The notes beneath the pieces are model-generated. The model was not told the origin of the DNA, ran no database searches, and saw only the letters and a program-made list of their open reading frames with translations. Positions 1-64,000 of a DNA stretch of 64,000 nucleotides are shown here, piece after piece. How positions within the stretch are numbered: position 1 is the first letter of the stretch; each line of letters starts with the position of its first letter. The translations under genes were made by a program, and so were the position numbers. The stretch is from Neoscytalidium dimidiatum (Eukaryota; Ascomycota; Dothideomycetes; Botryosphaeriales; Botryosphaeriaceae), in the NCBI GenBank assembly GCA_037367355.1, contig CM074702.1:1-64000 (forward strand), written 5' to 3'.

Positions 1-325
1 TTATCGTTAACTTTAGAGTTCGTTAAAGATTCTAGCTACTAAAATAGCCGTTTCTACTATTACTAGTATAAAAAATCTAAATAGACTATCTTTTTCTATA
101 CGTTTAGAATCGTATTCTAGAATCTTTAAATATATTTATTAGGGCCCCCGTTACTAACTTTAGGGCCCGCTAAAGATTTTAACTACTAAAATAGCCGTTC
201 TAATCGCTACGAATACTAAAAATCTAAATAGACTACTTTTTTCTATATATTTAAAAACGTATATTAGACTATTTAAACGTATTTATTAGGGCCCTCGTTA
301 TCGACTTTAGGGCCCGCTAAAGATT
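1..325. repeat. Tandem repeat, ~148-bp unit
   Basis: About 2.2 copies of a ~148-bp unit run from the window edge. Similar strings built round an 'actttagggcccgctaaagatt' type core recur near 8, 157 and 303, followed each time by 'actactaaaatagccg' or a close variant in the first two copies. Copies differ mainly by C/T and G/A changes, as expected for RIP acting on repeats. The array may extend to the left of the window. Confidence 0.7.
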
Positions 326-2588
326 CGAAATCTATAAAACTTAGATTCGATAGTAACGCTTCTCTTAACGAATAAAAACTTTAATCGACTTTAGTACGAT
401 AATAGTTAAAGATATTATATAAGCTTATATACTAAATCTACGTTAATATATTTATAGAGTAGAACTATATAAAAATATTTAAGAAATCTATAAAAAACTC
501 TAGCGGCGAACACCGTTCTTAGTAAGCGAAAACTTCGGCCGGCTCTAGCGCGGCGAGGGTTAGAGATATTACGTAAGCTCGTATATTAAACCCGCGTTAT
601 TTCAGCTATAGATCGTAATTATAGCGAAATTTTCGAATTTCCCGTAAAACCCCGGTCTCCCTATAAAACCACGGCGGATAGGCTGTTAGGTTCTTTTCTT
701 ATTTATAGTAATAGAGCGATACTATATTATTCTAATTACTTACCTCTTCTTTTAAATTCTTTCTAGCGTAGCTTTTAAAATTAAGCTTACGTAGATAATT
801 AATTCGATTATAGTACGTAGTTTCTATTCTAGTTCTTAATTTCGTTCTCTAGACTTAAAGATAATTCCTCTATTATTTTAATTATATTATATTTTCTATT
901 TCTTTTACTAAGGAATATCTAGAATAATATTATACTTAGAGATTCTAGTAACGTCTAGATAAATACGTTCTCTATAGTTTTTATATTCGAGAATTAGTTT
1001 TAGAGTTTTAATAATTACCTTTCTATCTTTAAAGAAGCTAGAAAATCTATTAACGATTCTTAGCTAATATAGTTAGTTCTTTTCTTTAGATTTTAGGTTA
1101 GCTTTTTCTACGAATTAGTTTAAGACGTAGTTTTCTTATAATATAAAGTTAATAAAAGTAAGCGCTCGTCGTCTATTAATTTTTATTACGATAACCTAGT
1201 AGTTTTTATATTCTATAAAATCTCTCTCGCTTTCTAGTAGATATTCTATAGTTTTTCTAGTCGATACTACTATAGTTCTATATAGTAGAGAGCTCGCCTA
1301 TTATAATCCTAGTTTAGTAGACGTTTCTAGTTTTTTAAATAGTATCCGCTAATATTCTTAGCCTTTTAATAAATAGAATAGGCCTTAATACTATAAATAG
1401 ACTAGTAAATAATATTATAGTCGGGGGTCTTAGATTATTCTTTAGTAGCCGAGATAGTTTTCTTATTATTAGTCCGCTAGTTACTAGTTTATTTATCTAG
1501 ATAGTTTCTACTAATATATTTATACTTTCTATAGTAGAAGTAAAGATTCTTTTCGCGCTATCTCTATTCTTTCTTCGGCGCTAGCCGAGAATTTTATTAT
1601 TAGTTAGTATCTAAGTCTATAGAATCCCCTAGAAATAGATTATTTTAGAGTTATAAGATATTAGCCGAGTATCGAGTTTAGTCTATTTCTTATCTAAAGT
1701 TAAATAGTTATTAGTTAACTTAGATAGCCGTATTAATAATCTCGCTAAAGTCTCTAGATAATTCTATATAAGCGAATTTAGCCTTTATATTATATTTTAG
1801 CCCTTTATAAAAGATATATTTAAGGGATTAGTCGTTCTAATTAAGATAGAAGGCGAGTATATAAAATTCTATAACGTATTTCGAGACTAATTAAGTTTAT
1901 TAAAGATTCTAAATTTAAAGAGTAGCCTTCTACTTCTCGTTTTTACTACTAAAGGCTTATCTAATTACGTTAGTAAAGCGATTATAGTTAGTAAATAGAC
2001 TACTAGTTTTCGTACGTAGAATAGCTAAGCGGAAGTTCTTTTAATAGAGTTTAAACTATCGTACTACGTTATCTTAAAGATAGATTTCTACGAAGCGAAC
2101 TTTTTTCTTATTATCCTTAAATAACGTTTTATAGAACTCGAAGTAGTTTTCTAACTAAGCTAGAAAATTATTAAGTTTACGCCGATCTTTATTATAGATA
2201 TTAAAGGTCTTAATCTTTAGCTTAGTATTATATTAAGTCGGTTCTAGTATCGTAGAAGTAGCTAGTATAGAAGACTATATAGTATAGTTAATAATAAAAG
2301 CTTATTCTTAAATAAAGTATTTTAAAAAAACTTAACTATAGTTATTACTAGCGTCTTCTAGTACTTTAGATTCGTTAATTACTCGACTTAAGAAGGCTAT
2401 ATCTAAAGAATACGCTTCTAAAATAAGTAGTCTTATATTAAAAGCTAGGTTTCTAAAGATTAAGAGACGGATTAACTAAAGCTAATTCTTTTTCGTTAGA
2501 AGGTTATTTCTAATTTTAGTCTAAAATATTATAGTTAGTAGTTTTTAGAGTAGATTTACCTTTAATATCTATAAAAAGATAGTTAAAG

Positions 2589-3622
2589 TATTACGCTAGA
2601 ACTCTTTTTAAAAGAGTCGAAGTACGTTATTAAATAGCTTAGGCTTTTTAAAGCCGATATAGTAGTAAATAGAAGAGGTTTATATAATAATAGAATAGAA
2701 ATTAATTAATAAGTTAACTATAAAAATTCTAACTACGCTAAATAAGTATAGTCTATATATAGTAAGTAATTAGTATAATTAGTAGTAATTTATAATATTA
2801 ACTTACTAATTAATATTAATTAGTAGTCTAAGCTTTACTAAGCGAGTATATAGTAGTTTAGCGTATTAGTATTAATAGATATTCTATCGAGTAAGCTCTA
2901 AGTTAGTTACGTAGGCGGTAAGTAGTTATAGAATTTTATTATCCGTCTTTTCTAGGCGACTATACTATAATAATTATCGTTCTCTAGATATTATAATATA
3001 TAGAAAAAAAACTATAAAAAAGAAATAGTAGAGCGATTTACTTTATAATAGTAAATCGCTATTTAGATAGTTATAATTAACTATATATATATATTTATAT
3101 ATTAAGATCTTTACTTCTAATTTATAATTTCTATTATATTAGCTTTTAAATTAATTTTATTAAAGTTTAAAACTTTTAATAATATTAAATTTTTTTATAT
3201 TAATATAAAAAAAAAACTATTAAGTTCTCTTTAAAAATTATTACGATATAATCGCCTAGAAAAGGCGGATAATAAAATTCTACGACTACTTATCGTTTAT
3301 ATAACTAACTTAAGGCTTACTTAATAGAATATCTACTAATACTAATATACTAAATTATCGTATACTCGCTTAGTAGAGTTTAAACTACTAATTAATATTA
3401 ATTAATAGATTAATATTATAGATTACTATTAATTATATCGATTATTTATTATATATAGACTATACTTATTTAGTATAGTTAAAACCCTCGTAGTTAACTT
3501 ATTAATTAATTTCTACTCTATTATTATATAAATCTTTCTTATCTACTACTATATCGGCTTTAGAAAGTCTAAGCTATTTAATAACGCGCTTTAACTCTTC
3601 TAGAAAAAGTTTTAGCGTAATA
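2589..3622. repeat. Long inverted repeat, ~390-bp arms
   Basis: The left arm (about 2589-2978) is the reverse complement of the right arm (about 3236-3622). Matching landmarks include 'attaaatagctta' with 'aaagccgatatagtagta' in the left arm and their complements in the right arm, and 'aattttattatccg' near the inner ends. Mismatches between the arms are mostly transitions. The central ~257 bp contains a smaller hairpin. It could be two head-to-head copies of an element or the ends of a fold-back element, later altered by RIP. Confidence 0.75.
3032..3060. repeat. Perfect 10-bp stem hairpin
   Basis: 'agcgatttac' at 3032-3041 and 'gtaaatcgct' at 3051-3060 are exact reverse complements separated by nine bases. 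The hairpin lies in the centre of the large inverted repeat. Its role is unknown. Confidence 0.6.
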
Positions 3623-4310
3623 AAAATATTTATAAACTTTATATTTATATAATTATTAATAAATATATAAGAGTTTAAAAAAAATTTTAAAGAAGTTTTT
3701 TTAATATTAGCTTAGTAAAATATATATAAATAATAATAAGAAAATATTTTTAATAACTAGTTATTTTTTCTCTAATAGAAATTATAATTAAATTAAATAT
3801 AAGAATTATATAGTAAATAAAAAGTTAATAGAAAAATAAAAAGCTTATATTTATAAATAAATAATTTAATAAAAAAAAGATTTTAATAAGCTAGTTTTAA
3901 TTAAAGTTTTATTTTTTATTTAGCTATTAAAATTCTATTAGTAATATATTAATAGTCTTTTTTTTATATTAGTTTTTAGCTATCTATCTATTTATAAACT
4001 AGCGTTTAATATATATATACTTTTTTATTTATATATAAACTATACTTTTTAAATAGCTTTAATCTTTATAATTAACTTAAAATTTTAATATAAATTTAAA
4101 GTCTAATTAAAGGTAATAAGATCTACTAAACTTTTATATTACGTAATTTCTTATTTTATTATTACTCTTCTTTCCTCGTCTTTAAGGTAAATTCTTTAAT
4201 AAACTTAAACCTACTAGGTAACTCCGAAGCCTAGTAGTAGAGGCCCCGTCGTTATACCTTCTAAGGTATTAGATTCTTAGAGGTAGAGGCCGTCCGTTAC
4301 ATCTCTATAT

Positions 4311-7300
4311 TTAAATAAATATATCCGTAACGTACCGCTGCTGCCCTAGCGAATCGAGCCAGTCTATCGAAGTTCTTCCCTCCGTCGCCGATATACTACC
4401 TCGCTTCTTCTCCGCCTCGAATGCAATCTCCGCAATAACCTTCTTCACCCTGCCCGCTATCTTACCGCTCCCACATACATAGCACTTCGCCCCCATCGCC
4501 CACAACTCGCCCAACCATGCCCTCTCCTCCCAAACCCGATCCTGCACATACATGCGCTCCTGCCCCATCGCCCTGCTGTACGCCCGTCGCATCACCACGA
4601 CGCCCTCACGCTCCCACGCGTCGAATTGGTCGCGATATAAGTCATCCACGCCCGGCGCGCGGCACCCGAAGAATAGCACCGCCGGCGCGAGTCGTTGGCC
4701 GCCCGCTAGCTGCACCGCGCGCTCCTCGCAGAACGCCCGGAACGGAGCGACACCCGTGCCTGCAGCAACCATGACGACGGGGGTCTTTTGGTTGTCGTGC
4801 GGCAGCCGGAAGGCGTTGGTCGGGGGGCGGACGGCGGCATGGAAGAGGCAGCCCGGGGCGAGGTCGGCGAGGTAGTTCGACGCGACACCGAGGGCGCACT
4901 TATTGTTGTGTGTGTCGTGGGTGGCGAATTCGTCGATGACAGTCCACGTGATGGTGATATGCGAGGGCTTAGCGAGCGGCGAGGATGAAATGGAGTAGGT
5001 GCGCGTGCGTAGCGGCGGGAGCATTCCGATGAAGGTGCCGATAGAGATGGTGAGGGAGGGGTGCTCTTCAAGGAGGTCGAGGACAGAGGCGCCGTGGCGA
5101 AGGTTCGGTTCGCTGGCGAGGGCGAGGAGCTTTTCTCGAACGGTGGTGTCCGTCGCGGCAGTGGCGAGGAGCTTGATGTTCTTGTTTGAAAAGTAAGTAG
5201 GGGGTCGTTTAGCAAGGGCTGTAGTATAGGGGGTTCTTACATTAGTGGATGCCGGACTGGCGAGCTCGACATACTCCCCGAAAAGAGTGGCTGCTGGAAG
5301 AGGATGCTCGAACGGTAGGTTCATTACTGATTTGCCCGGCGATTCCGGATATAGCTCGGCGTCCCACCCTAGCTTGAAGCGTGCCAGAGCACGCTGGACG
5401 CTGCTTTTTGGGTTTACTGGTAGGACGACAAGATGATCACCGCTGGTGTATGAGATGCCGGCAGGCAGTTGGATCTCCATATGCTTCTTAACTGGAGTGC
5501 CCTGTTTGGTTAAGGTAGTGATTGAAACGACCTGGACCTCGCTAAGAGAGGAGTGTAATACTGAAATACGTGGGTAAGCAATCGTGAACCCGGGTCCTGT
5601 GTCTATAGCTGATATTGGCTGCTGCTCAGTTGTCAGAGCAGGCCAGATAGCGGTTTCTTGCCACTTTTCAAAGTCAGAGTAAACATCGCCAGAAGCTTCG
5701 TCGGCAGTTCCCATGGGAGCAATGCGCTTGCCTCCAAATTTCGCCAGGTGCTGATCGATAGAAGTGGGGACTTTGTGGAAGGTGGAAGCCCAGTCGCGAT
5801 GACCTTTGTCACCAGTCAGTTCTGATCAACACCGCCAGCCTTACACACGTACCGCAAGCAAATACCGCATAGTTGACACCATCCAACCGAAGGTCCGAGG
5901 GTGATTCGATCCAACTGAGGAAATGCGCTGCGTTTGCTGGAGGCTCTCCATTGTAGGAAGAGCTGAAGATGATTGTTGGTTGCCCTATAGCAAGCCTCTC
6001 CTTGGCCGAGTTGAGCGTGTCCACAGTTGCGTCGAAGCCGTACCTCGCCGCATCACTTGCAAAGCGATGGGCTAATGATTCGCAAGTGCCGTTGCCGGAG
6101 CCAAACAAAATGGACATCGGCTTTCCATTGAGTTCTTTTTTGCCTTTTACGCCGTTTATCAGTCTATCCTGGGGACTCGAGCTCGGCGCAGACTGCCTGG
6201 CAAGCAACAATTTGTATTTTGCTTGGTCCCTGAGAGTTGCACGGAGCTTGAGACCCACGGGGCTCAGGGTGATTGCTTCTCGAGTGGTCAACTCATACGA
6301 TGGATCCAACAGCTCGAAGTTGAATGTTCGGAGAAGCATTGCTAAGGTCTTTGCAACATTAGTACACATCCGTCGGTAGATGAACATCGAGAGAAATTTA
6401 CTATTTGGCCCTCTTGCCACGCGAACGGCCTTCCAATACACGCTCGCACCCCGTTCCCAAAGGGCTTCCATGCGTTCGGAGGGAGCTTCTTGAACTCGTG
6501 GATGAGCATCCTTTCTGGCTTCCAGAGATCCGCGTCTTTCCCATAGACTTTGGGATCACGGTGAGCAGCGTACATCGAAGCGTTCACGTCGTCGTGTTTA
6601 GAGATGAAGTATTTACCACCAAGTATTTGGTCTTTTGTTGGTTTGAGAGAGATCATGCCGACCGTTGGCGTCAGACGGAGAGTCTCCCGGAGGATGGCGT
6701 CAATGTAGGGCAACTTGGCGAGATGGTCTACGGTGAGAGGTCCATCGCCAAGAACACTGTCGATTTCTCGCTGTGCCCGTGACATTGCCCAAGGATTCTT
6801 TACCAGGTGGTATAAGGAGAAAGCGAGAGTACCGGAGGTTGTTTCGTGACCAGCGCCCAAGAAGGTGATGACATTGTCGATGAGTGAGCTGTCACTCATC
6901 CTACTTCCCGTTTCTGGGTCCTTCCCACTCATCATTATTGATAGCAAGTCCCGATGCTTGGTGCCATGTGCGCGCCGGTGCTCGATAACTTTAGCCGTTT
7001 CATCCCGCATCGTTGCAACAGCGGCCTGGAAAGTTGCCTTCGAGCGGTATCGGAAGTTGTTGACCACGTCCGGAAACCAACCCCGTCGGTCGGATTCGCC
7101 CAAAAATACATTAAGGGCGCTCACGAAAGGCGGCGTCTCAGATTCGCTGTAGAAACTGTTGAATCGGTAGTTCATGGTGCACAAGCCGACGACGTCCAAC
7201 GCCATGCGTGTAAGGTCCTTCAGAGCGTCGATCTCATATGATGATCCCTTTCTTGCCCTACCATGCGTCAATGAGCGCCGCTGTGAAATGTTGCTTTTAC

Positions 7301-7787
7301 TCACCATTTCAGGCAGAGCTGCTGGATAATATCCATCATCGGATCGAAGAGCTCTCGCATCTTTAATGGGCCAAACGCCGGCATAGCAATTCTGTGAGCA
7401 ATCGCCCAGTTCCTCTCATCAGTGCGTGCGGTGATGAGCCCATCATGCACTCCCAGCCTCATCACTTCTAGTGGCCCAACAACATTCTTCTGGAACCTCG
7501 TTTCATCCCAAACTTCTTCTAACAGCTCCCTGCTGCCCACGAAGATGTTTCTCTCACTTGCGATGTCGAGCTTGAAGATTTCGCCTGACTATCTTAACCA
7601 TGTCCAGTTGCGGGTGTGGAGTTGAAAATTTGAACCAACCATAGATCTTGCTCAGTTCGTAGCACCCCACAGTGATATTTCCTGGGGTGATGTCGAGGAC
7701 GTTGCCGATCACCGGAAGCTCTTTTGAAAATCAGCCAGATGAATTCCTTGAAAATTTTTAGATGACAGGAGAGCGCGGCAAAATCAT
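4311..7787 (-). CDS. CYP505-family cytochrome P450-reductase fusion (P450foxy-like)
   Basis: Self-sufficient monooxygenase of the fungal CYP505 family; known members hydroxylate fatty acids or related chains at subterminal carbons, using NADPH through a fused reductase. Model: 7787-7767, 7718-7640, 7584-7305, 7257-6402, 6348-5853, 5803-5241 and 5180-4311, giving 1054 residues, the usual size. P450 domain: oxygen-activation helix AGHETT (262-267), ExxR (318-321), haem loop [11 protein letters not shown] with Cys400. Then an FMN flavodoxin domain (FGSGNGTCE), FAD motif RTYS and NADPH motif [10 protein letters not shown]. Introns are 47-60 bp. The first exon (seven codons) and its weak GTCATC donor are the least certain part; the protein lacks the usual longer proline-rich start. 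The 3' end (RYVTDIF) sits on the edge of the RIP block. It is divergent from the dehydrogenase at 8418. Confidence 0.9.
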
Positions 7788-8417
7788 ACTTTTGGGCCCA
7801 GGAATTGGGATACAGTCCGTGCTATCTTTATGCATAATGCAGAGTTTTGGAACGGAAAACTCCACGTATCAGGAGGCAGGAAACGAACAAATGTTTGGAT
7901 AGTGAGCCTTTTTGTACAAGAAAGACATGAGTAACGTCCTCTATCGCAATACTGATTGCGTTGTTTAAATATACCTGCCCGGGGCCTAATCGGGACAAAA
8001 CGCGACGAGCGGGGTTGTGAAGTAGAGCGGGTGCTGCTAAGCCACGGGTGTGACGATCTGCCGTACAGCTTGCACATCTTAGCGTGCTCGTCGCCGTATT
8101 GTTACCCAAAGCAGCTAGCGCACTTCGGGAGATAAGTTCGGGTGCAACAAAGATTTTGAGGGCCCGAGATCCACTTTTCGCGTCTTCCAGGCATGGCCGA
8201 GTGTGGCGCTTTCACTATGCCTCTTCCGTAATGCGTGTTCGGCCTCCGCGGCTCCCACACACCTCGGAAGGACCGCTTGGTAGTAGCTTCTTCATCACCC
8301 CCGGCGACTACAAATTCCGGGCTTTTATTCAATAATGCGTCTATCATCATCATTCGAGATTACATCGTATGCGGCTCTCAGAAATCCTTATCCTGCTCAA
8401 TTTCTCGTCTATGCAAT
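7788..8417. promoter_or_regulatory. Divergent promoter of P450 and SDR genes
   Basis: 630 bp separate the two start codons. On the minus strand a TATA-like TATATTTAA lies at about 7964-7973, some 180 bp upstream of the P450 start. Possible zinc-cluster regulator sites are CGGCCTCCG at 8240-8248 and CGG-N5-CCG at 8265-8275. CCTAATCGG at 7985-7993 differs by one base from a motif in two other promoters of the cluster. Site function is inferred from pattern only. Confidence 0.4.
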
Positions 8418-9509
8418 ATGTCGGAAATCACAATCTCCAGCGATGCTTTTCGGGCTCTCAAGGACAAAATCGTCGTCATAACCGGTAAGCAGACGCTTCG
8501 AGAGATACATCCTAGTACTGAATGAACAAAGGTGGTGCGTCGGGCATCGGGCTTGCTGCCGCAAAGCTGGCTGCAAAGTCAGGCGCGAAGGTGGTCGTCG
8601 GAGACGTCAATCCTTTGCCAGCCGCGGAGCGGAACGAAAACATAAGCTCCATCTCCACAGACGTCACGTCCTGGGATTCCGTCATTGCCCTATTCGAAGA
8701 AGCGCAGAAGCTTCACGGGAGGGTGGACCATGTGTTCGCCAACGCCGGTAGGATGTCCCCATGAATTAACCTATACAACTCCCCCGCATAATTTTCATCG
8801 TCTAATACGAAGCTATGTTCAGGCATTGAACCCAGAACCACCTTTCTTGAGGATAGCCTGAATGAGGACGGCAAGCTTCGAGAGCCGGACTGGCGCACCG
8901 TCGACGTCAACCTTAAAGGTGTGCTCAACACAGTAACACTGGGACTTCATCATCTCAGGAAGAACGGGGTAGCTGGGGGCAGCGTCGTCATCACCGCTTC
9001 AGTGACCAGTAAGCCAACAGTCTCATATTTCTACATACTCTAACGCATACACACAGGTTACACACCCTTCGAAGGCACAGACTATGGTAAGTCATTCCTC
9101 TCGATTCTTAAAGTTCCAAGCTGACGAGAAAACCGCAACAGGCGTCGCGAAACATGGTGTCTGGGGCTTCATGCGTTGCCTCGCCCTTCAGCTCACGAAC
9201 GCCAAGCTGCCAATCCGCATCAACGCCATCGCGCCGAGTTGGACCGCGTCGGGCATGGTCGACGGCGCCAGCGTGGAGGCTTTGGGCGGCGAGATCCAGA
9301 CGTCCGACGCCGCGGCCCGCTCTGCGCTGTTCCTGATGGCCGACGCCGCGTCTCCACACGGCCTGCTCATCCAGTCCCATGCGGGGCGCTACAAGGATGT
9401 TGAGTCAGCTTTTGTGGCTACCGCGGAGAGCGTGTATCCGGAGGGTGCGAGGGGCAAGGGTGATGGTGCAACTTTGGCGAATTTGAAGGAGAGGGTGGCG
9501 GCGAATTAG
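8418..9509 (+). CDS. Short-chain dehydrogenase/reductase
   Basis: NAD(P)-dependent SDR of 288 residues, the normal length. Exons 8418-8484, 8532-8747, 8823-9008, 9057-9086 and 9142-9509; all introns are GT-AG and 47-75 bp. The cofactor motif TGGASGIG is split by intron 1. FANAG gives the NNAG-type strand, ASVTS supplies the catalytic serine, and YGVAK (joined across the last intron) is the YxxxK pair. SDRs of this type interconvert alcohols and ketones; the substrate cannot be read from the sequence. Beside a subterminal hydroxylase and a Baeyer-Villiger enzyme, oxidation of a secondary alcohol to a ketone is the likely role (inference). It converges with the monooxygenase at 9983. Confidence 0.9.
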
Positions 9510-9982
9510 TAGAGGTTCCGCTTGGTTTAACTTGGATTGTATACCTGCTGTCTAACTTAGATTGGTCCTGCGTTGGAGTCAGAAGTAAATCTTTGCTATG
9601 AGACAACTTCTACCATAAACCTTCCAAACTGCGAGTGGTATGTCTCTTAAGGGGGAACAAAAGCAGAAAAATTAGTAAATGAACGGCGGAGTTTGAAATT
9701 GAACACTTTTTTTATTAAATTATATCGAGATCTTCCTCAACCATAGATCAATAAAATAATCCTGAAATCTTCCAGAAAGAGATTAATTGGAGGTCTTCAC
9801 TATCCTGGAGTTAATGGCCTAAAGTGCACCTTCTCGATTCTTTAATCGAGTTGTGAACGTATCGAGCTATAAAAGAGTCCGATTTATTGGTGTGTCGTAT
9901 CTATGGTGCCTTTCTATTCAGTCAGAGCCAGGGAAAGTTAAATGTCAACTATTTCCTAACTCTGAACCGAAAATCCTTGTGG
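9510..9982. other. Intergenic, convergent 3' ends
   Basis: AT-richer spacer between two convergent genes. I see no coding segment and no repeat; it should contain both transcript ends. Confidence 0.5.
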
Positions 9983-11476
9983 TCAAGAAGATATGCGCCG
10001 AAACTCCAACCCCTGCGTGATATCCCCAATCTTCGCGTTCCACAAGTCCGAAAAGTAGCTCCATCTCGCCTTCCACGGTCCTTTATCTCCCGCCTTCGGC
10101 AGCCTCTCGAGCGCCCGGTTGACATATCCACTGTTCAGCTTCAAGAACGGTTCCGGGCGTATCTCCTCGCCGTCAGCCACGCGCGGCACGCAGCTGGTCG
10201 CGCCCTCGACGTGCATGCGGCGTATCACGCGCGTGACGAGCTGCGCGGCGGCGTCAGCGCCTAGCGTCCACGACGCGTTGGTGTAGCCGAGCATGAAGGC
10301 GACGTTGGGCACGTTCTGCAGTAGCGTGCCCCTCCAAAGCAGCTTCTCCTCCAGTCGCACCTCGCGGCCGTCGACCTCCATCCGCACGCCGCCCCCAAGC
10401 CGCATCTTCAGCCCCGTCGCCGTCACAATCAGGTCACACGGCAGCTTCGCGCCGGACGAGAGCGTGATGCCGGTCGGCGTGACGCTGGCGATCGTGTCGG
10501 TGACAACACTGGCAGCGCCGCTGCGCAGCGCCGCGTAGAAGTCGCCGTCCGGGCAGCAGCACAAGCGCTGGTCCCATGGGTTGTATCTCGGGTTAAAGTG
10601 CGGATCGTAGCCGATAGTAGAGGGCAACTCCTTTTCGGTGTCGGCGCGGAGGAGGCTGCGCGCCTTATTGGGGAAGATGCGGCAGAAGAAGTAGAAGAGG
10701 TAGCTCATGATTAGGTAGCGCCAGCGAATAAGGCGGTAGGCGGCTGCTTTGGGTAAGAATGAGCGAATAGTGTTGTCAACACCGCTGACGAGGTTTTGAT
10801 TGACAATGTAGCTGGGCGAGCGCTGGAGCATTACGACGTGGGCTGCGCGGTCGGTCAGGTTGGGCAGGAGTGTGATCGCCGTGGCGCCGCTCCCGACGAT
10901 AACGATTCGACGATCGGTGTAGTCGAGCTCGGCTGGCCAGAACTGTGGATGCACGACTTGCCCCTTGAAGTTTTCGATTCCTGGGATAGTCGTGCTCAGG
11001 GGCTCCTTGTAATCGTAGTAGCCGGTGCCCATGATGAGGAAGCTTGCATAGAGCGTTTTGGGTACGGCATCCTCTCCTGCGATGACGTCCAGCCGCCATT
11101 TTTGCAGCTCTGACGACCAGCTGGCCATTTGCACTTTGTGACGGAAGCGAATCTTTTCATCGATATGCTCAGAAGCGGCTGCTTCTTTCATGTATTCAAC
11201 GATGGCTGGACCTTCGGCTATGCAACGCTCTTCCATCCATGGCCTCCAGGAGAAGCCGAATGTGTATAGGTCTGAGTCAGACCGGATGCCGGGGTACTTG
11301 AACAGATCCCAGGTTCCGCCAATGCTGTTACGTGCCTCGAGAATGGTATAGCTGGTGCCGGTCGGTAGCTGTGTCTGAACACGATAGGCTGCATTGATAC
11401 CAGAAATCCCGGCGCCAACGATAACCACGTCGAAGTCAGTTTTATGGCACTGCGCATCCATGGTTTCCGATTCCAT
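9983..11476 (-). CDS. EthA-like FAD monooxygenase (Baeyer-Villiger type)
   Basis: Intronless, 497 residues from the ATG at 11476 (a second ATG lies at 11461). The FAD motif GAGISG is at residues 21-26, the Baeyer-Villiger fingerprint FxGxxxHxxxW is present as F170, G172, H176 and W180, and the NADPH motif GSGATA is at 195-200. The block around FGFSWRPW matches the EthA-like branch. The frame stays open upstream to 11659, but those codons contain a TATA-like element at 11593-11599, so they are probably promoter. The family inserts oxygen beside a ketone to give an ester or lactone, using NADPH and O2; flavin S- or N-oxygenation is the alternative. It is divergent from the transporter at 12300. 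Confidence 0.88.
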   Translation of the reverse strand: MESETMDAQCHKTDFDVVIVGAGISGINAAYRVQTQLPTGTSYTILEARNSIGGTWDLFKYPGIRSDSDLYTFGFSWRPWMEERCIAEGPAIVEYMKEAAASEHIDEKIRFRHKVQMASWSSELQKWRLDVIAGEDAVPKTLYASFLIMGTGYYDYKEPLSTTIPGIENFKGQVVHPQFWPAELDYTDRRIVIVGSGATAITLLPNLTDRAAHVVMLQRSPSYIVNQNLVSGVDNTIRSFLPKAAAYRLIRWRYLIMSYLFYFFCRIFPNKARSLLRADTEKELPSTIGYDPHFNPRYNPWDQRLCCCPDGDFYAALRSGAASVVTDTIASVTPTGITLSSGAKLPCDLIVTATGLKMRLGGGVRMEVDGREVRLEEKLLWRGTLLQNVPNVAFMLGYTNASWTLGADAAAQLVTRVIRRMHVEGATSCVPRVADGEEIRPEPFLKLNSGYVNRALERLPKAGDKGPWKARWSYFSDLWNAKIGDITQGLEFRRISS

Positions 11477-12299
11477 AACGAAAACAGTTGTGGTGTCTAG
11501 CAGATGCGTGACAGCAACGGAAAAGAGTTCGACACAGCGTGTACGATAATAGAATTGAGAAGATTGTGGATTTTGAGTAAAAACAGCGATCGTATATAAG
11601 ACGTAGAACAGGGACCTTGATATGTGATGCTTGCTTGCACCAGGGGCAGGACTGTTCACACCATCAAGGTATAGGCCCTACTAGGTCACGTTGAAGTGTG
11701 CTTCGCGACTGTGCTTCGGCCGATCTGCGTGGGGCAATGTGGCTGGGTCTCGCGCGAATTTTGCCGAATCGGCAAACTAATGGACCATTAACCGTGACAA
11801 CTTACCCCCAGAAACGGACTTTCCACCCAAGTCCCCAGATTCTCGGCTACCGGAATTGCCGAGCGGACTGTGACAGGGGCGGGTCACAATGCATGTCTTC
11901 GACCGACCAGGGTCGGTCTAGCGGAAAATAAGCAAGACAGAGGACGATGGTGGGACCCGCGGCGTCCACAGACCAGGCCACGGCCTGTCAAATTTCCTTT
12001 GTCCGCGGCCACCGTTCGTATCCAGAAGTGCCGCTTGCCAGCATCATCAATTCCTGGAATAGGAGGCTACTGGTCCTGCACTGTCACCAAGCAGCTACGG
12101 GCTCCGCTATCGCTTCTGTGCTCCGCTTTCGCTTAATGTTGCCATCCATGGATGGGCATATATATCAGCTGCAAGTTGTATGCCCTTGGTGGTGAAACAA
12201 GACAGTTGTCCTGAGCTTGACCATATCTTAACTATCTAGATCAAGAAAATCAGCCCACCCAGTACGCGGCTGTGCTCTTCTTTCTCCATCGAGTGTCAC
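11477..12299. promoter_or_regulatory. Divergent promoter of BVMO and MFS genes with three inverted repeats
   Basis: TATA-like elements serve each side: TTATATAC on the minus strand at 11593-11599 and CATATATATC on the plus strand at 12157-12166. Between them are three inverted repeats: TTGCCGAATCGGCAA at 11761-11775, CTCGGC-N10-GCCGAG at 11842-11863 and GACCGACC-AG-GGTCGGTC at 11901-11918. The CGG/CCG half-sites are those bound by Zn2Cys6 regulators of fungal clusters. No regulator gene of that class was found in the window. Confidence 0.55.
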
Positions 12300-14047
12300 A
12301 TGGCTCATCAAGCAGTGCTGGAAGAATTGGCGGGTATCCCCGGTGAGGATGAGCTCGACCGACTGGCGCGTCAACGGCCGGAGATATTCTCATCTCGTTG
12401 GTCCGAAGTTGGTTTCCTCTACTCGGTTAGTATGTCGACTGCTCTGATGGTGAGTTGCCATCGTTGATGAAACGCATTCGTACCTTGCTCTTTACAATGT
12501 CTCTAGGAGTATTTTGTCTCAGGCTTCAATATCATCCTCCCAAAGGTTTCAGAGGAATTTCAAATGACGCAGGCGTCCAAGACCTGGCCTGCAAACGCTT
12601 TCTCCCTCGCCGTTGCCTGCTTTCTGGTCGTCTTCGGACGCCTCGCAGTAAGTCAAGGGTCAGCTGTTGAGCTGCGTTCTGAAACTGACTTCGATAATAA
12701 TCCAGGACATCCATGGCGGATACGTTATCTACATGGGTGGAATCAGCTGGTTTACCGTTTGGTCCTTCATAACCGGCTGGTCACAAAACGAGATTATGAT
12801 AGATGTCTGTCGTGCCTTGCAAGGAATCGGTCCTGCCGCGTTCCTTCCCACCGGCCTCATGTTGTTGGGGAGCTTCTACCGCCCCGGTCCACGGAAAAAC
12901 ATGAGCATGGGCATCTACGGGGCGATGGCACCTGTTGGATTCTACCTCGGTATCTTCTTTGCCGGCATCACAGCGCAGTACACAACGTGGCGATGGTGGT
13001 TCTTCATTGGGTCCTTGCTGTGCCTATCGACGCTCGCCGTTGCCTACTTCTCCATCCCATCCAACGTCCACCGCGGACGCAGAGATGTGAAAATGGACTG
13101 GTGGGGGGCTTTTTTGCTCTCATCCGGCCTGATTCTCGTCGTTTTTGCCATCACAGACAGCGCACACGCTCCTCGGCGCTGGGGAAACCCGTACATCTAC
13201 TTAACATTCGCCGCCGGCATAGTCATTCTCGGAGTCGCCTTCTACGTGGAGGGCTGGGTAGCCAAAAACCCACTGCTCCCGTTTGACATGTTCCGGATCA
13301 AGTACGTGCGGCCATTATTTCTCGCCCTAACCGCGTGCTGGGGAAGCATGGGCATCTTCATGCTGTATGCAACGTACTAGTAAGCCATCGTCCCCTTTTC
13401 TGCGCGGGGACCCAACTGATCTGAGACTCTGGAGCATGACTGAGCTCATGAATGTTGGGCCCATGCACCAGGTAGCTTGGTTTGCGCCGATGGCGGTCGG
13501 CGGCCTCCTCATCGCATCCATCGGCGGCCTGGTACTGCACCGCCTGCCAGGGACGGTGACGATCCTCGTCGCCGGAGCCGCGTGGATCGTGCCACCGCTG
13601 ATGTTCGCCATCATGCCTCCCAGAGCGGACTACTGGCCTTGGATTTTTCCTGGCATGGTCTGTACTGCCATAGCGACCGATACGACCTTCACCGTTAGTA
13701 ATGTCTTTGTAAGGATGCCCCAATAGAGTCCACTTTCTTAATCTTTCCCACTGATGAATGCGCAGGTGATCAACCAGATGCCCCTCAAGAGACAGGGGGT
13801 TGCCGGCGCCGTCATCCACAGTACCGTTCAGCTTGGAATTTCTTTGTTCCTAGGCATTGCGGACGTAATAGCCGTCGAAACGAAGCATAGAGGAAAGCGG
13901 GAGAGCTACAGGATCATATTCTGGTTTGAGGTAGCTCTTTCGATGACATCGTTTGTTATACTGCTTTGCTTTGTTAAAATCAAAACTGCCAAAAGTGATC
14001 TCACGGCAGATGAGAAGGAAGCACTAAGGGGAAGCACGCCAATTTAA
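12300..14047 (+). CDS. MFS multidrug-type transporter (DHA2/14-TM class)
   Basis: Membrane exporter of 506 residues. Exons 12300-12449, 12507-12647, 12706-13379, 13435-13708 and 13766-14047, introns 55-58 bp, in frame. The cytosolic start is followed by many hydrophobic helices. GRLADIHGG matches the loop 2-3 motif of the superfamily, and CRALQGIGPA with PTGLMLLGSFYRPG are typical of proton-driven drug:H+ antiporters of the DHA2 group. The short C-terminal tail is polar. It shares its promoter with the Baeyer-Villiger gene, so it probably exports, or imports, a compound handled by the cluster. The substrate is unknown. Confidence 0.88.
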
Positions 14048-14084
14048 CTGTCGTTTAACCGGAGAAATAAGAAGCACCTCGAAA

Positions 14085-14420
14085 CTATTTACGCTGTTAG
14101 ATTTTAACATACTATTTAGATTACCATATCGCTTTTACTACCTAATATTTTAGTGCCGAAATATTCTAAATTTATACTTTTATATATCTAATTCTAAACC
14201 TTACTATAAGCTAAAATATAAATAATTTTATATTTATAATAGTCTTTAAACTAATAGTAGAAAACTTAAATATTATAATTTTATCTATTTTATTAGATAT
14301 AAGTTTAAAATTATAAGCTAGATAAATTAAATATATTTTCTATTAAACCTAGGGAATTTTACTAATATCGAGGTAGCTTAAAGGCGAGGTATATACTTTA
14401 CGACGGAGAGTATCTTATTA
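14085..14420. repeat. Small RIP-like AT island
   Basis: From about 14150 to 14420 the sequence is TpA-rich with very little CpA or TpG, like the block at 1-4300. It probably marks a short degenerated repeat inserted just behind the transporter gene. No coding trace remains. Confidence 0.6.
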
Positions 14421-15301
14421 CTGCCACTTGGATGTTTTTGTTAGCTGTGCCAAAAGGTAGATCCGTGCGACGCTGATGGCTTCATATAAGGAGGATCTCT
14501 TTCGCGCCACGTTGTACATCATCGGCATTCTCTTCTATCTGAATACACTTACCGGCACTATCCGGTGCTTTACGGATCCGCGCATCTAATATCCCAGTCA
14601 GTTCCCTAAAATTATTTTTGTGCGAAGCTAAGCGGCCCATTCGCTCCGATCCGGCACTGGTGATCCCGCATGGATCAGCAAATAGGTCTGTTCACGGAGT
14701 GCGCGGAATGATGAATTGGTCTTCAGGGTTTAATGCATCCAATCCGTTGCGGGGTAGCGGCGGCAGAGCAGAGACGGCAGGACGCGTGCGCGGCAGTAAG
14801 GTTCGAGCGCCACCGAAACGAGGAAAAGCTCCAGCTATCTGAATTTGCTTAGGAACTGGGTAGTTCAGAGTAAAATGCCCATAACGATATCTAACTTTCT
14901 ACGAACCGTCTCCTTGATCCTGCTGTAGTTCCGTTAACTCCGCACGGTCGGCCGAGTTAACCACCGAGCAGTGACGAATACAAGTAAGTAGGTGAAGACG
15001 CGTATGTATACGGCGGGGGGCAGATTCCCCCACATCGCACCATAATATCCTATTTCGTTTAGCCTGTTGGTATTCCATGCACCTTTTCCGTTTCAGGATT
15101 CCCACTTGACCTCCTTCAGTCTAGATGTTTCCACCTACGGTAAAGTCAATGCTTTGCCGGTGATCCGCGCATCGCTCTCCCATTTACTCGTGTGACCGCA
15201 ATACGAACACATCAAACAAGAAGTGATCATCCTTCTGATCCGCAGCACTGTAGGATATGTAGAACTGAGCAAGTCGTGAGCAACACAATGTCGTCTTCAA
15301 A
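14421..15301. other. Intergenic, upstream of membrane protein
   Basis: No convincing coding segment. CCGATCCGG at 14646-14654 differs by one base from the CCGATTCGG motif of the lactonase-like gene's promoter. Confidence 0.4.
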
Positions 15302-16210
15302 ATGTCGGAGTCAGAGACAGTACAGACCTACGAAAATGGGGCAACGATGAATGCCGGGAACCCAGACGTCGGCCCTTTTGGCCCGCCGGATTTGCACTAC
15401 ACCCTGCGCACGCGCAAGAAGAAAATCGCAAGGTTCTGGACGCCACTGGTGCTAGACTGCTGCGTCATTCCTGTGGCGCTTTTCTACTCACTCCGCTTCT
15501 CGACGCGCCTGTCCAACGCCACCATCTTTGGCATCACCACCGCACTGACCGGCGGCACGCTCGTTCTCGAGTTCTTTCTCCGCGGTTACTATCTTTGGAA
15601 GGTTACCTCGCACTGCCGGCCCAAGTCTGCACCGCGCGCCTACTTTGACTACACGCATTGGGTGTTCCTGCTTGCCATCCTCGTCACCGTCACTGAGCTC
15701 GTCGTCGGCAACGCCTACCCAAACCCTATCGAGCGCCTGCTCGCAATGCCCGCGCCCAGCGTGCTCTTCATCTTCGCCGCCGACGTCCTATTGCGCGACC
15801 TTCTACACCAATGCAAATACAAGTCTCCTGTCCGCATCTCCACCTGTCCCGCCGGCACCACTTTCCGCCCCGGCATCTACGCGATCATTGAGGATATCGT
15901 CGCCACCGACGGCGGTGGTGGAACGGATTTTAGGGAGAACCTTGCCTTGAGGTATCGAAGCAGCTACCGGTTCCGCCACATGCTGCGCGTTCTCTCGCTG
16001 TTCTGGAGTCTGGGAGGAGTCATTACCGCGCTGGGCACGTCCGCTCTGGTGTGGACGCTAGACGTCGATTACGCCTACGGTATCGGCTGGGTCACACCGT
16101 TCGCTTGGGGGTTGATCTGGACTTTGCTCACCATGTATTGGGTGCCGGTATGTTTAAGGCTCGAGTACGCCTCATGGGCGGAAGCACGGAACGAGGCTGT
16201 TGTGCTATAG
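15302..16210 (+). CDS. Uncharacterised fungal multi-pass membrane protein
   Basis: Intronless, 302 residues. A soluble N-terminus of ~45 residues ends in a basic patch (RTRKKK), followed by about six to seven hydrophobic segments, for example around FWTPLVLDCCVIPVALFYSL, then WVFLLAILVTVTELVVG, SVLFIFAADVLL, VLSLFWSLGGVITAL and FAWGLIWTLLTMYWV. There is no signal peptide and no motif tying it to a transporter or enzyme family that I can name. Similar unnamed proteins exist in other ascomycetes, as far as I recall. It lies inside the oxidative cluster, but co-function is only suggested by position. Confidence 0.75.
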   Translation: MSESETVQTYENGATMNAGNPDVGPFGPPDLHYTLRTRKKKIARFWTPLVLDCCVIPVALFYSLRFSTRLSNATIFGITTALTGGTLVLEFFLRGYYLWKVTSHCRPKSAPRAYFDYTHWVFLLAILVTVTELVVGNAYPNPIERLLAMPAPSVLFIFAADVLLRDLLHQCKYKSPVRISTCPAGTTFRPGIYAIIEDIVATDGGGGTDFRENLALRYRSSYRFRHMLRVLSLFWSLGGVITALGTSALVWTLDVDYAYGIGWVTPFAWGLIWTLLTMYWVPVCLRLEYASWAEARNEAVVL

Positions 16211-16616
16211 ACGTTTGTCATCGGAACGTCAAGCGACTGGAAGACGGCACAAAACCAAACAGAACATCTCCACGACAAATAACGCAAGATCGTATAATCC
16301 GCGACTACCGAAAACATGAATATTATACGGTCCGAGACTTTCAATTGTTGGCGGGGCTCGGGCCATCTACCCGAAGGGATCCGCGGAGAGATTCCATCAA
16401 CAATGATACGTCGGCCTCCGCCAATTCGGCATAGGTTGCCGAGAATCTCCGTAGGTGAGGGGAGAGAAAAGCAAAACAATCTCGGATGATGAGAACTATG
16501 CGATTTTGTAATTCCGAAAACAATCTACTAGGGGATTCGGCTCCGCTGTCATATCTATAATTCAGGCAATGTCAATCAACATGAAGAGGTTATCTTATTG
16601 TGTCCACGCCTGCTTT
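16211..16616. other. Intergenic
   Basis: Nothing recognisable; presumably the 3' region of the membrane protein gene. Confidence 0.4.
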
Positions 16617-16940
16617 TTAATCAGCGCGGCGGTCGCTCCGTTCCAGTCTTCCCAATGTTGACTGGGCCAACGGGATATTGAAGCAGAGCAGCTCTTCGGA
16701 ATCCTCGCGACGCAGCATAGGCACGCGAAGAGGCCGGGCCTGCTCGGAGGGCTCTATGGTTCTGTGGAAATGGTACGTTCGTAGGAAGCTCTCGGAAGGC
16801 GTGATCGAGTGGCCACAGTCGGCGAGCAGAGGCTTGAGGCGATCGTATTCCACATTACGTCAGTCCGGGTCTATAAGGTCGACGGTATGGACCTGCCAGA
16901 CTATGATATCGGCGTAGGTCAGGTCGGCGTGTGGCCACTG
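16617..16940 (-). pseudogene. Possible glutathione-transferase-like C-terminal fragment
   Basis: Reading the minus strand from 16940, a stretch containing LTYADIIVWQVHTVDL resembles the C-terminal helical domain of glutathione transferases. It meets a TGA stop and then continues in the same frame (EYDRLKPLLADCGHS) to a stop at 16617. No start, no N-terminal thioredoxin-fold part and no clean splice sites are visible. The assignment rests on a short resemblance and is weak; a chance open frame is possible. Confidence 0.2.
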
Positions 16941-18045
16941 GCTGGATCATGCACTGTTGGGAGGGATTTGGAAGTTGCGGGTAAAAAGTCTGATGATGTG
17001 GAATCGCGGGAGCTGGATAAGGTGGTGGGAGTGCTGGCGAGCTGCATCCGGGCTACCAAAGTCAGAACCTGAAATTTTCTCGTCGACGCAATTGCTTCCT
17101 TCTTGGGCCGGGATGGCTTTTAAATATAGCAGTAATCATACTGAACAAGGTTGCGATCAGCCATAGCTTGAAATTTAATCATAATTGAACGGAAATACGA
17201 AGTGAGCTTCGGAAGTTCTGAAATCAAATTGGCAGGCACTGAAGGCAATATATAAGCAGGTGTCTGGCGGAGTCAAAAGGATCACGGCTATGTTGCATAG
17301 CAGTGTCCCTATCTATACGTGTGTTGGCTATATTAAGTGTCAGCATTTAGTTGTTCTCGGCTTATTTGCTACCTGGAATGCATTGGCAGCGGTGGCAGTG
17401 CAGGCCGGGGCATTGAAACACGAACACGAGAATGGAGTAGTGCGGATGCGATGTCTTTCCACACGCATTCGATGCGCGATAAAGAAATATACATGTGGTC
17501 AAATACGCTCAGCCACTTCAGCGCGCTCACAATAATCTACAGCAAGCCCAAGTGATATGAACTTCCCGACCGTCGTCCATTCCACTTTTTCCTCTCAGCC
17601 CCCCCAAAGCATCCCCTCAACGCCTTAAAGCCAACAAGCTCTTCAAGTAATCAATCAACAGCACAATCAGGAATTGGTTCATCATGTCCAAGCGCGACAC
17701 CGGCCGTGAGACGCAATCTATGTCAAATCAAAGAACGCTATCCATCCACCAGGACCATGACAAGTAGCGCAGGCAAAGCAGAGCGACAGCTGCGGGGTGG
17801 CTCGGATCAGCTATGCCGGCCTCCTAAATTCGCATGCCAAACACTCTTCTGTGCAGCTTAAACCGACAATCACGTCTACTGCTTCCGCAATATTTGCCTC
17901 GTAGGCGCATCCACACACTAGTGCTTGAGACCTCTTCTTAACCCGCCTGCGAAGCTAGGCAAAAGGGTAAACCCGTATTTCGTACATATAATAGCTATAA
18001 GCGCATTTTTATGCGAAGATAGAACTACAATTCTCCAATTTAATG
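16941..18045. other. Intergenic
   Basis: Scattered short open frames on both strands resemble nothing I know. No repeat or RNA gene is seen. Confidence 0.4.
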
Positions 18046-19300
18046 TCAACCTCCGTCCTTCACTGCCCCCGCAAAATCCGCCAAAAACCTCCACAAACCC
18101 ACGCCCTTCCAGCCCTTTTCCTTCCATGCGTTCGCCGTTTTCGGGAAGAAATCAATCACATCCTTCAGTGTAGTATCATGGGCAATGATAACAAGGACAG
18201 CTGCATCCCCGTCGAACTCGCCCATTTCATCCACCGTCTTTTGCGCCGTCTCGAGATCAAAGTCTGGCATGCCCGTGGGTGCCAATCGGTAGAATGGCGT
18301 GGTTCGAGACCGCAGTGGGTGCACCGTCTCCTCGATGAGCGCGCCGGGGCAGACTGTTCCAGGCTGAAAGGGTGGGTTGGAGAAGGGAGATGGGGTAAGC
18401 TGCTCTGGAAGGGGGAGAAAGGGCGAGGGGCGCAGCTCACCGCCATGGTGTGACACGTCTCCACCAGTGAGGATGAAGGTGGTAGACGTCGTGCGGGCGA
18501 GGCCGCAAACGTGACCGACTGCGTGCTGAAATGGACTTGTTAATGCAGGAGACGTTTCATGTAGGGTCCACACTCACTCCGGGAGTGTTGAGAATATAGA
18601 AGCTGCCGTCGTTGAAAAAGTCGACGGCGTCAAATGGGCCTAGCCGGAGGCGATTTGGGTGCTTTGAGAAGTCAATTTCGCGGATATTGCGGCCCCTGGT
18701 TGGACATCAGCTCAGCATGAGCATTGCAGGCAGATGAGGGTGGCCAGTTCGAAACATACTTGTAATCTGATTCCAAGAACAGGCTGGACGGGTTTGCGGG
18801 ATAGCCGGGAGTGAGAGCTTGCAAGAAACCCGCACCCATCACAAGTTCTGTTGAGCTAGGGAAGCGGGTAATGTCTCCAACGTGATCGCAGTGCCAATGG
18901 CTATGAGAAAAAGTCTTAGCGTCTTGTTTTCACAACGGTCAGATCTTGTTCACCTCCAGATCACAGATTTGATTTCCGTTCCTTTTACTCCATTCTCTTC
19001 CAGAACATCTAGCACATCCTTCTTTACCTCGATGTTCCAGTTGGTTCCATCAACAGTATTAACAAGTACCGGTGAGAGGTTCTGCCAGTCTTTGCGTACA
19101 CCTAAATCAAAGATTATCTTGCCGTGTTGGGGATGCTCGATGAGAAATGAATAAGCTGGGACGTCCATATGAGTATGTCCCTTAATTTCTGGTTGCACGA
19201 AACCGGACACAGGCACTTTGATCCTTGCGCCAGTGTCGATTATGCGCACCTGGACGATTGCATCAGAAGCCGGAATCCCGAGGTTGGTTGTTGCCGCCAT
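18046..19300 (-). CDS. Lactonase-like metallo-beta-lactamase-fold hydrolase
   Basis: Zinc hydrolase of 361 residues. Exons 19300-18954, 18900-18760, 18695-18578 and 18525-18046, introns 52-64 bp. The metal motif HWHCDH (HxHxDH, residues 117-122) is assembled across intron 1. TPGHAVGH (H203 or H207), TGGD (D225) and a late IIAHD supply further ligands. The overall pattern fits the branch annotated as N-acyl-homoserine-lactonase-like, whose bacterial members open lactone rings. No signal peptide, so probably intracellular. Next to a Baeyer-Villiger enzyme, hydrolysis of the lactone or ester it forms is an attractive role (inference). The second MBL relic at 19810-20361 is a different subfamily. 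Confidence 0.85.
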
Positions 19301-19409
19301 AGCTTGCAGATCACTTTATCCTTATGTTCGTGGGCTCTTTCAGTGATTTATAGAAACTTGGCGATGGGCTTCGGATTAATAAAAAAAGACCGCCGGTACA
19401 GCTGTCACA

Positions 19410-19418
19410 CCGATTCGG
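19410..19418. promoter_or_regulatory. CCGATTCGG candidate regulator site
   Basis: This 9-mer lies 110 bp upstream of the lactonase-like gene's start codon. It is the exact reverse complement of CCGAATCGG, the core of the palindrome at 11761-11775 in the BVMO/MFS promoter. CCG-N3-CGG is a typical zinc-cluster protein half-site arrangement. The function is not demonstrated. Confidence 0.4.
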
Positions 19419-19632
19419 GGATTTTTCCAAGAGCGTTCTAAAAGGATGGACCCCATGTAGAAAGTGGAGTGATTGGCGAATACAAGATAAGATCGCTTCA
19501 CGGATTTGTAAGCAGTGCCCTGCACCAACCTGATTTCTATCAGCTATTTCTCAGCCGGACGATGAAGCGGACGAAACATATAATATAAAAATTCATTCGC
19601 AGTCATTGGCTGAAGAATTTTCGGCGTACAGA

Positions 19633-19805
19633 CTACCACGTAAGTACAGCCTTAACGGTATAGCAGTTGTGCATGTCGTCGATGGCCTTTTCCCAGCTAT
19701 CTGCGGGGTAGAATTTGGCCATCTTATCGATAGGGAACAGACCCATTCTATATCATGATATCATCTGAGGTAAGAACTCGGCTGGTGGAGCGCCACTCAT
19801 ACACG
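19633..19805 (-). pseudogene. Alcohol dehydrogenase C-terminal relic (ADH half A)
   Basis: On the minus strand the frame reads GAPPAEFLPQMI, a TGA at 19753-19755 where TGG is expected, then YRMGLFPIDKMAKFYPADSW and DDMHNCYTVKAVLTW before a normal stop at 19633-19635. This is the C-terminal end of a zinc-type MDR alcohol dehydrogenase (aryl-alcohol dehydrogenase-like). The rest of the enzyme is missing here. It begins exactly where the dehydrogenase relic at 60981-62073 stops, so the two look like halves of one gene. The premature stop is a C-to-T change at CpA on the plus strand. Confidence 0.75.
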
Positions 19806-19809
19806 GTAA

Positions 19810-20361
19810 CTCTACCCAAACACAGTATCGTTCTCCCGGCTCCCAAGATAGTATGTAGTTTATACAATCGCCCTATACCGGCCCAAGCAGTATCACTAGG
19901 TCCTCATCTAGCATAAAGAAGCTAAATAGGTACGGCGCAGGTTTAGCGGGTGCGCGTAGCGAGAAATTCTCCTTACCGCAGACAGCTTACCAATACTAGA
20001 CTTTCTCATCATACTCGCGCTCAATACCAGCACAGACGTAAGGCGCGGCGAGGAATTCTGCGGACTGGAAGGCTTCGAGGATAGGGTTGGCGCTGAAGTA
20101 GTGCTGCAAAACGAATCTCAGTAGGCTTTCATGGTTTGCTTTGTGGGACGGACGATGTACATCTGGGTGGTGGTGGGTCACAAAGACAGCAGCAAGGTCG
20201 GTGCGGGGTTCAACAGTATGGATCCATGTTAAGATAGATTCAGCGTCTTGTATGAGGAAAGGCGGGTCGATAAGAATCGAGCTTTTTGGCCCGACAATAA
20301 GAGTTGTCACGGAGGATAGACTCTTAACGCTAGAGATGTGGTGGTAGGTTTTAAGAGGCAT
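19810..20361 (-). pseudogene. MBL-fold hydrolase N-terminal relic (MBL half A)
   Basis: It starts at ATG 20361, with FVTHHHPD joined to HYFSANPILEAF after removal of a 57-bp intron (20104-20160), giving the zinc motif HHHPDH. The frame continues to EREYDEKV, where TAG (19996-19998) replaces an expected TGG, then a disturbed intron, APYLFSFFML, VILLGPV and a second TAG (19873-19875) for CAG, then GDCINYIL and ends at VWVE (19810). Both stops are CpA-to-TpA changes. About 13 residues seem lost before VWVE. The C-terminal half is absent here but present at 62152-62560. Confidence 0.75.
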
Positions 20362-20574
20362 ACTGCAAGATAGGATCCAGTCTGGTAGGATGTGTCGTAT
20401 GATATATGGCTACCTCGAGAAAGTATCAAGGCTCGGTCGTGAGGCTGTGCATGAGACAAGGACTTAGTCGTAGAAGTAGTTGAAGAGAACTCGTCTGACC
20501 CCATTCAACGGCAGTGCGAAGTGTTTTGTATCCCTCTTGTGGCACGCTGTAGCCAAATTCGGACCTTGAACAAA

Positions 20575-20970
20575 ACAGCTCCTAAATTGTTCCAACATTT
20601 CCCGGTTGAACTGCCAGATTAAGCGTCGATTTCATGCCACACTCCGGCCAATCTAGCGTAACAACGTTCGGATTCGCTCCTCGATCAAAAAGAAGTCCAA
20701 CGAGGTCGACACGTTCTTCATGGATAGCATTTTGAAGTGGCGACCAGTGACGACTTGTTCCGATCGTGTTTGGATTCATCCCGCTCTAAAACAACAAATG
20801 CACCAGAGTGCTATTCCCTGCCTTCACTGCTGGACGTAGAAATTTTTCTCCAAATGCTTCGACACTAAGAAATTTCTCTGTAGCAGGCTGTGAAGTAGCA
20901 TGTAGTTTCTTTCATCCTCACACAGCTCGACGAGCGCAGTTTCCAGATGGCACAAGAGTTATCATTTGAA
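20575..20970 (-). pseudogene. Ankyrin-repeat protein relic
   Basis: Reading the minus strand, SVEAFGEKFLRPAVKAGNST, LVHLL, a TAG, then SGMNPNTIGTSRHWSPLQNA and LVGLLFDRGANPNV match consecutive ankyrin repeats. An upstream stretch (LVELCEDERNYMLLHSLLQR) is in a different frame, so there is at least one frameshift as well as the stop. No intact start or end is visible. Confidence 0.6.
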
Positions 20971-23040
20971 AGCACCGAAACAAGCAGTTCGAGTAACTGT
21001 AAATGAGAGCTCCTGCACGAAAAGTCGAACCACAATTGCGGTTCAATTGCTTGATGACCTTTGTTGTTTGGTGGCAGGAACTATTCCGTATGGATGCAGA
21101 ATGAAAGACAGCGAGGCAATGCTTCGACAGTGTAGAATAGAGCTTTCATGAGGCCATCTTATCAACCAATCTTGGAGCTTTGACTTCGTCCGTGTCTGAA
21201 CCGTCGCGACACTCTTGGAAGACTCTCTAGATGGCTCTGTCAAGAACCGTTCAGGACCCAATGAACGTGGCATGAGAAGGATGGCTGTTGAGGCAGGTTC
21301 GCGAATTGTCTCAACGAATTCGAGGAAACGTCCCTAAGGCGTGGCAGAGGATACGTGTTCGAGTTCTTCAAAGGTAAACGAGTGCGAACTGCTCGACATG
21401 CTCTACTTTCCAGCGGTCTCCAGAAGTGTTGGGGGGGGCGGTGTACAGATAACCACGGCAACGGATGCATTGAATCTCTCGAGGGAGGCGGTTGCTAGAA
21501 TAAACAGTAGGGGTTTGTGGAGACTGGTACCTTCCAGAAATTTCTCTTTGGGCACTAATATGTCATGCATTCGAACTTCCGAGTCATTTCCTTCTCTTTC
21601 TCGACTCCTCAACTGACTCAGTGGCCACGACTCGCCATTCCTTCGAAGTCAGATTCTTTTTGAATGCCCTTTTTTTGAACGCACGTTCGTATGGGATTTT
21701 GCTACCATCCAATCAGTTAACGCAGTCCATTGAGGGTGTGCAATTCATAGGTACGTTTTCTTGAATTCATGTTGTGTGGCCATAATAGTGGTGAGCTCTT
21801 TCGAGGATTTGTTCTCTTCAAGATATAGACGCGGGATAATCCCCTTGTGAGGTTCCCATCGATCGTCTTCCGCGGGTCTTTTCGGCATGGTATATGTTCT
21901 TGCCAACGGTTGCAAGAAGGCACAAAACAGTTATTCTATAGATAGATTCTTTGAGAACCCGATAGGACAGTTTTGAAGGTGAGGTGGAAGTAGGCCGTAG
22001 GGATGTAACGTGGTATTCGTCTATGTATATAGGCTAAGAAGGCTGACTCCTTGGGTTTATGTGACGCTTGCCTTCGTTCACGCAGCCAATAGCCGTCTCT
22101 GGTAGCTTACATGTAGCGATCTTTCCTCTACCACTTACTGGAAGGCAAGACGGATGCCTCAGCCATCTGGCGATGAGTAGAAAATTCCTGCAATAAGAAG
22201 AAGGCTTACATAAATGTAGATAGGCTCCGCTCAGTAGCACTGGAAACTGTATATCCGGCGTGCTTCGAGGCTCCACTTCTTCACCTAAACTCTATATCTC
22301 TACAGCACAGATCGTGTCGAGGCACAGGTCAATTAGAAGGGCATAATATTTGGTTCCGTTGATGACTTTGCCGCTCAGATCACTGCGCGAACCATAAGCC
22401 GTAATTTTCAGAGGCTCTAGCGGAAGTGGTTTTGAAAACTGGGAACTGGGATGCAGAGAGTGGAGGAATGTTGAGGCAAAGAAAACGAGCCTGATTCACT
22501 TCGAGCACAGGCGAACGTCCGAGATGAACAATAGTACTGAAGAGAAGAGCCACGTGGTGAGTCAAAACGGTTCTCAAAAAGCAACTGGTAGGCACACCCG
22601 AATCGTGGCTCTGTTATTATTATTTTTTTTGACTGCATGCACAGAAGTAGTTGCCATATGGTCGAATACTATTTGTCTTCTTCATTTATCCTCCTTTTAA
22701 ATTTTAGCTCTCGCCTGAGTACGCATCCGCATGTTTTCCTCGTACCCCAAGTCCGCTCAAGTCATTCCTCCCGTTGCTCTTTGGAAGTGGGACCCCACAT
22801 GTCAACCGATGATCAAACTAAGAGTGGTTCGTCCGCGTCCTGGACGCCGTGCTAGGGGAGATCATTCGCCTAGTGGATCATCCGGCTGTTTCATATATGC
22901 ATCGCGAGTAGAACAGTTGATGCGCGCTTTTCATCTGCACAAAATCTATATTCGTATAATTGTGTATATCGGTATAGCCCTTCTATATAAGACTGGCCAA
23001 AGAAGGAAATATGCTAATGCGGTACGAGTGCAGTATTCGC
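20971..23040. other. Intergenic, no gene recognised
   Basis: Only short, unrelated open frames. The part next to 20970 may hold more decayed sequence of the ankyrin gene, but I cannot align it. Confidence 0.4.
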
Positions 23041-24623
23041 TCAAATGCTGTGACCGTGCTGGTTGACCTCCGCAAATGCAGGAGCGGCAGCACGAGGCTC
23101 GATGGGAGCAGCGTAGTCACGGCGAGTGTTGCGGTAGTGGGGGCCGATCTTGACATTGACATCGAGCTGGACGCGCTTGGACTTGGTGGCAGCGCAGGAG
23201 GCCTCGTTGAAGCCCTCGATCTCGGACAGGCAGTACTCCTTGACACCGTTCTGGATGGCAAACAGGTGGCGCCAGTCAAGGCTGTCCTCGGCGAGAGACC
23301 AGGCCATGACATTCTCGACACCAAGAGCCTCGATAATCTCCGGGAACTTCCTATCGATGTGCTCGGGCTCATCCCAGGTCCAGAAGAGGCTGGCATTAAG
23401 GTCGAGGTAGTAGTTGCCGCCGTTCACCTCATCCACAACGGCGCCGGCCTGGGCGTTGACCCAGGATTGGATAGCGGTCAGACCATTGCACTTGCCGTAG
23501 CCTGCCTGGCAGGACAGACCGCAGTGGGCCTCGGTATCACCGCAGTAGCCGCTGGAACTGCAGCAGTAGCCCTCGGGACACTTCTTGCCGGCAGAGGCAC
23601 CGCAGGTACCATCAGTAGCCTCGGTCAGGCTGGTCGGCGGCTGGCTGGCGACGCTGGAAGGCTCGAAGGTCAGAGCACCGGAGAGGCCGTTGTCAGAGCC
23701 ATCGGCGTTCTCGAGAGGCACGGTCTTGCAGGCCTCACCCAGGGGCTGGGTCGCACAGTCGGACTTCGGGTCGATGGTGAAGTACTTGGCGTAGAAGGCG
23801 AAGCCCAGAGTGGCCTTGCAGGGGGGTAGGCCGAGATCGAGATAGCGCTGGATGGACTCCTTGGAGCCGACGAGGTCGGTGTGGTGCTTGGTAAAGTTGT
23901 CTCTCCGGTTCATGAAATCGTATGTCATGATGCCGAACCAGTCGACGAGGGGCACGATCTTGGGCATGGTCTCCGGGGTGAAGGCCATCATGTCGCGCTC
24001 CAGGCCGGGCACGGCGATGGACAGAATCTTATCTTTGCCAATAGCGGCGCGGGTCTCGTTGAGCAGCAGAGGGAAGGCGTCGATCTCCCACACCTTCTCC
24101 GAGTTGGGGACCTGCTTGTAGTCGGCGCCATTACCACCCACGTACTCATAATCGATATCTGATAGTGGCAGGGCACGTGGTCAGCCACTGGGCTCCTGTT
24201 ATGAAGGTTCTTCCCGGCTAGGTCCCTTCTGAGCTTGTTTGCGGAGTTTGACTTACCGATGCCGTCAAGGTTGTACTTGTCGATCAGCTTCTTCGCGTTC
24301 TTAGCGAAGATGGCACGCGAGGTCTCGTCCTTGAGAGTCAAGGTGTAGTTGACGTCGTTCCAGCCACCGATGGCAGCCAGGACCTTGACGCCAGGATCGA
24401 AGCGGGCGCGGAAGGTCTCGACGGGCTCGAAGAGCTCGAAGGAACCGCCCTCCTCGGTGAGGAAGTCGTTGGTAGAGACGAAAGCCATGATGGCGTGGTC
24501 GATGCCGGCGTTGGTGGTGGCGTTGCCCAGGTTGGACAGGTGCCACTCGTCGGCGTACATGATGTAGCGGGCGGAGGCCAGCTGGGCCAGCAGGGCCGCG
24601 GCGGCGGTGGAGATGAGCTTCAT
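23041..24623 (-). CDS. Secreted GH18 chitinase with internal CBM18
   Basis: Endo-acting family 18 glycoside hydrolase of 494 residues, exons 24623-24257 and 24158-23041 (98-bp intron). The signal peptide ends near residue 18 (LLAQLASA). The catalytic DGIDIDYE motif (residues 120-127, acid E127) is assembled across the intron. A hevein-type chitin-binding module (CBM18: CGASAGKKCPEGYCCSSSGY, then further cysteines) follows about two thirds along. After it the barrel resumes with NYYLDLNASLFWTWD and VMAWSLAEDSLDW, so the module is inserted in the catalytic domain rather than added to an end. A ~45-residue basic/proline-containing tail follows. Substrate is chitin; use in wall remodelling, nutrition or attack on other fungi cannot be separated. 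Confidence 0.9.
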
Positions 24624-26395
24624 GGCGCAAGAGTGCTTGATGCAGAGCCAGCGGGCGAGTGAGGGAGTGACTTCAAATAAGGGAAATTAACGAAAGTCAG
24701 GAAGCTGTTAAGTTTTTGAGATAAAGAAAGACTGCTGGCGCTCCCACGCGTTCGGCGGCGGATGGAGGTCAGGCGGAAGGGAGAGGGTGCTCGGGAAAGA
24801 CATGGCGGCGCAGATGATTGGAATTTATTGTGCGTGGTGGGTGTGTCAGTCGACGGGCAAGCTTGAGGGTGAAGCTTGCTGGGAGGCTCATCAAAGGGGA
24901 TGGCCGGTCGAGTCAGTGCGTCCCCGCAGAAGGTGTTGTTTCGGGGGTGGCGGTGGCATAGGCTGGCATAGGCTGGCATTGGCATCGCGACGCTGCCCAA
25001 TCGCAGCGATGGCGGCGAGTCAAAAGCAGGCAGAGAGACTCGAAGGCCAGACAGAGGACAGAGGCCCTCGGGCCACACAAGCAGACGCCGGCCGGCAACA
25101 ACCCATCAGCCGCCGCAACCTTCGTCCTTTTCCTTAACCTCCGCATCATGCCTGCTCCGCTGCCTTGTGCGCCGCCGCGCTTTAGCAGCCGCCGCCTCCC
25201 TGCACGACTGCGCATGCTGCATGCCGCACTCCGCATGAATGAGCAGCGGTTCTGCCGGCCCTCGTCCGCTGCGAACCGATGGCAGGGCTGCCGTTTCATG
25301 CGCAGGACGCTCGTTGACTCGAGAAACGGGTTGGCCAGGCGTCCCGGCTGTTCCGGTCGCCCATCTTACTCCCCAATCTTCCCTCCAAAGCACGCCTCCC
25401 AAGACCGTGCCACTGGACCACGAGCGACCACCGACCCGAAGTTAAGATTTCTCCAAGCCCGCCCTCTGAAACCTCGACCAGCAGCACCATCGCCTGGCCC
25501 GCGGCCCTGTGCCTGTCGGCTCAATACTACCGCGAATACTACCGCGCGCGTTATAGACTATACTGGACCTCATGCTTCGGGAAGGTCAGGTCAGGTCAGG
25601 TCGCTTCATCGGCCAGCTAAGCAGACGCGCCCGGGCAAAAAGAAAGGTCAACACGAGCACGCGCCGACTCAGAATTAAGGGAAGTTCCGCTACGAGGCTT
25701 TTTGCCGTTCCCCGTCGCTCTCCAATAATTACGCACGAACGAGCAGGAGCAAGCGCTGAGCTTGACGCTCCCAAGCAAAATATCTTACTGTATGACGGAG
25801 ACGGACCGTTCCCATGATTCGATCACCTCGCCCGTGACGAATGATGTGCCGCGACCCCCCTCCGTACCTGGCTTGGCCTCCAATATAGCAACTCGATCTG
25901 CCGCCTCCCATCCCCGCTGGTACCCGCGCGTTTCCACCTTATTTCCCCTTCGCTCCCCCTCCTCGTGTGCTCAGGGAAAGCGGTTACGCGGCCTGCTCTT
26001 CTAGTGGGTAGCGCCCGCCAAGCAGGGACAAGACCTTCGAGAAAACACGATGGTGAACGGATTCAGGCACTTGTTAAATATATCGTTTCATCGTGACTCA
26101 GGACGCCAAACTCTAAAATACCCGGTGTATAATGTGCCAGGTCGACTTTCCAACAAAACGCCCCTGACCTAGGAGGGCCGGAGGCCGAAAAAAAAAAAGG
26201 TATGTATGTACAGTACAAGTTCAGACCAGGCCTTCCGCGTTCGCTCTCTTTCCCACTGCCAATCGCTAACTAACAAGGAGCGTGAACGTTCTTCTCCGCG
26301 CATGCCGACAACAATATAAACTCTAAAGATGAACTGCGAAAAGAGACAAGAGGGACAGGTTCAGCCAAACGCCGCCGCCGCCGCCGCCGCCGCCC
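24624..26395. other. Intergenic upstream of chitinase
   Basis: GC-rich DNA without a recognised gene. It holds (AGGTC)4 at 25583-25602 and (GCC)8 at 26371-26394, the latter directly after the peroxidase stop codon. Confidence 0.45.
26371..26394. repeat. (GCC)8 microsatellite
   Basis: Eight uninterrupted GCC units immediately 3' of the peroxidase stop. The stop overlaps the sequence AGGTAAGG, which also resembles a splice donor, so a further 3' exon beyond the repeat cannot be fully excluded. Confidence 0.8.
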
Positions 26396-27480
26396 TTACC
26401 TCGCGCGATCGTTGATGGGCGCGCCCCTAATGTCCCTCTTGGCGCTGGTGCCCTTGGGCAGGGCGGCGGTGCAGTCGGCGAAGTTCTTGTACGTGGCCTC
26501 GGGCACGCCCAGCAGGCTGAGGCGGAACATGGCGTCGGCGAACTTGCCGGTCCACTTGCCCTGGTTGTTGACGAAGCCGTTGAACTCCTTGCCGACCGCC
26601 TTGGTCCTGTCGGACAGGTTGACGTCCGAGTCGAAGCGGGCCACGCCGGCGGGCGGGCTGTACGTCTCGGCGTAGTACTTGACGTCCCACCGGCCGGGCG
26701 TGCTGTCCTGCGGCGCGCCGACGGGGATCTGCGTCTGCGCCAGGTTCCTCGACGTCGAGTGCGCGCCGATCAGCGCCGCCAGGTCGGCCGCGCTGAAGCC
26801 CTTGTCCACGAACAGGTTGAGCAGGCTGTCGTGGCCGCTGCCGGGGCCGAAGCCCGGCGGCATCACGCCCGTCGGCGACGGGCTGGTGCTGTCGCCGCGC
26901 CCGACCAGCATCTTGACCGTGGGGCCGCCCGGGCAGGTGACGATGGCGTGGTTGCCCGCGAACTGGATCAGGTCCGCCGCGCCCACGCCTTGGCCCTTGT
27001 ACGTGTTGTACTTGCCGGTGATGTACCTGTGGTAGTCCTGCAGCCCGTTGTTCTCGGGCCGCTCGATCTCCGAGGGCACCAGCAGGAGCGAGCCGTCGGC
27101 GCCGCCCGAGGCGGGTGCCACGGTGGGGAGCTTCTTCGAAAAAGTGCCAGCGTCGTGGAACTGGTGGCGAAACGTCAGTTATCAGTTTCCCCCATGCGAT
27201 GCTCAAGATTGTGCCTGCTTACGGCGTAGCGGATGGCGGCGCGCGCCATGTCGGTGCATTCGCCATTGGCGAGGAAGTCGTTGGTCAGGTCGGACGAGAT
27301 GGTGGTCCAGACGGCCGGGCAGGCGGGGGTTTTACGCGCAGAGAGAATGCTGCGCGGGTTCAGATTGCCAAGAGCCCGGTAGGTGATGTCATGCAGGGTG
27401 CTCGGAAAGGAGTCAAGGGAGGATAGAGAGATGGCGGACGCGCCGCATGCGGAAAGGAGGACGTATGGAGAGGTACGCAT
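26396..27480 (-). CDS. Secreted class II haem peroxidase (ligninase-like, AA2)
   Basis: Fungal class II peroxidase of 340 residues, exons 27480-27223 and 27160-26396 (62-bp intron). The N-terminus MRTSPYVLLSACGASAISL is a probable signal peptide. The distal site RYAFHDAG (R84, H88) is joined across the intron, and proximal H220 lies in LIGAHSTSR. CPGGPTVKMLVGRGD matches the strand after the distal domain. Such enzymes oxidise phenolics, Mn2+ or aromatic compounds with H2O2; whether an Mn site or surface tryptophan is present needs alignment. The neighbour at 29142-31225 is an H2O2-producing type of oxidoreductase on the same strand. A TATA-like element lies 131 bp upstream. Confidence 0.88.
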
Positions 27481-27610
27481 GATGATTGGCTGTTCGAGGC
27501 CTGCTGATGGATGCTGCTCTCTCGGTCGTACAAAAATAAATGATGAGGGAGTAGCAAGCTCGTGGAACCTGATGCTGGAGAGTGACACCAAAAGCAAGAC
27601 AGCCAGCGGC

Positions 27611-27622
27611 TTTATATATATA
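27611..27622 (-). promoter_or_regulatory. TATA-like element of peroxidase gene
   Basis: GTATATATATAAA on the minus strand, about 131 bp upstream of the peroxidase start codon, a typical core promoter distance. Confidence 0.45.
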
Positions 27623-29141
27623 CTTCCACGAGGGCGACGTCTCGGAGGAAAGCGTGTGTAGAGCATCTGCGCTGCTGGAACTTGACTGCGCCCGCCCGCC
27701 ACAACCTGCCGCCTCCAGCACCAGACTCTCAGGCCAGACGACCATCTAGCAGGCCGCGGACTCAGCTGGATTGACGCCGCGCGCGAGCCGGCGCGAGAAA
27801 CGGTCTGGACGGGCACAAGTCAGCGTCCGCCGTTGGGAGATGTTGGCACACTGCAGAAAGTACCGGAGCACCGACAGTCTGATGGCTTGATGGCTTGATG
27901 GCGTTGATTGCCAGCGCGGTGTCTTGGCAGAGGAGCTTCGCGCACGATTGAACGCTGTCGACTCAGCCTTGCTTGCCCGATCAGGCATGTCAGCCATGTG
28001 CTAGACCCTTGCGATCCGCGCGACCGTGTACTTCCCGCAGGTCCAGCTTCAGGCGTGCCGACAGCAGACCGGTGAATGCAGGCCGGCAGCCTTGGCACTA
28101 TGGGTGATTGGCGTTGCGGCACGTCGTGGAGAGTACCCCGCGAAACAGTGGTGGGGCGGAGCGGAGTCGAGGGAGTTCCTGCGCAGTCTAAAAGAACGGT
28201 AGTAGATAACTAGGCTCCGCGGGGCTGAGGTGGAGATCCGGGTCGGCGTGGTGGCGCTGGTGCGGCTGAATCGTTCGCGATGCGCATCGGCACGTGAGAC
28301 TTCCTCACAGAGTAATCGAGATAGCCGAAGGGGAAAGCTGGGAGAGGCGCCTTTCGGGAAATTCCCGCCTTCTTGGCACGCTATCCAAGCTCCAGCCCGC
28401 AATCTTGTCCCCAGCCCGGCTGGCACATGGGTTCCAGACTCTGCCCGTGGTCCGACTTTCCAGCCGGATGTTTCTGGGCGATGCTGGGAGCCGGGTAGCT
28501 GCCATGTCCCGCTGGCACGGCTGCACTGCCACGAGGGAAGACCCATAGCCGGCTTTCTCGGATGAGTAGCTATTGAATTCGCCGACAGGAGGACTTCGAA
28601 ATCGACTGCTCGTTAACGTGGGGAATATGCGGAGGAGGGTGAGGTCAGGTGGAGGTGGCGGTGGAGGGGGCAGAGAGCTGTGTCAAGCTCGTCAATGCGC
28701 ACTCTATTTTTACCCCGACACGTTGGTCAGCAGAAGCCGTATGGTGGAACAGCATCCCGGATACCAGGTCGCAGGAGGTGCAGGAACGGCGCGCATTGCA
28801 CGTATCCGCCGGAACGCCTCTCAGCCACAGCTGGCCTGCAGCCCAATCGCAACCTTTGCACGCTCAACACTAGGCTCGCTGACTCAACAGTAATCGCTCT
28901 AAATTGTTCTCGCCTAGAGGAGGCTTCTTTGGTGCCTACTCCATAGCTCAATTTGCGTCTGCCTACCGGGCAGTGTGAAGTGTGGGGGTATTTTCCGATC
29001 CCGCCGTCTAATGGTCTATCCCAGTCTATATACGCTCGAAACTATCCCAAAACCAGAAAAAGGGAAAGAGGTCGCAATGCCTCTCTGCAGCCAAGCATCC
29101 AACTCGCGGCTTGGCTGGCTGAAACTAAGAAAACTTATTGC
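27623..29141. other. Intergenic between peroxidase and GMC gene
   Basis: No gene seen. A run of G pairs and a G5 tract at 28648-28670 (ggtggaggtggcggtggaggg and onward) could form a G-quadruplex on the plus strand. Confidence 0.4.
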
Positions 29142-35854
<6,713 letters not shown>

Positions 35855-37439
35855 ATGACAGCGCAATTCTACTACCAGTATCAACCACTCGAGAGCGCCA
35901 GCTGCATCCGGCCCCTCAAGATTCCCGTACTGAACAAATCTCGAACATTGCGGGGTAAGCTAGACCACCAGGTTTTCAGCCTTACCAACGTCTCACTCGA
36001 TGAGGCTCTGCCCTTTGAGACTATATCCTACGTCTGGGGAAACCGAGGTCGATTTTACAGGCTACCGATGAGGGGCGGAGAGGATATCGCCATCACGAAA
36101 AACGTTTTTGAAGCATTACCGTACCTGATCCAGAAAGCTCAAACCGAGTATATGTGGTTGGACTAGGTTTTCATCAACCAGGACGACATGAATGAACGAG
36201 GCCACCAAGTTGCCCTAATGGGAAGGGTGTACAGAATCGCTCAAAGGACCATAATATGGCTCGGTATGGAAGACCGCGACATCCGAAAAGCGGCAGTATT
36301 ATTGAGCAATGCCCAGGTGATCTCGAAGCCTCTCAGCCACAGTGACCAGGATTCAGAGCATCCCTCCGACTCCTATGGCTTTCGCACTGTTTCAAGAGGC
36401 CTTTATGCTTCGCTGTAATCGCACGGTATCTCCTGTGAAAAGGCGATTCAGAGTATCATATGTCGGCCATGGTTTTCACGGGCCTGGATTGTACAGGAAT
36501 TTATTCTGTCCACATCCACTCTTTTCGTGATTGGTAAGATTGAGATCGACTGGAATTTCCTAAGTCTATTGCTTTCCTCCTTAATTGCCTTCAAACTTCG
36601 ACTGGGTATCGACCCGTAGTATCGACGATTCTTGCATTTGGAACACCATCGAAGATTTTCTCATGATTTGAGGTCGGGATGCCGAAGCTGGAGCGGTTGG
36701 GACGTCTTTTGTGGATGATCTTCCATCTTGGGCCCCGGATTGGACCATCAGTACTTCTGAGAATACAATTTCTACCGCATTCTTCGGCGCGGATCGCGCA
36801 TGGAATGCATCCAGGGATAGGGGACATAAATACAGACGGTCGAAGGGTACTCCTACTTCAAAAGAACTCCGGGTCTATGGGAAGGCCATAGACTGCCTGT
36901 CTGAGCTATCTCCTCCACTTCAAATGCGGGGGAAAAACGAGCTCGCCAATACCTCTTCGACCTCCATATCACAGGCAGAGGCGTTACTTGGCGTATCTCG
37001 AGCGGATATTATGAGAGTGATCATTGCGTCTCACGAATATCTCCACGAGCACAAGCTTCCTCTCGAGTCTTACGTCAATGCAATTGACGAGTTTTGGAGG
37101 CATCCAAAAACTGTCACGGAAGCTCTCGTACAGAATGGGAAATGCTGGAACTCGAATTACGAAGTCGATCTCAGGACCAATATGTTGGTATCTATTGACA
37201 CTGTGCATGGGAAGCGGGTAGGGAAAAGAGTAGTCGGTGGTCTGGGGCTTTACCCAATGCTTGCTCGGCCTGGCGACATTATCGCAGTTCCTCACGGATC
37301 TCGTACCCCGGTGATCCTGCGAAGAGTCCAGAGACCAGCTACATTTAATGTTATCGGCGGTTGCTATGTCGAGGGCATTATGCATGGAGAAACAGTAATG
37401 TGGCAGGAAAGCGAGGCAGACGAGATCGTCCTTGTGTAA
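35855..37439 (+). pseudogene. HET-domain (heterokaryon incompatibility) pseudogene
   Basis: It starts at ATG 35855 with a typical HET beginning (FYYQYQPLES). Conserved blocks follow: ETISYVWGN, then EYMWLD, TAG at 36164-36166, and INQDDMNERGHQVALMGRVY with IIWLG. The frame ends at 36416, while PWFSRAWIVQEFILSTSTLF continues in another frame from about 36460, so there is a frameshift too. A third segment (36711-37439) holds LPSWAPDWT and the C-terminal ARPGDIIAVPHGSRTPVILR and YVEGIMHGE. The TAG replaces an expected CAG, a CpA-to-TpA change. Intact HET proteins trigger cell death on allorecognition; this copy cannot make a whole protein. Confidence 0.85.
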
Positions 37440-38337
37440 ATACGCCACTTATATGATTGCTGCTTCATTTCCTACAAGTGACGTCCCTCACCTCCCTGCT
37501 AAGATGTATACGCGCGTGCACCGTACTTATCCAATACACGCTAAGAGGAATGGGATTAGATTGGATGAAATTGATGCGGACTCGGGCTGCCATACCAGGA
37601 CAGGCGTGATCCTTTCCGGCCAATGTTAATGCACTGAAACCCGTTGGACTGGAACGTGTATTGCCAGTAGCATGGTGATGTCCAGGTATTGTCTGTACAA
37701 ATCATTTGCTCGTCAACCAATATGTATGAATCGATCAACTTAAGTTTTTAAGCATGTGATGCACAATACTGAATTATCCATCGGGCCCCATGCAACCATA
37801 ACTTAGTCTTCGGTCGAAAGCCAGGCGACCTTAATGCGTTGCTGTCATAGATGGTGATAAGAGCTCACACTCGCGCGGCAGTATTTGTTTCCAAGTCAAA
37901 AAATACAGCGATTCGATTGGCTCTGTCGCGATGCATGCCAAATTCATTCCGCTTTGCTACTGATCAGTAATTGCATGTTTCTCAGACGTAACGCAGGCAG
38001 CGCGTGATGTGCATCTCTTTTTGGGTACATACGCTCGGCGGGCGTTTCAATGCTATATTTTGAGGCTCGCTCCACGTATTCTAAACTGATACGGGATATT
38101 GAGAACGTCTGATACAATAAACGTTGTATTCTATGGTCCAAGAGCAATAGGAGTAGCGGTCCAGATACGGCTCACAGCATCCCGAGAGAACCCGTGAATC
38201 CTGAATACTGCATCATCTACCCACGCCAACGCTTCCCTAATGCATCCCAGTACTATTTCTATATGCATCCCAAGTCTTCATGCCTACGCATGATCCCTTC
38301 TCCGACATCCTACGTGTACGTTGGATTGGTTAAGAGC
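37440..38337. other. Intergenic
   Basis: Nothing recognised; it lies between the HET pseudogene and the 3' end of the transporter gene. Confidence 0.4.
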
Positions 38338-40609
38338 TTAGTGTGTAAATTGGAAGTCCAACCTCTTGTTGCCCTTGTCCGTCGTTGTTGCTAGGTACTC
38401 ATCACGCTGTTCCTGTGTCATCGCGTTCCATTTCCTTGCCTTTTGCTTATTACGCAAGACGTAGTACCCTTTCGTAAGGAAGTAAAGAACAATATTCATG
38501 ACATTGATGGCAAGAAGAGCACGATTTCCGCGGCGGTAGCGAGGTTTATCATCTATGGGTGAATATCAATCAGAACATTAAACTTGTACGGAGAACGGAG
38601 TGTGAAGTCCGGTGCGAGTATTCACCTTCTCTATAAATGTTTGACGAGATGATTCCACTAGCCTGTACAAACATGTTGTAAATAGCTGCAGAAACCGTTC
38701 GGGAACGTACGGTGTTCGAAATGCGTGAGTTCCAAGCCACTTGAATGGGATGGGCTAAGAATCGTTAGATGACACGATGCATTCGCTGTAGGAGGAGCCT
38801 AACCTGATGGATAACTCAAGAAAATAGTCATGATTGCCCATGATACCCACTGATTGAGTTTGTTGATGTTCATCACATACAGCACTATGACGAAAGGTAA
38901 CGACCAGAATTGTCCGATCACTGCGGTCAGAGCAAGGCTATGCCTGATTTCGGCAAGGTAAGTAAGGCCAAGCATAGTAAAGATATGCAATACCTGGAGT
39001 TTTGTAGTGTCAGTGAGCAAGCCGGAGAGATATTTAGCACTGACTTACCTGCGATGGAATGACAAGCAGATTGGTGGTGAAAGTGTCGAAGCCGAGCGAC
39101 TTAAGAGTGAGTGTAAGGTAGTTTGAAGGAGTAGCTGAAATTCTGTTAGAATAGCGAATGGGCGGCCAGCGTCGAGCGGACTTACTCATAGGGATTTGGA
39201 AAGTGAGCCCAAGGAGGTACAGGGGCCAGATATCGAAGTCCTTCAAGCTCTGCCACAACATCCTCGGGGTGAGAGGCTCTCGATTATGCATGTCAGACTT
39301 GCTTGGGTCTTCTCGGATGACACGATTGACCATAATGGTTTCCTCACTGCTCCAATATCAGCCGATGCTTCCGGGGGATTGTAGTTTTATATACCGTTCA
39401 TTGAACCAGCCTTTTTTGCCACGTGCCCAATTTGCCGTTTGAGTTGGGCCGGGAGGCATTAGAACAAAAGCGATCAAGCCGATACCAAGAGTCAAGATAC
39501 CCTACACATGTCAGCTATGCAAGTATTCTCGAAGGGTGCTCATCATTTACCTCCAGTAGGAACAGCCAGCGCCAACCAGCATGTCCTTCGTGGCCCCGCA
39601 AATGCAAGATCCCGTAAGCAAGGAAGCTGGCAAGAATGTCTGCAATGCTCATGGCTGTCCAGAAGAAACCTAGGCGAAGAGAGAGTTCGTGGTGCTTGTA
39701 GAAGTATGAGAGGTATAGAATGACCTACGGTAATCAGTGGCAGTGACGGACAAGCTCACGGGATCATAACGTACATCTGGGATGAAACCACCCTGAAGAA
39801 TGCCTAGGAGAGCTCTACAGGCAAGGAACGCGGGTCGACCGTCAAGCTTGAATTGTGCAGAAGCGACAATGGACCACAGAACCATTTGAGTAGGGATCCA
39901 CCGATCTGGACCCATCCACTTGCTGACCAACTGGGACGGCAGCTCAGCGCAGAGGAAGGAAAGCTTGAACACGGTATTTCCAAGATTGTAGTCGTTTGTG
40001 TTCATGCCGAGGTCCCCCAGGAAGTTATCTGTGAGAGCTTGCGAGAGATTGGAGCGGTCGAGTTCCTATTTGATGTAAGTACTATGCATGAGGATTACGG
40101 AATGGAGTTATGGTCCTTACCAAGCTCATGAACATAATACAAGCAAAGACCATGATCCGAAGATCAATTTTGCGGATCAGTTTCTGCGACTGTTAATTCT
40201 TGGAAAGTGCTTAGAACGATCTACCACATACATATTCCTCAGCCCAAGTCCACCTGGCTGAAGGGTCGAACCGATGAATATTCTCCCAGTCCGCGCGTGG
40301 CTGGTAGTGCTTTGCGAGTTCTGGATCATCGAAGACTGAACGCTGAGTGGCGATAGCTGAGGAGTCAAACTTCGTGCCTCGTTGGAACCAGAATCTCCTC
40401 TCGGAGCCAGGGTGGCTCAGGAGAAGGTCATCAGACTCTTTCTGAACCTCAACGATGGGGGTTTTTCTCGAGTCTTTCTCATCTTCATACGGCACTGGAA
40501 TAGTACTCTGAGGATTCTTATCGACTGGAGGTCCGCCGAAGTCGTCCGCACCTGATGCCATGTTTGAAAGCAAGGGGGTAAGTTCCGAGCTCCGTGACGA
40601 GGAAGACAT
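38338..40609 (-). CDS. Dal5/allantoate-permease family MFS transporter
   Basis: Anion:cation symporter-type MFS protein of 599 residues in ten exons: 40609-40232, 40189-40121, 40065-39775, 39724-39551, 39501-39395, 39346-39186, 39134-39049, 38993-38804, 38754-38626 and 38552-38338. Introns are 42-73 bp and the sum is in frame. The long polar N-terminus (~125 residues) precedes [18 protein letters not shown], then [13 protein letters not shown], the helix 1 block of the Dal5 family. [19 protein letters not shown] and [19 protein letters not shown] are further family blocks. Members carry organic anions such as allantoate, vitamins or sulfonates. The divergent TauD-like gene at 41761 suggests a sulfonate (inference). 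Confidence 0.9.
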
Positions 40610-41760
40610 ACTGAAAGTATCGGCTTAAATAGCAGACCTGCAGCTGAAACCCAGAAGGGAGATAAAAGCAACCCACAGCCACAGATATTGTTATTTTGCC
40701 AATTATCACGCAAGGGATTGTCGGGAAAGGTTCTGCAACAGTGTGGCGGATGTACCAACCCGGTCTGGAGCGTCTCCTTCGGCTTTTGCCCTGTATGCGA
40801 GGAAAACCGACAGGGTAAAAGCGGACCAGCTGAAGAGTCTGGCGTTGTGCTTTTTGTGCCTCTCTATCAGGAGTGGGTCAGATGCCGCCATGCTCCTTGG
40901 CCTCAGTCGTGGGGATGTCGACAACATTGAGATTGGTTGCGTTGGTAGTTGATGTGCCGCATGATTTGCCTCAGGCCGGCATTGCCCGGCTCCGCCAACA
41001 ACACCAGAGATGGGCAACACGGGATACTCGCACATCCGCTTTCGGCTCGCTACAGGTATTTCCGACCCTCCAGCTGCGGATCAGCCAGTATCATGAGGTT
41101 TTCATTGGTGAGGACTGCGCCCAGAGTTTGTCGCCATCACGCAATTAGCGACAATTATTGACCATCTCGTGCGGGGTTAACGCTGTTCTTCAGAGTAAAG
41201 GATGGGGAGGCATCCTCGCAGTCCGAAGCATCATCAGCATGCCCAAAGCCTTATAAGAAAAGCTTGATGAATCATTGTGACTCGATTTGAGTGCTGCTTG
41301 GAGTTATACGATGAGGTTGTGGCTCATCCGCAGTATCGGGATCAATTGGTCTGCAGGCGAAAGAGGTCACGCCCTAGCAGAGACTTGAATCCTCCGGCGT
41401 TGTGCAATCGCTTTATCTCATCGGTTAGTTATCTATGGCGAGCGTCAGAGGATGCATAACGGAAGACATTGGCTCCAATCCTGTGAGGTGTATATTACCC
41501 CACCATTCCGAGGCTCACCAATGTCTTTCGAGTGGCGCGTGCGGAGACGGCTGTAAGTCTTATGGCGCAATAGTGTACCGCTATGGCGGTGCCATGACCT
41601 GCCGTTTGATACTCTGCCCATCTTCAGGAATTTAAGAGAATGACATCTCAAGCGTTTAATCTCGGAGGCTTGAATCTTGGGAGCTTCTCGTCAAGCAGTT
41701 CACGAGTTTCGCACACTTCTACTCCGACAAGCCCGAAATAATTCCGAACAGCCCAACACG
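40610..41760. promoter_or_regulatory. Divergent promoter of Dal5-type transporter and TauD-type dioxygenase
   Basis: 1151 bp between two divergent start codons. No open frame here looks real. I did not find an exact CYS3-type ATGRYRYCAT sulfur-control site by eye; ATGAATCAT near 41266-41274 is only a loose match. Confidence 0.35.
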
Positions 41761-43002
41761 ATGTCGACCATTACCGAGACTGCACAAGTCTTGGTTGACA
41801 ATACCAAGGAGAAGCTTGGCTCAGCCGCTCCTGAACACAAGGAGCCACTGAAGCTTAGTGGAGCTTTGGAGCAGTATGAGTACTTCGATGTCACTCCAGT
41901 GATCGGACGAGAATTTCCGAATGCCAGCTTGAAGGAGTGGCTCGAAGCGCCCAACTCAGATGAACTGCTTCGCGACTTGGCAATTACCAGTAAGCTTTCT
42001 GCTTGATGCTCGAGGTGTTCTCGCTAACAAAGCCACCTTTAAGTCTCTCAGCGCGGTGTCGTCTTCTTCCGCAAGCAAGATGAAATCACCAACGACCTCC
42101 AGAAGCAGTTGGTGCACCGCCTCGGCCAGCTTTCCTGGAATTCTGACAAGCCCAAGACTTCTGGTCTGCATATCCATCCTGTTTCGAACAGCGGCAGGAC
42201 TTTGGGAGGCAAAGATGATGAAATCTCCGTCATCTCCTCTGAGCAACAGAAGCAGCTTTATGCCAAGACACCTTACAGGAAGAAGCAAAGTCATGCCGAC
42301 GGCTGGCACAGCGACATTACTTTTGAGCCTGTCCCCAGCGACTATGCCTTACTCCGCTTGACGGAGCTCCCAAAGACGGGCGGAGGTAGGCTATGTTCCC
42401 CGAACGCATACAAATAGACGCGTCGGTACTGACTGATGACTCCAGATACTCTCTGGGCTTCGGGATACGAAGTCTATGATCGCCTCTCTCCTCCAATTCA
42501 GAAACTCCTGGAGTCCCTTACCGGCACGTATGCTCAACCGATCTTCGAAGAGGCCGCCAAGAATAACGGCTTTGAGCTTTACAGCAAGCCGCGCGGAGCC
42601 CCCGAGAACGTCGGAACGGAGCTTAAGGCCACGCATCCCATCATCCGCACGAACCCGGTTACTGGATGGAAATCGGTTTTTGCCGTTGGCCACCATGCCA
42701 AGCGCATCAACGAGCTCACAGAGGAGGAGTCTGAAACCTTCTTGAAGTGGTTCGTCCGTCTGATCGTGGACAACCACGACCTGCAAGTCCGTCACCGATG
42801 GCAGAACCCCAACGACCTCGCAATATGGGACAACCGTAGTGTCTACCACACCGCTACTTACGACTATGAAGGGCTTGGATCCAGGACTGGACAGCGCGCT
42901 GTGAGTCTGGGAGAAAGACCGTTCCTCGACCCCCAGAGCACGAGTCGTCGGGCGGCACTTGAAAAGCAAGCGCAGACTGAAGTCAACATCACTGAGACCT
43001 GA
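41761..43002 (+). CDS. TauD/TfdA-family Fe(II)/2-oxoglutarate dioxygenase
   Basis: 375 residues; exons 41761-41989, 42044-42385 and 42446-43002, introns 54 and 60 bp. The in-frame codons upstream to 41677 lack family resemblance, so I chose ATG 41761. SQRGVVFFRKQ matches the family's N-terminal core. HADGWHSDITF gives the HxD iron ligands, and NRSVYHTATYDYEG the distal histidine, with an arginine further on for 2-oxoglutarate. Related fungal enzymes (Jlp1-like) release sulfite from taurine and other sulfonates; chlorophenoxyacetate or other acids are alternatives. It is cytosolic by sequence and paired with a Dal5-family transporter. Confidence 0.88.
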
Positions 43003-43049
43003 ATGTCTTGATGCTGGCTAACAGTATTGTTGAGTTAGAGTGTATAGCT

Positions 43050-43782
43050 TCTAGTATTTACCCGGAATGGCCGAATAAATTTGCTTCTGATTTTAAGCAT
43101 TTTACAGAAGCGTCCTGCTTTGACAGATGTCTAAACTTCACCGGAATAGCTGACTGCACATCTCGACCAGACAGCACCCAAACTGCATCCAGAGCCATCC
43201 GCCTCGGCCTAAACACCACCACCTGTGGATTCAAACAGTAGATTCCGTCGGGACAGTTCTCTGTCGCGCATTTTCCACCCGCCGCCCACGTCACAATCTG
43301 TTTCTCTTCGTCCCAGGACCTCTGGCGGCGGTGGTCCTAGTTTTAGTGCTTAGACATGCCACTTTTCAGACTCGGCACGAGGCTCGACATGAATGTTGCC
43401 CGCCCCAGAGCTTGATCTTCCATCCCGCAACCTCATTTCCGTTCCCGACCACGAGCCCCGACGCGACAGGGTTATTGATCGCGTCGTATCCTTGCGGCTT
43501 CGGACCGCACTGGCTGGCGGCCTCCGCCACACCGGATCTGCGAGGTGACGGGCTTGTACCAGATTGCGCCGCCGGCGGGTGGAAACTGAGCGCCGGTATA
43601 TTTACGAGCATGGTTGGTTGTGACAGTTCCAACCTATTCAGGACATGAGCTATGGTGCGGAACTCGGATACTTGCAGATTCACCATGTAGTCGGCAAAGA
43701 CAAGCTTCTGAGAGGCTGCCTGTCGGCACAGTAGGAGAATGCAGGATGCGAAAAGTTCCAAGAAAGATGCCAAAGCACGCAT
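43050..43782 (-). pseudogene. GH71 alpha-1,3-glucanase relic
   Basis: At ATG 43782 an apparent secreted start (MRALASFLELFASCILLLCR) leads to QKLVFADYMV, the first strand of GH71 mutanases. Almost the whole catalytic barrel is missing. C-terminal pieces follow in different frames: QFPPAGAIWYKPVTSQIRC, then PQGYDAINNPVASGLVVGNG with EVAGWKIKLWGG, and finally VTWAAGGKCATENCPDGIYC with LNPQVVVF. The order fits the C-terminal part of a GH71 enzyme, with an internal deletion and at least two frameshifts. The identification is from memory of the family and is moderate. Confidence 0.55.
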
Positions 43783-45089
43783 TGCTCTGGGGAATGATTG
43801 TGCCACGAAAGAGAACAGAACTCGGTTGCTTCTGTCCGCGCGAAGCAAATGCAACATATCTGGGTTTGAGGATGAGCGAAGGATGGCCGTGCAGGGAGCG
43901 TTTGGATGGTTGATCTCGGTGAGATTGCAATAACATGCGCTTTCGCTCGCCGTCCATTGCACCCGAGTGCTGTGTAAAACCACGCGTTGCAATCCGCAGT
44001 CGGCCACATTCGCCTTGACGAGAAGTCTGAAGGAGCAGAGCTTATAACAACACGCCAGCGTGCTCGGTTCACGCATATTCGCAGCCTGTGAAACAGGGGA
44101 GGTAAAAAGTCGCCCGGATAGGCATTTTGACTGCCTACATCTTGCACTAGGCTACACTTCCAGGCGAATCTCCGTCCATCTGCATTGTGAGGGCGATGAG
44201 GGATATTCTACGGTCGCTTAGAGAATAGCTGTCCTGGGCGAACTCGGATGCTTAGGCGGAGAGCTGGATGCGCGAATGACAGGCTGTGTGTATTAAGTGA
44301 ATCAAACTTTTCTGAGAAGTCGATGCCTTGAGCAGGACGGACAGCGGACTTGGATAGGCAGAGGGTGTTGGCAGGCAAGGCTGCGAGAGTGTTATGCAGC
44401 GATTCAGGCGCCCAGCGCAACCTTGCAGCACGCATGCTCGATAAGACAAATTCCATGGCATCCTGGAGCCAGCAATCGAATTCTGCGCTGCATCGGCGAC
44501 CGAAGTGGTACCGGACGGTTACCTTTCCGGGTAACGCGGCAAGCGTGCAGGCGCAGAGCAGGAGAGGTCGACGAGCGACGAGCGACGAGCGACGAGCGAC
44601 GAGCGACGAGCGACGCGGTGACGAAGCGATAGGTTCCTGACGATCGCGGGACCAGCGGCGCTGGTTCTGACGAGTGACGGGAGTGCGCGTGGCAAGCGTG
44701 CGGCGGTTGGGCTGGGGAGCGGAGGGAAAAGGCTGCGGAGCGTGACGACAGACAGAAGCAAGCCGCACTGTGCGCCGGCTGGTGCTGATGCCCAGCGGCT
44801 GCCGATTTGTATTTGGCGGGGCAGCAACGCCGCCCGCCGCCCGCCGCCCGCCGCTTGGTAGGCTTCCAAAAGTCACGGCGGCGGGCGGCGGCAGAAAAAT
44901 AAAAAACATCTGCTGATTGCCCTGCCCTGCCCTGCCCTGCCCTTCTCTCACAAGTTCCATTCCCTTCTCACCATTCTTCTCCCTACCCTCCTCCGTCGCA
45001 CTGCCTCCCGTCCGCTCTCGGCCCTCTCGCGCGCCCACCGCCGCCAGCTCTTCCACCCCGCACCCGCCCTCTTCACCCCGCCCGCAACA
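43783..45089. other. Intergenic with simple repeats
   Basis: GC-rich DNA upstream of spermidine synthase. It holds the 7-bp repeat at 44569-44615, CCGCCCG-type repeats near 44828-44853 and (CCCTG)4 near 44922-44942, followed by a pyrimidine-rich leader to the ATG at 45090. Long open frames here on the minus strand follow the GC bias and are not considered genes. Confidence 0.5.
44569..44615. repeat. 7-bp tandem repeat (CGACGAG)6.7
   Basis: Six complete and one partial perfect copies of CGACGAG. The unit is not a multiple of three and lies outside any gene. Confidence 0.9.
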
Positions 45090-46236
45090 ATGAGCGAGAT
45101 CACCCACCCCACCATCAAGGGTACGCACGCCTTCCTCTCCCGCCTTTGCCCGACTGTGCTCGCCCTCAGTCGCGCCGTCGCCATGACCCTCCACAGGCCA
45201 ATTGGCCGCGGCCGCGCTGACAAGAAGCTCTGCAGATGGCTGGTTCCGCGAGATCTCGGACATGTGGCCCGGCCAGGCCATGACGCTCAAGGTCAACCAG
45301 GTGCTGCACCACGAGAAGAGCAAGTACCAGGACGTGCTCATCTTCGAGTCGTCCGACTACGGCACCGTGCTGGTGCTCGACAACGTCATCCAGTGCACCG
45401 AGCGCGACGAGTTCAGCTACCAGGAGATGATCACCCACCTGGCCATGAACTCGCACCCCAACCCCAAGAAGGTCCTGGTCATCGGCGGCGGCGACGGCGG
45501 CGTCCTGCGCGAGGTCGTCAAGCACGACTGTGTCGAGGAGGCCATCCTCTGCGACATCGACGAGGCCGTCATCCGCCTGTCCAAGAAGTACCTGCCCGGC
45601 ATGAGCGTCGGCTTCCAGCACCCGGCCGTCCAGACCATCGTTGGCGACGGCTTCAAGTTCCTGGCCGATCGCCAGAACGAGTTCGACGTCATCATCACCG
45701 ACTCGTCCGACCCGGAGGGCCCCGCCGAGTCGCTCTTCCAGAAGTCCTACTTCGAGCTGCTCAACGGCGCCCTGCGCGAGGGTGGTGTCATCACCACGCA
45801 AGGTTGTAAGCCCCCTCCTTCCCCCAGAATCCTGCACACTTTCTCCCTCCCTCCCTCCCTCCCTCCCTAACGATCTTTTTTCTCCTAAGCGATGATTCCA
45901 CGCCGAAATTTCTGCTTTCGAGCGGCTGGTTAACCTGCTCTCTCCTCCAACGCAGCCGAGAACCAGTGGCTCCACATGCCGCTCATCGCCAAGCTCATGA
46001 AGGACTGCAAGGAGGTCTTCCCCGTCGTCGAGTACGCCTACACCACCATCCCCACCTATCCCTCGGGCCAGATTGGCTTCATGGTCTGCTGCAAGGATGC
46101 CAGCCGCAACGTCAAGAAGCCCGTGCGCTCCTGGTCCACCGAGGAGGAGGAGAAGCTGTGCAAGTACTACAGCAAGGAGATCCACGAGGCCTCCTTCGTC
46201 CTGCCCAACTTTGCCCGCAAGGCTCTGAGGCAATAG
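45090..46236 (+). CDS. SPE3: Spermidine synthase
   Basis: Aminopropyltransferase making spermidine from putrescine and decarboxylated S-adenosylmethionine; cytosolic. 293 residues, exons 45090-45120, 45236-45805 and 45956-46236. The splice after QGS uses the canonical GTAAG at 45806. Motifs: [20 protein letters not shown] at the start, [19 protein letters not shown] for cofactor binding, DIDEAVI, and [15 protein letters not shown], whose aspartates hold putrescine and the catalytic site. The length is normal and the gene is not fused to saccharopine dehydrogenase as in basidiomycetes. It converges with the rhodopsin-like gene. Confidence 0.97.
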
Positions 46237-46529
46237 GTGGTTGCGCTGAGATAGCGTGCGTTTGGGATATTTCGAGGCAAAATTCTGATTATAGACGGCT
46301 TCACACATGCAGATACCTGGATACAAAAGCAATGGATGATTTACGGCCACGGCAAGGCTGGACAAGCATTAAGCTCAATATCGGTTTATCAGACTCCTAT
46401 CGTGACCACGTGCTGCTTCCAATGAGATCCCGGGGCTGTCTAATATACATGGTATCTTGGTTTCTGCCAGGGAATAATCCAAACCTCATCAAATTCGTGA
46501 GCTCATTATGCACCAGGCATCTCATACGT
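46237..46529. other. Convergent intergenic spacer
   Basis: 293 bp between two converging genes; both 3' ends must lie here. No other feature seen. Confidence 0.5.
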
Positions 46530-48413
46530 TCATCTCAACCAAGACCTCCCATCAACAAGCCTCCCTTCACCCTGCGCGCTTTCCGCCAAACTCGAGCTCG
46601 CCGACGTTGTCCTCGCCGATTTCGAAGACGACTTGGGCGACTGATCTTGGGTCGGCTCCCTTGAAATCTCCGCGGCTGGCTCTGCGCCGCCGTGGCGTTG
46701 CTCTGATATATCCAGACCCAGACTGCCTCTACCGCTGCCCAGATCAACGTCAACTACAGGCGGGAGATCTCTCAGCATGACCGCGTTCGCCCTCTCGCCC
46801 CCTCTGAGGCTATCTTGAGGTGAATCCCCCTCATCACTGTACAATAGTGCATTGGACCGCCACCACCAGTAGTGCCTCGGCCCATCTCCTTGCTGCTGAG
46901 CCTGCTGGAGCCCACCGGCCACGTCCAGTCCAACCGCCCGGGCGAGAAGCGTTGTGGCGGGTGAGGGCAGGCGTTCCCTTCTCCTCCTCCCCCCTCTCCT
47001 CCCCGCCACCCTCCTCCCAGCGCCAGGGTGCCCAGCCCACCTGCTATCCGCGCGCATGCGCCTCCTCCTCTCGCGCTCGTCGGCGCACTTGTTGCTGGGC
47101 GGCTCGACGAAGTGGGCGCCTCCCGCGATGTCGACATCGGCGCAATCCCGCAGCCCGCCGTCCTCCTCTTCGTCGGATCTCCTGCCGCCGTCGCAGCCCC
47201 CCGCCCTCCGCCGCCGCCCCCGCCCGTACTGCTGCGCACCGAGACCCTCGAGCAGGCCGGGAAAATAGCGTGACGCGAACGGCGTCAGGGTTGGCAGGCA
47301 GGCGCACGTGATGGCGAGGGACATCTCGATGCCGCACCACAGGTCGTGCTGCCAGATGAGGAGGCCGAGGTTCTGGCCTGTGATGTCGCGGAGGGTGTAG
47401 ATGCGGATGACGGATGCGATACACGGGCTATTGGCCATCCGGTCAGCTTCTTTAGACGGCCGAAATGCCCAAAGGGGGAGAGAGAGAAAGGAAGGGGGGG
47501 GTGGAGCGTCGGATTAGAGTCTTGAGGAGTTAGGAGAGTGGAGGTTGTTGCTGCACGTACAGTAGCGAGAAAGCAAAAATCCACATCAGGAACTTTCGTT
47601 TCCTGCGCTGAGTGTGCAGATTGCGCAGGACTGGTAGCGGCAGCAGGACGGCAACAAAGTCGGTGATGACGTTGATGATGCCGAAGGCAATCCAGACGGC
47701 GCGAAAGTCGATGCATCGACCTTGATCCTGCAGGCCGGGCACCACCTGTAGCCAGAAATGCTCCACCGGTTGGCAAACGAAGGCAAAGGCAAAAATGTTT
47801 GCAATGGCAGCGGCGCCATTGAAGTAAAGGAGGAATGTGCAGAGCGCGTGGAAGAGTGGGAAGGCGAAGATGCGCCGGTAGAGAAGGAGTACAGAGGTTT
47901 TGAAGAAGAAGTTTTCGAGGGCGTAAAAAATGGACGTGGACCATTGGGTCTGTTGGAGTGATGGTCCTAGCTGTCAGTTTACTATCGAGGCCTTGTTGAG
48001 GTTCTTTGAGAAGGGGCTGCGAACTTGATAAAGAGATATTCTCATACGGAGGCCCTGAGGTGAGTTTCCGGCGTCGAGGCCTTCGCCGAAGTGGACGTCT
48101 GCATTCGGTCAATGCCGTAAGTCACGTCTTGAGCTGGAGCTCCTGGAAGAAAATTGATGTACCTGAGACAGCGATCGCGAGGGCGCATGCTCCCGATATG
48201 GTCTGCCTAATGGTAAGCTGCTGGTGGAGATGAATTGTTAAACCTTGTTGCACTCACCAAAGCTGCCCCCAAGGACCAGTCTTCCACGCTCAGACGGAGC
48301 TTGGTGATGAATATTCGGGTATAGGCTCGCAAGAAACATGCCGCGACAGCAATGGCCTGTAAGGGTATCATGACACTAAAATGTATGGCGATGACTTTGG
48401 TGGAACCGGACAT
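46530..48413 (-). CDS. Fungal rhodopsin-like integral membrane protein
   Basis: 518 residues in five exons: 48413-48258, 48202-48163, 48098-48025, 47949-47561 and 47427-46530, in frame. The first ~290 residues hold seven likely membrane helices with the pattern of the fungal 'rhodopsin domain' family (also called SAT4/PTH11-like): LRLSVEDWSLGAALTISGA, ENFFFKTSVLLLYRRIF, WIAFGIINVITDFVAVLLPL, and SVIRIYTLRD with SLAITCACLPTLTPF. It lacks an N-terminal CFEM domain and a retinal lysine that I can place. The ~220-residue cytosolic tail is rich in Gly, Arg, Asp and Ser. Intron 3 has a weak GTTCGC donor. Function in signalling is presumed, not shown. Confidence 0.8.
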
Positions 48414-49094
48414 GGCACTCCTATCATCGTGATCGGTGTTCTCTTCTGACGAGATTCACGGGAGCGTATGTGCTCCCGGTGTGAGAGGTCCGAGCAATAA
48501 TTTAATCCTTTAAGAGCGAGTAGAGAGAGCATTCCTGAGCCTTGGTTGACTAGCGAGATCGCGCGGGGATTGGCACTACGGCTATGTTTGACGTGTGTGA
48601 TGAACCTTTCCGCTCCCGGCTAAAAGGCTGCGCACACCTTGCCGGGTCGAGGCAGGATGGCTACTTTGGTGACGCAAGTCTTCAAACTATATTTACTCCT
48701 CCACGGCTACCGGTGCGTTCCGTCCCTCGGGCTTCAGCTTGTGTTCTCCCTTGCGAATAAAATCTGAAAGGACTGGGGAGCGGCGAAGGCAGCAGTCGGA
48801 TAAATTCTGGGAAAAACACAACTGTGATTCGATTGCGCTGGCGATAACTTCAAGGATCAAGCTTGCACGGGCTGGCCGCCCTTTGCCGAAGGGAGGTTGT
48901 TGCCTGAGACTTGAAGCAGCCGCACCCGGTTTGTAGAAGTTCTGCCTCAGATGTGGTTCGGAAGTCCACCACGCCAAGCACAGGATCACGAAACCCCAAT
49001 GAAGTGTTAATCATACTCGCCTGTTTAGGATTGGGTTAGATGCCCGGTGGCTGGCTGGTATCGATTAGAAGCGCTCTAGCCTAGCACACTCTGG
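48414..49094. other. Intergenic
   Basis: Upstream region of the rhodopsin-like gene and 3' side of the isopentenyltransferase gene. Nothing else recognised. Confidence 0.4.
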
Positions 49095-50681
49095 CTACTT
49101 CTGATCGTTCACCAAGTCGTCGAAGATGGCTATCGTTGGTTCAGCGGCTTCCGGCAGCCGTTCAGAGTCCACTTTCCGGGTTGCGGTCCTCTGGTCCGAA
49201 GAGGTGCATTCATTGCCATGCTTCTGCCTTCGCTTTTTCTCTCGTACCTTATGGCCACGGCTTTCGATATGTTTACTCCAGTCGCTTTCGGTGACGGCCA
49301 CAGTGTTGCATGTCTCACACGTCCTCCTCTGCCACAGGTCTCGACGGTTGCTCAAGTCATACTCACGTTTCGGGGTGAGCATTTCCGCTGCGGCCCCCGA
49401 AAGGCTCTGCGGCTCCGGAAGCTGCTCGTCTCTTAAAAACTTGGCGGTTAGATCCAGAGCGGAAGACTCCACTGCGTCCTGCCAACGGGTCAGATCCGAG
49501 CCGTCAAGGAGATACAAGCTGTTGGCGGCGTTTGCGTTGGCAAGAGCATGCAGGAGTTTGATCCGTATCCATCGAACCTGCCTCTTGGCGTACTGTCGCG
49601 TTCCGGCTTGCACTTGCTCGATGGCTTGTGATTTGAGCTTTTCCAGCTCTTTGTCATGAGCGGAGGCGCAAGCCATTGCACGCTGGTAAGCCTCAAACTC
49701 TTTATAGCCGATCGAAACCCATATACCCCGGGTTCGGTCGACTGGCCTGCCTTCCGATTCGCATTGATGCAGGAAACGGTGGAGAGCATCGACCTCCGAA
49801 AGGAGGCCATTGGCTAACATGCTTTCGACGCGGGAATCCAACCTCGCACGAAGCGGCTCGTTTGATGCGTGCACCCAGAAGAGCAGAGCCGGAAACCTTA
49901 GTCTGGCGGCGGCCGGAGTGTTTGACCGAGAACCGGCATCAGAAGCTGATGACGGCTGCTTCCGGATGCTCTGCTCTTCATACATCTGCGACGCGGGCTT
50001 TCCGGTCTTGAGCCAGATTTCAAGGGAGCGCTGGATCTTGCGGCGATCGTTGGGGTGCCAGCGGCTGGCCATTACCGGATCAACTTCGCGGAGCTTGGAG
50101 AGGATGGTTTCTGTGGGTTCGTTTAAGATGGGGTACATGCCACTCTCAGCGTCATCCATTTGCCCGGCCTCGGGAACCGACGACCCATCTGCAAGAGAGT
50201 CGTAGAACAGCAGAGACTGGACGTAGTAATGTGTGCCGCCAACAATGACAGGCAGCTTTCCGCGGGCGTGAACATCGGCAATCACGTCCAACGCTCTCTT
50301 CACAAACTCGGTGACAGTCCATGTCTCCTCGTGAAGAGAGATAGCGCCAAGCAAATGGTGAGGGATGCCCTTCATCTCCTCTTGGGCAATTTTGTTGGTG
50401 ATGACCGGCAGGCCTTCGTACAGCTGCATGGCATCGCTGTTGACGACCTCGCCGTTGAAGCGACGGGCTATCTCAACGGCAAGCTATGTGAGATGGTCAG
50501 ACTGGTTCGGGCATGACAGCAGCGAGTGGAAAGAATAGATGGCTGGGCGAGGCATTGGCGAAGTCCTCACCTGCGACTTCCCGGTGCCTGTCGCGCCGAT
50601 GACAGCAATGACCGGCTTCTGAGGCTGAGAGCGCGCCATGGTCGCGAAGGGGTTACGCAGGAGTCTGGTAGCTCTCAGCAT
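49095..50681 (-). CDS. MOD5: tRNA dimethylallyltransferase (isopentenyltransferase)
   Basis: It adds a dimethylallyl group from DMAPP to A37 of tRNAs reading UNN codons. Exons 50681-50571 and 50483-49095 (87-bp intron), 499 residues. The P-loop GATGTGKS is at 29-36; after the intron come VVNSDAMQLYEGLPVITNKI, the substrate block, and VIVGGTHYYVQSLL. The C-terminal matrin-type zinc finger (CETC, then H-x5-H) is the eukaryotic hallmark. Two in-frame ATGs matter: the first (50681) adds MLRATRLLRNPFAT, basic and without acidic residues as in mitochondrial presequences; the second (50639) gives a cytosolic form. Yeast MOD5 makes both forms in this way. It is divergent from the CAF16-type gene. Confidence 0.93.
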
Positions 50682-50898
50682 CCATGCAGTGCACGTCGAG
50701 AATGTGCGCGGACCAGCACTGTCTGTGGGCCGGATGGGTTCTGGTCTCAATGCAAAAAGAAAAAGTAATGGCCGAGCCGGATGCGTAGCGCTAGGGCGCG
50801 CGGGCTGGCGCACCCGATATCATCCCGCCCGCCGCCGCCGCCGCCGCCCTTTATGACGAGATCTCGCCAGAGCCCGCCCGCCATGTAGTTCTCCAACG

Positions 50899-50955
<57 letters not shown>

Positions 50956-50976
50956 TCTCTTCCAACATCTTCCACC
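50682..50976. promoter_or_regulatory. Divergent promoter of MOD5 and CAF16-type genes
   Basis: 295 bp contain all upstream sequence of both genes. A 48-bp CT tract (50901-50948) sits 28 bp before the CAF16-type start codon; seen from MOD5 it is a GA tract. A (CCG)n run lies at about 50827-50849. Confidence 0.6.
50901..50948. repeat. (CT)24 microsatellite
   Basis: Twenty-four uninterrupted CT units, continuing into an imperfect CT-rich leader up to the start codon at 50977. Such tracts are common in fungal core promoters and 5' leaders and are length-variable. Confidence 0.95.
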
Positions 50977-51898
50977 ATGTCCGGCTCCAGCTCGAAGGCC
51001 AATGGCGTCGCGCCCTCCATCGGCGTCAAGCACCTCAGCTACAAATTCCCGGATGGCAGCAGTGGCCTGCGGGACGTCATTCTCGACCTCCCGCCCGGAA
51101 GCCGCACGCTGTTGATCGGAGGTGAGTCACCTGCAGGCCGCCAATTGCTCCACCAAGCAGCCTCTGACGGCGTCTGCCTGTACAGCAAACGGAGCCGGTA
51201 AGACCACCCTCTTGCGCCTCCTCTCAGGCAAGCGCATGGCCCCCGCCGGCACCGTGTCCATCGCCGGTGTGGACCCGTTTGCCCATGGCCTCGAGGGCGT
51301 CACGTACCTGGGCCTCGAGTGGGTGCTCAATCCCATCGTGCGCACCGACATCGACGTGCCCACGCTGCTATCCTCGGTCGGCGGCGACGTCTACCACGAG
51401 CGCCGTGACGAGCTGGTGCAGATCCTGGACATCGATCTGAAGTGGCGCATGCACGCGGTCAGCGACGGCGAGCGACGGCGCGTGCAGCTTGCAATGGGCC
51501 TGCTCAGACCCTGGAGCATCCTCCTGCTCGACGAGATCACCGTCGACCTCGACCTGCTGTCGCGCAGCAACTTCCTGCAGTTCCTCAAGCGCGAGACCGA
51601 GACCCGCCCTTGCACCATCGTATACGCGACGCACATCCTGGACAACCTGGCCGAATGGCCGACCCACCTGGTGCACATGAGCTTGGGCAGGGTCAAGAAG
51701 TGGGGCAGCATCCAGGACTTCTACGTCACTCAGCCGGCCGCTCCCAGCACTGGCAACAGTCAGCTCGGAGAGATCGTGCTCAAGTGGCTGCAGGAGGATC
51801 TCGACGAGAGGGGCCCACGCAGCGGCCACGCTTCCGAGGGCAAGACGTACCCGTCGTTGGAGGGCAAGGGCGGGTACGGCTTGGAGAAGAAGGCGTAG
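50977..51898 (+). CDS. CAF16: Soluble ABC ATPase, CAF16-type (CCR4-NOT associated)
   Basis: Single ABC domain of 285 residues without membrane helices; exons 50977-51121 and 51186-51898 (64-bp intron). Walker [10 protein letters not shown] (about 48-56) is joined across the intron. The signature is [19 protein letters not shown], Walker [13 protein letters not shown], and the switch histidine lies in [13 protein letters not shown]. This combination and the length fit yeast CAF16, an ATPase linked to the CCR4-NOT transcription regulator. Its biochemical action is poorly known. The short 295-bp divergent promoter is shared with the isopentenyltransferase gene. Confidence 0.9.
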
Positions 51899-52344
51899 TG
51901 TATGGCGTAATCTCCTTTGTGCTTGTTTGTCTGTTTTCGAATCTGGGTTTGGGACACGGAAAAAAAGACAAGACCGGACTTCAACACGGTCAGGCTTCAA
52001 CGCCACCTATGCATGCATTGGGAACGGAGTTGGTGCTTCCACAGCAAGATACCATGGGATCGAGATTTAACACGAGAAAAGATACATTCAATTCCTTTTT
52101 TTTTCACTTTCCCTTGGCTGCAACGGCTGCAGAAACCCTTGCCAAGCCGCTTCCAATGCGTGTAGTCGTATATGCTGCCAAGTGACACTCTAAAGGAAGC
52201 TATAACCGTTGCGCTCTGCATGGTGGTGGACGCCCGTGGCATGACGTTTGAGGTGAACTGCCAGCTCACTAGACAAAAGAGAGACTGCGCGAAGCCCCTT
52301 CCAGAGCACGTTCAGCCCCCAAGAAGGCCAAAAAGAAGCGATAT

Positions 52345-52458
52345 TGCTACGGATGCGGTTCGAACGCATGCACATTTCTGTAGCAGAGTACAAGAGAAAG
52401 CTCCTGAGGAGTCCAGATTGACTTAAATCTGCCGCCTTAACCACTCGGCCACCGTAGC
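52345..52458 (-). tRNA. tRNA-Leu (anticodon TAA) with intron
   Basis: On the minus strand the acceptor stem GCTACGG (52458-52452) pairs perfectly with CCGTAGC (52352-52346), followed by discriminator A. The D arm is GGCCGAGTGGTTAAGGC, anticodon loop TTTAAG, and T arm ATGCG-TTCGAAC-CGCAT. The anticodon stem closes only if about 33 nt (roughly 52421-52389) are removed after position 37; the intron segment AATCTG can pair with the anticodon region, as in other spliced tRNAs. A 13-nt variable arm fits leucine. The GTTCGAA and TGGCCGAGTGG boxes are the internal promoter. Confidence 0.92.
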
Positions 52459-53512
52459 GATTTGAAGCTCTTTTGGCGCATTGCAAGACTTATGACAGTT
52501 GCTTCGCCGGAATCTGGTTCCCAGGAGGGTCAATTGCAACGGTGAGGCCCACCTGAGCAGCGATCGGTAGCATGCGATTCAAGTCGAGAGGCGCACGCAA
52601 CTGCTGCTGGAAGATGTAAGCTGGTGAGAGGCAAGCAGGCGAGGAGGTTGTGTGTGAAGGGTGCAAGGATTGCGCTGGGGACGAAGCGAGAGGAGGAAAA
52701 AAATCTTGATCGAGTTAAGGGAGACACGTGATTGGCGCTCCGCGTCTGCGTTCAGACGCTCTTCAAACAGCGTATGCCTGTCGCCGAAACACATGGTTTC
52801 GGGTGGTTGAGGAGCCGCTGCTGACGCCCTCGCCATGCTCGTCGATGGTAAGCCCTCTAGCTTTGCCCTGGGAGGCAGTGCGGGCGCGGAGGGCGGGGTT
52901 GAGTCGCATCGCGTACACCGCTCCGCACCTGTTGCACTGCTCAGGCGCACGGCATGCAAGCGCGGTCAGCTTGCTCTGGCTCCATCCCGCGTGCGCGGTC
53001 GGTGGGCCTCCAGGCTATGCCCCGATCAAACACGCCCGGCGCTGCAGTGCTCTGCCCACGCCAGGCCATGCTAAGCCTACGCTAACTTAAGCATACAAGA
53101 CCGCGAATTGCACCCTGCGGAGCCTGAGAATTCGCCGATCCAGCTGCAGTAGCGCCGTTTCACCGTCCACTGAGGCAGTGAGGCCGCACCGGCGGCGTTC
53201 GTGAGAGCGTGGCGGAGTCATCGCTGCGCGCCATAACCCTGCCTGAAAGGGCCTTAGCCCATCCTTCATGCATACGGCCCCCAATATGACGGCCGCCCGT
53301 GCTGAGCGCGCGGCTGAGGGTTAAAGGTAAGCTGGACCTGCCCTGAACACCCAATCTCTCCACCCAACTCCATCATCAAGCAAGACCCAAAACCACGGCC
53401 CTAAGCGGGCAGCCTCACCCACCATCTTCTTACCACGCCAAACAACCTATCATCAACACCTTCACGTTGGCAAATCACACTCTCGGCCAGCTTCCCACCG
53501 TGTTCCCGCAAC

Positions 53513-53872
53513 ATGCTCTCCAGTAGGGGGCCCGACCTCGGTGTCACCCGGGGTGGTAGTTGGCGACATGACTGCGGTTCGGTAGCTCGAAGACCGCTCG
53601 GCAGAGCTGGTCTCGAGCGCCGCGCCGGTCGCGACGAGTTACATTCAAAAATTCAATATCAAGAACATGATTGTTGTGCAATCCACGACGACGAAGAGAG
53701 GGGAGGACCCAACGCCGCCGCCGATGTCTCGATGATGGAGATGATGATGAACACCGACTGTCAGTCCCGCCGCCATGCCCCCGCCTCCGCCTCCGCCGCC
53801 TGCATCGAATTTGCTCTGCCCCTCTGCTTTTCCAGCAGCAAGAGCCGATGCAGCACCGTGGACTTAGGATGA
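53513..53872 (+). CDS. Possible small unassigned ORF
   Basis: 119 codons from the ATG at 53513. Support comes only from the 150 bp before it, which is a C/A-rich pyrimidine-biased leader like those before expressed fungal genes. The protein is Ala/Arg/Ser-rich with a methionine cluster (SMMEMMMN) and no family resemblance. It could be the first exon of something larger or a chance frame. Confidence 0.2.
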   Translation: MLSSRGPDLGVTRGGSWRHDCGSVARRPLGRAGLERRAGRDELHSKIQYQEHDCCAIHDDEERGGPNAAADVSMMEMMMNTDCQSRRHAPASASAACIEFALPLCFSSSKSRCSTVDLG

Positions 53873-54261
53873 GGGAGACAAGCCAGTTTGGGCCTGGCCA
53901 TGACCGGATGGTCTCGGGTTGCTGTTGCCGGATACCCTTGCAACACAGCACTGGAGCCAAGACGGAAAATTTTTAAACACACTACCTATCAATTTTCTGA
54001 CAAAGAGTGGGATAAGAGGAAATTCGAGAACGTGGAGGAGGATCAGAGGGAAGCAAGAGGAGGACTACCTTCGATGCGATTCGGACGGTCCATCGATCGA
54101 GCGAACATCCCGGCGTTTGGGAGGAAGGGCGGGGAAGCAAACAAGGCCACGTCTCGTGTGTCTTTTCCGCCAGTCGTTGTTGTTGTTGGACTCCACACAC
54201 ACACACACATCGGACGCGGTCTAGCCAGTGTGTTGGGCTTGCCGCTGTTCTACATTCACAT

Positions 54262-54293
<32 letters not shown>

Positions 54294-54852
54294 TATGCCG
54301 TCACTGATCACCCACGCTTCTACGTGTGGGCAGCTCGCCGGGTGAATCATACACACCGCCACTACTGTTCTCCAGAGCCCGCAGCTGGCCGAAGGGGGCC
54401 TGGAACACCTTGGTAATCGTTTTCAGGATTCACGATCGGAGCATCTTGGCGTTAATTTTTTGGGATGCTGCTCCACCTGTTTTCTCCCCCCGAATTTGAC
54501 TTTGCGATCTTCACCAGTATGGTCAAATGCTGGAGCCGGACCTTGGGTATCAGCCGCCTCTGGCACCACTGATGGGCGTAGTCCTCCTCTTGTAGTCTTA
54601 CCTCCATGTCCTTAGTCTTCCCACGTAATTCTTTGTCAGAATTGAACATTCCTCGTCTGCATTACGTATTGCTTCTGATTTGTGTGCTGCATCATCTCGG
54701 CTTTGCAACGACAACAATTCCTTTTACCTGCAACTGGTCTTTCAGGTCCGCTATCGAACGGCAACACGCTAATCCGAATACCACACCCTCAACCCAGGAA
54801 CGTCAATAAAATCCCTCCGCCACTAGCACCGCAAAACGTTGCGTCAACTATT

Positions 54853-54854
<2 letters not shown>

Positions 54855-54886
<32 letters not shown>
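54855..54886. repeat. (AT)16 microsatellite
   Basis: 32 bp of uninterrupted AT alternation in intergenic DNA. Confidence 0.9.
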
Positions 54887-54888
<2 letters not shown>

Positions 54889-55681
54889 CGTCAACGCACT
54901 TGCCTGGCGCAAGAGCTTGAGGAAGGAAAAGCAGACGCCATACTTCATTCAGCCTGTACCGACGTCTGATGTAAACGCAGCTTACCCCAATCTTACAGGA
55001 CTGTTGCGTGTATCTACAATAAGTGTCAACTATATTGTAAGTCTCATCCGCTCTCGAACACCGGTGGTGCCAGAATGAAAACTCGGTCGAGATACAGTCA
55101 TGGTTGTCTCAGTTCTGCTAACGAGTGAAAAAGATGCATCGTAGACCTTGACTCAACTTTCGCGGAGGCCTTTTTCTTTTCCATCACATGAGATTTGATA
55201 TCGGAAGCCTTGTTGTCCGCATCACGCACTAGGTTTTCAACAATATTGTAGAACACCCCACCTCTGGTTTGTTGAAGCAGATGGCATCGAAGTAGCCCGC
55301 AACAGAGACTAACTTGCTCGTAGTTGAAGAGTTGACGTGACGTTCTATGCAATCTGTGTTTCTCATTGTTTGAGTCAGACCCTACTGTGCAGTCGGGATC
55401 ATTTGCCCGTGATTAATGTCACCGTTTTCTTCATTGCTTACAGATATTCGTCAGCCCAATTATGCAGTGCCGACTCGAGGGCTGCACCAAATGCGAGTGG
55501 GTGTTCATGAAGGTACGATATGTTAATAGCCGCGTGTTCATTGGTCGGCGGGTTGAAATACCAGCATTAGGTTAACCTTTTCTGGCTCAGAACAGGGGTA
55601 ATTTCTCATCTAGCTTGCCTACTTAATGCTCAATGTATGAGGCGTCTGAAAAGTTCAACTCTTGGTCATAGGTGTTTCAGT

Positions 55682-57751
55682 TTAGTCGTCTCCTTTTTCG
55701 TTCTCTCCCTGCTCCTTCTGCTGCTCCAACTCAGTTGGTGGTGAGTCTGGTTCGCTCGCCGTCGCCCTACCCTCCTCGACATCTGTATCACTGACAGTAC
55801 TGAGGTCTCTCTCACGCATCTGCCTCGCTAAAGCTTCCGCTTGAGCGGAATACTTACACCGCGCACGCACGCCATATCCATATTTGTAGAAAAGCCAGGG
55901 GAATGGCAGACACATTAACGACAGGAATGCCGCAAGCGAAGATGCCCAGTGGGTTCCTGATGCCAACATAGATGGGGTGAACTCGTTAGCTGGTGATTTT
56001 ATCTTTGGTTCTACGAGTTCCGAGTGGCTTACCCAGTTCGTGGTACATCTGCGCAGTGAACAATGGGAATGCCGCCCCGAACAGCGACCGCAGGACGGAG
56101 CTGCCTGCCATCACCGACGCCGCGAACACGCTGTATGAGTCAATCAGGTAGTTAATCGTGCTCATGAAGACCAGCACCATGCCGAACCCGAATGGAATGC
56201 CGGCAGCGACGCTCGCCGGCCAAGGCACCGAGGGCCCGCAAGCCCAGGAAAACCAGAAAAGCCCTATAGGCAGCGCGAAGCCACCGACAATGCACGCTGG
56301 TAGACGTTTCTCTGGAGGCGCGTGGTCGCCGCTTCTCCGCACGGCGCGGAGGTAGCGTTTATTGTCGTAGCAGACGTTGTAAATCACCGATATGGCCATT
56401 CCGATCGCGACGGCGAGGAAAGGCAGACCGGCTACACCTTGTGTCCAGTGCCGGTGCTCTTGGTAAACCACGGGGAAAGCGCCGAATAGCATATATAGGA
56501 TCCCGTAGACTATTGCAAGGTAGAGGCTCATGAGGAGGACGATGGGCTCGAGTAGAAGCAACACCCACGGCCGCAGCATGTTGGTCTGAAGAACCTGTCG
56601 GAACGTGATTTTGCCTCTCTCGTGATCGAATTTACTGCGGTAGTCCTTGCCTGTTATCTGTGAGAGTTTCTCCGCGCGTTTACGAAGGAGGACGGGAGCA
56701 TACGTCTCGGGGACAGCGAGGCTACCGATGAGCCACATGGTTCCAGAGAAAACGGCCATCAATCCTTCAATCCACTTCCACGATGTAGCCGCGCCAAGGA
56801 AGCCGCCGGCAACAGGGCCGAGAACTGTGCAAGTGGTCAATAAATTGGGTTTGCTCAGCATACTGGAAGCATTTACCTGGACCCATAAAAGGGGCGACAC
56901 TGAACAAGCAAAGAGCGATGCCACGCTCTTTGGCTTCAAAAATATCTGCTACCACCGCACCGGCATTTGTTAATGCCGAAGATCCGAAGGATCCCGCAAA
57001 AAATCGAAGTACAAGAATAGTTTCGATATTTCGTGCCCCTATTGTTCCGGCGTTGAATGCAGTGAAAGCGCCAAAGGATAGGAAAAATATGATTTGCCTT
57101 CCATACATCTCACTTAGAGGTGCCCTTAACAGTAAAGTCAGACACTACGGGCGTGTGTTGGTGGGAATAGTTTACTCACCATAACAAAGGGCCTATCGCA
57201 AATCCCACAACGAAAAGACTAAGGCCGGCAACTGCCAGCTCACGGCTGACTCCGAACTCCTGTATAAGGTCCCGAATTCCTGTACGAGCCTTTAAAACCT
57301 ATGCTACGGCATATGTACGTATAGAGAAGAACGAAGAGGAGGTGATGGTGGCGGTAGGTAAGGGTAGTACCTCCAGAATATGCGGACGAACAAAAAGACA
57401 CAGAGAGAGCGCCGAATGCAGCAGTAACTGTGAGCATCCACTTGTACCACTTGCTCCAGTTCTGCGGGTTCGTAGGATCGTGATCGCTCCATTCGACCAA
57501 GTACGGGTCCAGATCTGTGCCTCCACCCGAGTATTCTGAGTTGAGGACTCTAGGAGTGACCAAGGCCTGATCAACCAGGAGCCTCCAATGTGATATGACC
57601 GATGCTCGCTCTACGCCTGTATGTGCTGCGCCCATTGTCACGATAGGTATTTTTGGATCATTCAATACTCACCCTCAAGATTTGTGCTGCATCTATCTTC
57701 TTGAACTGTATGGTTCACGTTCGGCCGCGGACTCGGAGTCCAATGCTGCAT
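55682..57751 (-). CDS. MFS multidrug transporter (DHA1, 12-TM class)
   Basis: 579 residues in six exons: 57751-57673, 57616-57371, 57279-57180, 57124-56877, 56824-56033 and 55956-55682. The first exon is chosen because a strong GTGAGT donor at 57672 and an acceptor at 57617 join MQHWTPSPRPN...NLEG in frame to VERASVISHW; the alternative start is ATG 57635, inside that intron. DHDPTNPQNWSKWYKWMLTV precedes helix 1. APLSEMYGRQIIFFLSFGAF is the loop 2-3 motif, and GPVLGPVAGGFLG the antiporter motif of helix 5. The tail is acidic. Drug:H+ antiporters of this group export diverse compounds. The neighbouring dehydrogenases are decayed, so the original partner pathway may be lost. Confidence 0.87.
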
Positions 57752-58799
57752 TTTTGCCGATGATAGTATTGGCGATAGATATAAGCCAGGTTAACAATGA
57801 GGAGGATGAAAGAGTTTCCACCGTGAATCAGCTTATCTTCTGCCGTCGGACTTCCAGCTCGAGCGCGCGCGCCTCGCCCAACTGCCGATCAGCGTAACCA
57901 ACAAGTATGGCTGTAAGGTCGTCGCCTTGGCGCGCAGTCAAATTTCTTGGCTCCAGCCACTGCGGGGTTGATCTTATGTTCTATTTGATGAACTGCTACC
58001 TCTGCCTCGTATTCTCTTGGAAATCTGTGGCTCGGCCGAGGTTCCTTCCTTCGCCCGCGGTTTTACTACAGCCGTTCTCCTATAAGGAATATTTGAAATC
58101 ATTCTTTTCTCCACAGCTTATCTCCGTTAACCGATAGCCGTTAGCCGGAATCGACCGCCAAGCTACCTCAGCATTGCCAATGCTCCGTTACAACTATACT
58201 CATTATATCCTAGGCTACTATCACTCGGGCGTCCTGCTCGCGGAAGGCTTATAGATCCGTACCGGGCGCGCATAGGCTTGCCGACCATCGCGTAGCAAGT
58301 AGCCGAGCTCATTAAAAAAGTTCAACAGACCTCTTATCAGTTCGGCCGCAGCATTAACCAGATCGTTACTGGAGGTTGATTTAACTTTAATATTGCTAGC
58401 GCTCTGAGGTGAGGCTGAAGCTTAAAAAGCTGTAAGTATAACTTCAATGTATGCAGCTTTTCTTTTTCTGAGCTCGCGTTTGCTATCTCTGCTTCTAGCG
58501 ATTTCTAGCCTGCTAAAGCACTAACATATATACATGACCTGCTTTAGCCATTCTCAAAACAATGTTGAACTAAAAATTAGGCGATTCGTAAAGTATAACA
58601 GGAAACGTCGACTGTGTCCTCCGCCTATGTTTACACGCTGTCACCGCCACTTAAGTATTGAGCGCTGTGTTGTCCAAATCATCAGAATATATCACATCAT
58701 AATACCGTTGTGAGCAAAGATAATGCAGCGTATACAAACTATCATATATGTAATGCAAGTAGTATCTCCAAATTGATAGAGACCCGAGGCCTGATGTGG
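57752..58799. other. Intergenic
   Basis: No gene recognised. The stretch 58100-58560 has a mildly repeat-like, AT-leaning character but no clear RIP signature. Confidence 0.4.
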
Positions 58800-60187
58800 T
58801 CAAGGTGATTTTTTCATGAAACGGGGTTTGCGTATTGCAAAAAGTCTTCAGTCCTTCGATACCCCATTCAACCCCAATACCGCTCTCCTTGTGACCGCCA
58901 AAAAGAGCATTTAGATCCAGCCATAGGTGATTTGTTTATCCATACATTCCCAGCATCGAGCTGCCTTCCAATTCTTTCAGCCTGATCCAGGTCATTCGAC
59001 CAGACGCTGGCGCCTAGACCCATCTTAGTATTGTTTGCCCGACTAATAACCTCCTCTTCATAACTCCATTTAAGCATCGGAACGATCAGAGCAAAAGGCT
59101 CCTCCGTAGCGATGCGAGTTGAGTCAGCTGGATTGTCGATAATGGTTGGCGTAATGAAGTCACCATCCTTTCGATCAAACTTGCCACCAATGGCAGTACG
59201 CAAGTGCTGAGCTTCTTCCAGAAACCCCTTCACAAGCCTGTACTGCATCTTATTTTGCACTGGACCCAGGAACGTGCCTTCTTTATCGCCGTTACCGATG
59301 ATCAATGTCTCCGTGTATCCGATGCATGATTTCAGAATTTTATCGCAGACTTTCTCACGCACGTTTATACGCTTAATAGCCACACAGATCTGGCCCGAGT
59401 TTGGGAAGGCAAGCGCAACAACGTTCGCAGCGGCGGTAGAAATATAAATATTCTCACAGATTATAGCCGGGTACTTACCACCAAGGTAAAGGGCAACGCG
59501 TTCAAGGGTCTTAGATGCAGACTCCATAACCCTCTTGCTAGTGACTGTAGAACCAGTAAAGCTAATCTTCGCCGGAATTGGGTGAGCAATCAACCAGGGA
59601 CCAAGATTATCATCACCTGAAAGACATTGCACAACGCCGGGAGGGAAAGAGCGCAGGGCGAGCTCAACGAGCTTAAGATTGCAGTAAGGCGTAAATGGCG
59701 AGGACTTTACTATAATAGGATTGCCATTTATAAGCGAAGGACCTATTTTGCTAATTGCCAAGGAAACTGGGAAGTTACATGGGACGATTGCTGCTACCAC
59801 ACCCAAAGGAGGGGGGGGTGCAGCGTAAGATGGTCTTTTTCTGGTCGTGCTTTGCAACAGTTTCTTCCTGAAGCCGCATATTTGCAAAGGTGGTGAGGAA
59901 CGTGTAAGCGGATTCAATTTCTTAAATAGAGACAAAGAGCTGGACAACATTATGTCAGCGCGGCGCTTCTCTCTATTGAACTACTTTACAGCTTATATAC
60001 GCACAGGCTTCCCTTGATCCTTGGCGAGTAGCTGCGCAAATTCGTCTCTATATTCCAGGATGGCCTGCGCATCGGCGGTGAGAGCTTTGCCCCATTCCTC
60101 AAAAGAAGGTTTGCTCCATGTCTGGAAGGCCTTTTGAGCAGCTTCCGCAGCGATGTCAACATTGGTAGGCATGGAGACAGACATCAT
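58800..60187 (-). pseudogene. Aldehyde dehydrogenase pseudogene
   Basis: From ATG 60187, VDIAAEAAQKAFQTWSKPSF and QLLAKDQGKP match the N-terminus of NAD(P) aldehyde dehydrogenases, then a stop near 59993. The frame resumes at PLGVVAAIVPCNFPVSLAIS, KISFTGSTVTSKRVM, LYLGGKYPAIIC and FPNSGQICVAIKRI. The catalytic cysteine is kept (GQIC), but the general-base glutamate of the LELGG motif is a tyrosine (LYLGG). Near 58930 the frame shifts; the true ending (FGGHKESGIGVEWGIEGLK, CNTQT) continues in another frame to about 58815. The gene would not give an active enzyme. It lies between a transporter and an alcohol dehydrogenase relic, a typical catabolic grouping. Confidence 0.85.
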
Positions 60188-60980
60188 AGAGAGGCTCAGG
60201 ACCACAGTATCTTAACTAATACTGCTAAGAAATCCGTGACGATGGTTGATGATGAATCCGGGAGTAGCGCATGGGTGACTCGAGTAATGCGCCGTGGCTG
60301 TTGCCGAGGTTCGGGGTCGGCATTCCTTCGACGAAACCAAGCCCTGCCATTTACTGCGGGGAACCCAGAAGCTCTAGACCCTGGATTGCGGGTTTCTTCG
60401 TTCCGTGTCGGCTATGAGAGTCAGGGCCACCTCGGAGATCTGAACGCCTATGTGAGCACAACGTTAGTACATAGGTCGGCCAGACGAGTTTGCCCGCCCC
60501 CTACCTTCGAAATGACACACTTTTCCTTCACAAGTAACAGCTGGTTAACAGAAAGCAGCCATCAAACTGTAAAAGGTAAAACGTGCCAAGTCAGAGATTG
60601 GGGTGTGGACAGGCTGGGCTGACCAACCTCAGTGGAATGCCTCTTGGCACACGCCTTTGAGGCTGGTTTGGGAATTCTCCATGAAACAACATGTCATGAC
60701 TAACATTCACCCTCATAGGCCAGGGAAATGCGAAGAAAAAGCTCTGCTGGTATATCAGGCAGGCGTACATCGGGTGGTCGGAGCAGGTACAAGGCGTAGA
60801 GAAGGAATGGCAAAAAGCGAAACGGTCCAACAGTCACATGGCATGCTGCTGGTATTGTTGTTAGGCTCTTGACTACCTGGCTCGACTTGTTGCCAGTAAA
60901 AAGAGCGACAAGATTGACCAGGAAAAAAAATTGATAGATTGTACCTTCATTCAACTCTCCTGCCCACAGAGCACCTGAGC
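60188..60980. other. Intergenic between decayed dehydrogenase genes
   Basis: This would have been the divergent promoter of the aldehyde and alcohol dehydrogenase genes. No site stands out. Confidence 0.4.
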
Positions 60981-62073
60981 GTGTCTGCAGCCTGAGCAAT
61001 CGTCCCTCGCGCACCGCTTTCCGAGGGCGGATCGGCCATGGAGACCTTGCACTTACGAGAGATTGCGGACGATGAATTGGTGGTTAGGATCGTGGGGTCT
61101 GGCGTCTGCCACACGGACTCCGTGATTCTGGGAAGTCTGAAAGAAGGCATGGGCAGTATCTATCCCTCCGTCAAGGGGCACGAAGGCAATGAAGAATATT
61201 CACTGATCAGATAGGGTCGTTAGGAGCTTGTATCTTACTGCTGGCTATCGTAAGTGCCGGGTATTGTTGAAAAAATCTGCTCGATTGTATCTATCGCTGT
61301 GGTTGGCGATCCTGTCTTGCTTTCATTTGCTCTCTGCAAAGAATGCCGCACATGCGAATCCGGGCACATTAACAATCGCATGAAATTCCATGCCCTGAAT
61401 TGGTCCAGCAGCATTTGCTTCTCCTCTGCAGCATAAGACATACAAAATGTTCATGGAGGATTCTTCAGCCAGTCAAGCTTTGCAAGCAGGACAAACGTCA
61501 AAGAAAACTCAGTGTCAACGTCAAGGATATGGTTGAACACGACGAACTTAGGCTGCTCGCGCCATTATGATGCGGCATCCTGACAAGATGTGGTACAGTC
61601 ATCAATGTGGTGCAGGCAGGACCACAGGATGTGGTTGCCATCCTGGGTCTCAGTGGCGTTGGCCTTTGCGACTATGGTTCGATCTATTCTTGTTACTGTG
61701 GATGACGCACTCTACTAATAGCTACCAGGTTGCTAAAACGAGAGGTTGTAAGACAATCATTGACATTGACCAGAAACAATCGGGTTGGGATTTTGCAAAG
61801 GAAATGGGTGCGACACGTACTGTTAACACTACAAACCTAGAGAACCTGGGTAGCATTGTCTCCACTACAAAGGCTCTCACTGCCGGGCACGGTACTACCA
61901 TCACAATCGATAAAACAGGCTTCGTGCCTCTGATACGGAATGCTCTGGACTTCACTGGACCTAAGGAGAAAATCATCCAGGTCGGAAATAATTCAAGCGA
62001 AGCCGCAATTACTATACCATTGGATGATTTGATAGTGGGTGGGAAGCGGTACATCGGCGCTTTGATGGTGGGT
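60981..62073 (+). pseudogene. Alcohol dehydrogenase N-terminal and cofactor-domain relic (ADH half B)
   Basis: Zinc-type MDR alcohol dehydrogenase pieces in order: AIVPRAPLSEGGSAM after a TGA, LVVRIVGSGVCHTD with the catalytic-zinc cysteine, PSVKGHEG, then a frame change to VGDPVLLSFALCKECRTCES (only part of the structural-zinc cysteines), GTVINVVQAGPQDVVAILGL with SGVG, and VAKTRGCKTIIDIDQ with GATRTVNTT. It ends at GGKRYIGALMVG near 62073. Several stops and frameshifts are present. The missing C-terminus is what lies at 19633-19805. Confidence 0.8.
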
Positions 62074-62151
62074 TCTATTTTCTCTTCTTACGCTGACAGA
62101 CAGAAAAAGAGGAGAGAGGAAGGAAAAAGATGCAGATACAGTTACAAAGCG

Positions 62152-62560
62152 GAAGAAATTGAAACGCCGGCTCCCCACGCTGCGTGGTTGAGCACACTGA
62201 ACCTAATCGAGTCGTTGAATCCAGCTACTAGGTCATTCCAGACCATATCGACAAGGGCTGGGAGTTCGGTGAGAGTATTGAGCACAGTCGCAAATACTTG
62301 AAGTTTGTCAAGAAGAAAATCCAGCAAGCGCAGAGAAAGCCTCCTGTAGACGGAATCTACAAGACGTTTGAAGATGCGTTTCCAGATGTGGGAAATAATT
62401 CAGACTTCTTCCTCAGTCATTTGTCAAACTAATTTGGGGATGGTGGCGAAATCTGGGAGGAGAATAAGCACCATGGAATTGCAGAAAAGAACAGCGAGGA
62501 TTTGGAGGGTTGGGGTTTCCACCGCCAAACGCACGAGGTGGGGGTCCTTTCTGCTCAGAA
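62152..62560 (+). pseudogene. MBL-fold hydrolase C-terminal relic (MBL half B)
   Basis: Starts at EEIETPAPHAAWLSTLNLIE (62152). After a one-base frameshift near 62235 it goes on as VIPDHIDKGWEF (normally IIPGH), then HSRKYLKFVKKKI, FEDAFPDVGNNSDFFLSHLS and, after TAA at 62430-62432 in place of CAA, FGDGGEIWEENKHH. This is the C-terminal half of an MBL hydrolase of the same subfamily as the relic at 19810-20361, which ends at VWVE where this one begins. About 80 bp of A/G-rich sequence (62073-62151) separate it from the dehydrogenase part. Confidence 0.7.
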
Positions 62561-64000
62561 TGATGTGCACAACACACCTGTTTAATCTCTTAAGTCTTGC
62601 TCAGTAACGCTCCAGTTGTGTCAATTCTTATAGGGGCGGACATATAACACATGTGAACCCTAAGGCTTAGAGGGCTGAATTCAACTAGGTTGGTCTGTTC
62701 AAGTTATGGTGTCGCTTGTGAAGATAAAGGAATCTTTCGTGTAATACCCCAAGGTTCGTCCTTTATTGCGCTCTCCCACTTCTTAGCTTAACTCCGTTTA
62801 GTGATCACGTGGTGGTTGTATCATCATAATTGTCTTATCGCGGCTGGACGCTCGCGCAGTCGATGCTGAAGAGTTAATCACCACCTAAGCCATTTGCATG
62901 CCGGCTTCCATTGGCCCCTGACCCATCGACTGTCCGGTAGTCCTGAGGTTGGTCATTTGAGCCAGTTGAAGTACATAAACTGATCAGGTACGTTGGGGAT
63001 ATTGATGATGAAATAAGACCTTTGCTCTGGGCAAGATCCGATGTGCACGAGATCATGTGCTGAAGTATTCACAGATAAAACATTGTGGTCGAATACTACG
63101 ACCTAAATTGGCAGGGAAATAAAACTGCAGCAAAAGCCATTGAGGATTACAGTATTCTTGGGTCAGGATACATTGGCCCGGGCAAAGGTAGAGAGAAAAG
63201 TCAAAGTCCAGTTCAGGGAGGCCTGAGACGAAGGTTTTGTTTCTGACACTCGCTGGGCTCGGCATGCATCACTTTAGCAGCCCTTCCAGAAAATGAGGCG
63301 ACAAGATCGTTCCCACGTGAACATTTGTTAGCGTTCGCACTCTGGTCGGGACGCCGAAGCGTAGCAACCTGGCGGTAATGGTGCTCCCTTGCCTATCAAG
63401 TCAATCGATGCAGATCGCGCGTCGATCAGGGAGAGGTGTCCAGGGCAAGACCTGTGCGTCTTGTAGGGCGTTCAAGGCGGATTCTCGCAATCGCTCGTGA
63501 CGAAGAGGCCCGGCACATGTAGATCAAAGCTGGAGGCAGTGTCGCGCAGTTGTCTACAAGGCTCAGCAGGCACGTAGAGACGGGTTGCCACGTGCCTGAA
63601 ACAAGATTTGTTGGTGTTGTCAGGGAGCGAATGGCGATTGTCGTTATGATGGCAGTGCATTCGGTCCTGGGACAGATTGTGACGAAATCCACGAGCACGA
63701 TAGCCGCTCAACCGTGTGCAGTCGGAGCTTTTTTGTGTTTCGATGTCGGTAAGGAGTCGCATTCGAGTTTGACGTTTCGCAGAGGCGAGGAGACGTGCAC
63801 GGGAAGCTGAAACATAGCGAAGTCGGCATTGAGAGCAGTGGCATGCTCTTTAAATGCGTGTTTGCGAGAGCAGTCCCGCTGGACCGGATGAGACATTAAG
63901 ACGGCGGTGGTAAGGTGTGATGGCCGGCGTGCAGGCTCATCAGCAGCAGGGCAGGCCAAGCAGGCAACCCCACATGGCGGCGGAAATTGAGAGCAGCCGC
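62561..64000. other. Window end, no gene recognised
   Basis: Short open frames on the minus strand around 63426-63959 have no resemblance to known families. No repeat or RNA gene is seen. Confidence 0.4.

Follow-up and report, generated by a model that had tools for sequence, protein, structure and literature searches.

The shuffled gene order (mesosynteny) described for filamentous ascomycetes is attributed to intrachromosomal inversions (PMC3219968, PMC3516569), and simple repeats are reported to be over-represented within 500 bp of the breakpoints in closely related pairs (PMC3516569). For the pair Leptosphaeria maculans-L. biglobosa, 30 inversions are given, which range in size from 1.3 to 355 kb with a median of 9.5 kb, and transposable elements are said to border 70% of the inversions within Lmb chromosomes (PMC4210507). 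A larger case is the PCR-confirmed inversion of >530 kb on chromosome 8 that distinguishes the S and L morphotypes of Aspergillus flavus; its two ends in the L morphotype are placed in a fused PKS gene and in a cutinase gene (PMC6288828). Inversions are an ordinary change in fungi, and fungal cases with breakpoints in genes are already known. To our knowledge, a single genome seldom allows the breakpoints of an inversion to be read at base level.

We describe a locus in a 43.76-Mb genome of fungal gene content, at the start of contig 8, whose first 64 kb form the window referred to below. One inversion of ~42.26 kb very probably split two genes there, for an alcohol dehydrogenase (ADH) and an MBL-fold hydrolase (MBL), and exchanged their 3' ends. 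A literature search found no published account of the locus, which does not establish that it is unpublished. Like the mesosynteny inversions, this one would have changed order and orientation while keeping gene content on the chromosome; those were, as presented, inferred by whole-genome comparison, whereas this one is read from cut genes in a single genome (PMC3219968, PMC3516569). Its 42 kb falls within the size range given for Leptosphaeria (PMC4210507). With the A. flavus inversion it shares breakpoints in genes and, perhaps, in metabolic gene clusters, but the A. flavus inversion is about twelve times larger, varies between morphotypes of one species, and comes in the published description with no reciprocal pair of decayed halves (PMC6288828).

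Two genes with exchanged ends

The features on which the reading rests are the following.

19633..19800, minus strand: ADH relic, 3' part, (M)SGAPPAEF...VLTW plus terminal TAG (tblastn, stops)
19801..19808, no strand: left junction (MBL 5' part, then ADH 3' part); extra ~8-10 nt (read from the sequence)
19809..20361, minus strand (runs 20361->19809): MBL relic, 5' part, ends VWVE (tblastn, DNA match, in-frame stops)
60981 (approximate)..62067, plus strand: ADH relic, zinc-type, 5' part, ends GKRYIGALM (tblastn, PF00107, stops)
62068..62148, no strand: right junction (ADH 5' part, then MBL 3' part); extra 81 nt, partly purine-rich
62149..62513 (end approximate), plus strand: MBL relic, 3' part, AEEIETP...EDLEGW (tblastn, DNA match, stop)
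19809..62067, no strand: putative inverted segment, ~42.26 kb, deduced from the reciprocal gene halves

A first-pass annotation had reported these four gene pieces and proposed a ~42-kb inversion with its breakpoints in the two genes. All four pieces were recovered in the same places and on the same strands by direct reading and by tblastn over the whole window, with intact paralogues in the same genome as reference; the other tblastn HSPs in the window had E of 0.13 to 9.8 and were taken as chance. At each junction the beginning of one gene runs into the end of its counterpart, and the two junctions lie on opposite strands. The complementary halves, swapped ends and opposite strands support the proposed inversion. 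Before it, the intact ADH would have been a minus-strand gene at 19.8 kb and the intact MBL a plus-strand gene at 62.1 kb. Read from one genome, the inversion is well supported, short of proof; from that genome we also infer the direction of the change and that it was a single event.

The intact MBL paralogue common to both halves at the DNA level lies at C8:2,195,778-2,196,776 (2.196 Mb). The 5' part corresponds to its residues 1-162 (tblastn, E 2.8e-73), extended to 177 by eye, and the 3' part to residues 176-201 and 203-298 (tblastn, E 2.2e-42), with DNA identities of 73-74% and 68%, respectively. The two halves are alike in dN versus the paralogue (0.176 and 0.199) and in third-position GC (0.53 and 0.56), and in both of them third-position changes are in excess (86/139 and 66/110). 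The low dN includes the paralogue's own branch and is therefore silent on when constraint ended. The tested MBL relic pieces matched no Pfam model; we identify the relic by its paralogue, which matches PF00753 (73.4 bits), and by the recognisable GT..AG intron that the 5' part keeps, at an identical position in relic and paralogue, between HHPD and HYFSAN (both by eye). Three in-frame stops (TAG, TAA, TAG) interrupt the 5' part, which has also lost ~12 codons internally, just upstream of its end; the 3' part has a frameshift near 62226-62232, one TAA and a two-codon deletion.

For ADH, the closest own-genome paralogue of both halves is at C6:117 kb, and the runner-up, on C1, is also common to both; divergence is too great for a finer same-gene comparison. 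The 5' part matches residues 1-171, 172-255 and 223-338 of the C6 paralogue by tblastn, and to 340 by eye, and the 3' part matches residues 344-393 (tblastn, 62% identity, E 4.6e-18), and from 341 by eye. The 5' part hits PF00107 above cut-off (57.8 bits) and PF08240 at 16.9 bits, under its cut-off of 23.5; the 39-residue ADH tail alone had no Pfam match, and its nearest non-self match in the genome is again the C6 paralogue (64%). The relic begins at ~60981, with GTG at the paralogue's ATG start, and the ATG at 61038 that starts the listed ORF falls within the homologous region; frame changes and internal stops follow. The 3' part opens at 19800 with ATG AGT GGC GCT, contains one internal TGA and reaches its terminal TAG at 19633. 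Disabling changes are therefore present in 4/4 gene pieces. The two genes might have become pseudogenes even before the break.

Aligned to the intact own-genome paralogues, the halves of each gene abut, overlapping by two codons in MBL and by one in ADH, so the expectation that they would meet without substantial overlap held. If each breakpoint is free to fall anywhere in its gene, and strand and order are left out, the chance of complementarity within three codons in both genes is ~(7/393) x (7/305) = 4e-4 by hand arithmetic. A possible objection is that the pieces are unrelated fragments from two independent events, reciprocal in appearance only. Contig-end regions often gather gene fragments, and decay has gone far in the ADH 5' part. 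Set against this are the complementarity, which holds to within two codons for ADH and MBL alike (tblastn and reading by eye), and the closest paralogue common to the halves of each gene, with MBL halves that match in divergence and agree in third-position GC. The halves thus do not come from clearly different paralogues, and we regard the unrelated-fragments explanation as very improbable.

Breakpoints and their proposed repair

No inverted repeat of at least 25 nt links the breakpoints (14-nt seeds), and the 3.2- and 3.7-kb breakpoint surroundings had no non-self genome match except the MBL paralogue. The longest word common to the 501 and 571 bp around the breakpoints is 9 nt in either orientation, which is the shuffled level (mean 8.9, maximum 14, 200 shuffles). 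An origin via inverted repeats or transposons gained no support, as we found no sequence present in inverted orientation at the two breakpoints; this differs from the transposable-element borders reported for Leptosphaeria, since here the only second genomic copy that we found of anything around the breakpoints is the MBL paralogue (PMC4210507). Tandem Repeats Finder at score >=50 gave 16 rows, all of them more than 500 bp from the breakpoints at 19.8 and 62.1 kb. Compared with the simple-repeat enrichment reported near breakpoints, the nearest called tandem arrays are >5 kb off, although the right insert is partly a purine-rich tract (PMC3516569); this 81-nt insert might be flagged by a simple-repeat masker.

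Because we found neither a second copy of the flanks nor an inverted repeat linking them, end joining fits better than repeat recombination. Two double-strand breaks, one in ADH and one in MBL, would have been rejoined by end joining with short sequence added, ~8-10 nt at the left and 81 nt at the right; the function of both genes would have been lost at the inversion, and both would have decayed afterwards. RIP was rejected as the cause of the decay, since extreme values occur in the first 4 kb only and the breakpoint bins are ordinary. With both breakpoints in genes, each junction records the break site, the added sequence and the later gene decay, and both cut points are readable almost to the base. 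Since neither end yielded a copy of a repeat or transposon, simple end joining is favoured here over the explanations by repeats and transposons that have been offered for other fungi.

Both chimeric junctions would also be yielded by a tandem of ADH and MBL on one strand, from which a loop was excised, leaving ADH5'-MBL3', while the MBL5'-ADH3' DNA was reinserted ~40 kb off in reversed orientation. This route needs a reinsertion and no fewer than two extra breakpoints, where the inversion takes two breaks only, and we consider it unlikely. Still less likely is an assembly error in which the 42-kb block was given the wrong orientation. The junctions are known from the assembly alone, but a misjoin would leave neither the stops, frameshifts and deletions seen across all four pieces nor the extra sequence at both junctions, and we found no inverted repeats at the breakpoints that could have misled an assembler.

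We looked for a source of the right insert. Positions 62066-62160 had no non-self genome match at E <= 0.001, its longest exact words that recur elsewhere in the window measure 12 nt, and AGTTAC, present in both junction inserts, is reached by 0.115 of 20,000 shuffles and is not significant; templated filler thus gained no support. The insert starts with GTGGGT and contains GCTGACA, but reading by eye found no 3' splice site that continues the frame into the left ADH piece, and we did not adopt the reading of it as an ADH intron.

The hexamer GGCGCT, which the first-pass annotation had pointed out, does occur at both junctions (62056-62061, plus strand; 19794-19789, minus strand). It has no value as support for the inversion, nor did we accept it as repair homology, because both copies are ADH Gly-Ala codons (in GALM and SGAPP) and thus not homology shared by ADH and MBL. 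If the ADH pieces adjoin at the ATG, the copies are 15 nt apart, start to start.

Genes within and beside the putative inverted segment

Two further genes lie close to the junctions.

18049..19315, minus strand: second MBL-type (lactonase-like) gene, MBL2 (motif SHWHCDHVG, read from the sequence)
58871..60205, minus strand: aldehyde dehydrogenase (ALDH) gene (PF00171, 288.5 bits; N-terminal exon 36.8 bits)

MBL2 lies just past the ADH tail and is a gene distinct from the MBL relic. Neither of its tested ORFs matched Pfam; from the motif SHWHCDHVG we take it to be lactonase-like. The ALDH main exon is open over 370 codons, and the gene and the 5' part of ADH are divergent neighbours standing head to head, now ~0.8 kb apart.

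When the inversion is undone, ADH, its divergent neighbour ALDH and a transporter gene adjoin the lactonase-like, BVMO-like and CYP505-like genes, and the genes so brought together are perhaps a split catabolic cluster. The inversion would then have parted ADH, ALDH and the transporter from an oxidative catabolic cluster of CYP505-like, BVMO-like and lactonase-like genes. A more specific proposal, which we offer only tentatively and think rather doubtful, is that the inversion, through end joining of staggered breaks, broke up a working cluster near the chromosome end for the oxidative breakdown of a ketone- or lactone-forming compound. The cluster members would be the CYP505-like hydroxylase, BVMO, lactonase, ADH, ALDH and transporter; the staggered breaks would be visible in the one or two codons that each gene repeats across the junctions, together with the added sequence. 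If this were true, the cluster left at 4-19 kb and the ALDH and transporter moved to 56-60 kb would make a datable natural experiment in pathway loss.

Searching the own genome with the CYP505-like, BVMO-like, MBL2 and ALDH proteins (114/167 candidates scored for the CYP505-like search), we found no second place where these four occur together, and the functional argument therefore stands without a paralogous example. The closest relatives of the ALDH, BVMO-like, CYP505-like and MBL2 proteins are scattered over separate contigs or widely spaced (C7 1.6 Mb, C1 0.6 Mb, C8 2.9 Mb, C1 2.6 Mb); that of MBL2 (43%) is on C1.

Among the selected ORFs of the putative segment, a HET match was weak and below cut-off, and Pfam matches include GH18 chitinase, peroxidase, GMC oxidoreductase, TauD, MFS and ALDH genes. 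The segment also holds genes for a spermidine synthase, an IPP transferase (MOD5-like) and an ABC protein (CAF16-like), for which Pfam supports the families only, the names MOD5 and CAF16 being those of the first-pass annotation.

Reciprocal halves of two genes

The first-pass annotation described swapped halves of an MBL-fold hydrolase gene (MBL) and an alcohol dehydrogenase gene (ADH) and read them as marking an inversion; translation of both regions and paralogue searches bear out the halves. Our reference queries were intact paralogues from the same genome, spliced by eye (MBL, 305 residues, contig 8 (C8) at 2.196 Mb; ADH, 393 residues, contig 6 (C6) at 117 kb), both searched against the whole window, where the remaining matches had E values of at least 0.13.

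Gene pieces and junctions, with paralogue residues matched and damage
20361-19819, minus: MBL 5' part, residues 1-162 (E 2.8e-73), continuing by eye to VWVE, residue 177; three in-frame stops and a loss of ~12 codons directly before VWVE
19801-19808/10: left junction, ~8-10 nt between halves
19785-19636, minus: ADH 3' part, residues 344-393 (E 4.6e-18); one TGA, own terminal TAG in place
60981-62064, plus: ADH 5' part, residues 1-171, 172-255 and 223-338 (E 4.3e-54 and 6.3e-28); GTG at the paralogue ATG position; one TGA five codons into the first block and another in the third; frame changes, possibly introns in part
62068-62148: right junction, 81 nt between halves
62149-62513, plus: MBL 3' part, residues 176-201 and 203-298 (E 2.2e-42); a frameshift, a TAA and a deletion of two codons

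Set against these intact homologues, the halves overlap by two codons in MBL and one in ADH. At the MBL break, VWAEEIETP in the paralogue corresponds to VWVE at the end of the left piece and AEEIETP at the start of the right. At the ADH break the paralogue has YIGAVEGDVVPAKYVPQMI (19 residues), which corresponds to YIGALM at the end of the right piece followed by (M)SGAPPAEFLPQMI in the left; the two add up to 19 residues and share nothing but the Met codon. The inversion, inferred from one genome, is highly probable, being well supported by these complementary pieces. A possible objection is that the 42-kb inversion was created by misassembly, but this is unlikely because all four pieces carry damage.

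The halves might instead have come from different paralogues, and the comparisons speak against this. The MBL left piece matches C8:2,196,235-2,196,472 and 2,196,573-2,196,776 (74 and 73% DNA identity) and the right piece C8:2,195,778-2,196,146 (68%). These stretches lie next to each other in a single gene and were the sole non-self matches reported for the 3.2- and 3.7-kb queries. Codon comparison, excluding codons opposite relic stops (three left, one right), gapped columns and residues 163-175, gave dN of 0.176 (left, 159 codons) and 0.199 (right, 119 codons). Third-position GC is 0.53 and 0.56 in the relic and 0.89 and 0.87 in the paralogue, and third positions account for 86 of 139 and 66 of 110 differences; dS is not usable owing to near-saturation of synonymous sites (pS 0.72 and 0.82). 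This agreement indicates that the MBL halves share one history, and the low dN, which includes the paralogue's own branch, that most of their divergence arose under constraint. The two ADH halves likewise have a common nearest relative, at C6:117 kb (5' part 39%, tail 64%), and a common next relative, at 2.05 Mb of contig 1. The ADH 5'-part query, an open frame running through the right junction, also matched the MBL paralogue (81%, 27 residues) because it includes MBL sequence. The MBL paralogue is itself an open frame on the same contig (G000:C8:2195778-2196806, locus L018).

Probable repair at the breakpoints

No inverted repeat of at least 25 nt (14-nt seeds) joins the breakpoints; their flanks have no non-self match in the genome except the MBL paralogue, and no tandem array scoring at least 50 lies within 500 bp of either, the right insert itself being partly purine-rich. 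The longest word common to the two breakpoint neighbourhoods (501 and 571 bp), in either orientation, is 9 nt (200 shuffles: mean 8.9, maximum 14), and the right insert has no second genomic copy at E <= 0.001. The most likely repair is therefore end joining in which sequence was added. Both junctions carry short duplicated stretches of the genes, which would be compatible with staggered breaks, but the decay of the pieces weakens this argument. The hexamer GGCGCT does occur twice, as had been noticed, because the ADH gene codes Gly-Ala twice within 21 nt; both copies are ADH codons and do not mark homology between ADH and MBL.

Mesosynteny in filamentous ascomycetes has been proposed to result from frequent inversions within chromosomes (PMC3219968, PMC3516569). 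Other reports describe 30 inversions of 1.3-355 kb in a Leptosphaeria comparison, 70% of the Lmb ones bordered by transposable elements (PMC4210507), a >530-kb inversion in Aspergillus flavus whose breakpoints lie within PKS and cutinase genes (PMC6288828), and, for Sphaerulina musiva, the authors' judgement that breakpoints play no major part in gene gain or loss (PMC12778737). The present inversion is of the same kind; its two breakpoints disrupt genes, and neither was found to have a repeat or transposon copy.

Gene order with the proposed inversion undone

Order after undoing the inversion on paper, counted from the contig end
4.3-7.4 kb, minus: CYP505-like, P450 and reductase ORFs
9.0-9.5 kb, plus: SDR
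10.0-11.7 kb, minus: BVMO-like
12.7-13.4 kb, plus: MFS
15.3-16.2 kb, plus: ORF without Pfam match
18.0-19.3 kb, minus: MBL2, a second, lactonase-like MBL-type gene
then, restored: ADH (minus), aldehyde dehydrogenase (ALDH, plus), MFS (plus)

The CYP505 label comes from the first-pass annotation. The best solved relatives of the BVMO-like protein include cyclohexanone, steroid and phenylacetone monooxygenases, and ALDH and the ADH 5' part still stand head to head, ~0.8 kb apart. One known scheme for breaking down ketones and alkanes combines hydroxylation, Baeyer-Villiger oxidation, lactone opening, and alcohol and aldehyde oxidation. The restored genes may be such a set, split by the inversion; this we only infer, because searches with four of them found no second genomic place grouping these genes.

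Contig end and neighbouring features

The genome comprises 43.76 Mb in 40 contigs, contig 8 being 3.06 Mb and the window its bases 1-64000. Its gene content, which includes genes with introns, a fungal rhodopsin domain scoring above the cut-off and a P450 joined to a reductase, points to a filamentous fungus. The first 4 kb are AT-rich: two bins there have GC of 0.28 and 0.20 and a (CpA+TpG)/(ApC+GpT) index of 0.02 and 0.00; positions 1-4100, nearly without CpA/TpG, resemble heavily RIP-mutated repeats. This stretch holds a 387-nt inverted repeat (2589-2975 / 3236-3622, 84%) and a 147-bp tandem repeat (8-326); a scan of the window found no TTAGGG or CCCTAA in two or more tandem copies. An Rfam tRNA match (52345-52458, minus strand, 47 bits) is 114 nt long and perhaps contains an intron; ARAGORN, using the bacterial code, reported no tRNA. 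Beside the left junction, a short minus-strand ORF (20582-20779) encodes NAIHEERVDLVGLLFDRGANPNVV, which may resemble ankyrin repeats and is possibly a further gene relic. A further match to a zinc-type ADH, interrupted by a TAA, lies just right of the window (G000:C8:69472-69921).
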